The notes under the pieces: generated by a model
The model's input: the letters and a program-made list of their open reading frames with translations, nothing else
What the model was told of the DNA's origin: nothing
Database searches by the model: none
Assembly: GCA_021463165.1 (NCBI GenBank)
Contig: JAJTWY010000012.1
Span: 1-64,000 of the forward strand
DNA length: 64,000 nucleotides
Source of the DNA: Pyrinomonadaceae bacterium
GTDB lineage: Bacteria; Acidobacteriota; Blastocatellia; Pyrinomonadales; Pyrinomonadaceae
Reading direction: 5' to 3'
Translations under genes and position numbers: made by a program
Part shown: piece by piece, positions 1-64,000 of the stretch
Position numbering within the stretch: position 1 is the stretch's first letter
Layout of the letters: every line of letters starts with the position of its first letter

Positions 1-1
1 G

Positions 2-841
2 AGAGACCCGTCGACGAATACCTTCGGCGACGGCGATCTCAATGTTGCCGACGTTGCTGTCGCCAGGCTCTATGCCCTCGGGCTGCTGCCTCCGACACCG
101 GCAGCCGGGCCGACCACCTTCGTTGTCAGCTCTGCAGATCCGGTGGATGCGATCCAGGCGGGCGCCAGAACGATCAGGGTGCAGAACACACTCGCCGCTG
201 CAGGGCAAGCCATTACTGTGCCGATACTGATCGACGCGGAGGGCAACGAGTCATCGGCCAGTTTTACGGTCAACTTCAACCCTGCGGTGTTGACTTATGT
301 TGGCAGCTCGGTAGGTGCCGATGCTCCGGGAGGTTCGAACTTAGCATTCAATACGACCGAGGTGGCCCAGGGCCGCCTCGGAATGCTTATCGATGCGGTA
401 AACACTTACGCACCCGGCACTATGCGAATGATCTCGTTAAACTTTGCGGTGAATTCGAATGCACTGGACGGGACCTACCCGATCACGTTCTCCGGCAACC
501 CTGTGCCTCAAAGCGTCTCGAGTTCGACCGGAGCGCTCCTTCCCACCGCGTATCAGGCCGGGAATCTGATCCTGGAATCTCAGACGCTCACCTTCACGGT
601 TTCGGGACGTGTGCTGACACCTGAGGGACAAGGCGTGAGGAATGCTCCCGTTCGGCTTATCGCCGGCGATGGGAGCGTTCGGACGGTGACCACCAGCTCG
701 TTCGGGATCTACACCTTCGAAAATGTTCCCCGGGATCAATCATATACGATCACGGTAGCTTCAAAGCGATACCGATTTGCTCCACGGGTCGTCGTCGTCT
801 CGGGAAACCTTACGAATATTGATATGTTCGGGCTGCAGTAA
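2..841 (+). CDS. Secreted dockerin/cohesin-like protein, 5' end cut by the window
   Basis: The reading frame is open to the left edge, so only the last 279 residues are visible. The first ~26 read like a type I dockerin calcium loop (GDGDLNVADV followed by a helix ending YALGLLPP). A Thr/Pro linker follows, then a cohesin-like beta domain (ITVPILIDAEGN, later FNPAVLTYVG). The last ~80 residues are a carboxypeptidase-regulatory-like beta sandwich starting VSGRVLTPEG and ending with a VASKRYRFAP motif. This C-terminal cassette recurs in the proteins at 1079 and 39982. The family is probably exported and surface- or matrix-associated; ligand and function are unknown. A strong hairpin without a T-tract follows the stop. 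Confidence 0.75.
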   Translation, partial: RDPSTNTFGDGDLNVADVAVARLYALGLLPPTPAAGPTTFVVSSADPVDAIQAGARTIRVQNTLAAAGQAITVPILIDAEGNESSASFTVNFNPAVLTYVGSSVGADAPGGSNLAFNTTEVAQGRLGMLIDAVNTYAPGTMRMISLNFAVNSNALDGTYPITFSGNPVPQSVSSSTGALLPTAYQAGNLILESQTLTFTVSGRVLTPEGQGVRNAPVRLIAGDGSVRTVTTSSFGIYTFENVPRDQSYTITVASKRYRFAPRVVVVSGNLTNIDMFGLQ

Positions 842-852
842 AAGGGCCGGAA

Positions 853-884
853 GGACAGCGTGCGGCGCCCTCTGCACGCTGTCC
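853..884 (+). terminator. Hairpin after the first gene
   Basis: Arms 853-863 and 874-884 form a perfect 11-bp stem with a 10-nt loop, starting 11 nt after the stop codon. No T-run follows, so it may be a factor-dependent terminator or a 3' stabilising hairpin. Confidence 0.45.
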
Positions 885-903
885 AGAGTTATGATCAAAA
901 TCG

Positions 904-932
904 TTGACATTGTGGGGTAGTTGCTTTACAAT
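904..932 (+). promoter_or_regulatory. Sigma70-type promoter for the cohesin-like gene at 1079
   Basis: TTGACA (904-909), a 17-nt spacer and TACAAT (927-932) make a near-consensus promoter. Transcription would start near 939, giving a leader of about 140 nt before the ATG at 1079. The paralogue at 39982 has a very similar arrangement. Confidence 0.6.
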
Positions 933-1078
933 CAGATTTCTCTTATAGTGAATTTGATCATACTTTAAGAGCCTGATTCTGCAATCACTGCCCCGTCGTA
1001 GCGATTCGATTTTGACCTGCTTGGTCAGCTTCGATCTGTGACGGTACAATTTTTCTTAGAGGAGCATAGTAGATAACC

Positions 1079-1885
1079 ATGAGTAAGTACGCCGTTTCTT
1101 TTTTTGCATTTGGTCGAAAGACTTTTTTTGTCCTTGGTGCGGTGTTATTGGTAGCAGCTTCAGGGTTTGTAGCTGATTCTGTAAATGCACAGACCGGCAC
1201 TCCCCGAACTGTTCGGATGACCAGCGGCGGCGGAAACCCGGGCGGGACCGTGGCATTGCGGGTCGAATTGGATGCCCAGGGTAATGAGACCTCCTTGGTC
1301 TTTAGTTTTGGCCGTAACCAGGCTGTTCTTACCAACCCCGTCATAACCCTCGGGAACGGCGTTCCGGCTGGAACCGGATTGACGCTTAACGAATCACAGG
1401 CGGCGCAGGGTCTGATCGGCGTGATCGTCGATACTCCAACTTCGGCCCCTTACACGGCGGGCACCAAAACCGTTCTTAATATCACATTTACGATCGCGGC
1501 TAATGCTGCCACCGGCAACTATCCGGTCGTATTTGGCAATGTTCCTACCCCGTCAAGCCTTGGAAACACCTCGAACGGCCTGATCCCGATCAACTTCGTC
1601 AACGGCAACGTGCAGGTCGGCTCGACCGCCGCGGGCGTGGATGTCTCCGGCAGGGTTCTAACACCCGACGGCCGCGGAATCAGAAATGCCAAAGTGATCG
1701 TTACGGACGCAGCCGGGAACAAGCGGGTGGCAACGACCGGCTCATTTGGTTTCTATAGGTTTGCGGACATCGAATCGGGCCAGGCCTACACGATCAGTGT
1801 TGCATCGAAGCAGTATCGCTTCACACCGCGAGTGATCAATCTGGTTGACAGTCTTGTCGATTTCGACTTCGTCGGCCAGCAGTAG
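1079..1885 (+). CDS. Secreted cohesin-like protein with C-terminal carboxypeptidase-regulatory-like domain
   Basis: This is a 268-residue paralogue of the neighbour on its left. Residues 1-38 are a signal peptide (basic start, long hydrophobic stretch, NAQ before the mature end). Residues ~42-180 form a cohesin-like beta domain (GGTVALRVELDAQGNE, later TVLNITFTI). Residues 189-268 are the shared cassette (VSGRVLTPDG, TTGSFGFYRF, VASKQYRFTP, ending DFVGQQ). It has no dockerin-like part. The AGAGGAG-like sequence before the ATG supports the start. The gene has its own promoter and terminator and so is monocistronic. The role is unknown; cohesin folds elsewhere hold extracellular partners together. 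Confidence 0.8.
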   Translation: MSKYAVSFFAFGRKTFFVLGAVLLVAASGFVADSVNAQTGTPRTVRMTSGGGNPGGTVALRVELDAQGNETSLVFSFGRNQAVLTNPVITLGNGVPAGTGLTLNESQAAQGLIGVIVDTPTSAPYTAGTKTVLNITFTIAANAATGNYPVVFGNVPTPSSLGNTSNGLIPINFVNGNVQVGSTAAGVDVSGRVLTPDGRGIRNAKVIVTDAAGNKRVATTGSFGFYRFADIESGQAYTISVASKQYRFTPRVINLVDSLVDFDFVGQQ

Positions 1886-1909
1886 GTAAATTATTCAAGC
1901 AAAACGACC

Positions 1910-1950
1910 AAGGGTAAGGACCTCTACGGCCCTTACCCTTTTCTTTGTTT
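1910..1950 (+). terminator. Rho-independent terminator
   Basis: Arms 1910-1919 and 1931-1940 pair perfectly over 10 bp around an 11-nt loop and are followed by a T-rich tract to 1950. It lies 25 nt after the stop of the cohesin-like gene and faces the convergent acyltransferase gene. Confidence 0.85.
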
Positions 1951-1970
1951 GGAAAGGTTGCACAGCCGCT

Positions 1971-2735
1971 CTAGACGACGGGAATAAACCTCTCGCAGAC
2001 AACTTCATGAACCCGCCTTGCCAGCACCTTTCTGTCTTCGTTAACGACCCTCTCATCGCTGAAGTTCAGGATCGCGGTATACTCCCTGGCCTGGAGCAAT
2101 CGCCACAGGTGGGCGATGAATCCTATGTCCTCCCACCAGCATACGGCGTAGCTCGCCGGCATTTCGCCCGCCGGCGTTCGGTAGGATATCGCTGCACATG
2201 ACACAGGTATCGCCGCTCGGGCCGCAAATTCAAGGAATGATGAATTGAATGGAAGCACCCGTTCGCCCTTCGTGCTGGTCCCTTCGGGAAACACGACCAC
2301 GCCCTCTCCTGCGTCGAGCCGCTCGGTTATCATTTTCCCCGCGCGCGGAATATCCCTTCGGTTTGTTCGATCAATGAAGATGGTTCCCATGTCGCGGCAG
2401 ATCCGCCCTGCAAGAAACCAGCCGAGGATCTCAGACTTTGCCACAAAGATACCTTTCACTGCGTAACGGAGAGCAGCAATGTCCGTATAGCTGAGATGAT
2501 TGGCGACCAGAAAGAAGGGTGGCTTTGGCGGTTCTCCGATAGTCTCGACGCGCATGTTTGAGATGCGGACAAAACTCGATGTCCAGGCCCCGAAGATCAC
2601 CTGTCGCCAATAGATCTTGTTCGGAATAAACGGATGCAGCAAAAACCAGATACCATATAGGCCGATGGTCGATATCGCGAACAGAGCCAATCGTATCGCC
2701 GCACGAACCTTCCTCATCGCCTCTACTCCTTTCAC
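1971..2735 (-). CDS. plsC: Lysophospholipid acyltransferase (PlsC family)
   Basis: This 254-residue protein has the diagnostic acyltransferase motifs: NH(X4)D at residues 79-85 (NHLSYTD) and FPEGT at 149-153. The N-terminal ~45 residues include a hydrophobic membrane segment. PlsC-type enzymes transfer an acyl chain to lysophosphatidic acid or a related lysolipid at the inner membrane. The family is broad, so acylation of another lipid, such as an aminolipid, is possible. The gene starts 3 nt after the stop of the TonB-C gene on the same strand and is probably co-transcribed with it and the HD gene upstream. Confidence 0.85.
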   Translation of the reverse strand: MKGVEAMRKVRAAIRLALFAISTIGLYGIWFLLHPFIPNKIYWRQVIFGAWTSSFVRISNMRVETIGEPPKPPFFLVANHLSYTDIAALRYAVKGIFVAKSEILGWFLAGRICRDMGTIFIDRTNRRDIPRAGKMITERLDAGEGVVVFPEGTSTKGERVLPFNSSFLEFAARAAIPVSCAAISYRTPAGEMPASYAVCWWEDIGFIAHLWRLLQAREYTAILNFSDERVVNEDRKVLARRVHEVVCERFIPVV

Positions 2736-2738
2736 GCC

Positions 2739-3647
2739 CTACCTGCTCGTTCCTCCGATCTTTTTGAAATTATAGCGAACGAGGAATTTCATGGCGATGG
2801 GCTTGCCGTTTCGCTGAGCAGGACGCCAGTTCATCGAGCGGATGTTGGTCTCGACCGATTCATCGAGGCCAAACCCGGCCCAACGAACCGTCTCAGTCCT
2901 GACGATCTTGCCCGTTTCATCAAGGAAAACCATCACATCGACGGTCGCTGCGATGCCATAGAGGGCCGCCATTGTGGTGTATTCGGGCCGCAGCCTGCGA
3001 TATGGAACAGGCGTCTGGATCCCAGTTTCGCCCTGTTCGTCCGGTGCCTCTTCAAATCGAGGCGGATCGGGTTCGGTGACCTCCATTTTCAAGGCTACAT
3101 CGATCGTTGATGCAAGATCGGCACTTATCTTCGAGATCGACCGCAGGAGAAGGTCTGCTGCAATGCCGGGCTGAGGTGCCTCAAAACTGTGCAGTTTCCA
3201 GTAGATAAGCCGTCCCGTACGCGAGCTCACACCGCATATAACGGCATAGGCTTCAAAATAATCTGGTCTTCCGGATGCGCTTCGTCTCTGTATAGCCGAA
3301 CCGACGATCAGGAATGCGTTCGACCCGGTCACAGCCCCGATACGTGTCCCCTCCTCGAGCGTCATATTGAGTGGGTTCGCCGGAGGTGCCGATGAATAGG
3401 CCGCCTTTGCGAGCGAGAGATCCAGCACCTTCGTCCTGGAACCCAATGCCTCACCCAATCGCTCCGCAACATCGTTAGCAAACTTGTCGCTCTCGATAGC
3501 AAGGATCGCAACGGTCTGGGCGTTGACCGCTTCGGTCGCGGTCAACAAAATACACAAGCTCAGCAATGGAAAAAGCAAGAGAGCGCGGCGCGGCGGGGAC
3601 AAGGTAATAGACCTAGTGGAAAGCGGATCTTTGGCCGTATTTCGCAA
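2739..3647 (-). CDS. Exported protein with TonB C-terminal domain
   Basis: The best start is a TTG at 3647, with GGAGG (3657-3661) 9 nt upstream, giving 302 residues. A longer ATG reading from 3707 would overlap the upstream HD gene by 55 nt. From the TTG the N-terminus is a clean signal peptide or anchor (basic, then LLLFPLLSLCILL, then VNAQ). The middle (~40-190) is unrecognised; it resembles lipoprotein-like modules that sense or hold other factors. The last ~90 residues are a TonB-C domain (YGIAATVDVMVFLDETGKIV, later MNWRPAQRNGKPI). In Acidobacteria such domains often occur without a proline-rich spanning region, so energy transduction to the receptor at 6349 is possible but unproven. 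Confidence 0.8.
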   Translation of the reverse strand: MRNTAKDPLSTRSITLSPPRRALLLFPLLSLCILLTATEAVNAQTVAILAIESDKFANDVAERLGEALGSRTKVLDLSLAKAAYSSAPPANPLNMTLEEGTRIGAVTGSNAFLIVGSAIQRRSASGRPDYFEAYAVICGVSSRTGRLIYWKLHSFEAPQPGIAADLLLRSISKISADLASTIDVALKMEVTEPDPPRFEEAPDEQGETGIQTPVPYRRLRPEYTTMAALYGIAATVDVMVFLDETGKIVRTETVRWAGFGLDESVETNIRSMNWRPAQRNGKPIAMKFLVRYNFKKIGGTSR

Positions 3648-3652
3648 TTTTA

Positions 3653-4933
3653 TCAGCCTCCGTGATAGAGCTTCCCGATCTGATCTTTGACTTCCGCCGG
3701 AAAGCATATCCGATGGATCCGATAGCCCTCCTGCAACCCTCTTACCGCAGAACTGACCTCAGATATTTCGCGGATCTTGGGCCGCGAAAAGCCCGATTCC
3801 ACGTAGATCATCTTACCGCCTTCATCGGAGCTTTTTGCGTAGAACGAATAGGGAGCGTTGGTTGCCTTGTCTTCGACAAAATAATAGTCAGGGTCGAATC
3901 CGGCCGCCGCAACGATGCCTCGGGAGCTAGACACAAACTGGGAGCGCTCCGCCTCAGGCATATCCAGGTCGATCGCCTTGAAGAGCCTGCGATCCAGAAA
4001 TCTACCGGCAAGGTCGGCGAGGATCCTGTCCCCGGAGTGCTGCCAACGCTTGATACTGAAGATAACGTCGGTGTCGTCGAGCTCAAGATGCTGTTCAAGA
4101 GTTAGCGGCTCGCCGTCGAGTATGCGATCCATCGGCGTATCGCTTGCGCGCCAGACATCGGGCCCTTGCGATAGGTAAAGAGCACGGGCGAAGAGAACCC
4201 GCAGGATAGCCTCGGCGGATCGGAGCGTTCGGTGAAAATAGACCTGCCGATACATGTAATAGCGGGCCTGAAGGTAGTCTTCGACCGCGTAAGTGCCCGG
4301 AGCCGAGACATACAAATGGTCGCCGTCTTCGTTGATCTCGATCGACTTTATTATCCATTCAAGATCGAAGATCCCGTATTTGGCGCCTGTCATCAGGCTG
4401 TCGCGAAGCAGATAGTCCATCCGGTCAACGTCGAGCTGGGACGAGACCAACTGGGCGAGGGCCCGACGGCCAAAATTCCCGCGAATGATCGCGGCAACAT
4501 CATCCGCTAGGCCGTCCGAGTACTCTCGCAGCAGCTTGCCGACCGATGTCTTGCTGCTGAGAACCGCTTCGACGGTGAAGTCCTCGTGATGAAACCCGAG
4601 GATCGATTCGATCACGTGAGAAAACGGCCCATGCCCGATATCGTGAAGCAGGGCAGCGATCCTGACTGCCGTCTGGTCGCGTTCGGAGATCTCATAACCC
4701 AGGCGAAGCTTGGCGATCATTCTGGTTGCCAGGTGAAACGCCCCGAGGGAATGGGTAAATCTCGAGTGCTCAGCCGCTTGATAGGCGAAGTAGGCCAGCC
4801 CCAATTGCCGTATGCGTCGAAGCCTTTGGAACTCGGGTGTATCGACCAGCGCCACCGTAAGGCGCCCCTCCGGCGAATCAGTATTTACGCGGATGATGTT
4901 GTGAACCGAGTCGCGATATATTCGTTCTGCCAC
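3653..4933 (-). CDS. HD-domain phosphohydrolase (dGTPase/SAMHD1-like)
   Basis: This 426-residue cytoplasmic protein carries a full HD metal site: EHSRFTHS (residues 55-62), HD at 97-98 within LLHDIGHGPFSH, and DVDRMDY at 168-174. This spacing matches the dNTP triphosphohydrolase/YdhJ group rather than HD-GYP signalling enzymes. Members hydrolyse deoxynucleoside triphosphates or related nucleotides. The substrate cannot be read from sequence. It is the first gene of a three-gene minus-strand unit (HD, TonB-C, plsC). Confidence 0.85.
   Translation of the reverse strand: MAERIYRDSVHNIIRVNTDSPEGRLTVALVDTPEFQRLRRIRQLGLAYFAYQAAEHSRFTHSLGAFHLATRMIAKLRLGYEISERDQTAVRIAALLHDIGHGPFSHVIESILGFHHEDFTVEAVLSSKTSVGKLLREYSDGLADDVAAIIRGNFGRRALAQLVSSQLDVDRMDYLLRDSLMTGAKYGIFDLEWIIKSIEINEDGDHLYVSAPGTYAVEDYLQARYYMYRQVYFHRTLRSAEAILRVLFARALYLSQGPDVWRASDTPMDRILDGEPLTLEQHLELDDTDVIFSIKRWQHSGDRILADLAGRFLDRRLFKAIDLDMPEAERSQFVSSSRGIVAAAGFDPDYYFVEDKATNAPYSFYAKSSDEGGKMIYVESGFSRPKIREISEVSSAVRGLQEGYRIHRICFPAEVKDQIGKLYHGG
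3657..3661 (-). promoter_or_regulatory. Shine-Dalgarno that fixes a TTG start
   Basis: GGAGG on the minus strand lies inside the last codons of the HD phosphohydrolase gene, 9 nt before the TTG at 3647. Only 5 nt separate that gene's stop from the TTG, which suggests translational coupling. Confidence 0.65.
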
Positions 4934-4963
4934 GATGCCCTTAGCGTCCAGCCAATGAAATTC

Positions 4964-4993
4964 TTGTGATTTTCGAACTATCGTGAGTATAAT
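4964..4993 (+). promoter_or_regulatory. Promoter for the TPR protein gene
   Basis: TTGTGA (4964-4969), an 18-nt spacer and a perfect TATAAT (4988-4993). Transcription would start near 5000, about 45 nt before the ATG at 5045, which is preceded by GGAGG. Confidence 0.5.
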
Positions 4994-5044
4994 CTATGAA
5001 CCACACGTAAATCGACGGCGGGACTGCAAGGGGTTGGAGGTTTT

Positions 5045-6022
5045 ATGAAAAGAGCAGTATTTTTTTCGCTTGTCATTCTAGGCGTTCTTTCTGTCGGAGC
5101 TTTGAGTGCAAATGCTCAGAACAGGATCAACGGCTTTGTGTTCGACGAAGCTCGGCGGCCTGTTTCTCAGCTCTATGTTGAGCTTCTCGACGAAGGATAT
5201 TCCTCCCTGGCCAGGACCCAGACGAACGGCATCGGCCTGTATAATTTTACGGGGTTGACAGCCGGCCAGTACACGGTTCGGGTTCTTGTTGGCGGTACGA
5301 ATTTCATCCAGCAATCGATCTCGGTATCGTTTTCGAATATACCCGGCGCGCGTGTTGGGTCTGAACAGGTCGATTTCTATCTTCGAGTGCAGAAGCAGGC
5401 CGGTAATACGACTTCAGGGGCTCCGGGTGTCGTTTTTGCACAGGAGGTTCCGGCCGCCGCTAAAAATCTCTATGAAGGTGGTGTTGCCGACCTCCAGAAT
5501 AAGCGGGAAGAAGGGCTGACGAAGATCAAGGAAGCTATTGAGATGTTTCCGAGCTACTTCGTTGCCCTTGACCGGCTCGGCAATGAGTATCTGCTCCGCG
5601 GGCATTATCAGGCGGCGTTCGTTCTTTTCAAAAGCGCGATCGCAGTCAATCCGAAGAGTTTTTCCAGCACGTTCGGACTTGGGCTCTCTGAATTCAAGCT
5701 ATCGCAGCCCGCGATGGCCGTGAAAAGCCTCTCGACCGCCGTCGAATTGGATAACAGTTCGATCAATGGCCATCTGTGGCTTGGCATCGCTCTTCACGGA
5801 GTTAAGAAGTATGACCAGGCGGTGACCTCCTTAAAGAAAGCCAATAGCCTCTCCGAGGGCTCGGCGGCCGATGTCCACTGGCAACTGGCCAGGGTCTACA
5901 AAGACCAGGGGAAATTCGGAATGGCGGCGGACGAATTGGAGCTGTTTCTTAAATGCCGGCCCGATGCTCAGAATGTCTCCGAGATCAGGAACACCATCAC
6001 TTCCTTGAGGAAGAAAAGCTGA
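5045..6022 (+). CDS. Secreted carboxypeptidase-regulatory-like and TPR protein
   Basis: The product is 325 residues. Residues 1-25 are a signal peptide ending SANAQ. Residues ~27-115 form a carboxypeptidase-regulatory-like beta sandwich (INGFVFDEARRPVSQLYVEL, later AGQYTVRVLVGG). Residues ~150-320 hold four to five TPR units (for example ALDRLGNEYLLRGHYQAAFV, HLWLGIALHGVKKYDQAVTS, WQLARVYKDQGKFGMAADEL). It is likely a periplasmic scaffold. It lies 326 nt upstream of the Oar-like receptor, whose N-terminal domain is of the same kind, so a shared envelope role is plausible. It has its own promoter and a GGAGG ribosome binding site. Confidence 0.8.
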   Translation: MKRAVFFSLVILGVLSVGALSANAQNRINGFVFDEARRPVSQLYVELLDEGYSSLARTQTNGIGLYNFTGLTAGQYTVRVLVGGTNFIQQSISVSFSNIPGARVGSEQVDFYLRVQKQAGNTTSGAPGVVFAQEVPAAAKNLYEGGVADLQNKREEGLTKIKEAIEMFPSYFVALDRLGNEYLLRGHYQAAFVLFKSAIAVNPKSFSSTFGLGLSEFKLSQPAMAVKSLSTAVELDNSSINGHLWLGIALHGVKKYDQAVTSLKKANSLSEGSAADVHWQLARVYKDQGKFGMAADELELFLKCRPDAQNVSEIRNTITSLRKKS

Positions 6023-6348
6023 ATGGCGGAGCTGCCGATTCCCCGTTCGTTCAAACTGTTGAATTTTATATGAAATTTTGAATTTATCAGGTGTTTCTTA
6101 CACCTGCGAATTGGTCTGTCCTCTCCGTAAAAATCGCTTAAACCCAGCCTTTAAGCCTGTTTCGTAACTATCCTGAATAACATATAAAAGAGTGGCTCGA
6201 TTTTTGCTACTAGATAATCCCGTTGCATCACCGGGAATCTCTTGCTTTTGGCGGAATTCCTCGCGACTTAGAGAATTGACATTCCGGGTCCGCCTTTTGG
6301 GCAAGGTTCCCGGAAGTTTTTGTGATTAATAACAGGAGTTAGTAAATT
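6023..6348. other. Intergenic region upstream of the receptor gene
   Basis: I see no gene in these 326 nt. There is a short hairpin (7-bp arms 6088-6094 and 6100-6106) without a T-tract, and a TTGACA at 6276 that lacks a matching -10 at normal spacing. AGGAG about 10 nt before 6349 is the receptor ribosome binding site. The receptor promoter is probably here but I cannot place it. Confidence 0.4.
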
Positions 6349-9300
6349 ATGAACTACATCATCAGATCAACGGTCTCGATGTTCGCTCTGATCCTCTGCT
6401 TTAGCATCGCTGCTATGGCGCAGGAGCTGACCGGCACGATCGAAGGTACGGTGACCGACCCTAACGGAGCAGTTGTTCCGGGTGTCGAGTTGACCATTAC
6501 CAGTCGTGCGACGGCGGGCTTCAGACGAACCGCGACCACGGATCAGAATGGCTTCTACCGCGTTCAGCAGGTGCCGCCGGGTAACTACACCGTTGCGACA
6601 ACCGCTGCTTCGGGCTTCGGTTCCGCGACGAACAACAATGTTCTCGTGGTCCTTGGAAGATCGACCCCGGTTAACTTCACGCTCGCCGCAGGCGGCCAGA
6701 GTGTGACGGTCGACGTTGCGGCGGATGCCTTGGCGATCGATACGACCGGTACGAAGATCCAAACAAACATCACCCAGAAGACCGCTGAACTTCTGCCGAA
6801 GGGCACGAACTTCACCAGCCTTCTCCAGATCGCACCCGCCGTCCGTGTGGAACCCCGCGGCGGTGGTTTCCAGATCGACGGTGCATCTGGTTCGGAAAAC
6901 ACGTTCGTCATCGACGGCCAGGAAGTATCGAATTTCCGTACGGGTACGCTGAACACGAACAACAACGTTCCTTTCCAGTTCGTCCAGGAAGTTCAGGTCA
7001 AATCATCGGGCTTTGAGGCCGAGTTTGGTGGAGCTACCGGCGGCGTTATCAACGTTGTGACGCGCGGCGGCGGCAACGAATTCCGCGGCGAAGGGGGCAT
7101 CGAGTTCAGCACCGCGCGTCTCAACGGCAACCCGCGTCCGTTCCTCAACCTGACGACCTTCCGGTCGGCCGGCGCGACGACGAACACGGTTCTTCCGGAA
7201 TATATCCCTGTCGATAAAGACAGCGGAACCAACTTCTATCCGTTCTTCAGCCTTGGTGGGCCGATCATGAAGGACAAACTGTGGTTCTTTGCGAGCTACG
7301 CACCGCAGTTCATCAACTTCCAGCGCACTGTCAACCTTTACGGAACCGGCGTGGCTGATCGCGATCCGGCAACGAGGCAGTTCGTCAGCTCGAATCGATA
7401 TCAGTACGAGCAGAAGAATGAATATGCGTTTGGCCGTCTCGATTGGCAGGCTCATTCGCGTCTTCGCTTTAATGCAAGCTATCTCTGGAACCCGATCGAC
7501 GTCCTTGGCAACCCGCCTGGAACGAGCCCGTTTGGAACGATCCCGGCGTTGACCTGGCCGGGCCGTGGAGTAGTCACCGGTCCGGATCTTGCAAACTTCC
7601 AGGGTGGCCGCCAGTCGTCAAATAATACGACCGGTTCGTTCACCTGGAACCCTACGGATCATTTGATCGTTACGGGCCGTGCAGGTTACAGCTTCCTTAA
7701 TGAAAAGCTTGGCAACTACGGTATTCCGAGCGTTGCCGGCGGAGCCATCACCCGCTACCTGACCAATGCCTGCGACACGGGCGTCACAGCCCCGGCTGGC
7801 TTCCAGGCCTGCGGTACCCAGAACTTCGGTGCTATCACGCAGACGGTCTTCGACGTTTCGCGACGTCGCACCTACGATCTTGATGCATCGTACCTCGTCA
7901 GCGATTTCGGCGGCCGTCACCAGTTCAAGGGCGGCATGCAGTGGAATGGTATCAGTAACTCGATCCTGAGCACACGTGAAGACGTTATCGTGATGCAGTT
8001 CGGGCCGAGCCGGAGCATTGCGGCCGCAACCGGTCACAGTGATGTTCCGACGAGTGCCGGGATCATCGGTATCGGCTGGATGCAGCGCTTTGGCGCGCAG
8101 GGTTCGGCTGGTTCGGACAACCTGGCATTCTATATCCAGGATTCGTGGCAGCCGGTCAGCCGCTTGACGCTCAACCTCGGCTTCAGGACCGAGCGTGAAC
8201 AGTCGCCCAGCTTTAACGATCTGGGCGATGGTATCACGTTTGACTTTGCCGACAAGATCGCACCGCGTCTCGGCTTTGCACTCGACCTTTTTGGCAATGG
8301 CAAGACAAAGATCTTCGGTAGCTTTGGACGGTTCTTTGACCGCTTCAAGTATGAGTTGCCGCGTGGTTCGTTCGGTGGCAACTTCTACCGCAACGACTAC
8401 TTTGAGATCTTCCCGTCACAGACGTCACAGACCCTCTTTACCCGCTCGACAGTTATCGGCAGCCGACCGGACCCGATCGGCGGAACTTGCCCGATCGCAC
8501 CAGGCGCCGGCTACTTGACTCGCTGCCAGCTCGACTTCCGTATCCCGTCGAACCTTCCGGGTCAGCCGGAATTCGGTGAGGTCGATCCCGACCTCGAAGC
8601 GTTCCGCCAGAGTGAATATACTGTCGGCCTGGAGCATGCCATCGGCAACGATTACCTTCTCCGCGGTCGTTACACCCGTAAGACGGTTGATGTTGCTGTT
8701 GAGGATATCGGTATCCCGGTCCCTGGCGGCGAAGCCTATGTTATCGGTAACCCGGGCCGTGGGCTTGCTAAGGAGATCGCTGATGCGGCGGGCTTCCTCG
8801 CTCTCGAAGCGGTTCGCGATTACGATGCCGTTGAAGTCGGTCTCGAGAAGCGATTCTCGAAGCGTTACTTCTTCAGCGCCAACTACGTATGGAGCAGGCT
8901 CGAAGGCAACTACGCCGGTCTCGCCAGCTCGGATGAGAACGGACGTACGAGCCCGAACGTGAACCGTAACTTTGACCTTCCGTTCATCGGATTCTCGGGT
9001 CAGGGCAAGCCGGACAACGGCGTCCTCCCCACCGACCGTCCGCATGCGTTCAAGATCTACGGTGCCTATGAGATCCCGTTCAGCAAGACGAACACGATGG
9101 AGCTGACTGCATTCCAGTTGGTCGAGAGTGGTACGCCGCTGACGACCCGCTACACCGTTTTCGGAGTTGGTGGTCAGATCCTCAACGGACGTGGTGATAT
9201 GGGCCGCACTCCGTGGTTCTCGCAGACCGATTTTGGTCTCCGCCACAAGTATCGCTTCGGTGCTGATAACCGTTTCACCCTGGTCGGAATGGTTGATATT

Positions 9301-9555
9301 CTGAACCTTTTTGATCAGGATACGGTGATCACTCGCAACGAGACGTTGGCAACGACTGGTCTTACGGCGGCGAATCTTGGCATGCCTTCCGGCCTGACTG
9401 GCCTCCAGCAGGAAGCTCTTTATCAGCGTCAGGCATTCGCCAGTGCTGCTAATGCGTACATTCAGGCGAATAACCTTCGCAGCCCGACGTATGGCATGGA
9501 CACCGGTTTCCAGGGCCCACGTAGTGTTCGCTTTGGTTTCAGGCTTCAGTTCTAG
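6349..9555 (+). CDS. Oar-like TonB-dependent outer-membrane receptor
   Basis: The 1068-residue product starts with a signal peptide (residues 1-24, ending MAQ). Next is a carboxypeptidase-regulatory-like domain (~27-110: TGTIEGTVTDPNGAVVPGVE), then a plug (~130-240: IDGASGSENTFVIDGQE, FVQEVQVKSSGFEAEFGGAT), then a long beta-barrel rich in aromatic and Gly residues. It ends in SVRFGFRLQF, a typical barrel-closing strand with terminal Phe. This is the Oar/CirA-like group expanded in Acidobacteria, thought to import oligosaccharides or peptides or to export adhesins. No substrate can be assigned. No TonB box is obvious to me. A strong terminator follows. Confidence 0.9.
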   Translation: MNYIIRSTVSMFALILCFSIAAMAQELTGTIEGTVTDPNGAVVPGVELTITSRATAGFRRTATTDQNGFYRVQQVPPGNYTVATTAASGFGSATNNNVLVVLGRSTPVNFTLAAGGQSVTVDVAADALAIDTTGTKIQTNITQKTAELLPKGTNFTSLLQIAPAVRVEPRGGGFQIDGASGSENTFVIDGQEVSNFRTGTLNTNNNVPFQFVQEVQVKSSGFEAEFGGATGGVINVVTRGGGNEFRGEGGIEFSTARLNGNPRPFLNLTTFRSAGATTNTVLPEYIPVDKDSGTNFYPFFSLGGPIMKDKLWFFASYAPQFINFQRTVNLYGTGVADRDPATRQFVSSNRYQYEQKNEYAFGRLDWQAHSRLRFNASYLWNPIDVLGNPPGTSPFGTIPALTWPGRGVVTGPDLANFQGGRQSSNNTTGSFTWNPTDHLIVTGRAGYSFLNEKLGNYGIPSVAGGAITRYLTNACDTGVTAPAGFQACGTQNFGAITQTVFDVSRRRTYDLDASYLVSDFGGRHQFKGGMQWNGISNSILSTREDVIVMQFGPSRSIAAATGHSDVPTSAGIIGIGWMQRFGAQGSAGSDNLAFYIQDSWQPVSRLTLNLGFRTEREQSPSFNDLGDGITFDFADKIAPRLGFALDLFGNGKTKIFGSFGRFFDRFKYELPRGSFGGNFYRNDYFEIFPSQTSQTLFTRSTVIGSRPDPIGGTCPIAPGAGYLTRCQLDFRIPSNLPGQPEFGEVDPDLEAFRQSEYTVGLEHAIGNDYLLRGRYTRKTVDVAVEDIGIPVPGGEAYVIGNPGRGLAKEIADAAGFLALEAVRDYDAVEVGLEKRFSKRYFFSANYVWSRLEGNYAGLASSDENGRTSPNVNRNFDLPFIGFSGQGKPDNGVLPTDRPHAFKIYGAYEIPFSKTNTMELTAFQLVESGTPLTTRYTVFGVGGQILNGRGDMGRTPWFSQTDFGLRHKYRFGADNRFTLVGMVDILNLFDQDTVITRNETLATTGLTAANLGMPSGLTGLQQEALYQRQAFASAANAYIQANNLRSPTYGMDTGFQGPRSVRFGFRLQF

Positions 9556-9584
9556 TAACTGAGAATCTAGTCGAAAGACATTTA

Positions 9585-9618
9585 GAGGCTGTTCTCGATG
9601 AGAGCAGCCTCATTTTTT
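9585..9618 (+). terminator. Rho-independent terminator of the receptor gene
   Basis: Arms 9585-9596 and 9600-9611 pair over 12 bp with one G-U, around a 3-nt loop, and run into six T residues (9613-9618). Confidence 0.85.
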
Positions 9619-9729
9619 GACATCAAGTTGTTGCGTTTGGGCAGCCCTTGTCGGGAGTTGAGAATCGCAGGTTGCGGCCACCCGGCGGCAGGTGGTCGAG
9701 CTCTTGGATTCCCGACGCAGCAGAGATAT

Positions 9730-10383
9730 TCAAACCTCGTGGAGCAAGTGTCCAAGCTTTTCTTTTTTTGTTCTTAGATAATGTGCCGCCGGTTCCTCGG
9801 CCTCGACCTCGATCGGCACTCGTGCGACAACCTTCAATCCTGCTCGCTCTAGGGCGGCGAGCTTGTCAGGGTTGTTCGACATGACCTTTACCTTGCAAAG
9901 GCCCAGGTCGAAAAGTATCTCGGCACACTGCTGATAGTCGCGGGCATCAACGGCGAAACCAAGTTCTTCGTTGGCTTCGACGGTGTCAGCCCCTTCGTCC
10001 TGGAGGGCATATGCGCGAATTTTGTTGATGATGCCAATGCCCCGGCCTTCCTGCTGCTGATAAACTATAGCGCCGCGGCCCTCGGCCTCGATCATCTCCA
10101 TAGCCTGACGAAGCTGCGGTCCGCAATCGCACTTTACCGAGCGGAAAACATCACCGGTAAGGCATTGGGAATGGATGCGCACCAGCGTTGGCGTGTCGCC
10201 CTTGAGCTCGCCCTTGTAAATGACAACAAATTCTTCATCGCTTGTGAGCGACCGGTAACCGGCTATCCTAAACTCGCCGATCTCAGTAGGAAGCTTGGCG
10301 CTGGCCACGCGCTCAACAGTGATCGCACGCGTGCTCCACGGACAATCCGTGAGTTCCTTCGGTGCATTAGAATTCTCCAACAT
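9730..10383 (-). CDS. ribA: GTP cyclohydrolase II
   Basis: This 217-residue enzyme opens GTP to 2,5-diamino-6-ribosylamino-4(3H)-pyrimidinone 5'-phosphate, the first committed step of riboflavin synthesis. The zinc ligands are visible as C74, C85 and C87 ([17 protein letters not shown]). The catalytic and GTP-binding segments follow ([28 protein letters not shown]). It is a stand-alone RibA without a fused DHBP synthase domain. The rest of the riboflavin pathway is not in this window, and the gene appears monocistronic. Confidence 0.93.
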
Positions 10384-10513
10384 CTGAACTCCTATAGTTC
10401 AAAATTATACTCTCAATCGCAGCAAAGCAATACAGCGAGGGCCGTCTGGGGAAGCGGATCGGTCATATTTTAGACGACGGCGAAGCCACGCAAGCCGGCC
10501 TTTACTGCCATGC

Positions 10514-12376
10514 CTATCCCGCGAAACCCGGTTCACTTCGATGGCCCGCGTCGGACGGGTCGGTCGAGACATGCAGCTTTTCATCGGAATATTGCAGTTG
10601 AAACAGGCGCCAGTATAGACCTCTCATCGCCAACAGCTCGTTGTGAGTGCCGATCTCACGAAGCTCGCCGTGGTGAAGGACGATTATGCGCTCGCAGCGC
10701 TGGATCGTGGACAAACGATGCGCGACGACGAGCGATGTCCGGCCGGCCATCACACGATCAACGGCCTGTTGTATCAGCTGCTCGGTCTCTGTGTCGATCG
10801 AACTGGTCGCCTCATCAAGGATCAGGATCTTCGGGTCGAAAGCCAGTGCTCGAGCAAAGGAAACGAGCTGCTTCTGCCCGACCGACAGCCCGGCTCCGCG
10901 TTCTTTTATGATCGAGTCGTAGCCCTTCTCAAGACGTTGAATGAACCCGTCGGCATGGACCTCGGCCGCTGCCCATTCGATCCGCTCGCGGCCTATCTCA
11001 TTGTTGCCGAGCCGAATATTGTTGCCGATCGTTCCGCTGAACAGAAATACATCTTGAAGCACCACCGCGAAATTCGAACGCAGGTCGTGCAGGTCCCAAT
11101 CACGCACGTCAACACCGTCGAGCAGGATGCGGCCTCGCTGAACGTCGTAAAAACGCATGATCAGGTTAGTGATCGTTGTTTTGCCCGAACCGGTATGCCC
11201 GACCAGAGCAATACTCTCGCCCGGATTCACCTTGAATGAAACGTCTTTGAGCACCCAGTCCTCACCCTTATATGCGAACCAAACATTCTCAAATTCGATC
11301 TCACCCTTGGCCTTGCCCGTTCTCCGGGGTTCGGTTGGCGAGGTGATCTCGATCTTGCGATCGAGAAGGATGAAGATCCGATGCGATGCGACAATGGCCG
11401 CCTGAAGGACATTGAACTTGTCCGACAGGTCGCGGATCGGCTGAAACAACTGGAGCGAGTATTGGATGAACGCCGCCAGCACACCGACCGTCAAGCCCGC
11501 ACCGGCGGTGGAAGATCCGCTGAGAACTTGAAACCCGAAGGCGACGATCACGATGGCAATCCCGACCGAACCGATAAAATCGACCAGCGGATAGAAGACC
11601 GCGTAGTAATAGATGGTATCGATATTCGCTTTTCGGTAGTCGTCATTTATCTCGCGAAACCGCCGCTTTGCCTTTTCCTCAGCATTAAAGAGCTGAACCG
11701 TCTGGGCTCCTGAGATGTATTCCTGCAGAAATGCATTGAGCTTTGCACTTCGCGTCCTGACCCGATCGAATCCCGTTCTCGCATGTTTACGAAACCAGTT
11801 CGTCGCGGTAAACAGCAAGGGAACTGTCACGAGCGACACCAGCGCCAGCTTCCAGTCGAGCCAGAACATGATGCCGATGATCGCAAATATGATCACCAGG
11901 TCCCCCAGAACATCGATCACTCCGGAGGTGAACAGCTCGTTCAGTGCGTCCACGTCACTTGTGAGCCGTGTCATCGTTCGACCGACGGGATATTGGTCGA
12001 AATACGCTATTTCCTGATTCTGCAGCTTCGTAAAAAGCTCGGTCCGCAGGTCGAACATGACCTTTTGACCGACGTGGTTCAGCAGGACCTCCTGGGCGTA
12101 GGAAAAGATGAACCTGAACAGAAAGACACCGAAAAAGGCCACGGCAAACAGCCATAACCCCTCGGTTCGTTTCGGGGTGATAAAATCGTCGACCGCCATC
12201 TTTGTAAAATATGGCTGCGTCGCGATGAGCATATTGGTAAGAAGTGTCAGTGACAGTGCAACCGCCGCGAGCGGCCAGTATGGCCGAAGATATCGCAGCA
12301 ATCGGCGGGCGACACGAAAGTCATAGGTCTTCCCGATGGCGTCTTCTTCGTGATATTTACGAACTTCTTCGGACAA
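10514..12376 (-). CDS. ABC exporter, fused permease and ATPase
   Basis: This 620-residue half-transporter has six membrane helices (residues ~35-335) and a C-terminal nucleotide-binding domain. The ATPase has Walker [10 protein letters not shown] (393-401), signature LSVGQ (497-501) and Walker B ILILDE (517-522) followed by ATSSID and a switch-region His (VVAHRLST). The layout is that of MsbA/YheI-type exporters, which work as dimers in the inner membrane on lipids, drugs or peptides. No partner half-transporter is adjacent. It is divergent from the SpoIIM-like gene. Confidence 0.9.
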
Positions 12377-12589
12377 CGTAGATAAACAGCGGGTCTAATT
12401 GAGAGACTCTCACATCAAAGCCCGAAAATCGGCCTGAACAAAATAACGGTCATGGGTCGGCCCGCCTGCCGGAAGCAACCGGATCCTTGTTACGATCCCT
12501 CACTGATCGCCATAACGGAAATCTTATCATATAAATCCGATGGAAAATCTTGCCAACTGAGAGTTGCATCAATACACTCGGATGATGAA

Positions 12590-13567
12590 GTGAACCGTTT
12601 TCTTGAACAGCACAAGGGCAACTGGAAGAGGCTGGAAGATCTGCTCGGCATGCTTCGCGGCACGGGCCTTCGAGGGCTAACGAATCTCGAGGTTCGCGAA
12701 TTTGGCGAACTCTATCGACGGGCCGCCTCAGATCTCGCCATCGCCAGAGCTGAAACACGAGATCCAAAGCTGATCAATTATCTGAACAGCCTCGTTATCC
12801 GAGCGCACGGGCGGATCTATCGTGCAGAGGGCGAGGGATCGGATCTCATCCGGCGCTTTTTTGCGACTGACCTCCCGCAGACCTTCCGAAAGAATTGGCG
12901 TTACATTGCTGTCGCCTTTGCGGTTTACGCCGGTTTTGCGGTATTCGGTTTTATTTCGACGTGGGTGGATCTGGATTTCACTCATTTTGTGATGTTGTCC
13001 GGTGTCACCGGCGAGATCAGCGCCAACAATCATTGGTGGAAAAGCCTCAACGAGGCGAGCCAGATCGGGGCGACCCAGATCCTTTCGAATAATATCCTGG
13101 TGACGTTTCGCGTTTTCGCGATGGGCGCGTTCTTCGGCATCGGGTCGTTTTACGACCTTGCATTCGAAGGCGCTCGTCTCGGCAGTGTCTTTGCGGCGTG
13201 TTATAAGCTGAACCCGCCCTTCGGGAATGAGTTGGCGGCCTTCGTTGTGGGACACGGAGTTGTCGAACTTTCAACGATCTTTTTTTGCGGCGGCGCGGGA
13301 ATGATGATCGGCTACGCGATGATCGATCCCGGCGACCTTACTCGGGCACAAGCCCTCAAAAAGAAAGGCCTCGAAGCCGCGCGTATCGTCATCGGTTGCG
13401 CCTGTTTTCTTGTTGTTGCGGGAATCATCGAAGGGTTTTTATCGCCGTCCGATCTGCCGGCTTTCATCAAAGTTGCGACGGGTGTCGGCACCGGACTTGC
13501 GATGTATTCATATCTGCTGCTCGTGGGCAGTTCCGGTGTCCGGCCGCAACCCGCGGTCAGATCTTGA
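12590..13567 (+). CDS. SpoIIM-like integral membrane protein
   Basis: The C-terminal ~200 residues hold five or six hydrophobic helices and match the stage II sporulation protein M/DUF95 family. The N-terminal ~90 residues are a soluble helical part (FLEQHKGNWKRLEDLL, FGELYRRAASDLAIARAE) usual in Gram-negative members. The frame is open from an ATG at 12452, but that extra stretch is Cys-rich and unlike the family. A -10-like TATAAA lies near 12529, so I prefer the GTG at 12590, just before NRFLEQHK. Members are often encoded beside DUF58 and RDD genes; a DUF58 protein lies about 3 kb downstream. Function is unknown and does not imply sporulation. It overlaps the convergent racemase gene by 11 nt. 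Confidence 0.75.
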   Translation: MNRFLEQHKGNWKRLEDLLGMLRGTGLRGLTNLEVREFGELYRRAASDLAIARAETRDPKLINYLNSLVIRAHGRIYRAEGEGSDLIRRFFATDLPQTFRKNWRYIAVAFAVYAGFAVFGFISTWVDLDFTHFVMLSGVTGEISANNHWWKSLNEASQIGATQILSNNILVTFRVFAMGAFFGIGSFYDLAFEGARLGSVFAACYKLNPPFGNELAAFVVGHGVVELSTIFFCGGAGMMIGYAMIDPGDLTRAQALKKKGLEAARIVIGCACFLVVAGIIEGFLSPSDLPAFIKVATGVGTGLAMYSYLLLVGSSGVRPQPAVRS

Positions 13568-14300
13568 TGGAATTTGCTTCTTGGATAGTGACGCCAAACG
13601 CCAGCCTCGCGGCCCGCGTCATTGCCTCGGTATTCCCGGTCGTGAGGAAGACGTCCGGTCCGCCTCGAGGCAGTTTCCATCTCGCAACCTTATCAACGAT
13701 CGATCTCGCGGGATCGACAAACTTTGTAGAATCGGAAACCAGCGTCGTAAGCAACCCAGTGATGGCCGGGTAATGGGTACAGGCCAGCAGAATATGCGAT
13801 GAATTGCGTATCGGGCCGAGAATTCGCTTGGCCTCACGCTTCAGGATCTCCGAACCAGTGTCACCGCTCTCGATCAGGCCGGACAGTGGCTGGGCTATTC
13901 TTTGCTCGATGTCGATCCCCTTTTTGCAAAAGCCCTTGCGGTAAACACCCGACAGGATCGTACGACGGCCGCCGATCACAGCAAGCCGGCCAGGTCGCAG
14001 CTTCGCGGTAAAATCGACCGCGTTATCGATCATCCCTTCGATCGGGATGCCGTGGTCGGCGAGGAACGGGATCGCCGTGCTTGCCGCGTTACACCCGATG
14101 ACAAGATGCGTTACGCCGCGATCCTTCATAAATTCGACCGCCTTGTCGAGACGCTCGGTCAGCTCGCGTCGCGTCATCTTGCCGTAGGGCGTGGCTCCGG
14201 TGTCTGACAGATAGACGACCGGGGTGTCGCCGAGCCGAGCTTTGATCAGTTTATATATACTGATGCCGCCGATCCCCCAATCGATGATGCCAAGTGCCAT
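13557..14300 (-). CDS. murI: Aspartate/glutamate racemase family protein, probable glutamate racemase
   Basis: The product is 247 residues. Both catalytic cysteines are present: C70 in GCNAAS and C174 in CTHYP, with H176. The N-terminus IDWGIGGISI matches the family's substrate-binding D-x-G-x-GG start, and DTGATPYG matches the usual DTxxFPYG. Glutamate racemase makes D-glutamate for peptidoglycan in the cytoplasm. The ACNTAT box is changed to GCNAAS and the protein is slightly short, so another D-amino-acid racemase is possible. It is followed downstream, after an 11-nt overlap, by the convergent SpoIIM-like gene. Confidence 0.75.
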   Translation of the reverse strand: MALGIIDWGIGGISIYKLIKARLGDTPVVYLSDTGATPYGKMTRRELTERLDKAVEFMKDRGVTHLVIGCNAASTAIPFLADHGIPIEGMIDNAVDFTAKLRPGRLAVIGGRRTILSGVYRKGFCKKGIDIEQRIAQPLSGLIESGDTGSEILKREAKRILGPIRNSSHILLACTHYPAITGLLTTLVSDSTKFVDPARSIVDKVARWKLPRGGPDVFLTTGNTEAMTRAARLAFGVTIQEANSIKI

Positions 14301-14311
14301 AGTGAAATTTA

Positions 14312-15619
14312 TCAGGGATACGTCAGCCTTGCCTCGACCCCGTGTTCTACCGGGCCGCTATCAAAAGCGACGATCCGCGAATGATAAGCCATATTAAGGA
14401 TCTCCATTTTCTGCCCCGGGAATCGGCTTTCGAGGTACCATTTCATCTCATGCTCAGAACGGATCGGGTTGTATTCGACCATCTTCTTCCAGTCAGGATG
14501 CGAGACGAGCCGATTCAGGGCCGCATGGAACGCCCGATTGCCGCGCTGATGAGCCATCGTCCTGACCTTGTCCGAGAGCAGCTTCGGATATTCGCTGAAC
14601 TTAGGCGGAACCGTGACCATATCAACGATCAGCAGCTTTCCGCCCGGCCGCGTCACACGTTTGATCTCCGCCAGCAGCGGGTCCCAATCGAGATAGCGAA
14701 AGGACATCAGCGATGTAACGACATCGAAGGAATCGTCGGGGAACGGCAGCACAGGCCCTTTGATGACTTCAAATCTCAAACCAGAGATCTCGGAGTTCTT
14801 TATACGTGCTCTTTCAATGATCGCAGTCGATTCATCAACACCGACGCCGGAATTCAACCGCCCGGCCAGCGCATTCAGCAACGCTCCATTGCCGCACCCG
14901 ATGTCAAGCAAGTCAAGTTTGCCTTCCGGCAGATGGTCATTTATCCATTTCCATTCGTCGCGGCGGACGCGGATATCGACAAAGGCCGCGTCATAGAGGT
15001 CTGCAACGTGGTTGTACGACGGATCGCCATCCGGCGGGCGCGGCTCGAAGCGCTTCATCTCCTCGGCCGGCATAAAACCGAGCCTCTTCTTCAATGCCGC
15101 CAGATAGCCGTGTGATTTGCGACCCTTGCACCCGATCGTGTACAGCGGGCCTTCCGGGCTGTCACCGGCCGCCACGTATCTCTCCTTGTTTCGCGAGAAG
15201 GTCGTGTACCAGAAAAAGCCGTTTGCCGGAACATTGAATGTCCTTGCAAAAAATGGAGCGAACCAGCGAGCTGAGCGGCAGCAGTAGAACGAGGCCGAGC
15301 CATCCTCATCAAACGGAATATCCATCCGCTCCCATTCGTACGGCGAGAACTGCTCCGGAAAGGCAACAGTCCCGTACATTGGCCCGTACATCCCGGAATG
15401 TCCGACGAAGATAAACTCCTTTATCCTGTTTCCCGCATCCCGGACCTCGGCTATCGCCTGCAGAACATCGCGCTTCGATTCGACAGCACGCGTAATCACC
15501 AAACCGTCAAAGCCCGCACGCTTTTCAGCAGCCAAGGTTTCCGCGACGGTCGGGAACTGATGTCCTCCGAGCCGGTACTTGGTGGTGTAAATGATCAGGA
15601 TAACCCGCTTGTTCGACAT
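14312..15619 (-). CDS. Two-domain protein: putative caspase/CHAT-like N-terminus and SAM methyltransferase
   Basis: Residues ~205-400 are a class I methyltransferase: SAM-binding loop LLDIGCGNGALL (237-248), acidic residue in VGVDES, and FDVVTSLMSFRYL with the late motif VTRPGGKLLIVD. Residues 1-200 are a separate domain that I do not recognise as a methyltransferase part. It has a hydrophobic strand ending in a His (KEFIFVGHSGMYGP, H74) and a second strand ending in paired Cys (SASFYCCRSARW, C113/C114). That order recalls clan CD cysteine proteases such as CHAT domains. The methyl acceptor is unknown. The gene starts 12 nt upstream of the racemase gene on the same strand. Confidence 0.7.
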   Translation of the reverse strand: MSNKRVILIIYTTKYRLGGHQFPTVAETLAAEKRAGFDGLVITRAVESKRDVLQAIAEVRDAGNRIKEFIFVGHSGMYGPMYGTVAFPEQFSPYEWERMDIPFDEDGSASFYCCRSARWFAPFFARTFNVPANGFFWYTTFSRNKERYVAAGDSPEGPLYTIGCKGRKSHGYLAALKKRLGFMPAEEMKRFEPRPPDGDPSYNHVADLYDAAFVDIRVRRDEWKWINDHLPEGKLDLLDIGCGNGALLNALAGRLNSGVGVDESTAIIERARIKNSEISGLRFEVIKGPVLPFPDDSFDVVTSLMSFRYLDWDPLLAEIKRVTRPGGKLLIVDMVTVPPKFSEYPKLLSDKVRTMAHQRGNRAFHAALNRLVSHPDWKKMVEYNPIRSEHEMKWYLESRFPGQKMEILNMAYHSRIVAFDSGPVEHGVEARLTYP

Positions 15620-15704
15620 ATTCGGTCGAGGCAGTTTACATACTACTGAAACCGTTCAGTGAGTCAAGAAGAAGCCGCGATATTGTATGGATCCTCGCCC
15701 GAGG

Positions 15705-17027
15705 CTACAAAAGCCCTCGCTGCTTTACCCGCAGGTAGGCTTCCAGCAGCCTCGGTGTCAGGCTCTCGGCGGTGACATCGAGGGCCATCCCGCCGAGCGA
15801 TTCGACGAGTTTCAGCGCCGATTCACGCTGGTGGATTATTTCCTCGGCGGCGGATTGCATAAACACATCTCTAATGTCGCCCGGAACCTCGCTGACCGTC
15901 GAATTCAGATCGCGGTCACCTATCGTCACGACAAGCGGCAGGTGTCGGGGGCGGAGCAGTTTGAGTGAATTTATCAGATCCTTCGAGCTGTCCTTGTCGA
16001 TCAGGTCGGTGAGGATAACGACGAACGAACGCTTTTTCGTATTCGAGGCGATGAACTGGAAGGCCCTCGCATATGAGGGCTCGATCAGCTCGGGCTCGAC
16101 GTCGTGGAGAGCCTCTAGTACGGCGTCGATGTGTTCGAGGCCGCGGCGCGGAGCTATGACGCGGCGGATGCGCCGACCGAAGACGACCAGCCCACAATTG
16201 TCGCCCGCTCGAGCCGAGGCCGACATCAATGCAAGGGTCGCGTGAAGCGCCGTGTCGAACTTTGTCTCGTCACCGATGCGCCCGGTCATCAACCGTCCCG
16301 CGTCAAGTGCGATCATCACCGTCTGATCGCGTTCGATCTGGTACTGCCGCGTCGTCAGTTTCGAACGCCTCGCAGTCGCCGTCCACGAAATGTGCCTGAG
16401 CTCATCACCGCGAACGTAATCACGCATCGATTCAAACTCTCGCCCTTCGCCGCGTCTCACGGCCCGCCGCTGGATCGCAAGGAATGATCTGGCTCCGAGG
16501 GCTTTTAGCTCCATCTCGCGGGCCCGGCGCATATTCGGGTAAACCTTGACGGAGAGCGGCTCGCCGATCTCGGCCTGGCTCCAAACGAGGCCAAACCTTG
16601 AAAGTACCCGAATGGCCGTGCGGCCAAACTCGTAACGGCCACGTTTCCGGGGCTTGAGGTGATAGTAGAACTCCGCATTCGAATGCGGCATCATCTCGAA
16701 TTCGGCCTCGCGCGATTCTTCGGGGATTAGTTCCGGCGGATACTCGTCCTTTACGCGAAGCCGAAGCTTTCGGTCCGTGCCGTTGTCCATCAGCAGGCTG
16801 ACCTTGGCGGGGTCGCCGATAGCAAAGCGGCGCTCGATCTCACGTCGAAGATCTATGCCGTCGATGTCGCTCCTGCTTACGAAATGATCGGTTACGGCGG
16901 CAAGGATCAGCAGCAGGTCGTAGGCGAATGCGACGTACACCAACATCGGGAGGCTCCACGACAGCGAAAGCGGAACAAGCGCCAGCGCAAACAGGATGTA
17001 GAATCGCCGGGAAAAAACAAATCGCAT
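15705..17027 (-). CDS. DUF58 membrane protein with vWA-like domain
   Basis: The product is 440 residues. Two N-terminal membrane helices (~8-50) are followed by a beta-rich segment and then the DUF58 hallmark, FESMRDYVRGDELRHISW. After it comes a vWA-like fold with MIALDAGRLM as an incomplete metal site. DUF58 proteins usually sit with MoxR AAA ATPases and vWA proteins and are linked to cell-envelope stress and assembly. No moxR is in this window. The cytoplasmic vWA part may bind partners. The gene is divergent from the small secreted protein at 17214. Confidence 0.85.
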   Translation of the reverse strand: MRFVFSRRFYILFALALVPLSLSWSLPMLVYVAFAYDLLLILAAVTDHFVSRSDIDGIDLRREIERRFAIGDPAKVSLLMDNGTDRKLRLRVKDEYPPELIPEESREAEFEMMPHSNAEFYYHLKPRKRGRYEFGRTAIRVLSRFGLVWSQAEIGEPLSVKVYPNMRRAREMELKALGARSFLAIQRRAVRRGEGREFESMRDYVRGDELRHISWTATARRSKLTTRQYQIERDQTVMIALDAGRLMTGRIGDETKFDTALHATLALMSASARAGDNCGLVVFGRRIRRVIAPRRGLEHIDAVLEALHDVEPELIEPSYARAFQFIASNTKKRSFVVILTDLIDKDSSKDLINSLKLLRPRHLPLVVTIGDRDLNSTVSEVPGDIRDVFMQSAAEEIIHQRESALKLVESLGGMALDVTAESLTPRLLEAYLRVKQRGLL

Positions 17028-17213
17028 CGGAACTCAAAGTATATCACTCGCGATTTCGTCCTCGCGTTCTTTTGCAGCTTTGCGGGAAACCGACATTTTG
17101 ATCCCGCAAACGCAAAGATCGCAAAGAATGGAAACAAATTTCCTATCCCGCGATACAACTAACGGCCCGCTTCGTGGTTCAAATACTTGGCACTAATAAA
17201 GGAGAAAGGAAAA

Positions 17214-17720
17214 GTGAAGTTTCTGAATGCTGTTTTTTTCGTTCTTGTTCTGATCTCTTTTGCACTTGCGCAGGATGATATTCCGGCGACCCCAACCGTC
17301 GAGGAGGTCTATCTTGCCAAAGACGATGGCGAAGGCCACGCCGGCGAACAGGTCACCGAATTCTCGACGACCGATATTCCTATCTATTGCGTCGTGCTGC
17401 TGGAGACGAATGGAAAAGCAGTAGTAAAGATGAACTTCGTCGCCGTTAAGGTCGCCGGGGTTCGGCCCGAGACCAAGGTCGTGACTGCGAGTTATACGAC
17501 AAAGCACGGGCAGAATCGCGTAAATTTCACCGGACGGCCCGAAGGCAAATGGGTCCCGGGCAAGTATCGCGTTGACCTCTTTGTTGACGGCAAGATGGCA
17601 AAAAATGTGGAGTTCGAGATAAAAGGCAGCGGAGCGGGAGCCGATGTACGGTCGGCCGCAAAATATTTGCAGCAGCCCGCCGAACCGCCGAAAGCCCAAC
17701 CGGTAAACAAACCTCAATAA
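17214..17720 (+). CDS. Small secreted protein, unknown function
   Basis: A GTG at 17214 is the likely start: GGAG (17201-17204) lies 9 nt upstream, and the peptide then begins with a clean signal sequence (KFLNAVFFVLVLISFALAQ). The longer reading from an ATG at 17187 puts the ribosome binding site inside the gene. The mature part is a single beta-rich domain of ~130 residues (FSTTDIPIYCVVLL, WVPGKYRVDLFVDGK) ending in a Pro/Ala/Gln-rich tail. The PGKYRVDLFVDGK segment resembles Ig-like surface domains. I cannot name the family. Confidence 0.7.
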   Translation: MKFLNAVFFVLVLISFALAQDDIPATPTVEEVYLAKDDGEGHAGEQVTEFSTTDIPIYCVVLLETNGKAVVKMNFVAVKVAGVRPETKVVTASYTTKHGQNRVNFTGRPEGKWVPGKYRVDLFVDGKMAKNVEFEIKGSGAGADVRSAAKYLQQPAEPPKAQPVNKPQ

Positions 17721-17722
17721 CG

Positions 17723-17754
17723 AAAGGCCTGCGACAGGAAATCGCAGGCCTTTT
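17723..17754. terminator. Terminator between convergent genes
   Basis: Arms 17723-17734 and 17742-17754 form a 12-bp stem with A residues on the left and T residues on the right. It can therefore end transcripts from both the secreted-protein gene and the RRM gene. Confidence 0.8.
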
Positions 17755-17784
17755 CAAGTTGTTCGGTAATATCGATCCTCGAAT

Positions 17785-18102
17785 TTACCAACGGCTCTCG
17801 CGACGGCCGCCGCCGCCGTATCCACCGCCGCCATAGTTACCGCGGCCGCGATCTTCACGGGGCTTGGCTTCGTTGACCTTGATGTTGCGGCCGGCAAATT
17901 CCTGGCCGTCGAGGTCCGCGATAGCTTTCTCGGCATCGGCTTGGTTCGTCATTTCGACAAAGCCAAAGCCACGCGAGCGGCCGGTTTCGCGATCTTCGAC
18001 GACGCTTGCCGATTCCACACTGCCGATACCGGCAAAAAGATCTTCGAGATCCTGGCTCGAAGTCTGGAACGAGAGATTACCTACATACAGTTTCATAGAC
18101 AT
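17785..18102 (-). CDS. RRM RNA-binding protein with Gly-rich tail
   Basis: This 105-residue protein has one RNA recognition motif: RNP2 as LYVGNL (residues 5-10) and RNP1 as RSRGFGFVEM. A Gly/Arg-rich tail follows (GNYGGGGYGGGGRRE). Such Rbp proteins in cyanobacteria and other phyla bind single-stranded RNA and often respond to cold. An internal ATG two codons later could also be used. The upstream region to 18367 (265 nt) has no gene and is long enough for a structured leader. Confidence 0.9.
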   Translation of the reverse strand: MSMKLYVGNLSFQTSSQDLEDLFAGIGSVESASVVEDRETGRSRGFGFVEMTNQADAEKAIADLDGQEFAGRNIKVNEAKPREDRGRGNYGGGGYGGGGRRESRW

Positions 18103-18367
18103 AAAAATATTGTTCCCGGAAAGACGGGACCTTCACAGAAGTATCGAATTGTCGGACGTATAACTCAGAAGAAACTGATCCGGCCTTCGCAAGTCTCGAG
18201 AGAACTACTTCAAACCAAAAAACCAACCAACCCTCGAACTTACCTTACGCCAGCGAACCTTTGTAGATCTGAGGACATCACCGTTGATGTCCGGAGAGCA
18301 GGATTAACTAGTCAATGATGCACGCTTTAGGCGCGGCGTGCAAATGGGAATACCGCCTTTTTACAAA

Positions 18368-19147
18368 CTATTCCGCGATCAGTTTTCGTATCTCGTCGAG
18401 GTGGGCCTCGGCCGCGGCCTCGCCGAGCTTTATAAATTCGTCACGCTTTCCCAACTCATCGGGCCTTAAGTGGGCGATCGCGGGTGTAATAACAACGTCG
18501 GCGTGCATATGCTGAAAGATTGTCGCCATCCGGATCAGCGTCATCGCGGACATTATTGTAACCCCCAGCGCGGTCCTCGGATTTGAACGGAAGTTCGATC
18601 CGCACGCCAGAACATCGACGGCTATGACGACATCAGCGCCGAGATCGCGGACCGTATCGCACGGCAGGGGCTTCGTGGTCCCACCATCGACCAGAAAGCG
18701 GCCGCCGTCCTTCGGTGGGGCAAATATTCCGGGCACGGCACAGCTTGCCCGGACCGCGAAGATCAGGTCGCCCGCGTCCTTCAGCACGACCTCTTCGCCG
18801 GTCAGCGGATCACACGCAACCGCGGCAAAAGGGAGTTTCAACTCCTCAATTCGATCGACGGGAAAATGGCGGGCGAGATACCGACCGAGCGGAGCATTTG
18901 AAAGCAATCCCAACGGCGAAAGAGACGGCCTTCCCACGTCCTTCCAGCCTATCCCGTCGGCCATCTTCAGCATTTCCTTGACCGACATTCCCGATGCCAG
19001 GGCAGCCGCGACGATAGATCCCGCCGACGTCCCCGCAACCATGTCGATCGGGATGCCGTTCTCGATCAGCACCTTCAGAACGCCGAGGTGAGCAAATCCC
19101 CGTGCCGCTCCGCCGGAAAAGGCAAGTCCGACCTTTCTTCGCACCAT
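18368..19147 (-). CDS. Patatin-like phospholipase
   Basis: The product is 259 residues. The oxyanion motif GGAARG is at 12-17, the nucleophile S41 lies in GTSAG, and the catalytic Asp is D154 in LVDGGTTKPLP. This is the compact RssA/NTE-type patatin without membrane helices or a signal peptide, acting on acyl ester lipids in the cytoplasm. The physiological lipid is unknown. It is divergent from the subtilase with only 48 nt between the starts, so their promoters overlap. Confidence 0.9.
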   Translation of the reverse strand: MVRRKVGLAFSGGAARGFAHLGVLKVLIENGIPIDMVAGTSAGSIVAAALASGMSVKEMLKMADGIGWKDVGRPSLSPLGLLSNAPLGRYLARHFPVDRIEELKLPFAAVACDPLTGEEVVLKDAGDLIFAVRASCAVPGIFAPPKDGGRFLVDGGTTKPLPCDTVRDLGADVVIAVDVLACGSNFRSNPRTALGVTIMSAMTLIRMATIFQHMHADVVITPAIAHLRPDELGKRDEFIKLGEAAAEAHLDEIRKLIAE

Positions 19148-19195
19148 AATACCAATTGATTTTAACTATTCATTATGAAAAACTTAAACCCCTGA

Positions 19196-20569
19196 ATGTC
19201 CCTGCACGAATCTACCTCATTTCCTCGCGAATGTACGCTCGCCGATATTGCGGCCGGCGAAAAGACCTGTCCCGTTTGCTCGCGCGAGACCCAGGACGAA
19301 TATGTCCCGCTGCTTTCCGTCGAAGAGGACCTGGCCAGGCTGATCCGCGCAAATGCCCCGAATACCGCCGAGTTTCAGGCCGTCTGTTCGCGGTGTGTAC
19401 GACTTTTTGAGCGAGCCAAAGATCAGATCGAGGCCGACGCTGCGATGCAGAAAGATGGGTCGCACGTACTCTCGACGCCTTTGCGGCTCGATGCTGACGA
19501 GCGTTTTACCGGAAAAGGCGTTACGATCGCTTTTCTTGATTCCGGATTTTACCCGCATGTCGATCTCACCACGCCGCGTAACCGGATCCTTGCCTATCGC
19601 AGCCTTCTGGACGAAGACGGCGATCTTTCTTCGCTCTTCCAGCCGGATGTCGCAAGCTGGCACGGGATGATGACCTCGGTTGTGGCCGCCGGGAACGGCT
19701 CGCTCTCGAACGGCTTCTACCGTGGTATCGCACCCGATGCTAAGGTCGTTTTGATCAAACTCGCACGCACCGGCCGTATCACCGACGACAACATTCTCGA
19801 AGGTCTCGAGTGGGTGCTCGAAAACCGCGAAAAATATAACATCCGCGTCGTAAATATCTCGGCGGGAGGCGATGAGGAATTGAGCTACCTGCACGACCCT
19901 CTGTCGCAGGCGGTGGAGAGGTGTTCCCGTGAAGGGATCACCGTCGTCTGTGCCGTTGGTAACGCGGGACATCTTCCACATCACCCGGTCGTCGCGCCCG
20001 CGAGCGCGCCGTCGTGCATCGCCGTCGGCGGCCTTGATGATCACAATTCTATAAACCGGGCAAAACGAGGTATGTACCGCTCGTCTTACGGCCCGACGAT
20101 CGACGGCCTGCAAAAGCCCGAGGTGATCGCATCTTCCATCTGGGTCCCCGCCCCGATCCTGCCCAATACCCCGACGGCGCAGCAGGCCGAGCTCCTGGAA
20201 ATGCTCGACAAGGCCGCAGACGACGATCTTCACCGCATCATCCGCGAAAACCAGGGCATCGATCCCGAACTCGATGCCGCCTACGATCGGCCCGTTCACA
20301 GCATCCGACAGATCATCGTTCTAAAGATCCGGCGCGAGAACGTCATCACAAAGAACTACAAATACGTCGACGGAACCTCCTTCTCGGCGCCTATCGTTTC
20401 CTCAGTCGTCGCCCAAATGCTCGAAGCAAATCCAAAGCTAACCCCGAGTCAGGTCAAACGCATTCTCATTTCGACCGCCGAGCGGCTTCCCCATTACGAA
20501 GTTGATCGACAAGGCTGGGGCGTCATCGACCCGCGGCGCGCAGTCGAGCTCGCGATAAATAACGCCTGA
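19196..20569 (+). CDS. Intracellular-type subtilisin-like serine protease with N-terminal Cys pairs
   Basis: The 457-residue product has the S8 triad: D115 (IAFLDSGFYPHVDL), H156 (WHGMMTSVVAAGNG) and S395 (VDGTSFSAP), with oxyanion Asn 256. There is no signal peptide. The N-terminal ~75 residues hold CPVC (25-28) and CSRC (64-67), which could bind one zinc. An insert of ~70 residues (~315-385) between the oxyanion region and the Ser motif is predicted charged and helical. The lack of a secretion signal and of a normal propeptide suggests a cytoplasmic protease. Substrates are unknown. Confidence 0.85.
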   Translation: MSLHESTSFPRECTLADIAAGEKTCPVCSRETQDEYVPLLSVEEDLARLIRANAPNTAEFQAVCSRCVRLFERAKDQIEADAAMQKDGSHVLSTPLRLDADERFTGKGVTIAFLDSGFYPHVDLTTPRNRILAYRSLLDEDGDLSSLFQPDVASWHGMMTSVVAAGNGSLSNGFYRGIAPDAKVVLIKLARTGRITDDNILEGLEWVLENREKYNIRVVNISAGGDEELSYLHDPLSQAVERCSREGITVVCAVGNAGHLPHHPVVAPASAPSCIAVGGLDDHNSINRAKRGMYRSSYGPTIDGLQKPEVIASSIWVPAPILPNTPTAQQAELLEMLDKAADDDLHRIIRENQGIDPELDAAYDRPVHSIRQIIVLKIRRENVITKNYKYVDGTSFSAPIVSSVVAQMLEANPKLTPSQVKRILISTAERLPHYEVDRQGWGVIDPRRAVELAINNA

Positions 20570-20576
20570 CCGAACC

Positions 20577-21386
20577 TTAGTTGTTACTGTTGCTCGGCCG
20601 ATTCGCGAGCGGCGGTGGACGCGGCCCCGTGCGCGGCGTGCCGATCGGCGTTGGCTGCGAATTGGCCGGCCGCGTATTCGCCGGACGCGGAGTCTCGGTC
20701 TCTTCCGGCGTTGGGCTGGGCGTCCGGACAGGCGTCGGTGAAGGTGTGGATCTCGGCGAAGGCGTGGGCGACGGACGCAAATTGGCGTTCGCGTTCGCAT
20801 TCGTGTTCGTACTCGAAATCGTGTTGGTATTTAGGTTCGTACCAAGGTTGAAATTGGTATTTAAGTTCGACGTCGAATTTACGTTGAAGTTGAAATTGGA
20901 ATCGAAGCCAAGATTGGTATTAAGATTCGTGTTTTGATTGGCGTTTATATTTACATTGGCATTGGCCGGCGGGTCCTTCTGCAGGAACCAGAAAAGTCCC
21001 GCACCGATCCCGAGCACGGCAAGCGTTCCGATGATCGTTAAGAAGACCGTCTTGGCAGTATTCGGCGGCGGCGGCGGAACCACGAAGCCTTGTGCCGAAC
21101 GAGCGCGAACGTTCGCCCGTTCCTCCTGATATTGTTGCTGAGATGTTGGAATAACGATCCGCTCGGAACGCCCCTCGGCATCGAACTCCAACGGTTGTTC
21201 CTCCGGACGCAGCGGCCGGCGACGGATCACGGTTTCCTGGCCGACCTCCTCGTCGGCCGCGGCCTCGATCTCGCTCGGCAAGGCTGAGAAATTCGGATCT
21301 TCCTCCACCAGAGGCGTCCCGTCTCTTGTACAGAACTTGATTATCTCTTCATCAAAACGTTCTCTGCAGGCCGGACAATATTTCAT
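20577..21386 (-). CDS. Zinc-ribbon membrane protein with Asn-rich and Pro/Thr-rich tail
   Basis: The product is 269 residues. An N-terminal zinc ribbon (YCPACRERFDEE then KFCTRDGTPL, residues 3-26) is followed by an acidic cytoplasmic linker. A single membrane helix lies at ~111-133 (LTIIGTLAVLGIGAGLFWFL). An extracytoplasmic low-complexity tail has ~60 residues of Asn/Thr/Leu/Phe repeats, then Pro/Thr/Ser repeats. Zinc-ribbon-plus-helix proteins of this kind are common in Acidobacteria; the role is unknown. The repeats at 20740-20960 are codon-level repeats of this tail. The gene converges with the subtilase, 7 nt apart. Confidence 0.8.
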   Translation of the reverse strand: MKYCPACRERFDEEIIKFCTRDGTPLVEEDPNFSALPSEIEAAADEEVGQETVIRRRPLRPEEQPLEFDAEGRSERIVIPTSQQQYQEERANVRARSAQGFVVPPPPPNTAKTVFLTIIGTLAVLGIGAGLFWFLQKDPPANANVNINANQNTNLNTNLGFDSNFNFNVNSTSNLNTNFNLGTNLNTNTISSTNTNANANANLRPSPTPSPRSTPSPTPVRTPSPTPEETETPRPANTRPANSQPTPIGTPRTGPRPPPLANRPSNSNN

Positions 21387-21513
21387 AAAGATCTTTCCTG
21401 TTTTTTACGCCATCGTCATCTTAACACGATTAACGGTGCCCCATACAGACCACCTCGGCCGGGCCGGAGCGCGGCGTTTTAATCTGCAGATTGTTGCGGT
21501 ATCCTGTTTCAGT

Positions 21514-22407
21514 ATGTCCGATCGACAGAAATACAAGGTTGGCCTGATCCAGATGGCCATGAGCCCGGATGTCGGAACGAATCTGGCCAAAGCCGTCGAG
21601 ATGTGTACGGACGCGGCGCGGCGCGGGGCAAAACTCATTTGCCTGCCCGAAATGTTTCGCTCACAGTACTTCTGTCAAGAAGAAGAACACGCCAATTTTG
21701 ACCTCGCGGAGCCCCTCGACGGGCCTTCAAGCCGGACGCTTGGCAGAGTAGCGGACGAGTACGACGTGACGATCGTTGCCCCGATATTCGAGGAGCGAGC
21801 GCTCGGGCTTTACCACAACAGCCTTGTCATCGTTAAGCCGGGCGAGCACGTCGCCGGAGTCTATCGCAAGATGCATATTCCGGACGATCCGGCCTACTAC
21901 GAGAAGTTCTACTTCACACCGGGCGATCTCGGTTTTAAGGCCTTTGACACAGCGGTGGGCCGGATCGGAACGCTGATCTGCTGGGACCAATGGTATCCCG
22001 AAGGCGCGCGGCTGACGGCGCTTCGCGGAGCCGAGATCCTCTTCTACCCGACCGCGATCGGCTGGCACCCCGCCGAGAAAGAGGAGTTCGGGCATCAGCA
22101 GCAGGATGCCTGGCGAACCATCCAGCGTTCGCACTCGATCGCGAACGGCGTTTATGTCGCAGGTGTCAATCGCGTCGGCCACGAGATCACCGTCGCCGGA
22201 ACACCGGGCATCGAATTCTGGGGCCGAACTTTCCTCAGCGACCCTTTCGGCGTCATAGTCGCCGAGGCAGCGGACGAAACCGAGCAGATCGTCATCGGCG
22301 AGGTCGACCCCAACCGTGTTCAGGAAGTCCGCCGCCACTGGCCGTTCCTGCGTGATCGCCGGATCGATGAGTATGGCGAGATATCCAAACGATTTATCGA
22401 TCAATAA
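21514..22407 (+). CDS. aguB: N-carbamoylputrescine amidase
   Basis: From the ATG at 21514 the product is 297 residues, the usual size. A longer reading from 21337 would overlap the divergent gene. The nitrilase triad is complete: E46 (LPEMF), K119 (YRKMHIPDD) and C156 (LICWDQWYPE). The enzyme hydrolyses N-carbamoylputrescine to putrescine, CO2 and ammonia, the last step of the agmatine route. The sequence around YRKMHIPDDPAYYEKFYF is typical of AguB within the nitrilase superfamily. aguA follows 90 nt downstream, completing the pair. Confidence 0.93.
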   Translation: MSDRQKYKVGLIQMAMSPDVGTNLAKAVEMCTDAARRGAKLICLPEMFRSQYFCQEEEHANFDLAEPLDGPSSRTLGRVADEYDVTIVAPIFEERALGLYHNSLVIVKPGEHVAGVYRKMHIPDDPAYYEKFYFTPGDLGFKAFDTAVGRIGTLICWDQWYPEGARLTALRGAEILFYPTAIGWHPAEKEEFGHQQQDAWRTIQRSHSIANGVYVAGVNRVGHEITVAGTPGIEFWGRTFLSDPFGVIVAEAADETEQIVIGEVDPNRVQEVRRHWPFLRDRRIDEYGEISKRFIDQ

Positions 22408-22497
22408 ACCACATTTTTGGAGGAATAATTATTAATTCCTAATTAGTAATTCCTAATTGCTATCAAAGATCTCTCTACAACAAGTCAGGGATTTCGC

Positions 22498-23517
22498 ATG
22501 CCCGCCGAGTGGGAACCGCACGACGCGGTTTGGCTCGGGTGGCCGCACAATGCCGCGGACTGGCCGGGCAAGATCGCGACCATCCATTTTGTCTACGCCG
22601 AGATCGTTCGTCGAATCATCGACAGCGAAAAGGCACGCATACTGGTCAACGACGAAGCGCACGAAGCGAAAGCCCGGTCAGTATTGAGCAAAGCGGGCTC
22701 ATTATCGGATATGGTCGAGTTTTACCGCGTCCCGTCGAACCGCTGCTGGATGCGTGATACAGGCCCGATCTTTGTCAAGAACGAGTCCGAGATCGCTGTG
22801 GCCGGATTCAAATTCAACGCTTGGGCGAAATACGACGATCACGAACTCGATTCGCAGATCGCCAAAAAGCTGGCCAGGAAACTTAGGAAAAAGTTTTTCC
22901 CTATCAAACATAACGGCAATCCGTTCGTGCTCGAAGGCGGTGCGATCGACGTCAATGGCAAAGGTACGCTGCTGACGACAGAGGAATGCCTGCTCGATCA
23001 AAGAACGCAGGTCAGGAATCCGGGTGTTTCGAGAGAAGAGACTGAAAAAGTCTTGGCAGAGAGTCTGGGGGCGACAAATGTTCTGTGGCTAAATAAGGGC
23101 ATTGTCGGCGACGACACCCACGGCCATATCGACGACATTTGCCGCTTTGTCGATGCCAAAACCGTCGTCCTCTGCCGCGAATCGAACCCGAAAGATGCTA
23201 ACTACCCCATCCTCGAAGAAAACCGCGAACGGCTCGAAGGTTTCCGCCTCGAGAACGGCAGAAAGATCCACGTCGAATTTCTCCCGATGCCTGAGCCGTT
23301 GGTGTATCGCGGCCAACGCCTTCCCGCAAGCTACGCAAACTTCCTAATAACCAATTCGTCGGTCCTTGTTCCGACATTCAACGACCCGAACGACCGTATC
23401 GCGCTAAACAAACTCGCCGAGCTCTTCCCGAAACGAAAGGTCATCGGAATACATGCTGTTGACCTTGTATGGGGCCTCGGGACCTTGCATTGTTTGTCGC
23501 AGCAGCAGCCAAGTTGA
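22498..23517 (+). CDS. aguA: Agmatine deiminase
   Basis: This 339-residue enzyme converts agmatine to N-carbamoylputrescine. The N-terminus (PAEWEPHDAVWLGWPHN), the substrate-binding segments (NRCWMRDTGP, GDDTHGHIDD) and the catalytic Cys 332 in GTLHCLSQQ are all present. The usual GGGN(I/L)HC context reads WGLGTLHC here. With aguB it forms a putrescine pathway. The last 75 nt recur, diverged but in frame, 662 nt downstream beyond a toxin-antitoxin pair, so the 3' end of this gene has been involved in a recombination event. Confidence 0.93.
   Translation: MPAEWEPHDAVWLGWPHNAADWPGKIATIHFVYAEIVRRIIDSEKARILVNDEAHEAKARSVLSKAGSLSDMVEFYRVPSNRCWMRDTGPIFVKNESEIAVAGFKFNAWAKYDDHELDSQIAKKLARKLRKKFFPIKHNGNPFVLEGGAIDVNGKGTLLTTEECLLDQRTQVRNPGVSREETEKVLAESLGATNVLWLNKGIVGDDTHGHIDDICRFVDAKTVVLCRESNPKDANYPILEENRERLEGFRLENGRKIHVEFLPMPEPLVYRGQRLPASYANFLITNSSVLVPTFNDPNDRIALNKLAELFPKRKVIGIHAVDLVWGLGTLHCLSQQQPS
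23443..23517 (+). repeat. Left copy of the duplicated aguA 3' end
   Basis: This is the first member of a direct repeat with 24105-24179. Positions 23471-23511 match 24133-24173 exactly (41 nt). The rest matches mostly at synonymous codons and encodes HAVDLVWGLGTLHC. Confidence 0.85.
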
Positions 23518-23593
23518 ATTTGCTCTTTTCTAGATCGGAAAAGGATCCAAATTTTTTGAATAGCTCTATACAAACTGATATATAATCGACGTC

Positions 23594-23818
23594 ATGGCAG
23601 ACATATCGACAGTTGAAGAACTAGCTCTCGGCCTTTCGACCTCGGAACGTGCAACTCTTGCCTCGAAGCTCCTTCGCTCGCTTCCCGAATTTATGCGAGA
23701 TGATGATGACGGATATGCCGAAGCTATGCGACGCCGGGATGAGTTTCTTGCCAACCCTGATGTTGGGATCACTCCTGAAGAACTTCGCCGACGTATCGCT
23801 GAAAGATTCGACATATGA
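23594..23818 (+). CDS. Addiction-module antitoxin-like protein
   Basis: This 74-residue acidic, helical protein begins ISTVEELALGLSTSERATLA and has a C-terminal EELRRRIAERFDI. It resembles the short addiction-module component family (TIGR02574-like) paired with ParE/RelE toxins. Its stop overlaps the toxin start by 4 nt (ATGA at 23815), which supports coupled translation. A TATAA sequence just upstream, near 23579, may be its -10. The pair lies between two copies of the aguA 3' end. Confidence 0.8.
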   Translation: MADISTVEELALGLSTSERATLASKLLRSLPEFMRDDDDGYAEAMRRRDEFLANPDVGITPEELRRRIAERFDI

Positions 23819-24105
23819 AGATTGTCGTTCATCGTCTTGTTCATGTTGATGTTGCTGAAGCAATGGAGTTCTATGAGCGGGAAGGTGGCAGCGGGCTCGC
23901 AGCGGACTTCTTCTACGAATATGAGCGAGTTCTCGACTCGATTCGTGACCGTCCACACTCTTTTGTGATCTCAAGAGGCGTCTCGCGGCGGGCGAACTTC
24001 CAGCGGTTTCCCTTTCACGCAGTCTTCACTATTCTGACCGACTTCGCCTTGGTCCTTGTTATCCGTCATGATTCAAGACATCAAGATTTTGGCCTTGATA
24101 GATAA
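23815..24105 (+). CDS. ParE/RelE-family toxin
   Basis: This 96-residue protein has the RelE/ParE fold pattern: VDVAEAMEFYEREGGSGLAA, YEYERVLDSIRDRP and a C-terminal VLVIRHDSRHQDF, where the family has IRHxxRxPxYW. ParE toxins poison gyrase and RelE toxins cleave mRNA at the ribosome; this sequence is nearer ParE, but the target is not certain. Its stop codon (24103-24105) abuts the second copy of the aguA 3' end with no spacer. Confidence 0.8.
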   Translation: MKIVVHRLVHVDVAEAMEFYEREGGSGLAADFFYEYERVLDSIRDRPHSFVISRGVSRRANFQRFPFHAVFTILTDFALVLVIRHDSRHQDFGLDR

Positions 24106-24179
24106 TCGGCAACCACGCCGTCGATCTTGTCCGGGGCCTCGGGACCTTGCATTGTTTGTCGCAGCAGCAGCCAGAGTAA
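24105..24179 (+). pseudogene. Second, diverged copy of the aguA 3' end
   Basis: In frame this reads IGNHAVDLVRGLGTLHCLSQ then QQPE and stop, against IGIHAVDLVWGLGTLHCLSQ, QQPS and stop at the end of aguA. The third-position differences (for example cat/cac, gct/gcc, gtt/gtc) show it is a homologous sequence that has diverged, not a recent tandem slip. It lacks a start and the rest of the gene. Its stop lies 1 nt from the stop of the convergent XRE gene. Confidence 0.8.
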
Positions 24180-24180
24180 T

Positions 24181-24450
24181 TTACTCCGCCCTTCGGATCC
24201 ATTCTGCCTCGTATTCTGGAAAGACGATTATTGCCGGATGAACGTCGAAGGCCATCGCTAATTGTTCACCTCGCCGTTTGCCGATGGAGACCTTGTTATT
24301 CTCGAGCAGGCTCAGATTCGTAATGCTGATACCCGAACGGTTGCACAGCTCCCGCTGCGTCCACCCTTTTAGTTCCCTTAGGATCTGGCTCACGCGGCCG
24401 GTGGATAGCGGAATATGTGGTTCGGCTGGTTTAAAATCTTCTTTATTCAT
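24181..24450 (-). CDS. XRE-family helix-turn-helix regulator
   Basis: The product is 89 residues. A HTH is visible at ~24-70: QILRELKGWTQRELCNRSGI then SITNLSLLENNKVSIGKRRG. A short C-terminal part follows, with a flexible N-terminus. It looks like a small DNA-binding repressor. It is not in the same orientation as the adjacent toxin-antitoxin pair and is separated from it by the aguA remnant, so it need not belong to that module. It lies 46 nt downstream of no other minus-strand gene except the helicase that follows it. Confidence 0.8.
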   Translation of the reverse strand: MNKEDFKPAEPHIPLSTGRVSQILRELKGWTQRELCNRSGISITNLSLLENNKVSIGKRRGEQLAMAFDVHPAIIVFPEYEAEWIRRAE

Positions 24451-24496
24451 TCTAGGTTTCTTCTGATATTTGTGCGGAGTGAGCGTAAGTCAACCT

Positions 24497-26638
24497 CTAA
24501 TTTAGATATTCCGGCGATTTGTCCTCGATCTCAACCGGTGCATCAAACACCGCTGCTTCTTCCTCAAGATTCCAGATCTCATACAAATCTGGCGGGCATT
24601 CGGTGATAAATCTCGACGGTTTTTGAAGCACGGTTTGGCGGTTGTAATCGGTCATTAGGAGCGGATAGGTAAGGTAAAGCTCGTCCTTGGCACGCGTGAT
24701 GGCGACGTACCAGAGGCGGCGTTCCTCTTCCTCGCTGTCGATCTCGCGCAAGGATCGGGGCGAAGGGAATTTGCCTTCGGCGGCCCAGATGAGAAAGACG
24801 GCTTTCCACTCGAGGCCCTTGGCCTGATGAACGCTCGTGAGCGTCAGCAATTCGTCTTCGTCACCCCCTGAGATGACCTCTTCGCCGACGAGCGGCTGCG
24901 GCTCCTTGAAGCGCTCCGTCGATAGCAAAGCGAGTTCGGAGAGAAATTCGTCCGTCGTTTTGTAGCGCGTCGCGTAGGCCCCGAGACCCTTGAGGTCTTC
25001 GATGCGGGCATCAGCATTCTCATAGTTTTCCTGCAGATATTGCTCGTAGCCGTGCGTCAATATCAGCTCGATCTGCTTCGATGGATTGTCGCGGTTTTCC
25101 TGACTCGAAAGGAGTTCGATGAGCACGACGAAGGCTTTCCAGGATTGTGTCGTGCGAATTCGACCCACAACCTCAGACGCGAGCACCTGCAAACTCTCAT
25201 CCTTGCGGAGAAGAGGTGCCGGATGGTCTGAGCCAGCAACCTGGTCCTCCGGCTTCATTTCCCCGGAGGTTGCACGAGTCGCGACTATCGCCTCATACAC
25301 CCGATTCGCAGTAGCGTTCCCTACGCCCGGAACCATTTTCAATATCCGTTTCCATGCGAGCTCGTCGCGTGGGTTGACGATGATCCTCAAATAGGAGATC
25401 ACGTCTTTGATATGGGCCTGTTCAAAAAACCGCACGCCGGATTGAATGCGGTACGGGATATTTCGCCTTGTCAGCTCGAGCTGCAGCTCGATCGAGTGAT
25501 AATGCGAGCGGTACATCACCGCCATGTCTTCGAGGCCCACGCCTTCGTCACGAAGTTCCAGAATTCGCGAGGCAACAAATGCCGATTGCTGTTCGACATC
25601 GCTGCACGGCACCATCGCGGGCTTGAAGTCGCGCGAACGCCTCACCGCAGTCAGCATCTTCGGAAACTGCTTGCGGTTGTTGGCGATCGAAGTATTCGCG
25701 AGCCCCAGGATCTCCGGCGTCGAGCGGTAGTTGGTCTCGAGCTTGAAAAGCTGAGCTTCAGGATAGCGTTTCGGGAATTCGTAGATGTTCGTAAACTCGG
25801 CGCCACGCCATGCAAAGATCGACTGGGCATCATCGCCGACGACCATCACATTGCGATGTTTGACGGCGAGCAGGTCGATGATCTCAGCCTGCAGGCGGTT
25901 TGTGTCCTGATATTCGTCGACCAGGATGTGCTGGAATTGGTCGGCGTAGAACTCGGCGATCTCCTTTTTCTCGACCAGCAGGCGCTTTACGTTGAGCAGG
26001 AGATCATCGTAATCCATCACGTTGCGCTCCTGCTTACGCGACCGATACATCAGATCGATACGCTCGATCTGCCTCGTAAGCGGCTCGAAATAAGGATATT
26101 TCCCAACAATGACGTTCTCGATGGGCAGATCGGTGTTGCTCGCGTACGAGATGATGCCCTGGATGACATCGGCCTTCGGGAAGCGTTTCGCCTTGGTGTC
26201 GATCGCAGCTTCGTCGATGCAGGCGTTGATGAGGTCGCAGGCATCCTCGCTGTCGAGGATCGAATAGTTCGGATCAAACCCGATGCTGACGGCATGCCGC
26301 CTGAGCATTTGGTTCGATATCCGGTGAAATGTTCCGCCCCACACGCGATGGACGTTCTGCGAGCCGGTCAGCGATTCGACCCGCCGCAGCATCTCCTTCG
26401 CCGCCCGGTTAGTAAATGTAGCGAGCAATATCCGCTGCGGTGAAACGCCGTGCTCGATCAGATACGCAACGCGATACGTGATCGCCCGCGTTTTTCCGGT
26501 TCCCGCCCCGGCGACAACCAGTGAGGCTTTTGGCTGCGCCGTCACGACGGCAAACTGCTCGTCATTCAGCTCGGCACGGTATCGCGTTAGCCGCTCGGGC
26601 AATGCATTCCGATCACGTTTTAGAACGTATTTTTTCAT
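24497..26638 (-). CDS. uvrD: UvrD/PcrA-type DNA helicase
   Basis: This 713-residue superfamily 1A helicase has motif I GAGTGKT (44-50), Ia ATFTNRAAKEM, II VDEYQDTN, III GDDAQSIFAWRGA, IV NYRST, V LTSVHQAKGLEWKAVFL and VI LWYVAITRAKDELYL. It unwinds 3'-5' in repair and replication. The C-terminus lacks the usual longer PcrA tail and the family is diverse, so the name uvrD is by class. A short hairpin-rich gap precedes the next gene upstream. Confidence 0.92.
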   Translation of the reverse strand: MKKYVLKRDRNALPERLTRYRAELNDEQFAVVTAQPKASLVVAGAGTGKTRAITYRVAYLIEHGVSPQRILLATFTNRAAKEMLRRVESLTGSQNVHRVWGGTFHRISNQMLRRHAVSIGFDPNYSILDSEDACDLINACIDEAAIDTKAKRFPKADVIQGIISYASNTDLPIENVIVGKYPYFEPLTRQIERIDLMYRSRKQERNVMDYDDLLLNVKRLLVEKKEIAEFYADQFQHILVDEYQDTNRLQAEIIDLLAVKHRNVMVVGDDAQSIFAWRGAEFTNIYEFPKRYPEAQLFKLETNYRSTPEILGLANTSIANNRKQFPKMLTAVRRSRDFKPAMVPCSDVEQQSAFVASRILELRDEGVGLEDMAVMYRSHYHSIELQLELTRRNIPYRIQSGVRFFEQAHIKDVISYLRIIVNPRDELAWKRILKMVPGVGNATANRVYEAIVATRATSGEMKPEDQVAGSDHPAPLLRKDESLQVLASEVVGRIRTTQSWKAFVVLIELLSSQENRDNPSKQIELILTHGYEQYLQENYENADARIEDLKGLGAYATRYKTTDEFLSELALLSTERFKEPQPLVGEEVISGGDEDELLTLTSVHQAKGLEWKAVFLIWAAEGKFPSPRSLREIDSEEEERRLWYVAITRAKDELYLTYPLLMTDYNRQTVLQKPSRFITECPPDLYEIWNLEEEAAVFDAPVEIEDKSPEYLN

Positions 26639-26682
26639 CCGTGCAACGTGATATTATCACGGATGTGGCTCAAGGCAGAACC

Positions 26683-26707
26683 GCCTGCGAAAGCAGGCTT
26701 CTTGTTT
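26683..26707 (+). other. Stable hairpin with GAAA loop
   Basis: A 6-bp GC-rich stem (26683-26688 and 26693-26698) closes a GAAA tetraloop and is followed by TTCTTGTTT on the plus strand. Both flanking genes are on the minus strand, so a terminator role would serve antisense transcripts. Significance is uncertain. Confidence 0.3.
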
Positions 26708-26728
26708 GCCCATTCACTCTCCTATTAC

Positions 26729-27496
26729 TCAACTCTGATAAACGCCGTTTGCCGCTAGCTTCAATCCTTCGATCATCCGCCGATACGGGCCCGGGCCGTA
26801 GCTGATACGGGCAACGCCGAGTGCGGCCATTTCCTGATTCGACGGCGTATCGGCCATGACCATGATGTTCACCGGCAGCGACGAACGTGCGCAGATCGAT
26901 CGAATTAGCTCCGGATCCTTTAATCCGGGTGCGAACAAGCCGCTCGCACCTGCGTCCGCATAGGCCACACCTCGCTTGACGGCCTCTTCGAAATGCTCGC
27001 GGTGGGCCGGCGCGGCATTTTTTAGAAATACGTCCGTTCTGGCATTTATGAAAAGCGGAACTCCCTTCGCATTTGCGGCCGCGCGAATAGCTGCGATGCG
27101 CTCCGATTGTTCCTCGACGGAATACAGGCCTTCGCCGACGACGATCTGGTCCTCAAAATTGATCCCTATCGCTCCCGTGTCGATAACCTTTTCGATGTTG
27201 GTTTTGAGGGTATCGATGTCGGCCGAATAACCGCCCTCGAAATCGAGAGTGACGGGCAAGTCGACAGCGGAACAGATCCGTGCGATGTTCTCGAGGGCCA
27301 AGTTCATCGGCAAAGCCTCGCCATCTGAAAGCCCCTGCGCGGCCGCAACTGACCAACTGCCGGTGGCGATCGCCCTTGCGCCGGAATCGGCGACAGCCTC
27401 GGCACTGCCGGCATCCCAGATATTAAATAAGATGACCGGATCGCCGGAAATGTGTAGAGCGGCGAATTGCTCCGCCTTTTCTTGTTGTGATGACAT
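26729..27496 (-). CDS. Isocitrate lyase/PEP mutase family enzyme
   Basis: This 255-residue TIM-barrel protein has the family's Mg-binding and substrate loops: FNIWDAGSA, LDFEGGYS, INFEDQ and NARTDVF. It lacks the KKCGH motif of true isocitrate lyase and is the short form seen in 2-methylisocitrate lyase-like, carboxyvinyl-carboxyphosphonate mutase-like and oxaloacetate-hydrolase-like enzymes. The exact reaction cannot be assigned. The 48-residue Cys protein lies 61 nt upstream on the same strand. Confidence 0.82.
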   Translation of the reverse strand: MSSQQEKAEQFAALHISGDPVILFNIWDAGSAEAVADSGARAIATGSWSVAAAQGLSDGEALPMNLALENIARICSAVDLPVTLDFEGGYSADIDTLKTNIEKVIDTGAIGINFEDQIVVGEGLYSVEEQSERIAAIRAAANAKGVPLFINARTDVFLKNAAPAHREHFEEAVKRGVAYADAGASGLFAPGLKDPELIRSICARSSLPVNIMVMADTPSNQEMAALGVARISYGPGPYRRMIEGLKLAANGVYQS

Positions 27497-27557
27497 CTAT
27501 CTTCTCCGAAGATCGAGAATGCCCGGCCGCGGACCGGGCGGTCTCGAGATACTAACA

Positions 27558-27704
27558 TTACGCCGTCGCCGCTTTGGCATGGTCGGCGATCGCCTGCGTC
27601 GCGCATTCGTCACAGCAAACTGTGATCTCCTTTCCCGCGACCGTTACCTTTACGCCACCGTCTTTGATCTCCCAATCGCAGACCGGGCATTTCGATTCAG
27701 CCAT
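27558..27704 (-). CDS. 48-residue Cys-rich metal-binding protein
   Basis: This is a short gene with a perfect GGAGG (minus strand, at 27713-27717) about 8 nt before the ATG. The product starts MAESKCPVCDWEIKDG and continues through EITVCCDECATQAI to a stop. CPVC and CCDEC make a small zinc-ribbon or treble-clef-like site similar to TRASH/YHS-type metal sensors or chaperones. It is likely a metal carrier or a small regulator. The strong ribosome binding site and regular Cys spacing support a real gene. Confidence 0.75.
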   Translation of the reverse strand: MAESKCPVCDWEIKDGGVKVTVAGKEITVCCDECATQAIADHAKAATA

Positions 27705-27777
27705 TTTTTTATCCTCCATTTCTTGATCTATGAAAACCTTCGGTTTCCATGTTTCGAGAGTAATGGTGGCGAAAAAT

Positions 27778-28725
27778 TCAGGCTATCAGATTCTTGCTCA
27801 TTTCGCGGATGGCCTTTACCGTTTGTCTCCGTCTTACCGCAGACGGGGTCTCGCCAAATTCCCGCCGGAAAACATCCGTAAAATGGCTGTGGCTCGAAAA
27901 TCCCAAATCGAGCGCGATCTCGGTGATCTCGATCTTCGGATCGGCGATCCGCTCGAGCGCCGCACGCAGCCGAAGGATGGTGAGGTATCGATGGATCGGC
28001 ATTCCGGTCTGCTGGTGAAAGATGCGAGCAAAGTTGAATGGCGATGCATTCACGGCCGCGGCGACATCATCGAGGGTCACGGCCTCGGACATTCGCGAAG
28101 CGAGATAGGTCTTCGCTGCTTCCGTGCGTTCGCCATGATCGGCAATTGTCGAGGCTCGTCGGCGCGGTCTTGATCCATAACGCTCGAAGGCATCCTCGAT
28201 GACATCCGCAACGAGCTGCAAACCGGTCGCATCGGCCCAAAGTGGTTCTAGCGGTTCGGCGGATTCGAGACGGCGGACAAATTCGCGGTGCCGCCAAAAA
28301 ATAGAGGCCTCGCACGGGCCGGTAACGAACGGGAACGGCTGGTCCGGCCGCTCATCTATCGCCGGATCGAGTTCGCGGATGATGTCATTCAGGATCGATT
28401 GGGCGACATTGAAAGTCGTCCCTCGGTCACCGCAATCGGCCGGATGGCTGACCCGATAGACCGAGTCCTTGCTGAAAAACACCGCTTGATTCACATCCGC
28501 CGTGATGTGTCTTTTGCCGAAATGCTTCGAGAAAGCTCCATGCCGCATCAGGACAATGCCATTCACATCGGAGCTCTCCTCGGCCGACTGGCCGCATGCT
28601 TCGTGCCGGCATATATAATCGCGGACGCTGATCATCGGGCTGTCGTACAGCGTTCGAAACGTCAGCAGTTCCGGGTCGGGCTTTTCCACAGCGATATCGT
28701 AAACACGTCGCCGCAAGATAATCAA
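27778..28725 (-). CDS. AraC-family transcriptional regulator
   Basis: The product is 315 residues. The C-terminal ~100 hold two AraC helix-turn-helix motifs: VTLDDVAAAVNASPFNFARI and ITEIALDLGFSSHSHFTDVF, then FRREFGETPSAVR. The N-terminal ~190 residues are the ligand-binding part with no recognisable family beyond a cupin-like start. It is divergent from the cytochrome gene (78 nt apart), which it could regulate along with itself. The inducer is unknown. Confidence 0.88.
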   Translation of the reverse strand: MIILRRRVYDIAVEKPDPELLTFRTLYDSPMISVRDYICRHEACGQSAEESSDVNGIVLMRHGAFSKHFGKRHITADVNQAVFFSKDSVYRVSHPADCGDRGTTFNVAQSILNDIIRELDPAIDERPDQPFPFVTGPCEASIFWRHREFVRRLESAEPLEPLWADATGLQLVADVIEDAFERYGSRPRRRASTIADHGERTEAAKTYLASRMSEAVTLDDVAAAVNASPFNFARIFHQQTGMPIHRYLTILRLRAALERIADPKIEITEIALDLGFSSHSHFTDVFRREFGETPSAVRRRQTVKAIREMSKNLIA

Positions 28726-28803
28726 CCTTGGGCCCGACGGCGTTTGAAATCTATAAAGCTTGGAATTAAACTCTAGAACACCACGGGAGATGCAGCCGGT
28801 ATT

Positions 28804-29157
28804 ATGATCCAGTCGATGAAGCTCGCTTTAGTTGTTGCCGGCCTTGCAGGCGGTATTTTGATGATTGCCAAAGGCCCTTCCACCTCCGCGGCGTCCGTCG
28901 GGCCGGCTGAGAACGCAGCCTCGCGGACTCTCTATCGCACCCACTGCGCGGAATGTCACGGGAATGACGGCCGCAGCAACACCAAACGCGGACGCGAGAC
29001 CGAGGCGAACGACCTGACCGATCCCGGTGTGAAGGCAAACGCCCACGACAAGAACGTTCGGATCATCACTAACGGAAAAGGCGAAATGCCCAGCTTCAAG
29101 CGTAAGCTCTCGGCCGCACAGATCGCCTCGATCGCCCGGTATATCAAAAATCTCTAG
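28804..29157 (+). CDS. Small c-type cytochrome
   Basis: The product is 117 residues. A signal peptide (~1-30) is followed by one heme c site CAECH (48-52). M95 in KGEMPSF is the likely axial ligand, in the position typical of class I, c6-like cytochromes. It ends SIARYIKNL. It is probably periplasmic or membrane-tethered by an uncleaved helix and passes electrons between respiratory complexes. No oxidase or dehydrogenase gene is near. Confidence 0.85.
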   Translation: MIQSMKLALVVAGLAGGILMIAKGPSTSAASVGPAENAASRTLYRTHCAECHGNDGRSNTKRGRETEANDLTDPGVKANAHDKNVRIITNGKGEMPSFKRKLSAAQIASIARYIKNL

Positions 29158-29192
29158 CCCGATCGCCGAAAGCTCAGGCCAGCCGGTTCTGC

Positions 29193-30590
29193 CTAGTTCA
29201 ACTCTATCGACCCCAGCACATTATTGAATGTACGGGCATAAGCGTTTGCTTCGTTCGCCGGAACAACGGTGACAGCGTAAAACAGCGAGCCGTCGCGCAT
29301 TCGCGTAGTGTAAATGTTTACGACTTCGGTACTTCCGGTAACAGGCGACTGTCCTGCCAGTTGGATGGTCATACCTTGTCGTCCCGCCAGGCTCCTGCTC
29401 GTGAGCCGGGTTTGCTGACGCAGGTATGAATTGCCCTGGAGCGTTTCGTTTACGTAATTTTCCGTATCCGTCCGCAGCGAGCCGTTCGAGCCAGGGAAGA
29501 TACCGATCATCATGCCGTGCGTGATGCCCTGGTCGCCGTACGCGCCTTCCGGTGCGAACTGCGCGCCGTTCTGGCCGCCGAATTCGCGCCAATTATCAGG
29601 TATCCAAACCCGAACAAAGCTTGATCCGCTGTATTCCTTTGGCTGCGACGACGGGTACGGCACGTTTCGCGAGTAGCGTCCGCCGGCGGTCGGATTTTCC
29701 GTTGCCCCACCGCCCTGCTTCTGGATCTGAGCCATTGTTCGGGCCGGTGGCATGGACCGGAACTTGGATTGAACGCGTTCAAAATCACGAGTGAACTTGA
29801 TCGGGTTGGGCGAAATGCGGAGGTATTGAGCCTCGCGGTTTATCTTCTGGTAACGATTTCCCGGATCTGGATGGCTGCTCAGCCATTCCGGGGCGCCGCG
29901 GCTTCCCTCGCCCGCGATCGTCTGGAAAACATTCGCCAGGTCATGCGGATCATATCCGGCATCAGCCATTATCTGCGCCCCGAGTGTGTCGGACTGGGTT
30001 TCATATTCACGGCTGTATTTCGTCTGCCAGGCCATCGCCGCCGCGGCCCCAAGCTGCGCGCCAGTATTGCCGCCGAGTATCGCCCCGCCGAGGATAAGGC
30101 CGATAGTACCAAGCGTATTCTTAGCACTGCTCTGCTTGGTCGCCTGGGCGGTCGCATGCCGAAGAGCAACGTGGCTTATCTCATGAGCCATTACGCCCGC
30201 GAGTTCACCTTCGTTCTTAGCCGCCTGCAGCATCCCGCGGTTGACGTACATCGGCCCGCCGGGCAGAGCAAACGCGTTGAGATCGCTCGCGTTCACCCAC
30301 TTGAACTGATAGTTGAAGGCCGGTTGATTGAACCGCCGAGGGATCGAGCGAACGAGCCTTTCACCGACCCTTCGAAGATATGCATCCGCTTCCTGGTCAT
30401 AGATGATCGGGAACTGCTTCTCAACTTCCGCCGCCGCCTGGTTGCCGAGCCTGACGTCGTCCTGGACCTTATACTTGTTTTTCGGCGCCACGACCTGCGT
30501 TTGCTGCGCGAGGGCCGCAACCGGCAGCATCACGAGTGCAGCCGCTAGCGCAAAGACGGTCATCCGTTGCGAAATCGATATTCTCTCCAT
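29193..30590 (-). CDS. Exported M48-family metallopeptidase
   Basis: The 465-residue product starts with a signal peptide (~1-30, ending ALAQQ). The zinc motif HEISH is at 136-140, and the third ligand region ETQSDTLGAQ follows. The domain order resembles the periplasmic BepA/YfgC-type protease (chaperone-protease for outer-membrane proteins), but the C-terminal part is not TPR. Residues ~300-465 form a separate beta-rich domain with no family that I recognise. It likely does envelope quality control. Confidence 0.88.
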   Translation of the reverse strand: MERISISQRMTVFALAAALVMLPVAALAQQTQVVAPKNKYKVQDDVRLGNQAAAEVEKQFPIIYDQEADAYLRRVGERLVRSIPRRFNQPAFNYQFKWVNASDLNAFALPGGPMYVNRGMLQAAKNEGELAGVMAHEISHVALRHATAQATKQSSAKNTLGTIGLILGGAILGGNTGAQLGAAAAMAWQTKYSREYETQSDTLGAQIMADAGYDPHDLANVFQTIAGEGSRGAPEWLSSHPDPGNRYQKINREAQYLRISPNPIKFTRDFERVQSKFRSMPPARTMAQIQKQGGGATENPTAGGRYSRNVPYPSSQPKEYSGSSFVRVWIPDNWREFGGQNGAQFAPEGAYGDQGITHGMMIGIFPGSNGSLRTDTENYVNETLQGNSYLRQQTRLTSRSLAGRQGMTIQLAGQSPVTGSTEVVNIYTTRMRDGSLFYAVTVVPANEANAYARTFNNVLGSIELN

Positions 30591-30726
30591 AGTTCCTCCA
30601 ACTAGCCTGTTGTCAAGATTCTAATGCCCGGAGCTTGAGACCACAAACTCCGGGCCGGGGCTTTGCTGTGATGAATCGCCTCCGTCCCCGAGTTCGCCGT
30701 AAACGCCTCGACGCTATTTCGTCGGA

Positions 30727-30746
30727 ATGTTAACAAGATGTTACAG
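30727..30746 (+). promoter_or_regulatory. Candidate Pho box upstream of phoU
   Basis: ATGTTAACA (30727-30735) and ATGTTACAG (30738-30746) are near-identical and start 11 nt apart, the spacing used by PhoB/PhoP response regulators. A TATAAT at 30785-30790 lies about 40 nt downstream. The genes that follow are phosphate genes, which makes a Pho-regulon operator plausible. Confidence 0.4.
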
Positions 30747-30835
30747 ACCGTCGTGCCGTCACGTCCGCGTTCGCGGGAGTTCAGTATAATTGACTTTCTT
30801 TGACGAGGGCCTGCTACGGGATCGGGCATCTAGTT

Positions 30836-31567
30836 ATGAGCGAACTAACCCATCTGTCATCGTTTGAACCAGCTGCCGGTGCTGCTGGGGGCGAGCCGCG
30901 TTCGTCGATGGCAACTAGCGAGAAGATAGTTCAGCTCGACCTACTGCGCGACAGGATCCTTCTTTTGGGCGGTAAGACCGAGGAAGCCGTCGATCGGGCG
31001 ATCCGTTCGCTTACCGAGCGAAATAGCGACCTCGCACGCGATGTTTGCGAGAACGACAGCAGGATCGACCAGATGGAGTTGGAGATCGACCGATTGTGCA
31101 TAGATATCCTCGGGTCACAGCAGCCCACGGAGCACGACCTTCGGTTGGTCGTATCGGTTGCGAAAATAACCCCGATACTTGAGCGAATTGCCGACCATGC
31201 GGCGAGTATTGCCGAGGCCGCGTTGATACTGAATAACGAACCGCAGATCGACAGCTATATCGAGCTTTCGCGGATGGCCGAGATCGCATCGGCGATGCTG
31301 AGCGAGGCACTCAACGCCTTCACGGCCGAGGACGCCTCAGCTTCACGCGAGATCATTGCCCGCGACCTGACCTTGGATGAATATTATGGCCGTGTTTTCG
31401 AGGGCCTGATCCGAACGCTGACAGGCAATCCTGCGGCCGCCAACGGGGCAGCGAGGCTTTTGTTTGTTGCGAAACACATCGAGCGCATTGGTGATTACGT
31501 CAAGGACATTTGCGAACTGAATGTTTATTTGACCGAAGCCGTATTCATCAAGCACAGCTCCTATTGA
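30836..31567 (+). CDS. phoU: PhoU-family phosphate regulator
   Basis: From the ATG at 30836 the product is 243 residues. Two PhoU helical bundles with the EXDXXXD-type metal motif are visible (DSRIDQMELEIDRLCIDIL; later ARDLTLDEYYGRVFEGLIRT and HIERIGDYVKDICE). PhoU restrains phosphate uptake and PhoR signalling. It precedes the DUF47 and Pit genes, with no Pst genes here, so it may act on the Pit system. A terminator lies between phoU and the next gene. Confidence 0.9.
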   Translation: MSELTHLSSFEPAAGAAGGEPRSSMATSEKIVQLDLLRDRILLLGGKTEEAVDRAIRSLTERNSDLARDVCENDSRIDQMELEIDRLCIDILGSQQPTEHDLRLVVSVAKITPILERIADHAASIAEAALILNNEPQIDSYIELSRMAEIASAMLSEALNAFTAEDASASREIIARDLTLDEYYGRVFEGLIRTLTGNPAAANGAARLLFVAKHIERIGDYVKDICELNVYLTEAVFIKHSSY

Positions 31568-31572
31568 ATATG

Positions 31573-31607
31573 TATGCGGCAATTATGATCTGCCGCATAA
31601 GTTTTTT
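31573..31607 (+). terminator. Rho-independent terminator between phoU and the DUF47 gene
   Basis: Nine-base arms 31573-31581 and 31591-31599 pair perfectly around a 9-nt loop and are followed by six T residues (31602-31607). It likely separates phoU from the DUF47-pit unit or attenuates read-through. Confidence 0.85.
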
Positions 31608-31647
31608 GGGCCTTAGTTTATAAGTTTAGCTATCGGAGATAACCACA

Positions 31648-32268
31648 ATGGGTTTTAGCTTTTTGCCAAAAGAAGACAAGTACTTTGCGCTCTTCTCCCA
31701 AATGGGAGGAAAGCTGCAAGAGGCTGCGGGGATCCTGGTTGAGATGATGGAGGCGGCGGATACCGACTTTGAATCGCTGTCAAAACGGATCAAGCACGTA
31801 GAACACGAGTGCGATGAGCTCACGCACACCGTAACAACCAAGCTCAACAGCTCGTTCATCACCCCGTTCGACCGCGAGGACATTTACACATTGTCGGTCG
31901 CACTGGATGATGTTTGCGACTATATCGATGCCGCGGGACGCGCGGTCGTAATGTACAACATCCACGAGATCGACCCGCACGCCGTCAAGCTGGCCGAGAT
32001 ACTCAAGAAACTTACCATCGAGATCCATTCCGCGGTCGCCCTGCTTGAACATGGGAAAGGTATGGGCCCGCATCTGCTCGAGATCCAGAGGCTCGAGAAC
32101 GAAGCAGATGACGCCTATTTCCGGGCGATGGCCGAGCTCTTCAAGAATTCGTCTGACCCGCTGAACATCATCAAGTGGAAGGAACTCTACGAAATTCTCG
32201 AAAGCGGTACCGATCGGTGCGAGAGTGTCGGGAACATCATTGAGAGCATCGTCCTAAAACATAATTAA
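31648..32268 (+). CDS. DUF47/PhoU-like Pit accessory protein
   Basis: The product is 206 residues, all-helical, with a PhoU-like pattern (FESLSKRIKHVEHECDELTH, SFITPFDREDIYTLSVALDD, LENEADDAYFRAMAELF). DUF47 proteins almost always sit directly before a Pit phosphate transporter and are thought to regulate it from the cytoplasmic side. Here the pit gene starts 28 nt later, so the two are an operon. Confidence 0.92.
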   Translation: MGFSFLPKEDKYFALFSQMGGKLQEAAGILVEMMEAADTDFESLSKRIKHVEHECDELTHTVTTKLNSSFITPFDREDIYTLSVALDDVCDYIDAAGRAVVMYNIHEIDPHAVKLAEILKKLTIEIHSAVALLEHGKGMGPHLLEIQRLENEADDAYFRAMAELFKNSSDPLNIIKWKELYEILESGTDRCESVGNIIESIVLKHN

Positions 32269-32295
32269 GGCCCAGCGGCCCGAGTCAAATTTCTT

Positions 32296-33372
32296 ATGGA
32301 TGTTCAAAGTGCAGCATTCGGACTGGTCGTCTTGATCATTGTCGTGGCATTGATCTTTGACTACGTCAACGGATTTCATGACGCCGCAAATTCTATCGCT
32401 ACGGTCGTCGCCACTCGTGTCCTTTCGCCGGGCGTCGCCGTTGCCTGGGCCGCATTTTTCAACTTTATCGCGTTTCTTGTTTTCGGCACGGCGGTCGCAA
32501 AGACGATCGGCGGCGATATGGTCAATATCGCCAAGATCGAGGGCGGCGATCAGCTCTTCGTACTGCTCGCGGGCGTTGTCGGCGCAACGATCTGGAACTT
32601 GATCACCTGGTACCTCGGCCTTCCAACATCGAGCTCGCACGCCCTGGTCGGTGCCTATGCCGGAGCGGCGATGACGGCGTTTGCGTATCAGACCGGCCTT
32701 GATAATCCGCTGCTCGTGCTCAAGGCGGAAGGCTGGCTCAAGACCCTCTCGTTCATCGTTCTCTCGCCCCTGATCGGGATGGTCATCGGATTCATCCTGA
32801 TGGTCGCGGTCTACTGGATCTTCCATCGCATCTCGGTCCACAAGGTTGACAAGATATTCCGTGTCGGACAGCTCTTCTCGGCCGGGGCCTACTCGCTCGG
32901 CCATGGCGGAAACGATGCTCAGAAGACAATGGGTATCATCACCATCGCCCTTGTCGCCGGCGGCTATCTTCAAATGATGCCGGACGGGAAACTGCCCGAA
33001 GTTCCTCTTTGGGTGGTGATCGCCGCGAACGGCGCGATCGGTCTCGGAACGTTGTCGGGCGGCTGGCGCATCGTCAAAACAATGGGGACCAAGATCGTCA
33101 AGCTGCAGCCTGTAGGCGGTTTTTGCGCAGAAACGGCGGGAGCTTTAACGCTTTTCGGTGCAACGGCGGCCGGCATTCCGGTTTCTACAACTCACACGAT
33201 AACCGGCGCCATCGTCGGAGTTGGATCGGCAAAGCGTTTTTCCGCAGTCAAATGGGGCGTCGCTGGCCGAATAGTTTGGGCCTGGGTGCTGACCATTCCT
33301 ATGGCTGCGGTGATCGCAGCGATAACTTACGGCGTCGTCCTTATTATCGAGAAGTTGGCCGGAGTTATCTAG
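32296..33372 (+). CDS. pit: Low-affinity inorganic phosphate transporter (Pit family)
   Basis: The 358-residue integral membrane protein has about ten helices and both PiT signatures: GFHDAANSIATVVATR near the N-terminus and GGNDAQKTMG near residue 205, with the second repeat containing TTHTITGAIVGVG. PiT carriers symport metal-phosphate with protons. It follows the DUF47 gene in one operon. The upstream Pho-like box may link the locus to phosphate starvation. Confidence 0.93.
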   Translation: MDVQSAAFGLVVLIIVVALIFDYVNGFHDAANSIATVVATRVLSPGVAVAWAAFFNFIAFLVFGTAVAKTIGGDMVNIAKIEGGDQLFVLLAGVVGATIWNLITWYLGLPTSSSHALVGAYAGAAMTAFAYQTGLDNPLLVLKAEGWLKTLSFIVLSPLIGMVIGFILMVAVYWIFHRISVHKVDKIFRVGQLFSAGAYSLGHGGNDAQKTMGIITIALVAGGYLQMMPDGKLPEVPLWVVIAANGAIGLGTLSGGWRIVKTMGTKIVKLQPVGGFCAETAGALTLFGATAAGIPVSTTHTITGAIVGVGSAKRFSAVKWGVAGRIVWAWVLTIPMAAVIAAITYGVVLIIEKLAGVI

Positions 33373-33421
33373 CCCGCTTCTCGCCTTGCTTTGACCTGTG
33401 CGAAAGCGCAATGATTTCGGT

Positions 33422-34531
33422 ATGTCAGCCGTTCTCGATGAGCCACTAGTCCTCGAAGATTTTCTCCTGATGTCCGATGCCGATATTGCCGAGAGCATCG
33501 AGTCGGCGCGGCGCGAACTCGGGCCTCGTGTTGTGATCCTCGGCCATCATTATCAGCGCGACGATGTGATCAAGCATGCCGACCTGACGGGTGATTCTTA
33601 TCAATTGTCGGTAATGGCTTCGCAGACGCAGGCTGAATATATCGTCTTCTGCGGCGTACATTTCATGGCCGAATCCGCCGATATCGTCGGAAAGGATTTT
33701 CAGCGTGTCATCCTGCCCGATCTCGGGGCCGGATGCTCGATGGCGGATATGGCGTCGATCGATCAGGTCGAGGATGCGTGGGAGCAGCTCCGCGAGATCG
33801 GAGTTCTCAAAAATAGGGTCGCGCCGATCACCTACATGAATTCCACCGCCGCGATCAAGGCCTTCTGCGGCAGGAACGAGGGTGTCGTTTGCACCTCGTC
33901 GAACGCCGTTCCGCTCTTCGACATATATCTCAAGCAGTACGACAAGATGTTCTTCTTCCCGGATCAGCATTTAGGGAGAAATACCGGTGCAAAGTTCGGC
34001 ATCCCGCTCGAAAAAATGGTCTTGTGGAATCCGCACGAGGAACTTGGCGGGAATACAGAAGAGCAGCTTCACGACGCCAAACTCATCCTCTGGCGAGGCC
34101 ATTGTTCGGTCCACGGTCGTTTCAAGGCATGGCATGTTGATAAGATCAGGGAAGAACACCGGGGAATGAAGGTCCTCGTCCACCCGGAATGTCCGCGTGA
34201 GGTTGTCGAAAAGAGCGATCTTGACGGTTCGACATCGTACATCATCAAAACCGTCGAAAACTCGCCGCCAGGCTCAAAATGGGCGATCGGCACCGAGGTA
34301 AACCTCGTTAACAGGTTGCAGGCGAGATTTCCAGACAAGGAGATCCGTCTCCTCGCTCCGGATCTCTGCATGTGCGCGACGATGTACCGTATCGCCCCGC
34401 AGAATTTGGCGTGGGCGATGGACAACCTCCTCAACGGCATCGTGGTAAACGAGATCGCCGTTGACCAAGAGACAAAACATTTTGCAAATGTCGCCCTGCA
34501 GAGAATGATCGATTTTACTGAGAAGAAGTGA
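33422..34531 (+). CDS. nadA: Quinolinate synthase A
   Basis: From the ATG at 33422 the product is 369 residues; an upstream GTG at 33398 is possible. NadA condenses iminoaspartate and dihydroxyacetone phosphate to quinolinate for NAD synthesis, using a 4Fe-4S cluster. Visible are the substrate loop ILGHHYQRDD, FCGVHFMAESADI, CTSSNA and the Cys pair in CMCATMY. No nadB or nadC is near. The start chosen follows the nearest plausible spacing after the pit gene. Confidence 0.92.
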   Translation: MSAVLDEPLVLEDFLLMSDADIAESIESARRELGPRVVILGHHYQRDDVIKHADLTGDSYQLSVMASQTQAEYIVFCGVHFMAESADIVGKDFQRVILPDLGAGCSMADMASIDQVEDAWEQLREIGVLKNRVAPITYMNSTAAIKAFCGRNEGVVCTSSNAVPLFDIYLKQYDKMFFFPDQHLGRNTGAKFGIPLEKMVLWNPHEELGGNTEEQLHDAKLILWRGHCSVHGRFKAWHVDKIREEHRGMKVLVHPECPREVVEKSDLDGSTSYIIKTVENSPPGSKWAIGTEVNLVNRLQARFPDKEIRLLAPDLCMCATMYRIAPQNLAWAMDNLLNGIVVNEIAVDQETKHFANVALQRMIDFTEKK

Positions 34532-34537
34532 TCAGCG

Positions 34538-34572
34538 GAAAGGGGAACCGCGTCTCCCCTTTCCCTATTTCC
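34538..34572 (+). terminator. Terminator after nadA
   Basis: A perfect 10-bp stem (34538-34547 and 34556-34565) with an 8-nt loop lies 6 nt after the stop and is followed by a short CT-rich stretch. The T-tract is weak. Confidence 0.55.
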
Positions 34573-34679
34573 CCTGCGTGCGGCTTGCTGTCAGCCAGTC
34601 TATTTTTTCCAACCCTCGATCATGAGAAGCGCATCACACCGCTTCTCCCGATCATTGGCGACCTTTTCAGGAGGAGATC

Positions 34680-36290
34680 GTGAAAAACTTACTCATATTT
34701 GCTTCGGCCTTCATACTTTTTTCTGTCGGTAACGCTCTGGGCCAAACGTCCTGGCTCGACCGGCCCTTCAATAACTGGAACAATTCGAACGGAAATGTTC
34801 CAAACGCCCCGCGGACGCTCGTCCCGATCGATCCGCGATGTCAAAGCCAGGTTCGTCAGCCGGACAGCCTCTCGGATCGAGCCGTAACGCGCGCAGGGTG
34901 GTCGCTTTTCGGAGCGGCCCAGAGCTATGGACCGGTTACGCTGGTCAATGCGATGGCAGGCGTCGACGGAATGTGTCGGCCATCGCTCTACAACGCGTTC
35001 GTTTTTGTCAACAACCGCTTTGCTGGAACCCTATCGCCTACAACGATGGAATCGCGTGCGGACGGTTCGCTGATCTCGGCCCGGCTGAACGGCACGAACA
35101 ACATCACGGCCGATTTTGCGCGCTATCGTTCGACCGACGCACTTTGCTGCCCTTCACAGGAAAGCATGGTCACCTATTCGATCAGCTCGGGCGCGAGGCC
35201 GACCGTAAGGGCAAATGAGGTCACTACCACCCAGATCTGCCAGACCGACGGCGGCGTTTCGACCCAGGATAACGTCGTTTCCGGTACCGTCACCTATCGC
35301 CAACGCGTTGCTCTTCCGGCAACGGCCGTCCTTACCGTAAAACTCGTTGACGTTTCGCGGGCCGACGCTCCGGCCTCGACCATTCTTGAGCAGCGTGTCG
35401 AGACCGCCGGAAAGCAGGCGCCGTTCGACTTTGACTTTGCCTACGACAGGTCGCGCATCAATGAAAGAAATCGATACGCTGTGCAAGCCGAGGTTCGCGA
35501 TAACGGGCGGCTTATCTACATAACTGATACCAGCTACCCTGTTATCACCCAGGGCAATCCGAAGAATGTCGAGATCGTTATGGTCCCGGTCGGAGGCGGA
35601 TTCGGGCAGGGCGGCAATCGTGCCAATACGATCCGCGGAACCGTTACCTATCGCGAACGCATGGCCTTGGCACCTAACTCAGACGTTCGGGTCTGGATGG
35701 TCGATCCCTCGGCGCCGAATGGTATTCCCGTTGCCGAAACGACCTTCTCGACAGGCAACCGTCAAGTTCCCTTTCAATTCGAACTTCGATATGAGACCCG
35801 GGACATCGACCGCAACCGGAATTACGAGGTCCGCGCCGAGATCCGCTCGAAAGGTGCCGTCCAATTCCGCTCTCGGACTGGAACAGCAGTGAATACCCGC
35901 GGGGGTCAAGATCAAAACGATAGCGTTGAGATCGTAGTTTCTCCAGCGACTGAAGAAGCGGCCCCGATCACCGGACGATCAATGTCGCTTTCGAAATTCG
36001 GTGCCGGCTCGATGCGCGTGGGCGATCGCAACCAGTTTCTTGTTCAGGGTGGGATCGTAATAAGTGTGGACGGAAGGGCAAGAGTGACAGTTGGTTCTAT
36101 CACAAATCAGACGGAGTTTAACGGGACGCTCGTTTTTGCAGACAATTCGACACTGCGTATCGCCGTCACGGGTTCGTCGAACGGAGACGCATCGGGCGAG
36201 ATCGAGGTCTCGTACAGCGACCGAAGACTGAATTCGATCACCGGAAATAACCTGACGCTGAATGGCCAGGCCGTCGATTTGAGATTCTAA
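34680..36290 (+). CDS. Secreted protein with two YbaY-like domains
   Basis: Translation starts at a GTG (34680) with GGAGG just upstream; the product is 536 residues. A signal peptide (1-21, ending GNALGQ) is followed by an unrecognised domain (~25-190). Next come two tandem copies of a YbaY/YscW-like beta domain: GTVTYRQRVALPATAVLTVK (~200-310) and GTVTYRERMALAPNSDVRVW (~320-425). A C-terminal beta region of ~110 residues follows. YbaY-like domains are outer-membrane lipoprotein or pilotin-type folds. It is probably an envelope or surface protein. Tandem duplication is clear. Confidence 0.8.
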   Translation: MKNLLIFASAFILFSVGNALGQTSWLDRPFNNWNNSNGNVPNAPRTLVPIDPRCQSQVRQPDSLSDRAVTRAGWSLFGAAQSYGPVTLVNAMAGVDGMCRPSLYNAFVFVNNRFAGTLSPTTMESRADGSLISARLNGTNNITADFARYRSTDALCCPSQESMVTYSISSGARPTVRANEVTTTQICQTDGGVSTQDNVVSGTVTYRQRVALPATAVLTVKLVDVSRADAPASTILEQRVETAGKQAPFDFDFAYDRSRINERNRYAVQAEVRDNGRLIYITDTSYPVITQGNPKNVEIVMVPVGGGFGQGGNRANTIRGTVTYRERMALAPNSDVRVWMVDPSAPNGIPVAETTFSTGNRQVPFQFELRYETRDIDRNRNYEVRAEIRSKGAVQFRSRTGTAVNTRGGQDQNDSVEIVVSPATEEAAPITGRSMSLSKFGAGSMRVGDRNQFLVQGGIVISVDGRARVTVGSITNQTEFNGTLVFADNSTLRIAVTGSSNGDASGEIEVSYSDRRLNSITGNNLTLNGQAVDLRF

Positions 36291-36307
36291 TCCCTGCAAA
36301 GGAATAG

Positions 36308-36389
36308 GTTTGCCCGCGAACAGCGCAAGCCGGAACGAATGAAAAGCAGCGACACGCATTCGTTCTGGTCGCTGTATTTGCGGGCAAAC
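36308..36389 (+). other. Composite three-stem hairpin element
   Basis: Outer arms 36308-36317 and 36380-36389 (10 bp, perfect) enclose 5-bp arms 36321-36325/36370-36374 and an inner 12-bp stem 36330-36341/36357-36368 with one G-U. The element lies 17 nt after the YbaY gene stop and ends about 44 nt before the CBS gene. There is no T-tract. It could be a 3' stabilising structure, a small RNA or a REP-like palindrome. Confidence 0.6.
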
Positions 36390-36432
36390 TGGCATTCTTG
36401 CTTTATTTAACGCTGTCGAACAAAATATAAGT

Positions 36433-36900
36433 ATGCCCGAGTCTGAAACGACAGCCATTTCGCGCCGTAAATGCCGTGAGATAATGACGAAGAGTGTTCG
36501 CACGGTGTCGCCGGATGCCAGCATTCGTGAGGTAGCTCAGCTCATGCGCGAAGGCGATATGGGAGCCGTTCCGATCGTTGGCAACGGCAAGCTGATCGGC
36601 ATTGTCACCGACCGCGACATCGTCGTTCGCGTCGTCGCCGAGGGTAAAGATGCTTCGACCCCGATCTCTCAAGCCATGACAACGGAACTGTTCACCGTGT
36701 CTCCGGACGATTTCGTTTTCGAAGCCATCCGTCTGATGGGCGACAAACAGGTCCGCCGCATTCCCGTTATAAATGGATCTGGCGAACTCGCCGGCATCAT
36801 CGCCATGGCCGACGTCGCTCTCGATACCGAAGACGAACGCGAAATTGCAGCAACTCTGGAAGAGATCTCCAGCGGCAGCGCATTTTGGAGTAAGAATTAA
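36433..36900 (+). CDS. CBS-domain protein
   Basis: The 155-residue product is two CBS repeats (SIREVAQLMREGDMGAVPIV then LIGIVTDRDIVVRVV, and VFEAIRLMGDKQVRRIPVIN then ELAGIIAMADVAL). CBS pairs bind adenine nucleotides and act as energy sensors. It lies upstream of the Hsp20 and Lon genes on the same strand, so a stress-linked operon is possible. A specific partner cannot be named. Confidence 0.9.
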   Translation: MPESETTAISRRKCREIMTKSVRTVSPDASIREVAQLMREGDMGAVPIVGNGKLIGIVTDRDIVVRVVAEGKDASTPISQAMTTELFTVSPDDFVFEAIRLMGDKQVRRIPVINGSGELAGIIAMADVALDTEDEREIAATLEEISSGSAFWSKN

Positions 36901-36980
36901 CTATGCGGAACACTCAATTCACAATAAAGAATTTGGGTCGCATTCCGCATTCTGCATCCTGCATTCTGCATTGATACCCG

Positions 36981-37337
36981 ATGGCCAAATCGATCAATCG
37001 CCATTTTCAATTCGTCGGCTCGTCAAAGGACGTTCGCAGCGGCCAGCTATGGTATCCGGCGGCTGATGTTTATCAAACGCCGGACGGATGGGTGGTCAAG
37101 GTCGAGCTTGCCGGTGTCTCGCCCGAGGACATCGAGATCGATATTCAGGGCAACGTCCTCTATATTGCCGGCTGTCGAAAAGACAAGTCGTGCGCCGCCG
37201 GTATCTCCTATCAACAACTGGAGATCTCTTATAGCAATTTTGAAAAGACACTTCGGTTCCCTGCAGCAATCGACAATGCAAGCATCGAGCATCAGTTTGA
37301 AAACGGCCTGTTGATCATCAGCCTTCGAAAAGCGTAA
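36981..37337 (+). CDS. Small heat-shock protein (Hsp20/alpha-crystallin)
   Basis: This 118-residue protein has an alpha-crystallin domain: WVVKVELAGVSPEDIEIDI at the start of the core and IEHQFENGLLIISLRK at the end, where the GxLxI(x)L motif reads GLLIISL. It is an ATP-independent holdase in the cytoplasm. The N-terminal arm is short and the IxI tail is missing, so oligomer form may differ from IbpA. It is 9 nt upstream of lon. Confidence 0.88.
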   Translation: MAKSINRHFQFVGSSKDVRSGQLWYPAADVYQTPDGWVVKVELAGVSPEDIEIDIQGNVLYIAGCRKDKSCAAGISYQQLEISYSNFEKTLRFPAAIDNASIEHQFENGLLIISLRKA

Positions 37338-37346
37338 ACAGAACCT

Positions 37347-39794
37347 ATGGCGAACGAGACCACTCAAGATCAGGAAGAAACGCGACCTCGGCAAATGGAG
37401 ATCGCCGTTCTGCCGCTGCAAAATACGACGCTTTTTCCGGAAACGGTCGTACCCCTGGCGGTCGGGCGCGAGCGGTCGACGCGTGCGGTCGAGTCGTCGT
37501 TGGCGACCGAGGAGAAACTTCTCGCCTGTTTAACGACCAAAACCGAGAACGTCACCGGCGACGATGCCGGTTATGACGATCTCTATCGTATCGGCACTAT
37601 CGTCAACATCAAGCGAATGATGCGTAACGAAGGCATCATGCAGCTTATCGTGCAGGGAATGGACCGGTTCGAGATCGTCGAGTGGACCGGTGAACAGCCC
37701 TTCCTCAAGGCTAGGATCGAGATCCTCCCGGAGCTTCGACGGGTCGATGACGAAGAGATCGAAGCCCTGAAACGCAATATTCAGGGGATGATACAGGAGG
37801 CTCTTGCACTGCTGCCGCAGGTTCCGCCCGAGATCCGTGTTGCCGTCACTTCGCAGGAGGATCCGGTTCAACTCGCCTATTTCCTTGCCTCAGTGCTCGA
37901 CCTCGGTACTGAAACTGAGCAGAAAATGCTTGAATCTTCGACCGTTGACGGCCTCTTGACCTTGACGCACGCCGCCCTTGCCCGCGAGGTCGAGATCATG
38001 CAGATACGGTCAAAGATCGCGACCGAGGCCCAGACCGAGATGGACAAATCACAGCGTGATTACGTCCTCCGGCAGCAAATGAAGGCGATCCAGAAAGAGC
38101 TCGGTGAGGATGAAGAAAGCGGGGAGGGCGCCGAGGCGGCACAGCTTCGCGAGCGTCTGGAGCAGGCCGATCTTCCCGATGATGTTCGTAAGGAAGCCGA
38201 ACGCGAGCTGAAGCGAATGGAACAGCTTCCGCAGGCGGCTCCCGATTATCACGTCATTCGCACCTATCTCGAGTATGTGCTCGAACTCCCCTGGCGAAAG
38301 GCGAGCGAGGAAAAGCTCGACCTGAATGAAGCTCAAAGGATACTTGACGAAGATCACTACGGGCTCGAAGACATCAAGGAGCGCATCCTCGAATCGCTTG
38401 CCGTCGTGAAACTGCGTCCTGATTCGAAAAGCCCGATCATTCTGTTCGTCGGCCCGCCGGGCGTCGGCAAAACGTCTCTTGGCAGGTCGATCGCCCGCTC
38501 TCTGGGTCGTGAATTTGAGCGCCTTAGCCTCGGCGGAATGCGCGACGAGGCCGAACTTCGCGGTCACCGCCGCACCTACATAGGGGCAATGCCCGGCCGC
38601 ATCATCCAGGCTCTCAGACGCGTCGGTGTGAACAACCCTGTGATGATGCTCGACGAGATCGACAAGCTCGGCAACGACTTTCGCGGAGATCCGGCCTCGG
38701 CCCTCTTGGAGATCCTTGATCCGGCGCAGAACAATACGTTTCGCGATAACTATCTCGACCTGCCGTTCGACCTTTCTAAGGTGTTCTTTATTGCAACGGC
38801 CAATCAGCTGGGGCCGATCCCGATGCCGCTTCGCGATCGTATGGAGATAATTCAGCTTGCCGGCTACAGCGACCGCGAAAAGCTCAATATCGCCAAGCAA
38901 TATCTCGTGCCGCGCCAGATATCGGAGAATGGCCTGACAGAGGATCAGCTGGAGATAACGGACGCTGCGCTGAACCTTGTGACATCGCGCTATACACGTG
39001 AGGCCGGCGTTCGCCAGCTCGAACGCACTATCGGGAATCTCGCCCGAAAGGTCGCCCTCAAGGTGGCCAAGGGCCTCTCCGAGAAGGTGACGATCTCGGC
39101 CGACGAGATCAAGGGCTATCTTGGCCCTCCGCGGGTGTTCCCCGAGGAGGCGCGTAAAGAGTTGCCGCCGGGCGTGGCGACCGGAATGGCATGGACCGAG
39201 ATGGGCGGTGAAGTACTGTTCATTGAGACCACGCTGCTCCCGGGCGGAGGCGGACTAACGCTTACCGGCCAGCTCGGCGACGTGATGAAAGAATCGGCCC
39301 AGGCCGCTCGCAGCTATCTGTGGTCACATGCCGCTGAGTTCGGCATCGATCCACAGATGATCAAGGAAAACGGCATTCACATACACGTACCGGCAGGTTC
39401 GATCCCGAAGGACGGGCCGAGTGCCGGCGTCACGATGGCCACAGCTATGGCGTCGCTATACACCGGGCGTAAAGTTCGCTCCGACACGTCGATGACGGGC
39501 GAGATAACACTTTCAGGCCTCGTTTTTCCCGTCGGAGGGATCAAGGAGAAGGTGCTTGCCGCCCATCGCGCCGGAATTCGGCGGATAATAATTCCAGATC
39601 GTAACGAAGCCGACACGGAAGAGATACCGAGCGATGTCCGCAAGGAACTCGAAATAATTCCGGTCGTTTGGATCAGCGATGTGCTCAAGGCCGCTCTCGA
39701 ACCTGATGGCCCCGCTGAGAGAAAGATCATCATAGACCCTGCGGACGGACGTGCGGAGGGTTCGTCGGATCGGCTTGTCGCCGGCGACCGGTGA
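37347..39794 (+). CDS. lon: ATP-dependent Lon protease
   Basis: The 815-residue product has the N-terminal substrate domain (~18-210), a coiled-coil linker, and the AAA+ module with Walker A GPPGVGKT (369-376) and Walker B MMLDEID. The Ser/Lys protease domain has S692 in KDGPSAG and the Lys in VGGIKEK. Lon degrades misfolded and regulatory proteins. With Hsp20 and the CBS protein upstream, the locus is a small proteostasis cluster. The C-terminal ~20 residues are variable and charged. Confidence 0.97.
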   Translation: MANETTQDQEETRPRQMEIAVLPLQNTTLFPETVVPLAVGRERSTRAVESSLATEEKLLACLTTKTENVTGDDAGYDDLYRIGTIVNIKRMMRNEGIMQLIVQGMDRFEIVEWTGEQPFLKARIEILPELRRVDDEEIEALKRNIQGMIQEALALLPQVPPEIRVAVTSQEDPVQLAYFLASVLDLGTETEQKMLESSTVDGLLTLTHAALAREVEIMQIRSKIATEAQTEMDKSQRDYVLRQQMKAIQKELGEDEESGEGAEAAQLRERLEQADLPDDVRKEAERELKRMEQLPQAAPDYHVIRTYLEYVLELPWRKASEEKLDLNEAQRILDEDHYGLEDIKERILESLAVVKLRPDSKSPIILFVGPPGVGKTSLGRSIARSLGREFERLSLGGMRDEAELRGHRRTYIGAMPGRIIQALRRVGVNNPVMMLDEIDKLGNDFRGDPASALLEILDPAQNNTFRDNYLDLPFDLSKVFFIATANQLGPIPMPLRDRMEIIQLAGYSDREKLNIAKQYLVPRQISENGLTEDQLEITDAALNLVTSRYTREAGVRQLERTIGNLARKVALKVAKGLSEKVTISADEIKGYLGPPRVFPEEARKELPPGVATGMAWTEMGGEVLFIETTLLPGGGGLTLTGQLGDVMKESAQAARSYLWSHAAEFGIDPQMIKENGIHIHVPAGSIPKDGPSAGVTMATAMASLYTGRKVRSDTSMTGEITLSGLVFPVGGIKEKVLAAHRAGIRRIIIPDRNEADTEEIPSDVRKELEIIPVVWISDVLKAALEPDGPAERKIIIDPADGRAEGSSDRLVAGDR

Positions 39795-39816
39795 CCAGGC
39801 CGGCACGGGCAAAACA

Positions 39817-39845
39817 TTGACAAACACGCCTCGGGAACTGATAAT
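39817..39845 (+). promoter_or_regulatory. Sigma70-type promoter for the third cohesin-like gene
   Basis: TTGACA (39817-39822), a 17-nt spacer and GATAAT (39840-39845). Transcription would start near 39852, giving a leader of about 130 nt before the ATG at 39982, much like the paralogue at 1079. Confidence 0.55.
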
Positions 39846-39981
39846 AGGGTTCTGGCATTGCCCGTTCCTGCTCTATCCCCGGCTGACTTCACAGAAAGAT
39901 CAATCACAGGAAAATTGGCCGGGTCGTTTGGGGAAGAGCGTGTGAGGATGCCTCGCGCTTTCGAAAAGCCATTTAGAGATC

Positions 39982-40794
39982 ATGTATTTATTTGCTCACA
40001 TTCTTAGAAGCCGTTTTCTGGCCGCGATAGCGATCCTCGGTGTTACCTCGATCTTTTTCGGGACTGCCGGCCGATCAGCCGCCAGGGAGATCAACGCCCC
40101 GCGACTCGGCGAGCGTACTTTGACCGTCGTCTCGGCTACCGGCCAACAGGGCGGCCAGGTAACTATTCCTATCGAGCTTGAATCACAGGGCGACGAAGTA
40201 GCTATGTCATTTTCGCTCGTCTGGGAGCCGCTCATTCTTAACACGCCCGTCGTAACACTTGGCTCCGGCGTACCGGCCGGAGGCAACGTCATTCTCAATA
40301 GTGACAGCGTTTCCCAGGGCCGGCTCGGAATCCTGGTTGACTTTACGGCTCCGTTCGCTGCGTCGCCTCCCGCTCGTGAGGTAGTGAAAGTTACGTTCAA
40401 TGTGTCGCCGAATGCTCCGCTTCTTCAAAGGCCGATCAACTTCGCACCGGTGCCCGTTCCATTGAGTATCTCGAACACATCTGGTGCGTTGGTTCAGGCG
40501 GAATATCTGAGCGGCACCATAACCGTAACGCCCTCGGCATCGCTCGTTACGGTGTCAGGCCGCGTTACCACGCCGAGCGGCCAAAACCTGCGAAATGCGG
40601 TCGTTAGTATGATCGACGCAAACAACGTTCGACGAGTTGCGACCACGAGCTCCTTTGGCCTCTTCAGCTTTGGCGACGTTGCGACAGGCCAGACCTACAC
40701 GTTTACCGTCGCCTCGAAACGCTACAGATTCTCACCTAAGGTCGTGCCCGTCACGGCAGCGATCTCTAATCTCGACTTCGTCGGGCTCGAATAG
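39982..40794 (+). CDS. Secreted cohesin-like protein, third paralogue
   Basis: The product is 270 residues. The signal peptide (~1-35) is less standard than in its paralogues (RSRFLAAIAILGVTSIFFGT). A cohesin-like domain follows (~45-185: GGQVTIPIELESQGDEVAMS, GRLGILVDFTAPF). The last ~80 residues are the shared regulatory-like cassette, with TPSGQNLRNA, TTSSFGLFSF and VASKRYRFSP. It lies 39 kb from the other two copies with its own promoter and terminator. Confidence 0.8.
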   Translation: MYLFAHILRSRFLAAIAILGVTSIFFGTAGRSAAREINAPRLGERTLTVVSATGQQGGQVTIPIELESQGDEVAMSFSLVWEPLILNTPVVTLGSGVPAGGNVILNSDSVSQGRLGILVDFTAPFAASPPAREVVKVTFNVSPNAPLLQRPINFAPVPVPLSISNTSGALVQAEYLSGTITVTPSASLVTVSGRVTTPSGQNLRNAVVSMIDANNVRRVATTSSFGLFSFGDVATGQTYTFTVASKRYRFSPKVVPVTAAISNLDFVGLE

Positions 40795-40825
40795 CGTTTC
40801 ATTTCGATAGCTAAAGCATCACTCG

Positions 40826-40851
40826 GGCGGCTCGCGAACGGGCCGCCTTTT
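40826..40851 (+). terminator. Terminator of the third cohesin-like gene
   Basis: A GC-rich stem (40826-40834 and 40839-40847, with one U-G pair) closes a 4-nt loop and runs into TTTT (40848-40851). It lies 31 nt after the stop. Confidence 0.75.
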
Positions 40852-40931
40852 CCTTGCGTTTCGAGGGCCGGGAAATGCTATATCCTCCGCCTTTTGCTAA
40901 GCTAATCGGTTGGCGCGTGCCATCTGTTCCT

Positions 40932-42734
<1,803 letters not shown>

Positions 42735-42740
42735 GGCGGT

Positions 42741-42961
42741 GGATCACTTCTGTCGCGTGGATGTTCGACGAAATGGGTAATACCGCTGCCCCAAAGTTAG
42801 CGAGATCAGCAGACGAGTCTTTCGGGATCGCAATCAACCCCGGAGCCGACGCCAAAACCATGATGAAACTCTACGACGTCCTCGACGACAACGACGACGT
42901 GCAAAAGGTCTGGGCAACCTTTGACATCGACGAGAGTGAGATGGATTTAATGACTCGGTAG
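42741..42961 (+). pseudogene. yebC: YebC/PmpR remnant, internally deleted
   Basis: In one frame the region reads TSVAWMFDEMG and then AINPGADAKTMMKLYDVLDD NDDVQKVWATFD, which match the central and C-terminal parts of YebC-type regulators. The start codon, the first ~125 residues and ~60-80 residues between the two parts are missing. An internal ATG at 42761 could still start a 66-codon frame, so expression of a short protein cannot be excluded. It lies between lepA and the methylase gene. Confidence 0.6.
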
Positions 42962-42980
42962 ATCAAACGTATTTCAGCTA

Positions 42981-43008
42981 TTGACGGCTCTCAACTATGT
43001 GATACAAT
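42981..43008 (+). promoter_or_regulatory. Methylase promoter
   Basis: TTGACG (42981-42986), a 16-nt spacer and TACAAT (43003-43008). The -10 hexamer overlaps the first base of the palindromic operator-like sequence at 43008-43024, placing that site at the start of transcription. Confidence 0.55.
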
Positions 43009-43024
43009 ATCCCAAAATGGGATA
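43008..43024 (+). promoter_or_regulatory. Operator-like palindrome at the methylase promoter
   Basis: TATCCC-AAAAT-GGGATA is a perfect 6-bp inverted repeat with a 5-nt centre, placed on the transcription start of the methylase gene. The same sequence with two changes occurs upstream of the regulator gene (45289-45305). The XRE protein at 45016 is the obvious candidate binder. Confidence 0.6.
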
Positions 43025-43037
43025 ACGGAAATGAATC

Positions 43038-44129
43038 ATGTCTGAAATCTCCGCCGTAAAATCAAAAGTGATTCCACCGAGTACGGTTGGACGTGGAAAA
43101 GTGCTTTCACTTGAAACACTTCCGTCGGATAATTACTGGTCCGATGGAGATACAACGGTTTACTTCGGTGACAGCCTTGATTTTTATAACAAATGGTCGA
43201 GTCCGACAGTGATTGTATCCGACGGAGCCTATGGGATTCTCGGTTTCGAAGGAGACACGTCTGATCATTTGGAACTGCCGAAATGGTATGAACCTCACAT
43301 CGAAGGATGGAGCAACGCCGCCACGGCTCGGACTACGTTGTGGTTTTGGAATTCAGAAATAGGATGGGCTTCCGTTCATCCGGTTCTGGAGAGATATGGC
43401 TGGCGATACGTTAATGCGAATGTTTGGAATAAGGGAATGGCCCATATTGCCGGAAACGTCAACACTGCCAAGATTCGTCGTTTTCCAGTTGTAACTGAAA
43501 TGTGTGTGCAATATGTTTTTGAACCTAGGATTGATGATTTGCCAATCAAGCAATGGTTATACCGTGAATGGAAACGAACCGGTCTGCCCTTTAACAAAGC
43601 TAACGAGGCCTGTGGCGTCAAGGACGTAGCCGTTCGAAAGTACTTAGACCAAGGTCACCTTTGGTATTACCCACCACCTCAAATGTTTGTTCTAATGGCG
43701 GAATATGCTAACCGATATGGAAATCCTGAAGGCCTTCCGTACTTTTCACGAAACGGCAAAAATCCAATGACTTTCGATGAGTGGGAGGCGATGCGCTCCA
43801 CATTTAATTGTCCGATAGGTTTCACAAATGTTTGGGATCGAAATCCACTGAAAGGTGCTGAACGTATTACAACGTCGACAAATGGCGGAAAAGTTGTGCA
43901 TCTTAATCAAAAACCGCTCGATTTAATGAAGCTGATCATTGAGGCTTCGAGCAAGCCTAATGATGTGGTTTGGGAACCATTTGGCGGTTTATTTTCAGCT
44001 TCGCTCGCCGCGAAACAAACCGGACGACTCTCATTTGCCGGTGAAATTGACCCGACTTATTTTCAATTGGGACTTCAACGTCTTAAATCTCCAATACAAC
44101 CCGCATTAGATTACTCGATTACGGGCTGA
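43038..44129 (+). CDS. Type II DNA methyltransferase
   Basis: The product is 363 residues. Motif order is catalytic first and SAM-binding last: SDGAYG (61-66) near the N-terminus and VWEPFGGLFSASLAA (311-325) near the end, as in beta-class N4-cytosine or N6-adenine methyltransferases. The usual (D/N/S)PP(Y/F/W) motif reads SDGAYG here. A predicted endonuclease gene converges and overlaps by 19 nt. GC content is clearly lower than in lepA, which suggests transfer. The recognition sequence is unknown. Confidence 0.82.
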   Translation: MSEISAVKSKVIPPSTVGRGKVLSLETLPSDNYWSDGDTTVYFGDSLDFYNKWSSPTVIVSDGAYGILGFEGDTSDHLELPKWYEPHIEGWSNAATARTTLWFWNSEIGWASVHPVLERYGWRYVNANVWNKGMAHIAGNVNTAKIRRFPVVTEMCVQYVFEPRIDDLPIKQWLYREWKRTGLPFNKANEACGVKDVAVRKYLDQGHLWYYPPPQMFVLMAEYANRYGNPEGLPYFSRNGKNPMTFDEWEAMRSTFNCPIGFTNVWDRNPLKGAERITTSTNGGKVVHLNQKPLDLMKLIIEASSKPNDVVWEPFGGLFSASLAAKQTGRLSFAGEIDPTYFQLGLQRLKSPIQPALDYSITG

Positions 44130-45019
44130 TTGCTTTCGGTAATATTGAAAAGAACCTCTAATTCATGCCTAACTTCATCGTCGTTACCTTTTGAAAGCAG
44201 CCGATTCCATGAACCGATTGTTCGGCCTTGAAAATTTTTTTCATAAACTCTATTTTTAAAGGCTTCGATTTCAGCGTGAACAATTCGATCCATTTTTGCG
44301 TAGTTCGTGTCTAAGCGATATGGAAACTTAGACATCAGAGTTCTGAGCTTGGCTTGGTATTCTACTGTTGGCGAATATTCCAGCTTTCCCCACTTTTTAA
44401 CAATAGATTGAGCTGTCTTGAATTCGTCCGGAGTTCCTTGAAACTTATAGCCATTCGTATTCGTCTGTTGCAGATTACTTGTTCTTGTAGTCGTATCGCC
44501 CGGTTCTAATACCAGATAATCCGGCGGATTGTGATAATGATCATCACGAGCTTTTGCAACTGAGTGACCTGAGACGATTACAATATCAAGTATCGTCGGC
44601 TTGCCGAAAATCAGAAATTCAGGTAGCCAAGCAAGCATCGCAACTTGTGTTCTGTCATCTAAAAAATTGTTTTGGCTATCCTTGAATCGAGCTGTTATTT
44701 CAGTAGCAAGAGGGAACCAAGCCTTTACTTCAAAGCCCGGAATAGGCAAGACGTTACCCACAAAAATTGTGTCAGGAAATCCTGGATCTTGTCTGTGCCA
44801 TCTACCTAATTTGGCAAATTCTTTTTGATCATTTAAATATTCACAGACATTAAACTCGATTAGATTTCCGACCATCGGCGAGAGTTTCGAGATGATCCTA
44901 GCCAGATTTACAGCTGCATCTGGCGATACAGGTTTAGTGAGTTCAAGCACATCGAAAGAATGTCCAATCAACGCGCGTAAATGGCGCTTTGCGAGAGTTA
45001 TTACGGTTTTCGTCTTCAT
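44111..45019 (-). CDS. Putative type II restriction endonuclease
   Basis: This 302-residue protein has no clear family that I recognise, but a PD-(D/E)XK nuclease site is visible: PD at 82-83 (GFPDTIFVG) and EVK at 97-99 (GFEVKAW), with a possible upstream Glu at 55 (NLIEFNVCEYL). The short, low-GC gene converges with the methylase gene and shares an operon with the small XRE regulator (4-nt overlap at 45016-45019). The context makes restriction the best call. Confidence 0.75.
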   Translation of the reverse strand: MKTKTVITLAKRHLRALIGHSFDVLELTKPVSPDAAVNLARIISKLSPMVGNLIEFNVCEYLNDQKEFAKLGRWHRQDPGFPDTIFVGNVLPIPGFEVKAWFPLATEITARFKDSQNNFLDDRTQVAMLAWLPEFLIFGKPTILDIVIVSGHSVAKARDDHYHNPPDYLVLEPGDTTTRTSNLQQTNTNGYKFQGTPDEFKTAQSIVKKWGKLEYSPTVEYQAKLRTLMSKFPYRLDTNYAKMDRIVHAEIEAFKNRVYEKNFQGRTIGSWNRLLSKGNDDEVRHELEVLFNITESNQPVIE

Positions 45020-45261
45020 TTCCTAACTCCCGATTCAAGTTCAGAAATAAGTTTTGTCGGATCAATTCCGAGTACTTCGCAGACTTGTAATGTTTCAATA
45101 AGATCGAGCCTTCGTTCACCTCCTTCATACTTTGCAACGAAGGATTGTGGCCTTCCCAGTTGGGATGCAACTTCCACCTGAGTAAGACCAGACGTTTCTC
45201 TTGCCCTAATCAAAATTGAACGGAATAACTCGTATTCTGGAGTATGAAGAGACTTTGCCAT
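45016..45261 (-). CDS. XRE-type controller protein of the restriction system
   Basis: The product is 81 residues, almost entirely one HTH domain (TSGLTQVEVASQLGRPQSFV, then KYEGGERRLDLIETLQVCEV). It is the size and shape of C proteins that time restriction gene expression. Its stop overlaps the endonuclease start by 4 nt. A palindrome matching that at the methylase promoter lies 28 nt upstream of its ATG. Confidence 0.82.
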   Translation of the reverse strand: MAKSLHTPEYELFRSILIRARETSGLTQVEVASQLGRPQSFVAKYEGGERRLDLIETLQVCEVLGIDPTKLISELESGVRK

Positions 45262-45288
45262 TTAGGAATAATAAATCCTAAAATCGGA

Positions 45289-45305
45289 TAACCCATTTCG
45301 GGATA
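45289..45305 (-). promoter_or_regulatory. Operator-like site upstream of the controller gene
   Basis: On the minus strand this is TATCCC-GAAAT-GGGTTA, identical to the methylase site (43008-43024) at 15 of 17 positions. A second short inverted repeat (7-bp arms 45261-45267 and 45276-45282) lies between it and the controller ATG. Controller (C) boxes usually sit in this position. Confidence 0.55.
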
Positions 45306-45306
45306 C

Positions 45307-45678
45307 TTAATTCTTAATCAACTGTCCAAACACAATGCGATGTCCGTCGGGCGTGATGACGCCGAATTCGCGGATGTTCCACGGCTGGTTTTTGGGCGTG
45401 AACAGAAACTTTGCTCCGCGTGATTTAAATTCTTCGTAAATCTCATCGACGTTTTCGACGAGCGCGTGAGCGAAATACGAATGATCGCCCGTGTCGCGAG
45501 CGAGCAAAGCGTCGGTGCATTCGCCGAGCATTACTTTGAAATCGCCGAACGAGAGAAACTCCCAACCGGGCGCTGTAAAGTCGCGCTCGAAACCGAGTTT
45601 GTCGATGTAATACGCGGCCTCGATCTGTAAATCTTTTACCGCGAGCACATGATGCGTGTGTATGACTTTTCTTTCCAT
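45307..45678 (-). CDS. VOC-family (glyoxalase/bleomycin-resistance-like) protein
   Basis: The 123-residue product is a single VOC domain with the paired beta-alpha-beta pattern (HTHHVLAVKDLQIEAAYYID, ending FGVITPDGHRIVFGQ). Candidate metal ligands include H8-H9, and the Glu usual near the C-terminus reads as a Gln-containing segment here. Substrate is unknown. It ends the island side of the phosphohexomutase operon: its start is 2 nt after that gene's stop. Confidence 0.82.
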   Translation of the reverse strand: MERKVIHTHHVLAVKDLQIEAAYYIDKLGFERDFTAPGWEFLSFGDFKVMLGECTDALLARDTGDHSYFAHALVENVDEIYEEFKSRGAKFLFTPKNQPWNIREFGVITPDGHRIVFGQLIKN

Positions 45679-45680
45679 AA

Positions 45681-47060
45681 CTAATTCTTCAGTTTATTAA
45701 CAACTCTTTCGACCGCGTCGCGAATCTCGGCTAAATGCTCTTCGGAATCGGCTTCAAAACGCAGCACGAGCAAAGCTTGTGTATTCGACGGCCGGACCAA
45801 GCCCCAACCGTTGTCGAATTGGATGCGGGCGCCGTCGATGGTGATCACGTTGTGGTCGCGGGCGAAGTGTTCCGCTACCTTATCGACCACCTCGAACTTT
45901 ATCTCGTCGGGACATGGGATGCGGAGTTCGGGGGTTGAGTAGGTTTTTGGAATTTCGGCGAACAGGGATGAGAACGGTTCGTCGGTTTTTGAGAGGATCT
46001 CGATGAGCCTAGCGCCGACGTAGCATGCGTCGTCAAAGCCATAAAATCTGTCAGCAAAGAAGATATGGCCGCTCATTTCGCCGGCGAGCAGGGCTCCGGT
46101 CTCTTTCATTTTGGCTTTGATGATCGAGTGGCCGGCCTTCCACATCAATGGTTTGCCGCCATGTTCTTCTATGTCGTCGAAGAGCGTTTGCGAGCATTTT
46201 ACTTCGGCGATCACCGTCGCTCCCGGATTTTCGGCGAGGACGCTGCGCGAGATCGGGATCATCAGTTTGTCGCCCCAGATGACGCGGCCGGTTTCATCCA
46301 CGACCCCGATGCGGTCACCGTCACCGTCGAATGCAAATCCGAGGTCGGCCCGATTCTCACGTACGGCGGTGATCAAGTCTTGAAGGTTCTCTTCGACCGT
46401 CGGGTCGGCATGGTGGTTTGGGAAAGTCGGATCCGGAGCGGTGAAAAGCTCGATCACCTCGGCCCCGAGCTGTCGATAGACAGGAACCGCCGTTACGCCG
46501 CCCATGCCATTACCGGCGTCGACGACGATCTTCAATTTCCGCGAACCGACGCTGATTCGCGAAACGATATCGCTGATGTAGGCGTCGAGCACGCCGATCT
46601 TTGTCCCGGTGCCGCGAGAGACGGTCTGGGTCTCTGACCCGATCCCTACCGGCAGCGCTTCCGCGTTTGCCAGCTCGCCGATCTCTTTTATCTGCTCTCC
46701 AAAAAGCGTCGAGGTCCCGAGGCTGATCTTGAAACCGTTGTGGTCCGGCGGGTTGTGCGAACCGGTTATCATAACGCCGCCATCGACGCTGCGGGTAAAC
46801 GTAGTGTGATAAAGCACCGGCGTCGGCACCATTCCTATCTGTACCACGTCGCACCCGCCGGCAATGAGGCCTTCGGTAAGAATGTCGGCAAATCCGGGCG
46901 AACTCTCGCGTGCGTCGTACCCGATCGCTATGATCTTGGCCGAATTCCGGCGGAAATACGCCCCCAGCGCACCGGCGAGGACCGCGACCACTTCGTCCGT
47001 CAATTGCTCGCCGACGATCCCGCGAATGTCATATTCCCTGAAGATGTTCTGGTCCACCAT
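45681..47060 (-). CDS. Phosphomannomutase/phosphoglucomutase
   Basis: From the ATG at 47060 the product is 459 residues and begins VDQNIFREYDIRG, the normal start of this family. A 54-residue upstream extension is Cys/Pro-rich and unlike it. The phospho-Ser loop is TGSHNPPDHNGF with S101. The metal loop DGDGDRIG and the sugar-binding loop GEMSGHIFF are present. It supplies sugar-1-phosphates for surface polysaccharides such as those encoded at 58-64 kb. The gene has AlgC/ManB-type dual specificity features; I leave the symbol open. Confidence 0.93.
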   Translation of the reverse strand: MVDQNIFREYDIRGIVGEQLTDEVVAVLAGALGAYFRRNSAKIIAIGYDARESSPGFADILTEGLIAGGCDVVQIGMVPTPVLYHTTFTRSVDGGVMITGSHNPPDHNGFKISLGTSTLFGEQIKEIGELANAEALPVGIGSETQTVSRGTGTKIGVLDAYISDIVSRISVGSRKLKIVVDAGNGMGGVTAVPVYRQLGAEVIELFTAPDPTFPNHHADPTVEENLQDLITAVRENRADLGFAFDGDGDRIGVVDETGRVIWGDKLMIPISRSVLAENPGATVIAEVKCSQTLFDDIEEHGGKPLMWKAGHSIIKAKMKETGALLAGEMSGHIFFADRFYGFDDACYVGARLIEILSKTDEPFSSLFAEIPKTYSTPELRIPCPDEIKFEVVDKVAEHFARDHNVITIDGARIQFDNGWGLVRPSNTQALLVLRFEADSEEHLAEIRDAVERVVNKLKN

Positions 47061-47448
47061 AACCTCGATTCCCTCTATCCTATCAATAAGTTGCGACAAA
47101 AACCGGCTTGTGCGGTCGATTCGGGCCTGAAACTCCGAGCTGCACCGCGGCGCCCCCGGCGGTGTTCCAGATGAAGCTTGATTTTTCACGCAAAATGTGC
47201 TATGTATGCAATGCTGTTGCACGATGTCCTACATTGTCACACACATTTTTTGAAAAAGCAGAGAAATGGGTCGAAAGTAACAATGTAAGCTGTTGATAAT
47301 AGATGAGTTAAGGTGTCCCACGAAATGGGTGGGACAGCCGTGGGACACATGGGACAGCGGGCACCCGTATTGAGGCTGTAAATAATTGATATAGAATGGG
47401 TTATCGGGGATATTGGCAAATGGGTGTCCCAACGATCTGTGAGGCAAT
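47061..47448. other. Intergenic region with GGGAC inverted repeats
   Basis: This 388-nt gap between divergent genes holds no clear gene. From 47313 to 47437 it contains GTGTCCCACG (47313-47322) and its exact complement CGTGGGACAC (47339-47348), plus further GGGACAGC and GTGTCCCA copies. TTGAGG (47370-47375) and TAGAAT (47392-47397), 16 nt apart, could be a promoter for the GHL10-like gene. Confidence 0.45.
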
Positions 47449-48891
47449 ATGCAGAAAACGATCCTTGTATTGAGTTTATTGGCGGTTTCCGTTTTGCACG
47501 AAGCGGCCCAGCAGCCTGTCCCGCGTGAATTCAGGGCGGTCTGGGTCGCCACGGTCGATAACATCGACTTTCCGACCAAAAAAGGCCTGCCTGCCGATGA
47601 GCAGAAAAAGGAACTCATCGCGATCCTCGACCTCTGTAGGAAGCTGCGGTTGAATGCAGTGATCTTTCAGGTGAGGCCGATGGCCGACGCGGTCTATACA
47701 TCGAAGCTGGAGCCATGGTCAGAGTTTCTAACGGGCGAGATGGGCAAGCCACAGGCATTTGATCCTCTCGCGTTCCTTGTCGGTGAGGCTCACAAACGCG
47801 GCATACTCGTTCACGCGTGGTTCAATCCGTATCGAGCGTATCATCCGGCGGCAAAGACGCTCTCCGATGATCACATCTCCAGGACGCGGCCATCGATCGT
47901 TCGTCAATACGGCCGATACATGTGGCTCGATCCTACCGATGACGCCGCAAAGCGGTATTCGGTGGATGTGATCAAGGACGTCGTTCGCCGATATGACATC
48001 GACGGCGTGCATTTCGACGACTACTTTTATCCGTACGCGGAAAATGACGCAGCGGGGAAAAAGATCGATTTTCCCGATCAGGCAAACTACGATGCCTACC
48101 TGAAAACGACCACGAAGCCGCTGGACCGCAGCAACTGGCGTCGTTGGCACGTGAACCAGTTCATCGAAGCCGTGGGCCGCGAGATCAAAAAGGTAAAGCC
48201 CGAGATCGTTTACGGCATTTCGCCTTTCGGCATCTGGCAGCCGATGCCCGAAAAGGGGATCAGCGGGTTCAACGCCTATGCCGAGCTCTACGCGGACGCG
48301 AAGAAATGGCTGCAGGATGGAACGGTCGATTACCTTACCCCGCAGCTTTACTGGGAGACCGCGCGGCAGGCTCAGAGCTTTCCGGTCCTGCTCGATTGGT
48401 GGAAAGAGCAAAACACGAAGGCTAGGTATATCTGGCCCGGGATCGCCGCATATCGGATAGGCTCGACGCCGACTTTCACGTCCGGCGAGATAGCTTCGCA
48501 GATAGCAAAGACACGGCAGAACGACCTGACACGCGGGGCGATCTACTTCAGCCAGAAGTCGCTGAGGAACGACATGGGCGGGATACAGACCGAGCTGACA
48601 GCAACTGTTTACACGACGGATGCCGTCATTCCGCAGTTCTCATGGATCAGATCGCAGCCGCTGCTCGCGCCGTCGGTCAAGATCCGCAGGGACAAGGACA
48701 TTGTCACCGCTGCATGGACCGAGCGCGGAAGGCGAAAGGCCTTCTGGTTTGTCGTAGATGCAAAAGACAAGGATGGCTGGAGCCGATCGATCTTACCGGC
48801 CGGCGAACGATCGATCGCACTTTCCGCGTCGAGAAATATAGAAAAGATCGTAGTTAGAGGCGTTGACCGGCTGGGTAATCTAAGCCGTTGA
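47449..48891 (+). CDS. Secreted GHL10-like glycoside hydrolase (DUF187)
   Basis: The product is 480 residues. A signal peptide (~1-20) precedes the GHL10 TIM barrel: REFRAVWVATVDNIDFP, FQVRPMADAVY, HAWFNPYRAYHP, VHFDDYFYPY and YGISPFGIW. The C-terminal ~100 residues are a beta-rich, fibronectin-like domain. Members act on complex envelope or external glycans, and their exact substrate is poorly known. It converges with the DoxX gene with no gap between the stops. Confidence 0.88.
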   Translation: MQKTILVLSLLAVSVLHEAAQQPVPREFRAVWVATVDNIDFPTKKGLPADEQKKELIAILDLCRKLRLNAVIFQVRPMADAVYTSKLEPWSEFLTGEMGKPQAFDPLAFLVGEAHKRGILVHAWFNPYRAYHPAAKTLSDDHISRTRPSIVRQYGRYMWLDPTDDAAKRYSVDVIKDVVRRYDIDGVHFDDYFYPYAENDAAGKKIDFPDQANYDAYLKTTTKPLDRSNWRRWHVNQFIEAVGREIKKVKPEIVYGISPFGIWQPMPEKGISGFNAYAELYADAKKWLQDGTVDYLTPQLYWETARQAQSFPVLLDWWKEQNTKARYIWPGIAAYRIGSTPTFTSGEIASQIAKTRQNDLTRGAIYFSQKSLRNDMGGIQTELTATVYTTDAVIPQFSWIRSQPLLAPSVKIRRDKDIVTAAWTERGRRKAFWFVVDAKDKDGWSRSILPAGERSIALSASRNIEKIVVRGVDRLGNLSR

Positions 48892-49350
48892 TCAGACGGC
48901 GGATGGCTTTCGCAAGCCGAAATACCAGACCCAGATGATAAACAGTAATTGCAAAGGAATTCGGAAGATGAGATACGCGGGGCCATATTCCATCCCGCCG
49001 AAGGCAACCTGTTTCAGGCTGCCGGCAATGTTCGCCGGAAGAATGGCGATAAAGAAGACGATCAGCATGAAAGCCGTAAAACGGGCCGTCCTTGCCCACA
49101 GCAGTCCGGGAATTGCGAGCAGTTCGCATATGCCGGTGAGGTACACTGCCTCGCGTTTCATCGGGACAGCATCCGGCATCATTTCGATCATAAGATCAGT
49201 GCTTGTGAAATGCGAGATGCCTGTGGCGAGCAGCATGGCCGCCATCGAGAGCCGACCGATCAGGGCGATCCCCATCCGTCGGCCCAGTATGAAACGGTCA
49301 AGGATGTAAGTAAGGCCAAATGTCGCTAGAAGAATTATTAACGGTGCCAT
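48892..49350 (-). CDS. DoxX-like membrane protein
   Basis: The 152-residue product is four hydrophobic helices with short loops (LIILLATFGLTYIL, IGRLSMAAMLLATGISHF, LTGICELLAIPGLL, FMLIVFFIAILPANI). The GxSHF and ICELL positions fit the DoxX family. It is an inner-membrane protein of uncertain function, sometimes linked to oxidative stress. It starts 21 nt downstream of the phosphatase gene. Confidence 0.8.
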   Translation of the reverse strand: MAPLIILLATFGLTYILDRFILGRRMGIALIGRLSMAAMLLATGISHFTSTDLMIEMMPDAVPMKREAVYLTGICELLAIPGLLWARTARFTAFMLIVFFIAILPANIAGSLKQVAFGGMEYGPAYLIFRIPLQLLFIIWVWYFGLRKPSAV

Positions 49351-49370
49351 CTTCAGCTCACTATCAGAGG

Positions 49371-50885
49371 CTAATCAAGCCGTTTGATCCGGCCGTCCAC
49401 AACCGGCGAGATCGTACCGTTAGGGGAGTTTCGGATCGCCGCCTCGAAAATGTCGGTATCCTTCGGCGCCGTAGCAGCTTCGGTCAGCAGCTTTCCATTC
49501 TTGAACATCGTGTAGCCGTCGCCGCCGCGGGAAACGAGAAAATCGGAAGTCGCGATCGTGTACACCGACTCTTCGACGACCGGGCGGCCGCCAACGCTGA
49601 CGGCAGTTATACGGCTGCCGGCGGGCTTCGACGTATCGTATTCGAACCTGAGGCCCGAAACCTGCGGAAAACGGCCCGGTTCATTGTCTTCGCCCCGGCC
49701 GCTGCGGGCGACCGCGTGTTCGAGAATTTGCTTCAAGAGCTTGCCGGTAACCTCGACCTTAACGATCGGATTATTGAACGGGAGTATCGAGAGCACCGCT
49801 CGTTTGGTCAGAAGGCCCGGGCTGTATGTCAGGTCGGCACGGATCGAACCGCCATTGACGAACCCGATGTCCGCCTTTACCGCTTCCCGATACGAATCGG
49901 CGATGAAATTGCCGATGTTCGTCTCTTTCTGCCGGTTCGAATGCGAAAGCGCGTCGAGTTCGACGGATGTCGAGCCGACCGAAACCGCCAGTTGATCCAG
50001 AAGGCCGCGGTATTTATCAAATACGGGTTGGAATTCCGGCGCGTCGGCGATCTTGTCGTTGACCGGAATGATCTCCCAGTCTATACTCTCGAGCCGCTTT
50101 GTGCGTCCGTTGAAATTCAGGTTGAATCTACCGATCTCACGGGCATCCGAGGTCATCTTGAAGATCGGCGTTCCGTTCGAAGAGGACTGAAGCAGCGTAT
50201 GTTCGTGACCGCCGAGCATCAGGTCGAGGTCGGCACAAGCCGCAAGTTTCTTGTCCTGGGCCATAAAAAGGTGCGTCAGCCCGATAACGGCGTTTACTTT
50301 CTTCCGGACACGCATCTCACGGACCAGTCGTTTTGCGACCGCGCAATAGTCGGTGACCGTCAGCGAATCCTCCATCGAGGATGTCTCCTTGGTCTCCGGA
50401 AGGAGCAAGCCAATGATGCCGACCTTGATCCCATTGAACTCCCGGATAACGTAGGGCGGAAGATCGGCAAAGATCTTTCTGCTTTTTGTATCAATGACAT
50501 TGGCCCCGAGCCAGGTGAATTTCGACTCTTTGATCCGGCTGAGAAGGTCGGCCGTGCGGATATCGAATTCGTGATTTCCGAACACGGCGTAGTCCAGCCC
50601 GACCGCATTCCATGCATCGATCATCTGAGCGCCGCGATAGGTACGTGTCTCGACGGATGGCGAAAGCGTATCGCCGCCGAGTGTGAAAATCGTGTTCGGA
50701 TTTGCAGCCTTTGTTTCGTTCCTTATCGTCAGGAGTCGGGCAAGTCCGCCCGCCTTGCCGCCATCGACCGGAGTAAACTGATACACGTCATTGACGTGAA
50801 GAAACGTCACACGGACCGTTTGGCCGGCTGCCGGAAAGGCAAATGCCAGCAGGAATGTCGTCAGTACAGCAGTTCGGAAGAGCAT
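49371..50885 (-). CDS. Exported 5'-nucleotidase/UshA-like metallophosphatase
   Basis: The 504-residue product has a signal peptide (~1-22), a metallophosphatase domain (FLHVNDVYQF, GGDTLSP, GNHEFD, GLTHL, GGHEH) and a C-terminal 5'-nucleotidase domain (GNFIADSYRE, FVNGGSIRADL, ILPFNNPIVK). These two-domain enzymes hydrolyse nucleotides and nucleotide sugars in the periplasm to recover nucleosides and phosphate. It lies between a tryptophan dioxygenase and a DoxX gene on the same strand. A 785-codon antisense frame here is not a gene. Confidence 0.92.
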   Translation of the reverse strand: MLFRTAVLTTFLLAFAFPAAGQTVRVTFLHVNDVYQFTPVDGGKAGGLARLLTIRNETKAANPNTIFTLGGDTLSPSVETRTYRGAQMIDAWNAVGLDYAVFGNHEFDIRTADLLSRIKESKFTWLGANVIDTKSRKIFADLPPYVIREFNGIKVGIIGLLLPETKETSSMEDSLTVTDYCAVAKRLVREMRVRKKVNAVIGLTHLFMAQDKKLAACADLDLMLGGHEHTLLQSSSNGTPIFKMTSDAREIGRFNLNFNGRTKRLESIDWEIIPVNDKIADAPEFQPVFDKYRGLLDQLAVSVGSTSVELDALSHSNRQKETNIGNFIADSYREAVKADIGFVNGGSIRADLTYSPGLLTKRAVLSILPFNNPIVKVEVTGKLLKQILEHAVARSGRGEDNEPGRFPQVSGLRFEYDTSKPAGSRITAVSVGGRPVVEESVYTIATSDFLVSRGGDGYTMFKNGKLLTEAATAPKDTDIFEAAIRNSPNGTISPVVDGRIKRLD

Positions 50886-50888
50886 ATC

Positions 50889-51683
50889 TTACTGAGGAGG
50901 TTCGGCCTTAAGATGGGTTCGCGCTTCCCAGAGCTCGGGAAAGAACCTCTTGGTCAACGTGGACATCAGATACCCGACGCCCTCGCTGCCGCCGGTGCCG
51001 CGTTTCATCCCGAGCATTCGTTCGACCATCAGGACGTGATGATACCGCCACAACGATATATTCTCGTCGTGCTCTATGAGCAGGTCCTGCATGACGAAAA
51101 GGTTCGGATGCTTTTCGGGGTGGGTCAGTATCTCGACCACGGAGGAAACCTTCTCCTCGCGCGAACCGACGGAAAACCCCTCGCGAGAAAGCATCGCCCA
51201 GAATGCATCGCCAAGGCTCGGTTTTTCAAATCGTTCTTTAAGGCGGGAATATGCGAAGGCGTCGAACTTGAAAAATTCCAGGATCTTTTCGTCCTTTTGG
51301 CCCGATACAAACTCAAGTTCGCGAAATTGCATCGACTGGAAACCACTCGCCGGGTTGAGTTTATCGCGAAATTCGAGAAAACCGATCTGCGCCATCGATT
51401 CGAGAATGTGGATCTGCGAGACCATTATCTTTTCGATCGAAACTACCGCCCGGAGGCTGTGATTCACGCGAAATGGCCGCCCCTCATCCAGCCAGCCGAT
51501 CGTCGCGTCGATCTCGTGAAGGATCTGGTTGAACCAAAGCTCGTACGTCTGGTGGATGATGATGAACAGAAGTTCGTCGTGACTGACGGGGTCGGAAAGC
51601 GTTCGCTGGAGCTTGAGGAGCTCGGGAACTTTCAGATATTCGTTGTACGAAAGAGGCGGATTTTTGCCGTATTCTGAGGTCAT
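50889..51683 (-). CDS. kynA: Tryptophan 2,3-dioxygenase
   Basis: The 264-residue heme enzyme starts YGKNPPLSYNEYLKVPELLK and carries HDELLFIIIHQTYELWFNQI, the family's signature with the substrate-binding His; the proximal heme His is in the YRHHVLMVERMLG segment. It opens the indole ring of L-tryptophan to N-formylkynurenine. With the de novo nadA at 33 kb it could feed NAD by another route, but no kynurenine genes are here. The phosphatase gene starts 3 nt downstream. Confidence 0.95.
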   Translation of the reverse strand: MTSEYGKNPPLSYNEYLKVPELLKLQRTLSDPVSHDELLFIIIHQTYELWFNQILHEIDATIGWLDEGRPFRVNHSLRAVVSIEKIMVSQIHILESMAQIGFLEFRDKLNPASGFQSMQFRELEFVSGQKDEKILEFFKFDAFAYSRLKERFEKPSLGDAFWAMLSREGFSVGSREEKVSSVVEILTHPEKHPNLFVMQDLLIEHDENISLWRYHHVLMVERMLGMKRGTGGSEGVGYLMSTLTKRFFPELWEARTHLKAEPPQ

Positions 51684-51782
51684 TGAGAATCAGTTTATGC
51701 CGGTATTTATTGGCACAATGTTGCGTTATTAGGCGATTTATGTCAATTTTCGGAATTTTTTCCTTAAAAGGCAAAATAGTCC

Positions 51783-51811
51783 TTGACAGTGAATCTCGAT
51801 TTGTTTAATTT
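51783..51811 (+). promoter_or_regulatory. Promoter of the cold-shock gene
   Basis: TTGACA (51783-51788), a 17-nt spacer and TAATTT (51806-51811). The start would be near 51818, giving a leader of about 205 nt before the ATG. Long leaders that refold in the cold are typical of cspA-type mRNAs. Confidence 0.5.
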
Positions 51812-52021
51812 TCTATTCGTCTATCAACACAACACACAAAAAAATATAGCTTACGATCTTGCATTTTAAGGTCTCGTTCTATTTTGGAAATGAGAAGTGC
51901 GAAATAGATCTTTTTCCTCTCGACACCCGGCAAGGTGTTCGAGCGGTTTGTTTTCCTGTTCCGACGAAGGGCCGGGGAAAATTGTTATTAGAGGATTTGA
52001 AGTATTAGGAGGATTTACACA

Positions 52022-52234
52022 GTGATGTCAAAAACTATCGGCAAGGTCAAATGGTTCAATAACGCGAAAGGCTACGGCTTTATCGAGCAGCCGGGCGAAC
52101 AGGATATATTTGTCCATTACAGCGCTATTACCGGCGACGGCTATAAGACCCTGATCCAGGGCCAGGAGGTCGAATTTGAGGTTACGACGGGGCCAAAAGG
52201 GCCTCAGGCCGAGAATGTAATTAAGGTGGCCTAG
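52022..52234 (+). CDS. Cold-shock protein
   Basis: This 70-residue protein is a single cold-shock domain: [14 protein letters not shown] (RNP1) and DIFVHYSAI (RNP2). It binds single-stranded nucleic acid as an RNA chaperone. Two ATGs occur in a row, so either can be the start; GGAGG lies 10 nt upstream. It has a long leader with a promoter near 51783 and a terminator just downstream, so it is monocistronic. Confidence 0.95.
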
Positions 52235-52255
52235 TGCCTTAGTGAGAATGTATTT

Positions 52256-52292
52256 CGGCGGGGTGAGTCAGCGGACCCACTCCGCCGCTTTA
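52256..52292 (+). terminator. Terminator of the cold-shock gene
   Basis: Arms 52256-52265 and 52278-52287 form a GC-rich stem with one G-U pair, followed by CTTT. It begins 22 nt after the stop codon. Confidence 0.7.
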
Positions 52293-53075
52293 ATTGAGAG
52301 GAAGTTTTTCGGCAACTAATTCAAAAAGAGCGTTCTTAAAGAATACTTTTTTTAGCAATGAATCGACGCCATTGAACGCGGCTCGTCGCTGGATGTCTCT
52401 GGTGGTTGCGACATTCGATGCCTGGCTGTGAATGTTGATCGGCTGTGAGGCAAAAACGCCTCTGATCCGGTCCTCGCTCAAGTGGATCGTGTGGTCGGCG
52501 AAAGCCGACAGTTCAAGCTTGATGCCCAATGCGTTCCACGTTCCATGCAACCGCGAAGCGAGGTCGTAAAATGGATGATGGACGTTTACGGTGAAGTACA
52601 GCAGTCCGCCCGGTTTCAGGACACGAATGATCTCGTCAACCACGTCAAACGGGCGCGATGCGTGATCGATCACGTTGTCGCTCATGACGATGTCAAACGA
52701 GTTGTCGGCAAAAGGAAGTGCCTCGCCTATCGCGGCTACGGTCGGAGCCGTCCGCTGGATCTTTGGAAATAACGTCTTGTATTCGACGGCAAGGGGATCG
52801 AGTCCGATACCGTAACCTGCGGCGATACCGAAAACGAGTCCGTGAGCACCGCTGCCAACTTCGAGAATGCGGTCGGCTGCACTTATTGGCCTTACGCTCT
52901 CGATCTTTTGCCGGACCTGCTGCGAACGAACAAAATTGGCCCGGACCAATTCGTCCTCCGCATCGGACAGTGAGCGGGACTTGTCCTGCTGATACTCAAG
53001 CTGGCGCTCGAGAGCACGTCGTCCGCGTTCGTCCGTTTTCCGTTCGGTCCAACTGGCGTTTTGGCCCAAAGACAT
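52290..53075 (-). CDS. SAM-dependent methyltransferase
   Basis: The 261-residue class I methyltransferase has motif I ILEVGSGAHGLVF, GIGLDPLAVE, ALPFADNSFDIVMSDNVIDH and VLKPGGLLYF. A ~75-residue N-terminal helical part precedes it and a C-terminal lobe with VTRDIQRRA-like helices follows. The substrate is unknown; UbiE/COQ5-like small-molecule or lipid methylation is possible. It starts 5 nt downstream of the YqeY gene. Confidence 0.85.
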   Translation of the reverse strand: MSLGQNASWTERKTDERGRRALERQLEYQQDKSRSLSDAEDELVRANFVRSQQVRQKIESVRPISAADRILEVGSGAHGLVFGIAAGYGIGLDPLAVEYKTLFPKIQRTAPTVAAIGEALPFADNSFDIVMSDNVIDHASRPFDVVDEIIRVLKPGGLLYFTVNVHHPFYDLASRLHGTWNALGIKLELSAFADHTIHLSEDRIRGVFASQPINIHSQASNVATTRDIQRRAAFNGVDSLLKKVFFKNALFELVAEKLPLN

Positions 53076-53080
53076 CGGTT

Positions 53081-53527
53081 TCAGGAGAGTTTTGACTTCA
53101 CGGCGTCGCTCACAGCTTTGCCATCAGCAGTCTTCCCGGAAAGTTTGGCAAGGGCAGCCTTCATCACGGCTCCCATGTCTCTCATCGAGGTCGCACCGGT
53201 CTCTGCAACAGCGGCACCGACGGCTGCCGCGATCTCTTCAGATGATGCCGGCTGCGGAAGATATACCTCGATCACGGCGATCTCGGCTTTCTCCTTTTCG
53301 GCTAGTTCCGTGCGTCCGGCGGCATCGTATTGCTCGATCGAATCCCTACGCTGCTTTACGAGCGACTGAAGGGCCTTCGTGATCTCTTCATCCGTGAGTT
53401 CGCCGCCCTTCTCGATCTTCCGATTCATCAGATTGGCCTTGACCATCCTGAGGGTCGAGAGCCGCTCGGCATCCTTCGCTTTCATCGCTTCGGTAAGGTC
53501 AGCGACGATCGTTCCAAGTAAACTCAT
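53081..53527 (-). CDS. GatB/YqeY-domain protein
   Basis: The 148-residue product has the YqeY signature: MKAKDAERLSTLRMVKANLM, LTDEEITKALQSLVKQRRDS and YLPQPASSEEI. The domain is shared with the tail of the GatB amidotransferase subunit and is thought to bind tRNA. Its role as a free protein is unclear. It forms an operon with the methyltransferase gene downstream. Confidence 0.92.
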   Translation of the reverse strand: MSLLGTIVADLTEAMKAKDAERLSTLRMVKANLMNRKIEKGGELTDEEITKALQSLVKQRRDSIEQYDAAGRTELAEKEKAEIAVIEVYLPQPASSEEIAAAVGAAVAETGATSMRDMGAVMKAALAKLSGKTADGKAVSDAVKSKLS

Positions 53528-53583
53528 AGCAAATTGAGTTTAGATTGGAATTCGGTAAGTCTCAAGCGGCCGATCTGGGCTGA

Positions 53584-54117
53584 TCACTTCAATCGGGACC
53601 CGAGAGCCTTCAACCAATCGAAGGGCTTTCGGACGACCGCGAGGGTCTTTGCCCCAAAACTACGCTTTACTTTTGATTCGGTAGTCGGGACGCCTCGCTT
53701 CTCCTCATTTGTGAGGTTTGTATCGGGTTGGGTTCGTGGAGGAAGTTCTGCTTTGCGCAACTCATCGCGCCTTTCGTAGGATGCAAATGTATAGGGCGAT
53801 GGCTTTGGGATACTTATCGTTACGGCGCTGAGATCAGTAAAGTAGGTGCGAACCCTCGTCGGCGTTGTACCCAACCTACGCGACCTGACATTTCGCGTTC
53901 CGTGCGAAACTCGGGTTGGAGCCAGAACGGCGATCTCAACGTTCGGCTCATCGCTGTCGCGAAGGTCGAGATCGGAGATCGTCACCAGCGGAGCTTCCTG
54001 AACGAGTACTGGGCGAACGTCAGCAGTCGATTCGAAGATCGCGTTGACCTGGGTATAGGAGATAAAGCCCAGCTGAAGCAAAAAGATGGCGACGATACCC
54101 GTAATCGGTCCTTTCAT
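53584..54117 (-). CDS. Exported protein of unknown function
   Basis: The 177-residue product starts with a signal peptide or anchor (ITGIVAIFLLQLGFISYTQV). The remainder is polar, basic and rich in Arg, Thr and Pro, with no domain that I recognise. Two Arg-rich stretches (GTRNVRSRRLGTTPTRVRTY) may be processing sites or a disordered region. It is a clean single-gene unit upstream of YqeY. It is real by its signal sequence and coding appearance, but I cannot assign a function. Confidence 0.6.
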   Translation of the reverse strand: MKGPITGIVAIFLLQLGFISYTQVNAIFESTADVRPVLVQEAPLVTISDLDLRDSDEPNVEIAVLAPTRVSHGTRNVRSRRLGTTPTRVRTYFTDLSAVTISIPKPSPYTFASYERRDELRKAELPPRTQPDTNLTNEEKRGVPTTESKVKRSFGAKTLAVVRKPFDWLKALGSRLK

Positions 54118-54349
54118 AATCCTACCCCCGTATCGTGTTTATCATTGATGAACACCCTAGGTTCTTAGTATAAGGATTTAATAGAAAGGTTGTAAATCAT
54201 ACATTGAAATAAATTGTTTGACAGAGCAGCCCGTCTCCAATTCCGCCAGCACCTAGCTTACACTTTTTCTACTGCCGGATGACAACGGACGATCGCCCGC
54301 TCTCGACTCGAAAGTGCCTGCGAGTTTTCATACAATCATTGGTGCACCA

Positions 54350-56455
<2,106 letters not shown>

Positions 56456-56475
56456 TTATACCGGAGCTAATTAAG

Positions 56476-57735
56476 ATGCGGTTTATAAATCAAAGCCTAA
56501 TAACAATTTGCTTGGTGGCAATATTGTCGAATTTGACAATCGTTTTTTCTCAAACCAATACGATGGAAACGGATTTGGCATTGGTTGGGGCAAAAATCTA
56601 TCCTTCGCCAAAGGCGAGCCCGATAATTGGCGGAGTTGTGCTGATAAGAAACGGCAAAATTACTGCCGTGGGCAAAAAAGGCAAAATCAAAATTCCGTCG
56701 CGGGCTAAAGTCATTGATTGTAAGGGTTTGATACTCACTTCGGGATTTTGGAACAATCACGTCCATTTTATCGAAACAATTTGGGAGAATTCTGCCACGA
56801 TACCGGCTTCAAAACTGACTCAACAGCTACAAGTTATGTTGACCAAATACGGATTTGTTACTGTTTTTGATACAGGCTCGGTTTGGGCTGAGACAAACGC
56901 CATTCGCCGCCGAATCGAATCGGGTGAAATTCAAGGACCCAGAATTTTTACTGTCGGCGAAATTCTTAGTCAGAAAGGCGGATTGAGTCCTGAGTTATTA
57001 AAAAGTGCAGGTTTCTTGTCTGATGCCGTTATTGAAGTTAGTGGTCAGAAAGATGGGGAAGAAAAATCTCGTCAACATGTAAAAAAAGACGTGGATGCGG
57101 TTAAAATCTACGCTGCCACTTATTTTCGGGGCTTGGTGGAGATGTCTCCTGTAACGCTTGAGGCTATCGTAAAAGAATCTCGAAGGGGCGGAAAACTGGT
57201 ATTTGTTCATCCGTATAATCAAAACGGAGCTGAAGCCGCTATTAATGCCGGAATTGATGTTTTTGCTCATACGCTCTCAAACGGAAAATTTACGAATAAC
57301 CAACTCAAGCGAATGAAACGCCAGCGAATTGCTCTGATTCCAACATTGCGATTATGGAAAGTAGAAGCGGGACGAGAAGGAATGTCGGTATCAGAAACTG
57401 AAGAATTTATCAACTCAGGTGTAAAGCAACTTCGTGATTATTCTAAGATAGGCGGTCAAATACTTTTCGGAACGGATGTCGGATATATTGATTACGATCC
57501 AACCGAAGAATATATATTTATGGAGCAGGCAGAATTGAGTTTTCGACAAATATTAGAATCACTAACGACTGCTCCAGCCAAGCGGTTCGGGCTGTCCAAA
57601 ACAACGGGCAAAATCGCTCGCGGAATGGATGCAGATATAGTCTTATTAAGTAACGACCCGGCAACAGATGTTAAAGCCTTTTCATCAGTTCGCTACACAA
57701 TCCGTGCCGGAAAAATTATCTATCAGTCCGACTAG
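56476..57735 (+). CDS. Exported amidohydrolase-family protein
   Basis: The 419-residue product has a signal peptide (~1-26). A metal-dependent amidohydrolase core is visible: HVH in WNNHVHF, a His in VFVHPYNQ, DVFAHTL and GTDVGYI, then the C-terminal KIARGMDADIVLLSNDPATD. It resembles imidazolonepropionase- and prolidase-like hydrolases of the periplasm. The sequence is AT-rich (23 G+C in the 60 nt 57421-57480). It sits between thiC and a second copy of the thiC 3' end, so it looks like acquired cargo. Confidence 0.85.
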   Translation: MRFINQSLITICLVAILSNLTIVFSQTNTMETDLALVGAKIYPSPKASPIIGGVVLIRNGKITAVGKKGKIKIPSRAKVIDCKGLILTSGFWNNHVHFIETIWENSATIPASKLTQQLQVMLTKYGFVTVFDTGSVWAETNAIRRRIESGEIQGPRIFTVGEILSQKGGLSPELLKSAGFLSDAVIEVSGQKDGEEKSRQHVKKDVDAVKIYAATYFRGLVEMSPVTLEAIVKESRRGGKLVFVHPYNQNGAEAAINAGIDVFAHTLSNGKFTNNQLKRMKRQRIALIPTLRLWKVEAGREGMSVSETEEFINSGVKQLRDYSKIGGQILFGTDVGYIDYDPTEEYIFMEQAELSFRQILESLTTAPAKRFGLSKTTGKIARGMDADIVLLSNDPATDVKAFSSVRYTIRAGKIIYQSD

Positions 57736-57800
57736 CCCCTTTTGAAATATCAATCAACAAGAAACCCTAGAAGCATGAGAAAGTGCCGTTAAAAGAAGCC

Positions 57801-57917
57801 GTTTCCGAAGAAAAAGCACTTGCAGTCGGAATGGCGGAAAAAGCAAAAGAGTTTGTCGAAAAAGGAAGCGAGATTTATCAAGGCAATTTGCCCGACGGGG
57901 CGAAGGAGCATCATTAG
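57801..57917 (+). pseudogene. Second, diverged copy of the thiC 3' end
   Basis: In frame this reads [18 protein letters not shown], then [20 protein letters not shown] and stop, against [38 protein letters not shown] and stop in thiC. It has no start codon or radical-SAM part. The unit between the two stops is 1462 nt and holds the amidohydrolase gene. Upstream of the Val codon the match to thiC ends. Confidence 0.85.
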
Positions 57918-58041
57918 CACCTAGTGAGTTTGCTGAGGTTTTGAGGCAAATGGTCGGTCATTGGAAACGCATTTGGTGCTATCGGGCGACTCTTTGACGC
58001 GAGAACCAGACGGCAATTCATAAAGACAGAAAGCCTATAGC

Positions 58042-59412
58042 CTACATTCTCACATCCATCACCTTCTTCGTTTTCCGGCTCTTTTCGGCCATGAAGCCCA
58101 TGATGTGGCTTTCGATCGACTGGTCGATGGTCGAGGTCAGCAGCGACGGATCCTTCTTCGAAATGGCGAGCAGCCAATCATTTACAAGGCGCCAATCACC
58201 GCCGCCGTGGCCGTCCGATTCCTGCTTCCATTCGGTCTTCTTACCCGTTAGGAAATCAGTGTGGATCATCGAGGTCATATCTCCTACGACGTCGCCGAGC
58301 GATCCCATTATGCGAGTTCGCCGGCCGTCGTAAGATGTGAAAGCCTCCATCGAAAACGAAGCGGTGACGCCATCATCAAATAAGATATTCGTCGTGTAAT
58401 GGTCGGGCTGGTCATTTTCCATACGATAAACGCAGCGGCCATAGTTCGTGGTCCTGAGCTGTTCCAATATGTGATCGCCCTGTTCCTCTTTCTTATCGGG
58501 TAGATCAAAAACGTAGGTCCAGCTGCGTCTGCGGTGATATATTTCGAGCGCCGAGTAGGGGCAGGATCTCTCGACCTTGCAGCCTTCCGAACACCGGGCG
58601 GCACTTCCCTCAGGAGCGTTCTCCTTTCTGAACCAGCTCAGATCGCCGAACGCTTGAATACTTCGGCAAGGCTTGCCGAGCATCCACCTAAGGATATCGA
58701 GATCGTGACAGGATTTTGCCAGGATGATCGGCGTTGTTTGCTTACTGTTATGCCAATTTCCGCGCACGTAGGAATGGCTCATATGTATGTGCTGGATAGG
58801 CTCAAAGTGCTGGATCGAGACGACCTTGCCCAAAACGCCGCTCTGGATCAATTCACGCAACTTTATGAAATACGGTGCGTACCGCAGGACGTGGCATACG
58901 GCAACAATGCGTTTGTTGCGCTTGGCCGACTGCAGGATATCCCGGCACTCTTTCTCGCTCGGTGAGATAGGCTTTTCAAGCAAGATGTCGTATCCCAGTT
59001 CGAGAGCTTTCATGCATGGGCCATAGTGGAGATTGTCAGGTGTCGAGATAATGATGGCGTCAGCGAATTTCGGACGCTCGAAGACCCGCTCCCAAGTATT
59101 GAATCTATTGTTTTCCGGGATGTTGTGCCTCTTAGTATATCGTTCGTTTCGGATCTTTATTGGCTCGGCCACGCCGACGATATCGAGATTTTTTGGATAG
59201 GTTATCGCATAGTTGCCATAAACATTCCCTCTGGCTCCGGCTCCAAGTGTTATAGCGGTGATCGGCTTGTCGAGCTGCAGATCGGACTTGAATGATCTCT
59301 CGGTCTCAACTGTCAATCCAGGCTCAGAAAAACTAGCACCAGGGAATACAAGGCTTGCTCCAACGGAGAAGGAAAGAGTTTTCAGGAGGTCGCGACGATT
59401 TACTTTTGTCAT
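58042..59412 (-). CDS. Gfo/Idh/MocA-family oxidoreductase with Tat signal
   Basis: The start is best placed at 59412, where the peptide begins TKVNRRDLLKTL, a twin-arginine motif followed by a hydrophobic stretch. A longer frame to 59508 overlaps the divergent flippase gene. The 456-residue product has a Rossmann domain (ITLGAGARGNVYGN) and the family's EKP motif in DILLEKPISPSEKE. Such proteins act on sugars or nucleotide sugars with NAD(P), here likely exported with a bound cofactor. It opens the polysaccharide cluster. Confidence 0.85.
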   Translation of the reverse strand: MTKVNRRDLLKTLSFSVGASLVFPGASFSEPGLTVETERSFKSDLQLDKPITAITLGAGARGNVYGNYAITYPKNLDIVGVAEPIKIRNERYTKRHNIPENNRFNTWERVFERPKFADAIIISTPDNLHYGPCMKALELGYDILLEKPISPSEKECRDILQSAKRNKRIVAVCHVLRYAPYFIKLRELIQSGVLGKVVSIQHFEPIQHIHMSHSYVRGNWHNSKQTTPIILAKSCHDLDILRWMLGKPCRSIQAFGDLSWFRKENAPEGSAARCSEGCKVERSCPYSALEIYHRRRSWTYVFDLPDKKEEQGDHILEQLRTTNYGRCVYRMENDQPDHYTTNILFDDGVTASFSMEAFTSYDGRRTRIMGSLGDVVGDMTSMIHTDFLTGKKTEWKQESDGHGGGDWRLVNDWLLAISKKDPSLLTSTIDQSIESHIMGFMAEKSRKTKKVMDVRM

Positions 59413-59499
59413 ATACTCGAATAAAAGGGGCTTAGAAAAACTTGGAGCGTTACCAATGTACAGCCTTGTGCCAGATTTTGAAAAGGAGTGCGTACGTTT

Positions 59500-61056
59500 T
59501 TGAGCCACCAGATCGCAGCCGAAAATGAGGTGCCTGTAACGGCATCGACGGCCGGCCTTACTACAAAGGTTGTAAAAGGGTCGTTCTGGATGATCGTGGG
59601 ACAGGCGGCTCCGTTGCTGGCGTCGCTTGTCGCGACCTCTTACGTGATCGCGTTGCTCGGCGAGACCGGTTACGGGGTTCTGACGCTGATCGTACTTATC
59701 CCAAACTATTTTCCGTATGCAGACCTCGGGATGTCGATGGCGTCGACCAAGTTTGCTTCGGAGGCACTTGCCCGAGGCGATACCGGCCTCGAAGCCCGTA
59801 TTGTCCGCACCGCCGCGCTAATCGCGATGGCCCTCTCGGTTCCTGTCGCCGCCGGTCTCATCATCTTCGCGCCCGAGATCATTGCAAATAGCAAAACCGC
59901 TGTGGAATACACAGCCGATGCGGTCTGGGCTTTGCGGGTCGCTTCGGTCACGTTCCTGCTTAATTTTCTTTGCAGCATATTCAACACGCCGCAACTGACG
60001 AGGCTGCGGATGGACTTGAACACCGGGATAAACGCAACGACGCGGATCGCCGGGCTCGCCGCAACCCCTCTTGTGATCTATCTTGGATTCGGTTTGACAG
60101 GCGTCGCGACGGCATTGCTGACGACAAATTTAATATGTTTCATCAGTCATCTCGCGGTCTCGGGTTGGCTGCTCGGAGGAAAACTGTTTGAACTTTCGAT
60201 CGAGAGGACAATGATGCGGCCGCTGATCAAATTTGGTCTCGCTTACGTGGTTGGGGCGATCGCGATGGTGCTTTTAATGCACGGCGAGAAAGCTATTCTT
60301 ACAAACCGATATTCGACCACAGAGCTGGGGTACTACAATCTCGGTTTCACACTCGCGACGATGCTCACGATGTTTTCCGGATCGGTCGTACAGGCTCTAC
60401 TCCCGGCCTTCTCCCGGCTGCAGTCCGCTGACGAAGAGACGAGACTTAGTTCCCTGTTCTCAACGGGCGTTCGACTGAACATTATCTGGCTGGTCCCCGC
60501 CGCCGGCATTTTGTTCGTCGTTGCCGAACCATTTTTCACCTACTGGGCAAGTGCCCGGTATGCTGCCGAAAGCACAACGCCGTTTTATATCCTCCTGGCC
60601 GGGGTTGCGTTCTATATCATGGCGTTCATGCCGTATTCATCGATCATGGCCGCGGGCCGAACAGATGTTCTGGCAAAGCTATTTTGGCTTGAGCTCTTGC
60701 CGCATCTAGCGGTCACCGCATACTTAATAGCAAACTACGGTATTGCGGGTGCGGCTGTCGCGTGGAGCATTCGGGCGGTCGTCGATTGCGTATTACAATT
60801 CATCCTCGCGCAGCGGATCGGGGGGGTCAGGTTCGATGTGGTTTCGTTGATCAGAATGACCTTTCTTGCAGGGCTTTTTATCCTACCAACGATAATTCTG
60901 CGTGTCGGGTTTCCCGACCGCGTCGGTTCAGCGGCTATAATGCTGATTTTGGGACTCGGTGGATTTTCACTCTATTGCTGGCGCAGTATCTTCTCACCGG
61001 TCGAACGCGAGTGGCTGCTAGGCCGGGCTGCGAAGTTCCGTAAGTTGGTCCGATAA
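59500..61056 (+). CDS. Polysaccharide flippase (Wzx/MATE-like)
   Basis: I place the start at a TTG (59500) with AAGGAG 11 nt upstream; a GTG at 59488 overlaps that ribosome binding site. The product has ~518 residues and 12-14 helices, as in the MOP superfamily (GSFWMIVGQAAPLLASLVAT, NTGINATTRIAGLAATPLVI). Such proteins flip lipid-linked oligosaccharides across the inner membrane. It is divergent from the Gfo/Idh/MocA gene and precedes the glycosyltransferases. Confidence 0.85.
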   Translation: MSHQIAAENEVPVTASTAGLTTKVVKGSFWMIVGQAAPLLASLVATSYVIALLGETGYGVLTLIVLIPNYFPYADLGMSMASTKFASEALARGDTGLEARIVRTAALIAMALSVPVAAGLIIFAPEIIANSKTAVEYTADAVWALRVASVTFLLNFLCSIFNTPQLTRLRMDLNTGINATTRIAGLAATPLVIYLGFGLTGVATALLTTNLICFISHLAVSGWLLGGKLFELSIERTMMRPLIKFGLAYVVGAIAMVLLMHGEKAILTNRYSTTELGYYNLGFTLATMLTMFSGSVVQALLPAFSRLQSADEETRLSSLFSTGVRLNIIWLVPAAGILFVVAEPFFTYWASARYAAESTTPFYILLAGVAFYIMAFMPYSSIMAAGRTDVLAKLFWLELLPHLAVTAYLIANYGIAGAAVAWSIRAVVDCVLQFILAQRIGGVRFDVVSLIRMTFLAGLFILPTIILRVGFPDRVGSAAIMLILGLGGFSLYCWRSIFSPVEREWLLGRAAKFRKLVR

Positions 61057-61296
61057 AGGCGATGTGAGACCAGAAGTTATGTTGGCCCTTGCAGATGGGG
61101 GTGACCCGCGTTCGACTCTGATATCTGATAAAGGAGCTTCACGGCCGAGGGGGACGCGGCTCGCTTGATCAGTTCATTCATATTCTTGAGAAAGCTTGCT
61201 GCATGCCGAATCAAGTCAGCTAATACGACCGACGTAAACTATGAAGTCACAGCAAGTTACGTCGTGACGATCTACGGAAATCGACCCTGTTGATCT

Positions 61297-62298
61297 ATGA
61301 ACGACAGAATAACCGTCGTCATCCCGACATACGACCGGCCCGAACAGTTGTCGGAATGTCTCGATCATTTGCTGGCCGCGGATACCACCGGGTTCGAAGA
61401 TATTGAGATCCTCGTCATTGACGACGGTTCGCCGATAACCGCTGAGGGAGTCATCGCCGCGAAAGCGTGTGAAAGGCCTTTCAGGATCGAATACGTGCGC
61501 CAAGCGAATTCAGGCCCCGCGAGTGCGAGAAATAATGGGTTTCGACGTGCCTCGAATGGGATCGTCCTGTTCGTCGATGATGATGTTCTTGCACCGCCGC
61601 ATCTTCTGCACGGACACTTGGCTGCGCATCGTGAACATCCGAACTCAGTGATCTTCGGACTCTATCCATATACCAAGCCCGAAAGAGAGACTCCTTCATA
61701 CAGATATCTGGATATGCTCGAACGGGATGCGCGGTACGAAGTTAGCAAAGGTTCTGTGAGTGGACACACCCGATCGAACATTGTTGCGAGCGGCAATCTT
61801 TCGGTTGAAAAGGTTACTTTTCTGACACGAAATGCTGTTTACGATGAAACTCTGAAAACGCCAATGGCCGAAGAGATCGAGCTAGCGACGCGACTTGCAT
61901 CCGCAGGCACCCCGATCGTTTACGCTCCTGAGCTAAATGCGCTTCACACGCAGCCGACCACCATTCGGGGCAAGTGCATACAGGACCATAAATACGGTCT
62001 CGGGATCGCCGAGGCCTACTCGCGGCTGCGAGACAAGGTGCCGCCCGAACAATTTGCACATACGCTCGAAGTAAACGGCCCCATTGACAAGACCGATCCA
62101 ATAAAACTAAAAGCAGCCAAGATGTTAAAATCGTTTCTCGCACTTCGGCCCGTCCGGACAGTCTTTGTGTCGGCAGTGGAGCTGATCGAGAAGCTGCTGC
62201 CCAACAATGACCGTGTGCTTTTTGGAATATATCGCAAACTGGTCGGCGTGCATTATTTTGCGGGTATTCGGGAAGGGTTGCTACGGTTTGGAAAATAG
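61297..62298 (+). CDS. Family 2 glycosyltransferase
   Basis: This 333-residue GT-A enzyme starts VVIPTYDRPEQLSECLDHLL, has the IDDGSP loop and the metal site VDDDVLAPPHLL, and an EEIELATRL catalytic region. It transfers a sugar from a nucleotide donor during surface polysaccharide assembly. The C-terminal ~80 residues are helical and may anchor it to the membrane. The next gene overlaps its stop (GTG at 62298). Confidence 0.88.
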   Translation: MNDRITVVIPTYDRPEQLSECLDHLLAADTTGFEDIEILVIDDGSPITAEGVIAAKACERPFRIEYVRQANSGPASARNNGFRRASNGIVLFVDDDVLAPPHLLHGHLAAHREHPNSVIFGLYPYTKPERETPSYRYLDMLERDARYEVSKGSVSGHTRSNIVASGNLSVEKVTFLTRNAVYDETLKTPMAEEIELATRLASAGTPIVYAPELNALHTQPTTIRGKCIQDHKYGLGIAEAYSRLRDKVPPEQFAHTLEVNGPIDKTDPIKLKAAKMLKSFLALRPVRTVFVSAVELIEKLLPNNDRVLFGIYRKLVGVHYFAGIREGLLRFGK

Positions 62299-63065
62299 TG
62301 ATGTCAATGGTTAAAGAACTCGCCTATGCAGCATTGAACGCCGTTACCTTCGGGCGTGGCGTACCAAGAAATATAGGCGGTGAAGTGATACGCTTTCCAG
62401 CCCGTTGGAGCCGATATTATGAATCGGACTACGAGCCGAATACATTCAGTTTTTTCCGGCAGAACCTAAAGGCGGGTGATACGGTATTCGACATCGGCGG
62501 ACATATCGGCCTGTTCGCGATCGTGACTGCCAGGCTCGTTGGTAAGGCCGGTAGAGTTTACTCGTTCGAACCCACACCGTTCACACGAGACGTACTGCAG
62601 CAGGTCGTCGATCTGAACACGGTTTCGGACATTGTCGAAGTCCGTTCAGAAGCCGTGTCATCAAGAAGCGGCCAGACCGTTTTCTATGACACTGGCGATG
62701 CGATATCCAATGCAAACTCGCTCGTTCGCACGCATCGCAGCAAGGCCGGGATACCGGTAACGCTGACCAGCGTGGATGAATTCGTAGCCGAGCGGAATAT
62801 CCGACCAAACTGTCTGAAGATCGATGTTGAGGGTGTTGAGCTGGATGTTTTGCGTGGAGCCCGACAAACATTTGTCGATCATCGCCCGGTCGTCCGGCTT
62901 GGCCTGCATCCGCCCTTTATGATTGAGAACGGACAGTCACTCGCCGAGATATGGGATACGATCGCGGAATACGATCTCAATGTAATTTACCAAGGTGCGA
63001 AGGTCGAAAAGGCTTGGTTTTGCGACCAGAATGAACTTTTCGATGTGAATCTGCTACCGTTCTAG
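62298..63065 (+). CDS. FkbM-family methyltransferase
   Basis: The 255-residue product has the FkbM signature: TVFDIGGHIGLF as the SAM loop, then YSFEPTPFTRDVLQQ and LKIDVEGVELDVLRGA. FkbM enzymes O-methylate sugars in polysaccharide and macrolide pathways. The GTG start overlaps the glycosyltransferase stop and an ATG follows directly. It lies in the polysaccharide cluster, so methylation of a repeat-unit sugar is the natural guess. Confidence 0.87.
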   Translation: MMSMVKELAYAALNAVTFGRGVPRNIGGEVIRFPARWSRYYESDYEPNTFSFFRQNLKAGDTVFDIGGHIGLFAIVTARLVGKAGRVYSFEPTPFTRDVLQQVVDLNTVSDIVEVRSEAVSSRSGQTVFYDTGDAISNANSLVRTHRSKAGIPVTLTSVDEFVAERNIRPNCLKIDVEGVELDVLRGARQTFVDHRPVVRLGLHPPFMIENGQSLAEIWDTIAEYDLNVIYQGAKVEKAWFCDQNELFDVNLLPF

Positions 63066-63068
63066 ATA

Positions 63069-64000
63069 ATGCGTGTCTGCCATCTGTGCGACGGGTCGGT
63101 CGCAGGCGATTATTTCAGGAATATAACCGCAGGCCTTACCGCGAATGGCTTTGAGGTTGTTCTCGCCGAACTAGGAAGTGGCTCGGCTCCAAAATGGATA
63201 GCAGACCATCCGAATGTCGTTCACTTTTCGCTCGACGCAAACGGCAGCCGCAAGATCCTCGCCGCACGCCGGAAGGTAGCCGAACTTGCGCGGGACGAAC
63301 AGATAGATATCCTTCACACGCATCTTTTTTATTCGGGGCTTGCGGCTGCCTTTGCCAAGAAAAGACTTGGCGATGCGCGGTTCGTAATGATGCGGCATCA
63401 TACTTCGGTCGTGAGGATGCTGGGCACGCCTTTTCATGTCCGAGCTGACAGGTGGATGGCCGAAAAGGCAGACCACGTTTTGACGGTCTCGAATGCGGCG
63501 CGACGATACATGACCCAGGTTGATGGTATAAGGCGGGACGATATTGAGGTTGCATATCTGGGATTCGACTTCGAGCAGATGTCTCCAAAACCCGAAGAAG
63601 GCGTGAGAACGCGGCTAAAGTTCGGTTTCCGCGATGAAGATATTGTTATAGGTTATGTTGCCAACTTCGCCGCCGGGAAAGGCCATGTTCAGTTAATAAC
63701 GGCCTTTGATGCAATTAGACGGCAATTTCCGAATGCCAAGCTGCTGCTTGCGGGACGCGGCAAGCTTGCCGAGGTTGACGATGCAGTGGGACGTCTTGGG
63801 TTAGGCCGCCGGATAGTTTTCGCGGGTTGGCACGATGATGTTTCGGCGATCTACAACGCGATGGACATTTTCGTCCAGCCGAGCCTCAGCGAGGCATTCT
63901 CGCAGGTGTTGGTCGAAGCTATGGGTTGCGGTCTTCCGGTCGTCGCTACCGATGTCGGAGGTGCGAGCGAGGTGATAGAGAATGGCACGAACGGGCTGCT
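63069..64000 (+). CDS. Family 4 glycosyltransferase, 3' end beyond the window
   Basis: The frame is open from an ATG at 63069, 3 nt after the FkbM stop, to the right edge (310 codons). It begins RVCHLCDGSVAGDYFRNITA. It contains a GT-B acceptor domain (LHTHLFYSGLAAAFAKK), VLTVSNAARRYM, the donor-domain start IVIGYVANFAAGKGHVQL and the EX7E motif in SEAFSQVLVEAMGCGLPVV. It is the last visible member of the surface-polysaccharide operon. Confidence 0.88.
   Translation, partial: MRVCHLCDGSVAGDYFRNITAGLTANGFEVVLAELGSGSAPKWIADHPNVVHFSLDANGSRKILAARRKVAELARDEQIDILHTHLFYSGLAAAFAKKRLGDARFVMMRHHTSVVRMLGTPFHVRADRWMAEKADHVLTVSNAARRYMTQVDGIRRDDIEVAYLGFDFEQMSPKPEEGVRTRLKFGFRDEDIVIGYVANFAAGKGHVQLITAFDAIRRQFPNAKLLLAGRGKLAEVDDAVGRLGLGRRIVFAGWHDDVSAIYNAMDIFVQPSLSEAFSQVLVEAMGCGLPVVATDVGGASEVIENGTNGL

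Follow-up and report, generated by a model that had tools for sequence, protein, structure and literature searches.

Two unrelated loci of the window (the whole analysed stretch of 64,000 nucleotides from a Pyrinomonadaceae bacterium) share one plan: a complete gene, a cargo and a diverged, leftover copy of the 3' end of the gene. The plan, already pointed out in the first-pass annotation, was recovered at both loci by repeat finding (copies 84-86% alike) and recurs behind other genes of the genus. It is probably explained (we put the probability at about 0.63) by homologous recombination within the gene combined with a joint made without homology within the former gene end of the recipient, followed by spread in which the leftover serves as a homology arm, without any dedicated enzyme. 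The features concerned are the following.

22498-23517, plus strand: complete agmatine deiminase gene (PAD_porph; Pfam PF04371, E = 2.6e-114, positions 2-321 of 321), with its 3' end forming the left copy of repeat A
23435-23511, plus strand: left copy of repeat A, the agmatine deiminase 3' end; its final 41 nt are identical to the right copy
23594-23818, plus strand: cargo A1, addiction-module antitoxin-like, 74 aa (Pfam PF09720, 25.5 bits for a cut-off of 23.3)
23815-24105, plus strand: cargo A2, 96-aa partner of A1, its final codons running into the leftover gene end
24097-24173, plus strand: right copy of repeat A, the leftover agmatine deiminase 3' end (repeat finding and comparison with relatives)
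24181-24450, minus strand: HTH gene (HTH_3), recipient-type flank, found directly behind agmatine deiminase in relative G011
24497-26638, minus strand: uvrD-like helicase gene, right border of the interval in congeners too
54452-56455, plus strand: complete thiC (NF006763, 1043 bits for a cut-off of 650), with its 3' end forming the left copy of repeat B
56338-56454, plus strand: left copy of repeat B, the thiC 3' end (repeat finding)
56476-57735, plus strand: cargo B, amidohydrolase, 419 aa (Pfam)
57800-57916, plus strand: right copy of repeat B, the leftover thiC 3' end, still open in frame down to its stop
58042-59508, minus strand: GFO/IDH/MocA oxidoreductase gene (profile match), to the right of the thiC leftover

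At the agmatine deiminase locus, repeat A is the only direct-repeat family reported in its region by repeat finding; its two copies lie on the same strand and are 84% alike over 77 nt. Two NCBIfam agmatine deiminase models also matched the product of the complete gene over its full length, both under their cut-off. Cargo A1 scored 26.8 bits against TIGR02574, under the cut-off of 31.9, and no family match was obtained for cargo A2 in Pfam, PADLOC or NCBIfam. Homologs of A2 adjoin the antitoxin in G008, G006, G017 and G023, and A2 is presumably a ParE/RelE-type toxin. The pair is referred to below as toxin-antitoxin (TA)-like. Cargo A2 and the leftover overlap at 24097-24105, the inferred recipient lying outside the sample.

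The comparison with relatives revealed both arrangements from which this locus can be composed. In G011 the order is agmatine deiminase gene, HTH gene, further sequence and uvrD; in G008, G006 and G017 it is gene, TA and uvrD, with neither HTH gene nor leftover; in the window it is gene, TA, leftover, HTH gene and uvrD, which combines the two. Across the seven genomes with both border genes in the fetched locus, the interval contains the HTH gene, TA, TA with leftover and HTH gene, or other content. The window HTH gene is 94% identical in G011 and begins 15 nt past the last matched codon of the G011 agmatine deiminase. No deletion was seen at the joint in comparison with G011; the HTH-uvrD spacing is 47 nt in the window against 329 nt in G011, about 280 nt being missing in the window. 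The right joint, from cargo to leftover, shows no obvious homology, and the left joint must be located within the gene. The diverged part of the leftover is as close to G006 (31/36) as to G011 (30/36), so that only the right flank of the locus is G011-like. Against the sampled relatives, the window agmatine deiminase gene was nowhere clearly donor-like and the TA proteins were 59-73% identical to their counterparts. The gene and its leftover share an identical run of 41 nt, against at most 23 nt in 27 other pairs. Outside the genus, agmatine deiminase did not behave as a hotspot, none of the 77 usable loci (80 fetched) having an end echo.

At the thiC locus, repeat B is the longest direct-repeat family of its region (117 nt, 86% alike, same strand). 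Cargo B has a GC content of 42%, for 54% in the window, and, apart from itself, the top-scoring match across 41 genus genomes reaches 30% identity (97.8 bits, for 920 against itself). The locus has no conserved right neighbour: in the three congeners having a close ortholog of the oxidoreductase gene (G011, G031 and G061), this ortholog and the thiC ends detected in that genome are on different contigs. Among the sampled congeners, neither a donor or recipient nor a state before insertion was found for the window thiC via the cargo or the right neighbour. A partial second thiC is present on a 3.3-kb contig of the same genome.

As the first-pass annotation had suggested, gene 3' ends repeated downstream (echoes) were searched for in 2.09 Mb sampled from four genus genomes, namely part of the source genome and three congeners. 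This DNA scan gave an echo for 7 of 1665 ORFs, with repeats of 36 to 112 nt whose copies are 75-90% alike. An eighth case, a deoxyhypusine synthase gene with two echoes, was encountered in 40 kb of the source genome fetched for another purpose. In the 24% of the source genome that was scanned (878,524 bases), further echoes were detected at an enoyl-CoA hydratase-like gene and a 1011-aa restriction/modification-like gene (both named by eye); with these and deoxyhypusine synthase, the two window loci are not the only cases in the genome. The target genes (thiC, agmatine deiminase, lepA, sufB, deoxyhypusine synthase) are unrelated; the host genes measure about 0.8-3 kb, and in the DNA scan the leftovers of all six genes other than thiC are short (under 130 nt). 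Not counted among the seven are four same-strand downstream 3'-end matches inside other ORFs, probably including a 99% tandem pair of the G023 sample, and, the lower limit of the scan being 30 nt, a 25-nt exact leftover of G023. In that genome an AAA-ATPase-like gene is followed by cargo, the leftover and an FAD-oxidase-like gene (named by eye), and in G014 the first gene is directly followed by the second, which constitutes an empty site. The 25-nt leftover is compatible with both copies deriving from one target.

Several controls were carried out. A protein-level scan gave seven nearby matches and no same-strand gene-end match at 30-36 kb. When 2000 random 77-mers of the window were compared with the 3 kb downstream, three matched at 80% or more, and all three fall inside the known repeats (23435, 56373 and 56377). 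In the mirror control, 5' starts repeated upstream gave seven matches in four ORFs by DNA and six matches by protein. By reading, these were put down to repeats in a tandem block, to neighbouring paralogues, to a single recent duplicate and to two weak similarities, none being a housekeeping gene with foreign cargo; as they were sorted by reading alone, the bias towards 3' ends is suggestive only. 3' ends repeated upstream were found once by DNA (the G027 thiC array) and three times by protein (the same array and two weak matches).

In nine gene-end/leftover pairs, 87 of 139 differences fell at third codon positions. The differences follow codon structure, which indicates that each copy still served as the end of a gene in the recent past. 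Identical runs between a gene and the leftover of its own genome have a mean length of 22.3 nt, against 14.6 nt for permuted partners (16 pairs; 0 of 20,000 permutations reached this value); the longest measure 65, 41 and 38 nt, and some pairs taken between genomes share up to 44 nt. Identical tracts in diverged copies could come from later gene conversion. The common tracts vary in length and position, with no fixed crossover point.

This divergence bears on two explanations in which one gene end was simply doubled. An old tandem duplication of the gene end and its neighbour, with subsequent deletion and decay, should leave a partial duplicate beside its parent, and a thiC leftover of G029, broken in two by the loss of about 175 nt, fits such decay; we rate this history as very improbable because the copy differences are codon-like, and it also has to face a cargo B without close relative in the genus and relatives that hold both arrangements composing the agmatine deiminase locus. 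The other explanation is insertion with long target duplication, in which the cargo insertion itself doubles the target, reportedly described for restriction/modification (RM) systems by Nobusato in 2000 and Furuta in 2010. According to PMC3874152, PMC1643837 and PMC3031569, RM genes lie between variable direct repeats of the order of 100 bp and no transposase is associated with them. The present units likewise place a single selfish gene or a small number of them between long, variable repeats (77 and 117 nt in the window) without transposase, single copies exist in relatives without insert (G011 for agmatine deiminase, G014 for the AAA gene), and the G023 leftover would be a fitting exception. 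TA-like, Doc, PIN-domain and DNA methyltransferase cargos may also be compared with the RM systems presented in PMC3874152 and PMC1643837. However, copies 75-90% alike in the DNA scan, with differences mainly at third positions, resemble a pair of diverged alleles of the 3' end of a gene, and the window copies, at 84-86%, do not behave as products of one target, as the name of the system would imply. Furthermore, the window cargos are TA-like and an amidohydrolase instead of RM systems, cargo thus extending to metabolic genes, and copies are stacked behind one gene across the genus. Target duplication in the strict sense is consequently held to be unlikely.

A hotspot of such units is thiC, for which 25 extra end copies were found in 15 of 41 genus genomes (source genome included), up to three in a row. 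The genes between them encode Doc toxin, KilA-N, DNA methyltransferase (in congener G005), Arr and others, a non-random sample of cargos; there are mostly 1-3 cargo genes per unit, mostly in one orientation. Nineteen of 24 leftovers match less than 130 nt of thiC, and long ones of about 430 and 510 nt occur too. G006 and G017 are about 95% alike over a tract running from the last 540-600 nt of thiC through a KilA-N cargo as far as the leftover that follows, and only about 80% alike in the upstream part of thiC. One cassette is common to two lineages inside a recently exchanged tract, and judging from the sequences it looks like a cassette spread by ordinary recombination. Ahead of the old end, G006 carries a further, small cassette with an HTH gene, whose thiC end is a different one. 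That such structures are assembly artefacts of metagenome bins is hardly credible: the listed named relatives are indeed such bins, and the partial second thiC on a small contig could be taken in this sense, but the same architecture appears in separate assemblies, including those of G027 (2 contigs), G023 (7) and G014 (8), and a k-mer chimera would not create a non-homologous joint between cargo and leftover.

Integrases act at the ends of tRNA or protein genes, and a site-specific recombinase, maybe provided in trans, might insert circular cassettes at gene 3' ends, each giving the gene a new end and pushing the old one to the right. Echoes at 3' ends, mostly short, stacked at one gene and enclosing few cargo genes of mostly one orientation would be in agreement with this, as would a crossover within the identical tract of diverged copies, and tyrosine recombinases are encoded in the genome (8 matches, of which 7 exceed the cut-off). 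We nevertheless find it improbable in view of the unrelated target genes, the differing length and position of the common tracts and the long leftovers; moreover, no transposase or integrase match was obtained by Pfam for the three window cargo ORFs, in keeping with the first-pass annotation, which sets them apart from site-specific integrative elements with their own recombinase. Integron gene cassettes form stacks of short gene units that mostly share one orientation and carry an attC site with R boxes and a hairpin. An integron integrase scoring above its curated cut-off is encoded in the genome, next to three attC-like sites, and the cargos have cassette-like size and orientation. It is nonetheless most unlikely that the gene end takes the role of attC: the repeat belongs to the coding part of the host gene and lacks attC features, the window copies match the 40-kb integrase region no better than chance, six sequences fold no better than shuffles (z from -0.24 to 0.95) and the attC-type R-box pair was found in 0 of 26 copies. 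The attC-like sites beside the integrase share nothing with the window gene-end copies. The undescribed, enzyme-driven element restoring gene ends that had been raised as an alternative thus finds no support, the window cargos being free of recombinases, the crossover not fixed and the copies devoid of any attC-like box, similarity or fold.

In the recombination model that we favour, a unit would be born when DNA of a relative carrying a gene end and the cargo downstream enters the cell, possibly by transformation. RecA-type recombination through the common gene would give the resident gene a new in-frame end, and the far side of the cargo would be joined without real homology, perhaps at microhomology, inside the recipient's old end, of which a 5'-truncated leftover remains. 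With gene body to its left and a gene end to its right, the cargo would then form a cassette able to enter the single-copy gene of a relative by homologous recombination on both sides, either by double crossover or, as a circle, by single crossover. At thiC the leftover seems, from the sequences compared, to serve as this second arm, so that a conserved right neighbour would not be needed there. New cassettes would stack ahead of older leftovers, and cargos that are useful or hard to lose, such as addictive ones, would persist. Random non-homologous joints should leave many longer leftovers, and as most are short, survivorship has to be added: longer or more similar leftovers would be lost through recombination between copies. 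ComEC is present in the source genome and in 10 of 14 control genomes, which does not prove competence; Ku was looked for and not found.

These units resemble, besides target-duplication insertions, two other known systems and are equal to none of the three. Homology-facilitated illegitimate recombination, as described in PMC3240628, has one homologous and one non-homologous joint, as the present units probably do, introduces foreign DNA of about 1 kb and usually deletes about 1 kb. Further marks of the reaction are 3-10 bp of microhomology at the non-homologous joint and dependence on RecA during transformation. The first-pass annotation had proposed this reaction; it is supported in part, since one joint should be in the gene, the other lies without obvious homology inside the old gene end, the cargos have no recombinase, and relatives show both arrangements that can make up the agmatine deiminase locus as well as an empty site for a third gene. 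By itself, however, the reaction predicts neither leftovers mostly under 130 nt nor a deletion-free joint, whereas the joint here falls mostly in the last ~130 nt of the gene, the leftover is succeeded by the HTH gene just as the complete gene is in G011, and secondary spread with two-sided homology seems to occur. A literature search combining this reaction with toxin-antitoxin found no paper. In the minimal mobile element of Neisseria, as defined in PMC3898611, different whole-gene cassettes are exchanged between conserved genes by homologous recombination. The agmatine deiminase-uvrD interval has similarly varied whole-gene content; the difference is that a leftover gene end is made here and can act as right arm. 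The use of the leftover as second arm at thiC, by which a cassette could later move with two-sided homology, and the stacked units seem to be what is new beyond the earlier idea.

If this is correct, host recombination alone would turn the genes behind a conserved gene into self-propagating cassettes, and TA and DNA-modification genes could pass from species to species with no need of transposons, plasmids or integrases. Leftover ends would be a record of events that can be searched cheaply in any genome, making vectorless TA/RM movement testable by counting, and annotators would have to consider that a gene of variable occurrence may have been acquired recently even where the host gene ahead of it is intact. 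We more tentatively suggest, as a possibility that we hold to be less probable than its contrary, that gene-end cassettes are widespread recombinase-free mobile units, each insertion making its own right homology arm, by which addiction, defence and other genes would spread through ordinary host recombination and stack behind conserved genes such as thiC, hidden from annotation because the host gene stays intact.

The window is positions 1-64000 of contig C4 in genome G000 (3.66 Mb in 80 contigs). When compared by agmatine deiminase, the closest two named relatives of this genome are metagenome bins with the labels Blastocatellia and Acidobacteriota. In the window, the 3' ends of two genes recur downstream on the same strand, behind intervening cargo genes:

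23435-23511 and 24097-24173, same strand: repeat A, end of agmatine deiminase, 65/77 identical
56338-56454 and 57800-57916, same strand: repeat B, end of thiC, 117 nt, 86% identical

The final 41 nt of both copies of repeat A do not differ at all, and the DNA between them encodes a 74-aa antitoxin-like protein and a 96-aa partner. The cargo of repeat B is an amidohydrolase, with a GC content of 42% against 54% for the window; its best non-self match by score, among the matches listed from the 41 genomes of the genus, had 30% identity (97.8 vs 920 bits). As a chance control, 2000 random 77-mers were searched and three matched, all within repeats A and B. A 35-nt direct repeat (50061-50095 and 59285-59319; 74%, spacing 9.2 kb) is probably due to chance.

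The gene orders of other genomes of the genus (G plus number) were compared at the agmatine deiminase locus. In G011 the gene is followed directly by an HTH gene and then by uvrD; in G008, G006 and G017 it is followed by the toxin-antitoxin-like pair and uvrD, with neither leftover nor HTH gene; in the window the order is gene, pair, leftover, HTH gene, uvrD. The right flank of the window is G011-like (HTH gene, 94%). The gap from HTH to uvrD is ~280 nt longer in G011 (fetched locus L003, 2556-3148) than in the window (24181-24497), and by eye the extra DNA holds a toxin-like gene that pairs with the HTH gene; of the two, the window retains the HTH gene alone. In G008 (L004, 3096-3465), the uvrD-like gene behind the pair appears to be broken or to carry an internal deletion, its two ends matching side by side. 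A similar couple of states was found for an AAA-like gene, followed straight by the oxidase-like gene in G014 and, in G023, by a cargo, an exact leftover of 25 nt and that gene. This exact leftover slightly raises the odds of a strict target duplication, in which the target itself would be doubled by the insertion, an explanation that we nevertheless consider improbable.

We favour, with a probability of roughly 0.6, a birth of the unit by one homologous joint, in the gene, and one non-homologous joint, inside the recipient's old gene end, after which the unit would spread by homology at both sides. This probability is tempered slightly by the locus A leftover, whose own sequence does not allow it to be assigned to a G011-like recipient (its diverged 36 nt match G006 at 31 positions, G011 at 30 and the window's own gene at 24). 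Concerning the spread, a tract that comprises the last 540-600 nt of thiC, a KilA-N gene and the sequence up to the next leftover is ~95% alike in G006 and G017, against ~80% for the part of thiC upstream of it; G006 has an additional HTH cassette, carrying a different thiC end, ahead of the old end. These two genomes suggest that the whole unit of gene end, cargo and leftover moved via homology on both sides, and that the HTH cassette could be a later insertion.

The first-pass annotation had described only the two cases of the window. A DNA scan of 2,092,524 bases (G000, 878,524; G027, 614,000; G023, 200,000; G014, 400,000) for 3' ends that recur on the same strand, no more than 8 kb downstream and outside other ORFs, revealed seven ORFs with such an echo among 1665 of at least 120 aa, those two included; four more matches, inside other ORFs, were excluded from this count. 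Apart from agmatine deiminase and thiC, the genes were named by eye: an enoyl-CoA hydratase-like gene (gap of just 50 nt, without cargo gene) and a 1011-aa restriction/modification-like gene (257 nt, without called ORF) in G000, lepA in G014, and a menaquinone-pathway-like radical SAM gene and sufB in G027. Both lepA and the radical SAM gene have PIN-domain proteins as cargo, and at G027:C1:357032-361206 (C, contig) a nuclease-like gene (by eye) and a sufB end leftover part sufB from a sufC-like gene. A protein-level scan of contigs of at least 60 kb gave seven echo hits in six genes, lepA twice and one gene being a 99% tandem case; in its distance control at 30-36 kb, no same-strand gene-end hit was found. 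Behind lepA, two leftovers stand in a row (G014:C6 sample, 207429-207482 and 208368-208487; sample coordinates, +100000), which makes it a second stacked case alongside thiC.

Outside the DNA scan, 40 kb fetched for an integron showed by chance that the deoxyhypusine synthase gene of G000 (C45:88428-89405; 3' end at 88428-88532) has two echoes 4-5 kb downstream, at 83959-84062 (91%) and 83294-83385 (89%). This gene adjoins an integron integrase gene (C45:89436-90398, in L272; 413.7 bits against a curated cut-off of 265, which none of 14 controls exceeded), beside which lie three attC-like sites (~90917, 92144 and 92625) with small genes in between; this is read as a chromosomal integron in this uncultured lineage. 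In L043 of G023 (oriented 5656-7468), the end of a DUF4386-like gene (by eye) recurs ~1 kb downstream, and a thiC leftover and two more genes lie between the two copies, as would be produced by nested events.

The thiC end is a hotspot. A profile built on sequence only, from 24 thiC ends and leftovers, gave 61 matches (E 1e-5 or better) in 36 of the 41 genomes, G000 included, the sequences used to build it matching by construction. Twenty-five ends beyond one per genome are spread over 15 genomes (the first copy of G027 is cut by a contig end). In ten genomes (G000, G005, G006, G010, G012, G017, G022, G023, G024 and G031), at least one extra end follows no more than 9 kb downstream, on the same contig and strand, with three ends in a row in G010 and G031; others lie far from thiC or on different contigs (G000:C56, G000:C35, G032:C7, G009:C25, G029:C136, G006:C271 and G018:C10). 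The copy at G000:C56:19454-19560 has an in-frame stop, and the thiC gene was not found on that contig. Comparison with full-length thiC and with its C-terminus gave a match of less than 130 nt for 19 of 24 leftovers. The other five are in G031 (~430 nt), G027 (~510 nt, plus one piece cut by the contig end), G000:C35 (832 nt, truncated at the end of the contig) and G029 (two pieces, ~175 nt of thiC missing between). The G000:C35 piece (2421-3252, L057; contig of 3.3 kb; 84% to the window thiC), a second, partial thiC, represents a genuine second copy of the gene or else comes from a foreign contig in the assembly. Insertion-sequence-like genes (by eye) lie between the thiC copies of G027.

Cargos behind thiC in other genomes (family matches unless stated)
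G010: Doc toxin, DinB
G023: Arr
G006: KilA-N (also PADLOC PDC-S22); small HTH protein, match below cut-off
G017: KilA-N, 96% identical to its G006 relative
G031: pentapeptide repeats
G005: N6/N4 DNA methyltransferase
G024: DUF4440, flavodoxin, aldo/keto reductase

In the nine gene-end/leftover pairs alignable without gaps, third codon positions hold 87 of 139 differences (p 1.7e-12 vs one third), five pairs being thiC and the pairs thus not fully independent. Changes of meaning outnumber silent ones in G010 (9 vs 4 codons) and G005 (7 vs 5). Identical runs between gene and leftover of one genome are longer than permuted ones (mean 22.3 vs 14.6; 16 pairs; 0/20,000 permutations); between pairs of different genomes they reach 44. 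At agmatine deiminase the run reaches 41 nt; none of the other 27 pairs exceeds 23. In agmatine deiminase, the window thiC and G010, the run is flanked on both sides by diverged sequence, as expected if a crossover or conversion lay inside it.

The narrow range of leftover lengths and the absence of deletion at the joint fit the favoured reading badly; the former might arise because longer repeats are lost through recombination. ComEC is present, also in 10 of 14 control genomes, and a search for Ku found none. The 3' bias of echoes is suggestive only; selection may be the reason for it, since an upstream insertion would separate the gene from its promoter. The nearest known kinds are insertion with long target duplication, described for restriction-modification systems, then homology-facilitated illegitimate recombination (PMC3240628) and the minimal mobile element (PMC3898611). 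A tested feature is missing for each, and the gene-end units, which operate like known kinds yet equal none, were therefore classed under none of those compared. Among the titles and abstract openings listed from an open-access library, no title on gene-end leftovers stacked behind one gene was found. That gene-end cassettes would be widespread recombinase-free mobile units, the leftover serving as right homology arm, is a tentative proposal, lowered slightly as well by the locus A leftover, whose own sequence does not assign it to a G011-like recipient; if correct, such units would move between species through ordinary host recombination.

Follow-up and report, generated by a model that had tools for sequence, protein, structure and literature searches.

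The window analysed here, a stretch of 64,000 nucleotides, contains a compact Type II restriction-modification (R-M) island in which a small XRE/HTH controller protein, C, probably acts as a repressor on both sides: on the methylase gene (M) through a single operator, OM, and on its own operon with the endonuclease gene (R) through a double operator, O1-O2. The probability of this reading, which is drawn from the sequence, is put at roughly 0.75. The features concerned are the following:

42981-43008, plus strand: predicted M promoter, TTGACG-16-TACAAT, with TG before the -10 hexamer (10/12 consensus)
43008-43024, no strand assigned: OM, putative operator on the predicted methylase transcription start, TATCCCAAAATGGGATA, a perfect palindrome and the best match of all
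43038-44129, plus strand: M, DNA methyltransferase of the N6_N4 family (Pfam N6_N4_Mtase 1.3e-12; PADLOC MTase_II 2.6e-18)
44111-45019, minus strand: R, Type II restriction endonuclease (PADLOC REase_II 5.1e-41; invariant active-site residues)
45016-45261, minus strand: C, 81-aa single-domain XRE/HTH regulator (HTH_31 7.3e-9; PADLOC Control_protein 2.6e-4)
45254-45270, minus strand: third, weak match overlapping the start codon of C, with 3 mismatches to the pattern, probably a chance match
45268-45273, minus strand: predicted C-R -10 hexamer, TATTAT, 6 nt before the C start codon, at the same position in relatives
45274-45290, minus strand: O2, putative proximal C-R operator, TATCCGATTTTAGGATT, centre about -21, with the same doublet in relatives
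45289-45305, minus strand: O1, putative distal C-R operator, TATCCCGAAATGGGTTA, centre about -36

C lies directly upstream of R in the same orientation, with an overlap of 4 bp, and the cognate M adjoins, overlapping R tail-to-tail by 19 bp, which is the arrangement of a C-controlled Type II R-M system; the gene coordinates agree with the convergent, overlapping methylase and endonuclease genes with one controller described by the first-pass annotation. The methylase has EPFGG as motif I and the variant SDGAYG as motif IV (residues 61-66), and SDG[A/G/P]YG, not DPPY/SPPY, is kept in 20/20 aligned homologues. R contains the pattern FPD-x13-E-x-K, of the PD-(D/E)xK type, in which P82, D83, E97 and K99 are invariant among 19-20 homologues. 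Its structure model (pLDDT 81) has SwaI (Z 9.1), HincII (7.8) and EcoRV (6.9) as the nearest solved folds, and R can be assigned to the PD-(D/E)xK Type II endonucleases, with moderate support from the modelled fold. A sequence search of R against solved structures gave no match, a profile search gave chance-level matches only, and no R homologue was found in phage records. The profile matches of C include 3f6w (1.5e-29), C.BclI (3e-11), C.AhdI (2.6e-9) and C.Esp1396I (3e-4), and Control_protein models hit 17/20 members; C is thus kin to known C proteins, yet uncharacterised XRE proteins are nearer to it in the profile search.

Two 17-bp palindromes had been proposed as a shared operator, and both are present at the reported coordinates, TATCCCAAAATGGGATA and TATCCCGAAATGGGTTA being identical at 15/17 positions. 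A pattern covering both sites, with up to 3 mismatches allowed, has 5 matches in the 64-kb window against 0.64 expected, a number reached by 0/100 shuffles, and all 5 lie inside the R-M island. Scored against TATCCC-N5-GGGATA on both strands of the 64 kb, at least 10/12 is reached at OM and O1 only, and TATCCCN5GGGWTA with 0 mismatches occurs only in the island across the 3.66-Mb genome. The earlier view of a single shared site before C-R holds as to its presence but not its number. O2, which had been overlooked, abuts O1 upstream of C with centres 15 bp apart, so the C-R side has a double operator, two adjacent candidate dimer sites before C being a hallmark of C-protein systems. A third operator at the C start codon (45254-45270) was considered and rejected, as it is not conserved in relatives.

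On the methylase side, the first base of OM is the last T of the -10 hexamer, and the centre of OM falls on the expected +1, near 43015. L007 and the Aeromonas plasmid have a fused -10/OM layout of this kind, TTGCAA-16-TAMAAT, which makes occlusion of polymerase the natural reading of the site. The convergent M with a single candidate C site on its predicted transcription start matches the layout of Esp1396I, in which repression at OM has been proven (PMC4041747). Repression of the methylase by C through OM, as suggested by the first-pass annotation, is therefore supported by a conserved geometry and is likely. In a general promoter scan, promoter-like matches were no commoner than in shuffles, and the -10 and start sites given here are predictions.

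On the C-R side, a -10-like hexamer occurs at the same place in L007 (TACCAT), L008 (TATTAT) and L030 (TATCAT), and its location six bases from the C start codon in four loci implies a leaderless transcript. Counted from the predicted leaderless start, O1 covers the predicted -35 and O2 falls in the spacer between it and the -10. The Csp231I doublet has its repressing, proximal site over the -35 and its activating, distal site further upstream (PMC4824078). In the island, unlike in Csp231I, the distal O1 itself covers the -35, which favours autorepression over activation.

A different circuit would be a full timer of the Esp1396I/PvuII type, in which O1 activates C-R, O2 then represses it, OM represses M and the endonuclease appears in a delayed burst. 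The island has the same gene layout, with one plus two operators at the 15-bp spacing of a GACT-type double site, a C start that is leaderless, like those of PvuII and Csp231I, and a poor C-R -35, all of which would suit such a timer. However, if transcription begins at the C start codon or ahead of it, the operator centres fall at about -36 (O1) and -21 (O2), and the whole doublet lies about one operator nearer the start than in Csp231I (PMC4824078); the timer is accordingly considered rather unlikely. Since O1 and O2 cover the -35 and the spacer and are not upstream of the promoter, positive feedback is not indicated by the sequence; slight activation while C is scarce is conceivable, though likewise not indicated. 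The activation that had been suggested as one option at this promoter is not supported by these positions. Positive feedback is the source of the delay in PvuII/Esp1396I-type timers, and the self-timed switch that was also proposed is not established.

The reading of C as a repressor at both promoters draws further evidence from relatives. The C-R-M arrangement is kept in L007, L008, L013-L017, L019, L026 and L030, and relatives from Proteobacteria and Cyanobacteria that keep C have both operator sets, although OM is not found in every locus. A double operator before C together with a single one before M is present in L007, L008, L030, L015, L017, L019 and L031, the doublet before C being TATCCCAAAATGGGATA-TCCGAACTTGGGATA in the Aeromonas plasmid and AATCCCATTTTGGGATTATCCTAAAATAGGTTT in Microcystis. 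An OM-like site is clear in the window, L007, L008, L015, L017, L019, L030 and L031 and weaker in L026, and a TATCC-type site before M was not found in the C-carrying L013, L014 and L016, so methylase control is not universal. Clear OM-like sites were thus found in 8/12 C-carrying loci (6/10 when the three Microcystis loci count as one) and in 0/12 loci that have M and R homologues but lack C, a difference with a one-sided hypergeometric probability of ~0.0007, or 0.003 with Microcystis merged, when loci are treated as independent. Four of these C-less genomes are devoid of C homologues altogether. The first-pass annotation had named absence of the palindromes from close homologues as a result that would speak against it; this comparison was made and did not refute the proposal. 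In L031 (3518-5561), a relative on a Nostoc plasmid, transposase genes split R, and C, M and the operators persist. L013 has a second shared palindrome, AACCACATTTGTGGTTT, before both C (~4640-4740) and M, which, together with the missing TATCC-type site at M, is possibly an operator switch.

The uneven distribution of OM also bears on whether autoregulation alone is real and OM is an inactive remnant within the promoter. Operators in front of C are far commoner than OM, and some C-carrying relatives are devoid of it, as such a remnant would predict. Nevertheless, the OM of the window is a perfect palindrome and the best match, its spacing to the -10 is conserved in three distant loci, and the site recurs before an unrelated methylase, which makes an inert OM improbable.

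Covariation between the recognition helix of C and its operator was followed in 93 distinct C homologues, with a TATCC-type site defined as a match of 8/10 or better in the 130 bp upstream. Such a site is present in 59/74 homologues with Lys44 and without Thr38, among which the TAGTC type occurs in 0/74; TAGTC-N7-GACTA is found in 6/7 homologues with Thr38 and TATCT-N7-AGATA in 6/12 in which Lys44 is replaced, counts that share descent and are not independent, most Thr38 cases coming from few lineages. Each of the three operator classes occurs in more than one lineage, and the background in random 136-bp stretches of the same loci is 5.6% for TATCC, 2.4% for TAGTC and 4.0% for TATCT. The Thr38 rule was fixed before a second homologue set was collected, in which the one new independent case, L133, agreed; the later Thr38 case L171 also agreed but is 76% identical to L043, so the test, though consistent, is a small one. 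The rule for Lys44 was drawn up post hoc, with L175 later agreeing and L174 carrying a hybrid site. Two homologues with Arg38, L142 and L173, carry TACCCGAATTTGGGGTA, possibly a further operator class, and L083, L087 and L104 have ACCC-type arms despite Pro38.

Of the sequence evidence for recognition of the palindrome by C itself, this covariation is the strongest. Together with the footprints of the site in relatives and its loss along with the regulator, it upholds the earlier naming of the XRE protein as the binder, which C very probably is. Alternatively, the palindromes could be sites of a host regulator or RNA hairpins. A perfect 6-bp palindrome could fold if transcribed, but the predicted +1 lies inside OM, and O1-O2 are upstream of the leaderless start, so none would be transcribed whole; there was no Rfam match, and the hairpin was rejected on the geometry of the predicted starts. 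Against a host regulator, the sites accompany the C gene in different phyla and on plasmids, are missing where C is missing, and change with the recognition-helix residues of C. An origin of the palindromes outside the C circuit is thus very improbable.

The C family is also found with unrelated partners. On a Planktothrix plasmid, it precedes an unrelated gene and two D12-class methylases, and on an Acinetobacter plasmid, it precedes a Type II endonuclease accompanied by a Dam-type methylase. TATCCCGTTTTGGGAT stands before C on both plasmids, and on the Acinetobacter plasmid, TATCCTGTTTTGGGATA stands before the methylase, which is unrelated to M. Many orphan C homologues lie beside transporter, plasmid or phage genes, with the motif still present. 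A broader reading, to which somewhat less than even odds are given, is that these proteins form a widespread group of single-domain XRE autoregulators with a simple operator code, repeatedly recruited with their operator by unrelated R-M systems as pure repressors of both arms and not as activator-repressor timers. In the same reading, Pro or His at residue 38 would specify TATCC and Thr TAGTC, and a change of Lys44 to Asp or Arg would specify TATCT.

The R-M genes are flanked directly by a 3' remnant of yebC (similarity 42840-42951, stop 42961) and by the stop of a glyoxalase gene (45307). An ORF at 42761-42961, after lepA, has the yebC 3' end as its second half. An intact yebC is present on another contig of the source genome, and in five same-genus genomes that keep the glyoxalase gene, the yebC 3' end is ~0.5 to 1.2 kb from it and lepA is on a different contig from it. 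The remnant is probably a trace of the rearrangement through which the island arrived. The R-M genes fill the ~2.35-kb interval between the flanks, and the simplest account is acquisition by horizontal transfer, accompanied by rearrangement. M homologues were found in only 4/297 genomes of the phylum, the source genome included, and R homologues occur in Proteobacteria, Cyanobacteria, Planctomycetota and one archaeal assembly. In the same phylum, L004, L005 and L006 have relatives of M (~49% identical), with no R or C homologue detectable in the fetched stretch.

Binding by C, the direction of regulation and its timing are read from genes, sites, geometry, conservation, co-occurrence and covariation. 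After arrival in a new cell, M would be expressed first from its strong promoter, with slow firing of the weak, leaderless C-R promoter. The palindrome recognised by C dimers would be TATCC(C)-N5-(G)GGATA. At OM, a single dimer placed over -10/+1 of the M promoter would block RNA polymerase, and methylase synthesis would drop as C accumulates. On the C-R side, a pair of adjacent dimers at O1 and O2 would cover the -35 and the spacer between -35 and -10, and autorepression would keep both C and R low, at a set level.

It is the controller protein that determines whether a new host survives the entry of an R-M island and, later, how strongly the island blocks gene flow. Esp1396I-like wiring with a layout that suggests double repression would offer a test of the need for positive feedback in establishment, and a predictable operator would make controller-run defence islands and their cross-talk predictable from sequence alone.

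Among known systems, Esp1396I resembles the island in its convergent M and C-R, the one OM at the methylase start, the two adjacent C-R operators, the 15-bp centre spacing and the small HTH controller. The canonical GACT-type double site consists of an 11-bp core plus about 4 bp, which gives the same 15-bp spacing (PMC4321490). The operators differ, being TATCC-N7-GGATA in the island and GAC/GTC boxes around TATA in Esp1396I, the kinship of the island C with C.Esp1396I is distant (profile E about 3e-4), and the C-R doublet is apparently closer to the start in the island. The classical C-box, GACT-N3-AGTC, does not describe the island operators, which are TATCCC-N5-GGGATA.

Motif 8 is one of the motif classes of Sorokin 2009, which reportedly number ten in all. 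Its members Csp231I and EcoO109I share with the island convergent R and M, repeats with a 5-bp A-rich spacer and a leaderless C, whereas they have CTAAG-N5-CTTAG, 18 bp between sites and a C of ~98 aa with two extra helices. With its different arms, 15-bp centre spacing and 81-aa C, the island falls outside motif 8. In Csp231I, C binding at the methylase promoter was not seen (PMC4824078). Another comparison is offered by the Kpn2I controller, which, like the island C, resembles general XRE proteins more closely than classical C proteins and which represses the methylase, as the island C probably does; its site is inside the C gene, has no paired inverted repeats and acts as an elongation roadblock (PMC6237814). 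The closest solved relatives of the island C are the XRE structures 3f6w, 3eus and 2ef8, for which a literature search by name found no description of function or operator, and a literature text search with the motif and R-M terms found TATCCC in no paper. The operator class, set apart from GACT/AGTC and CTAAG only, and the promoter geometry therefore appear distinct within what is probably a known kind of circuit with Esp1396I-like wiring.
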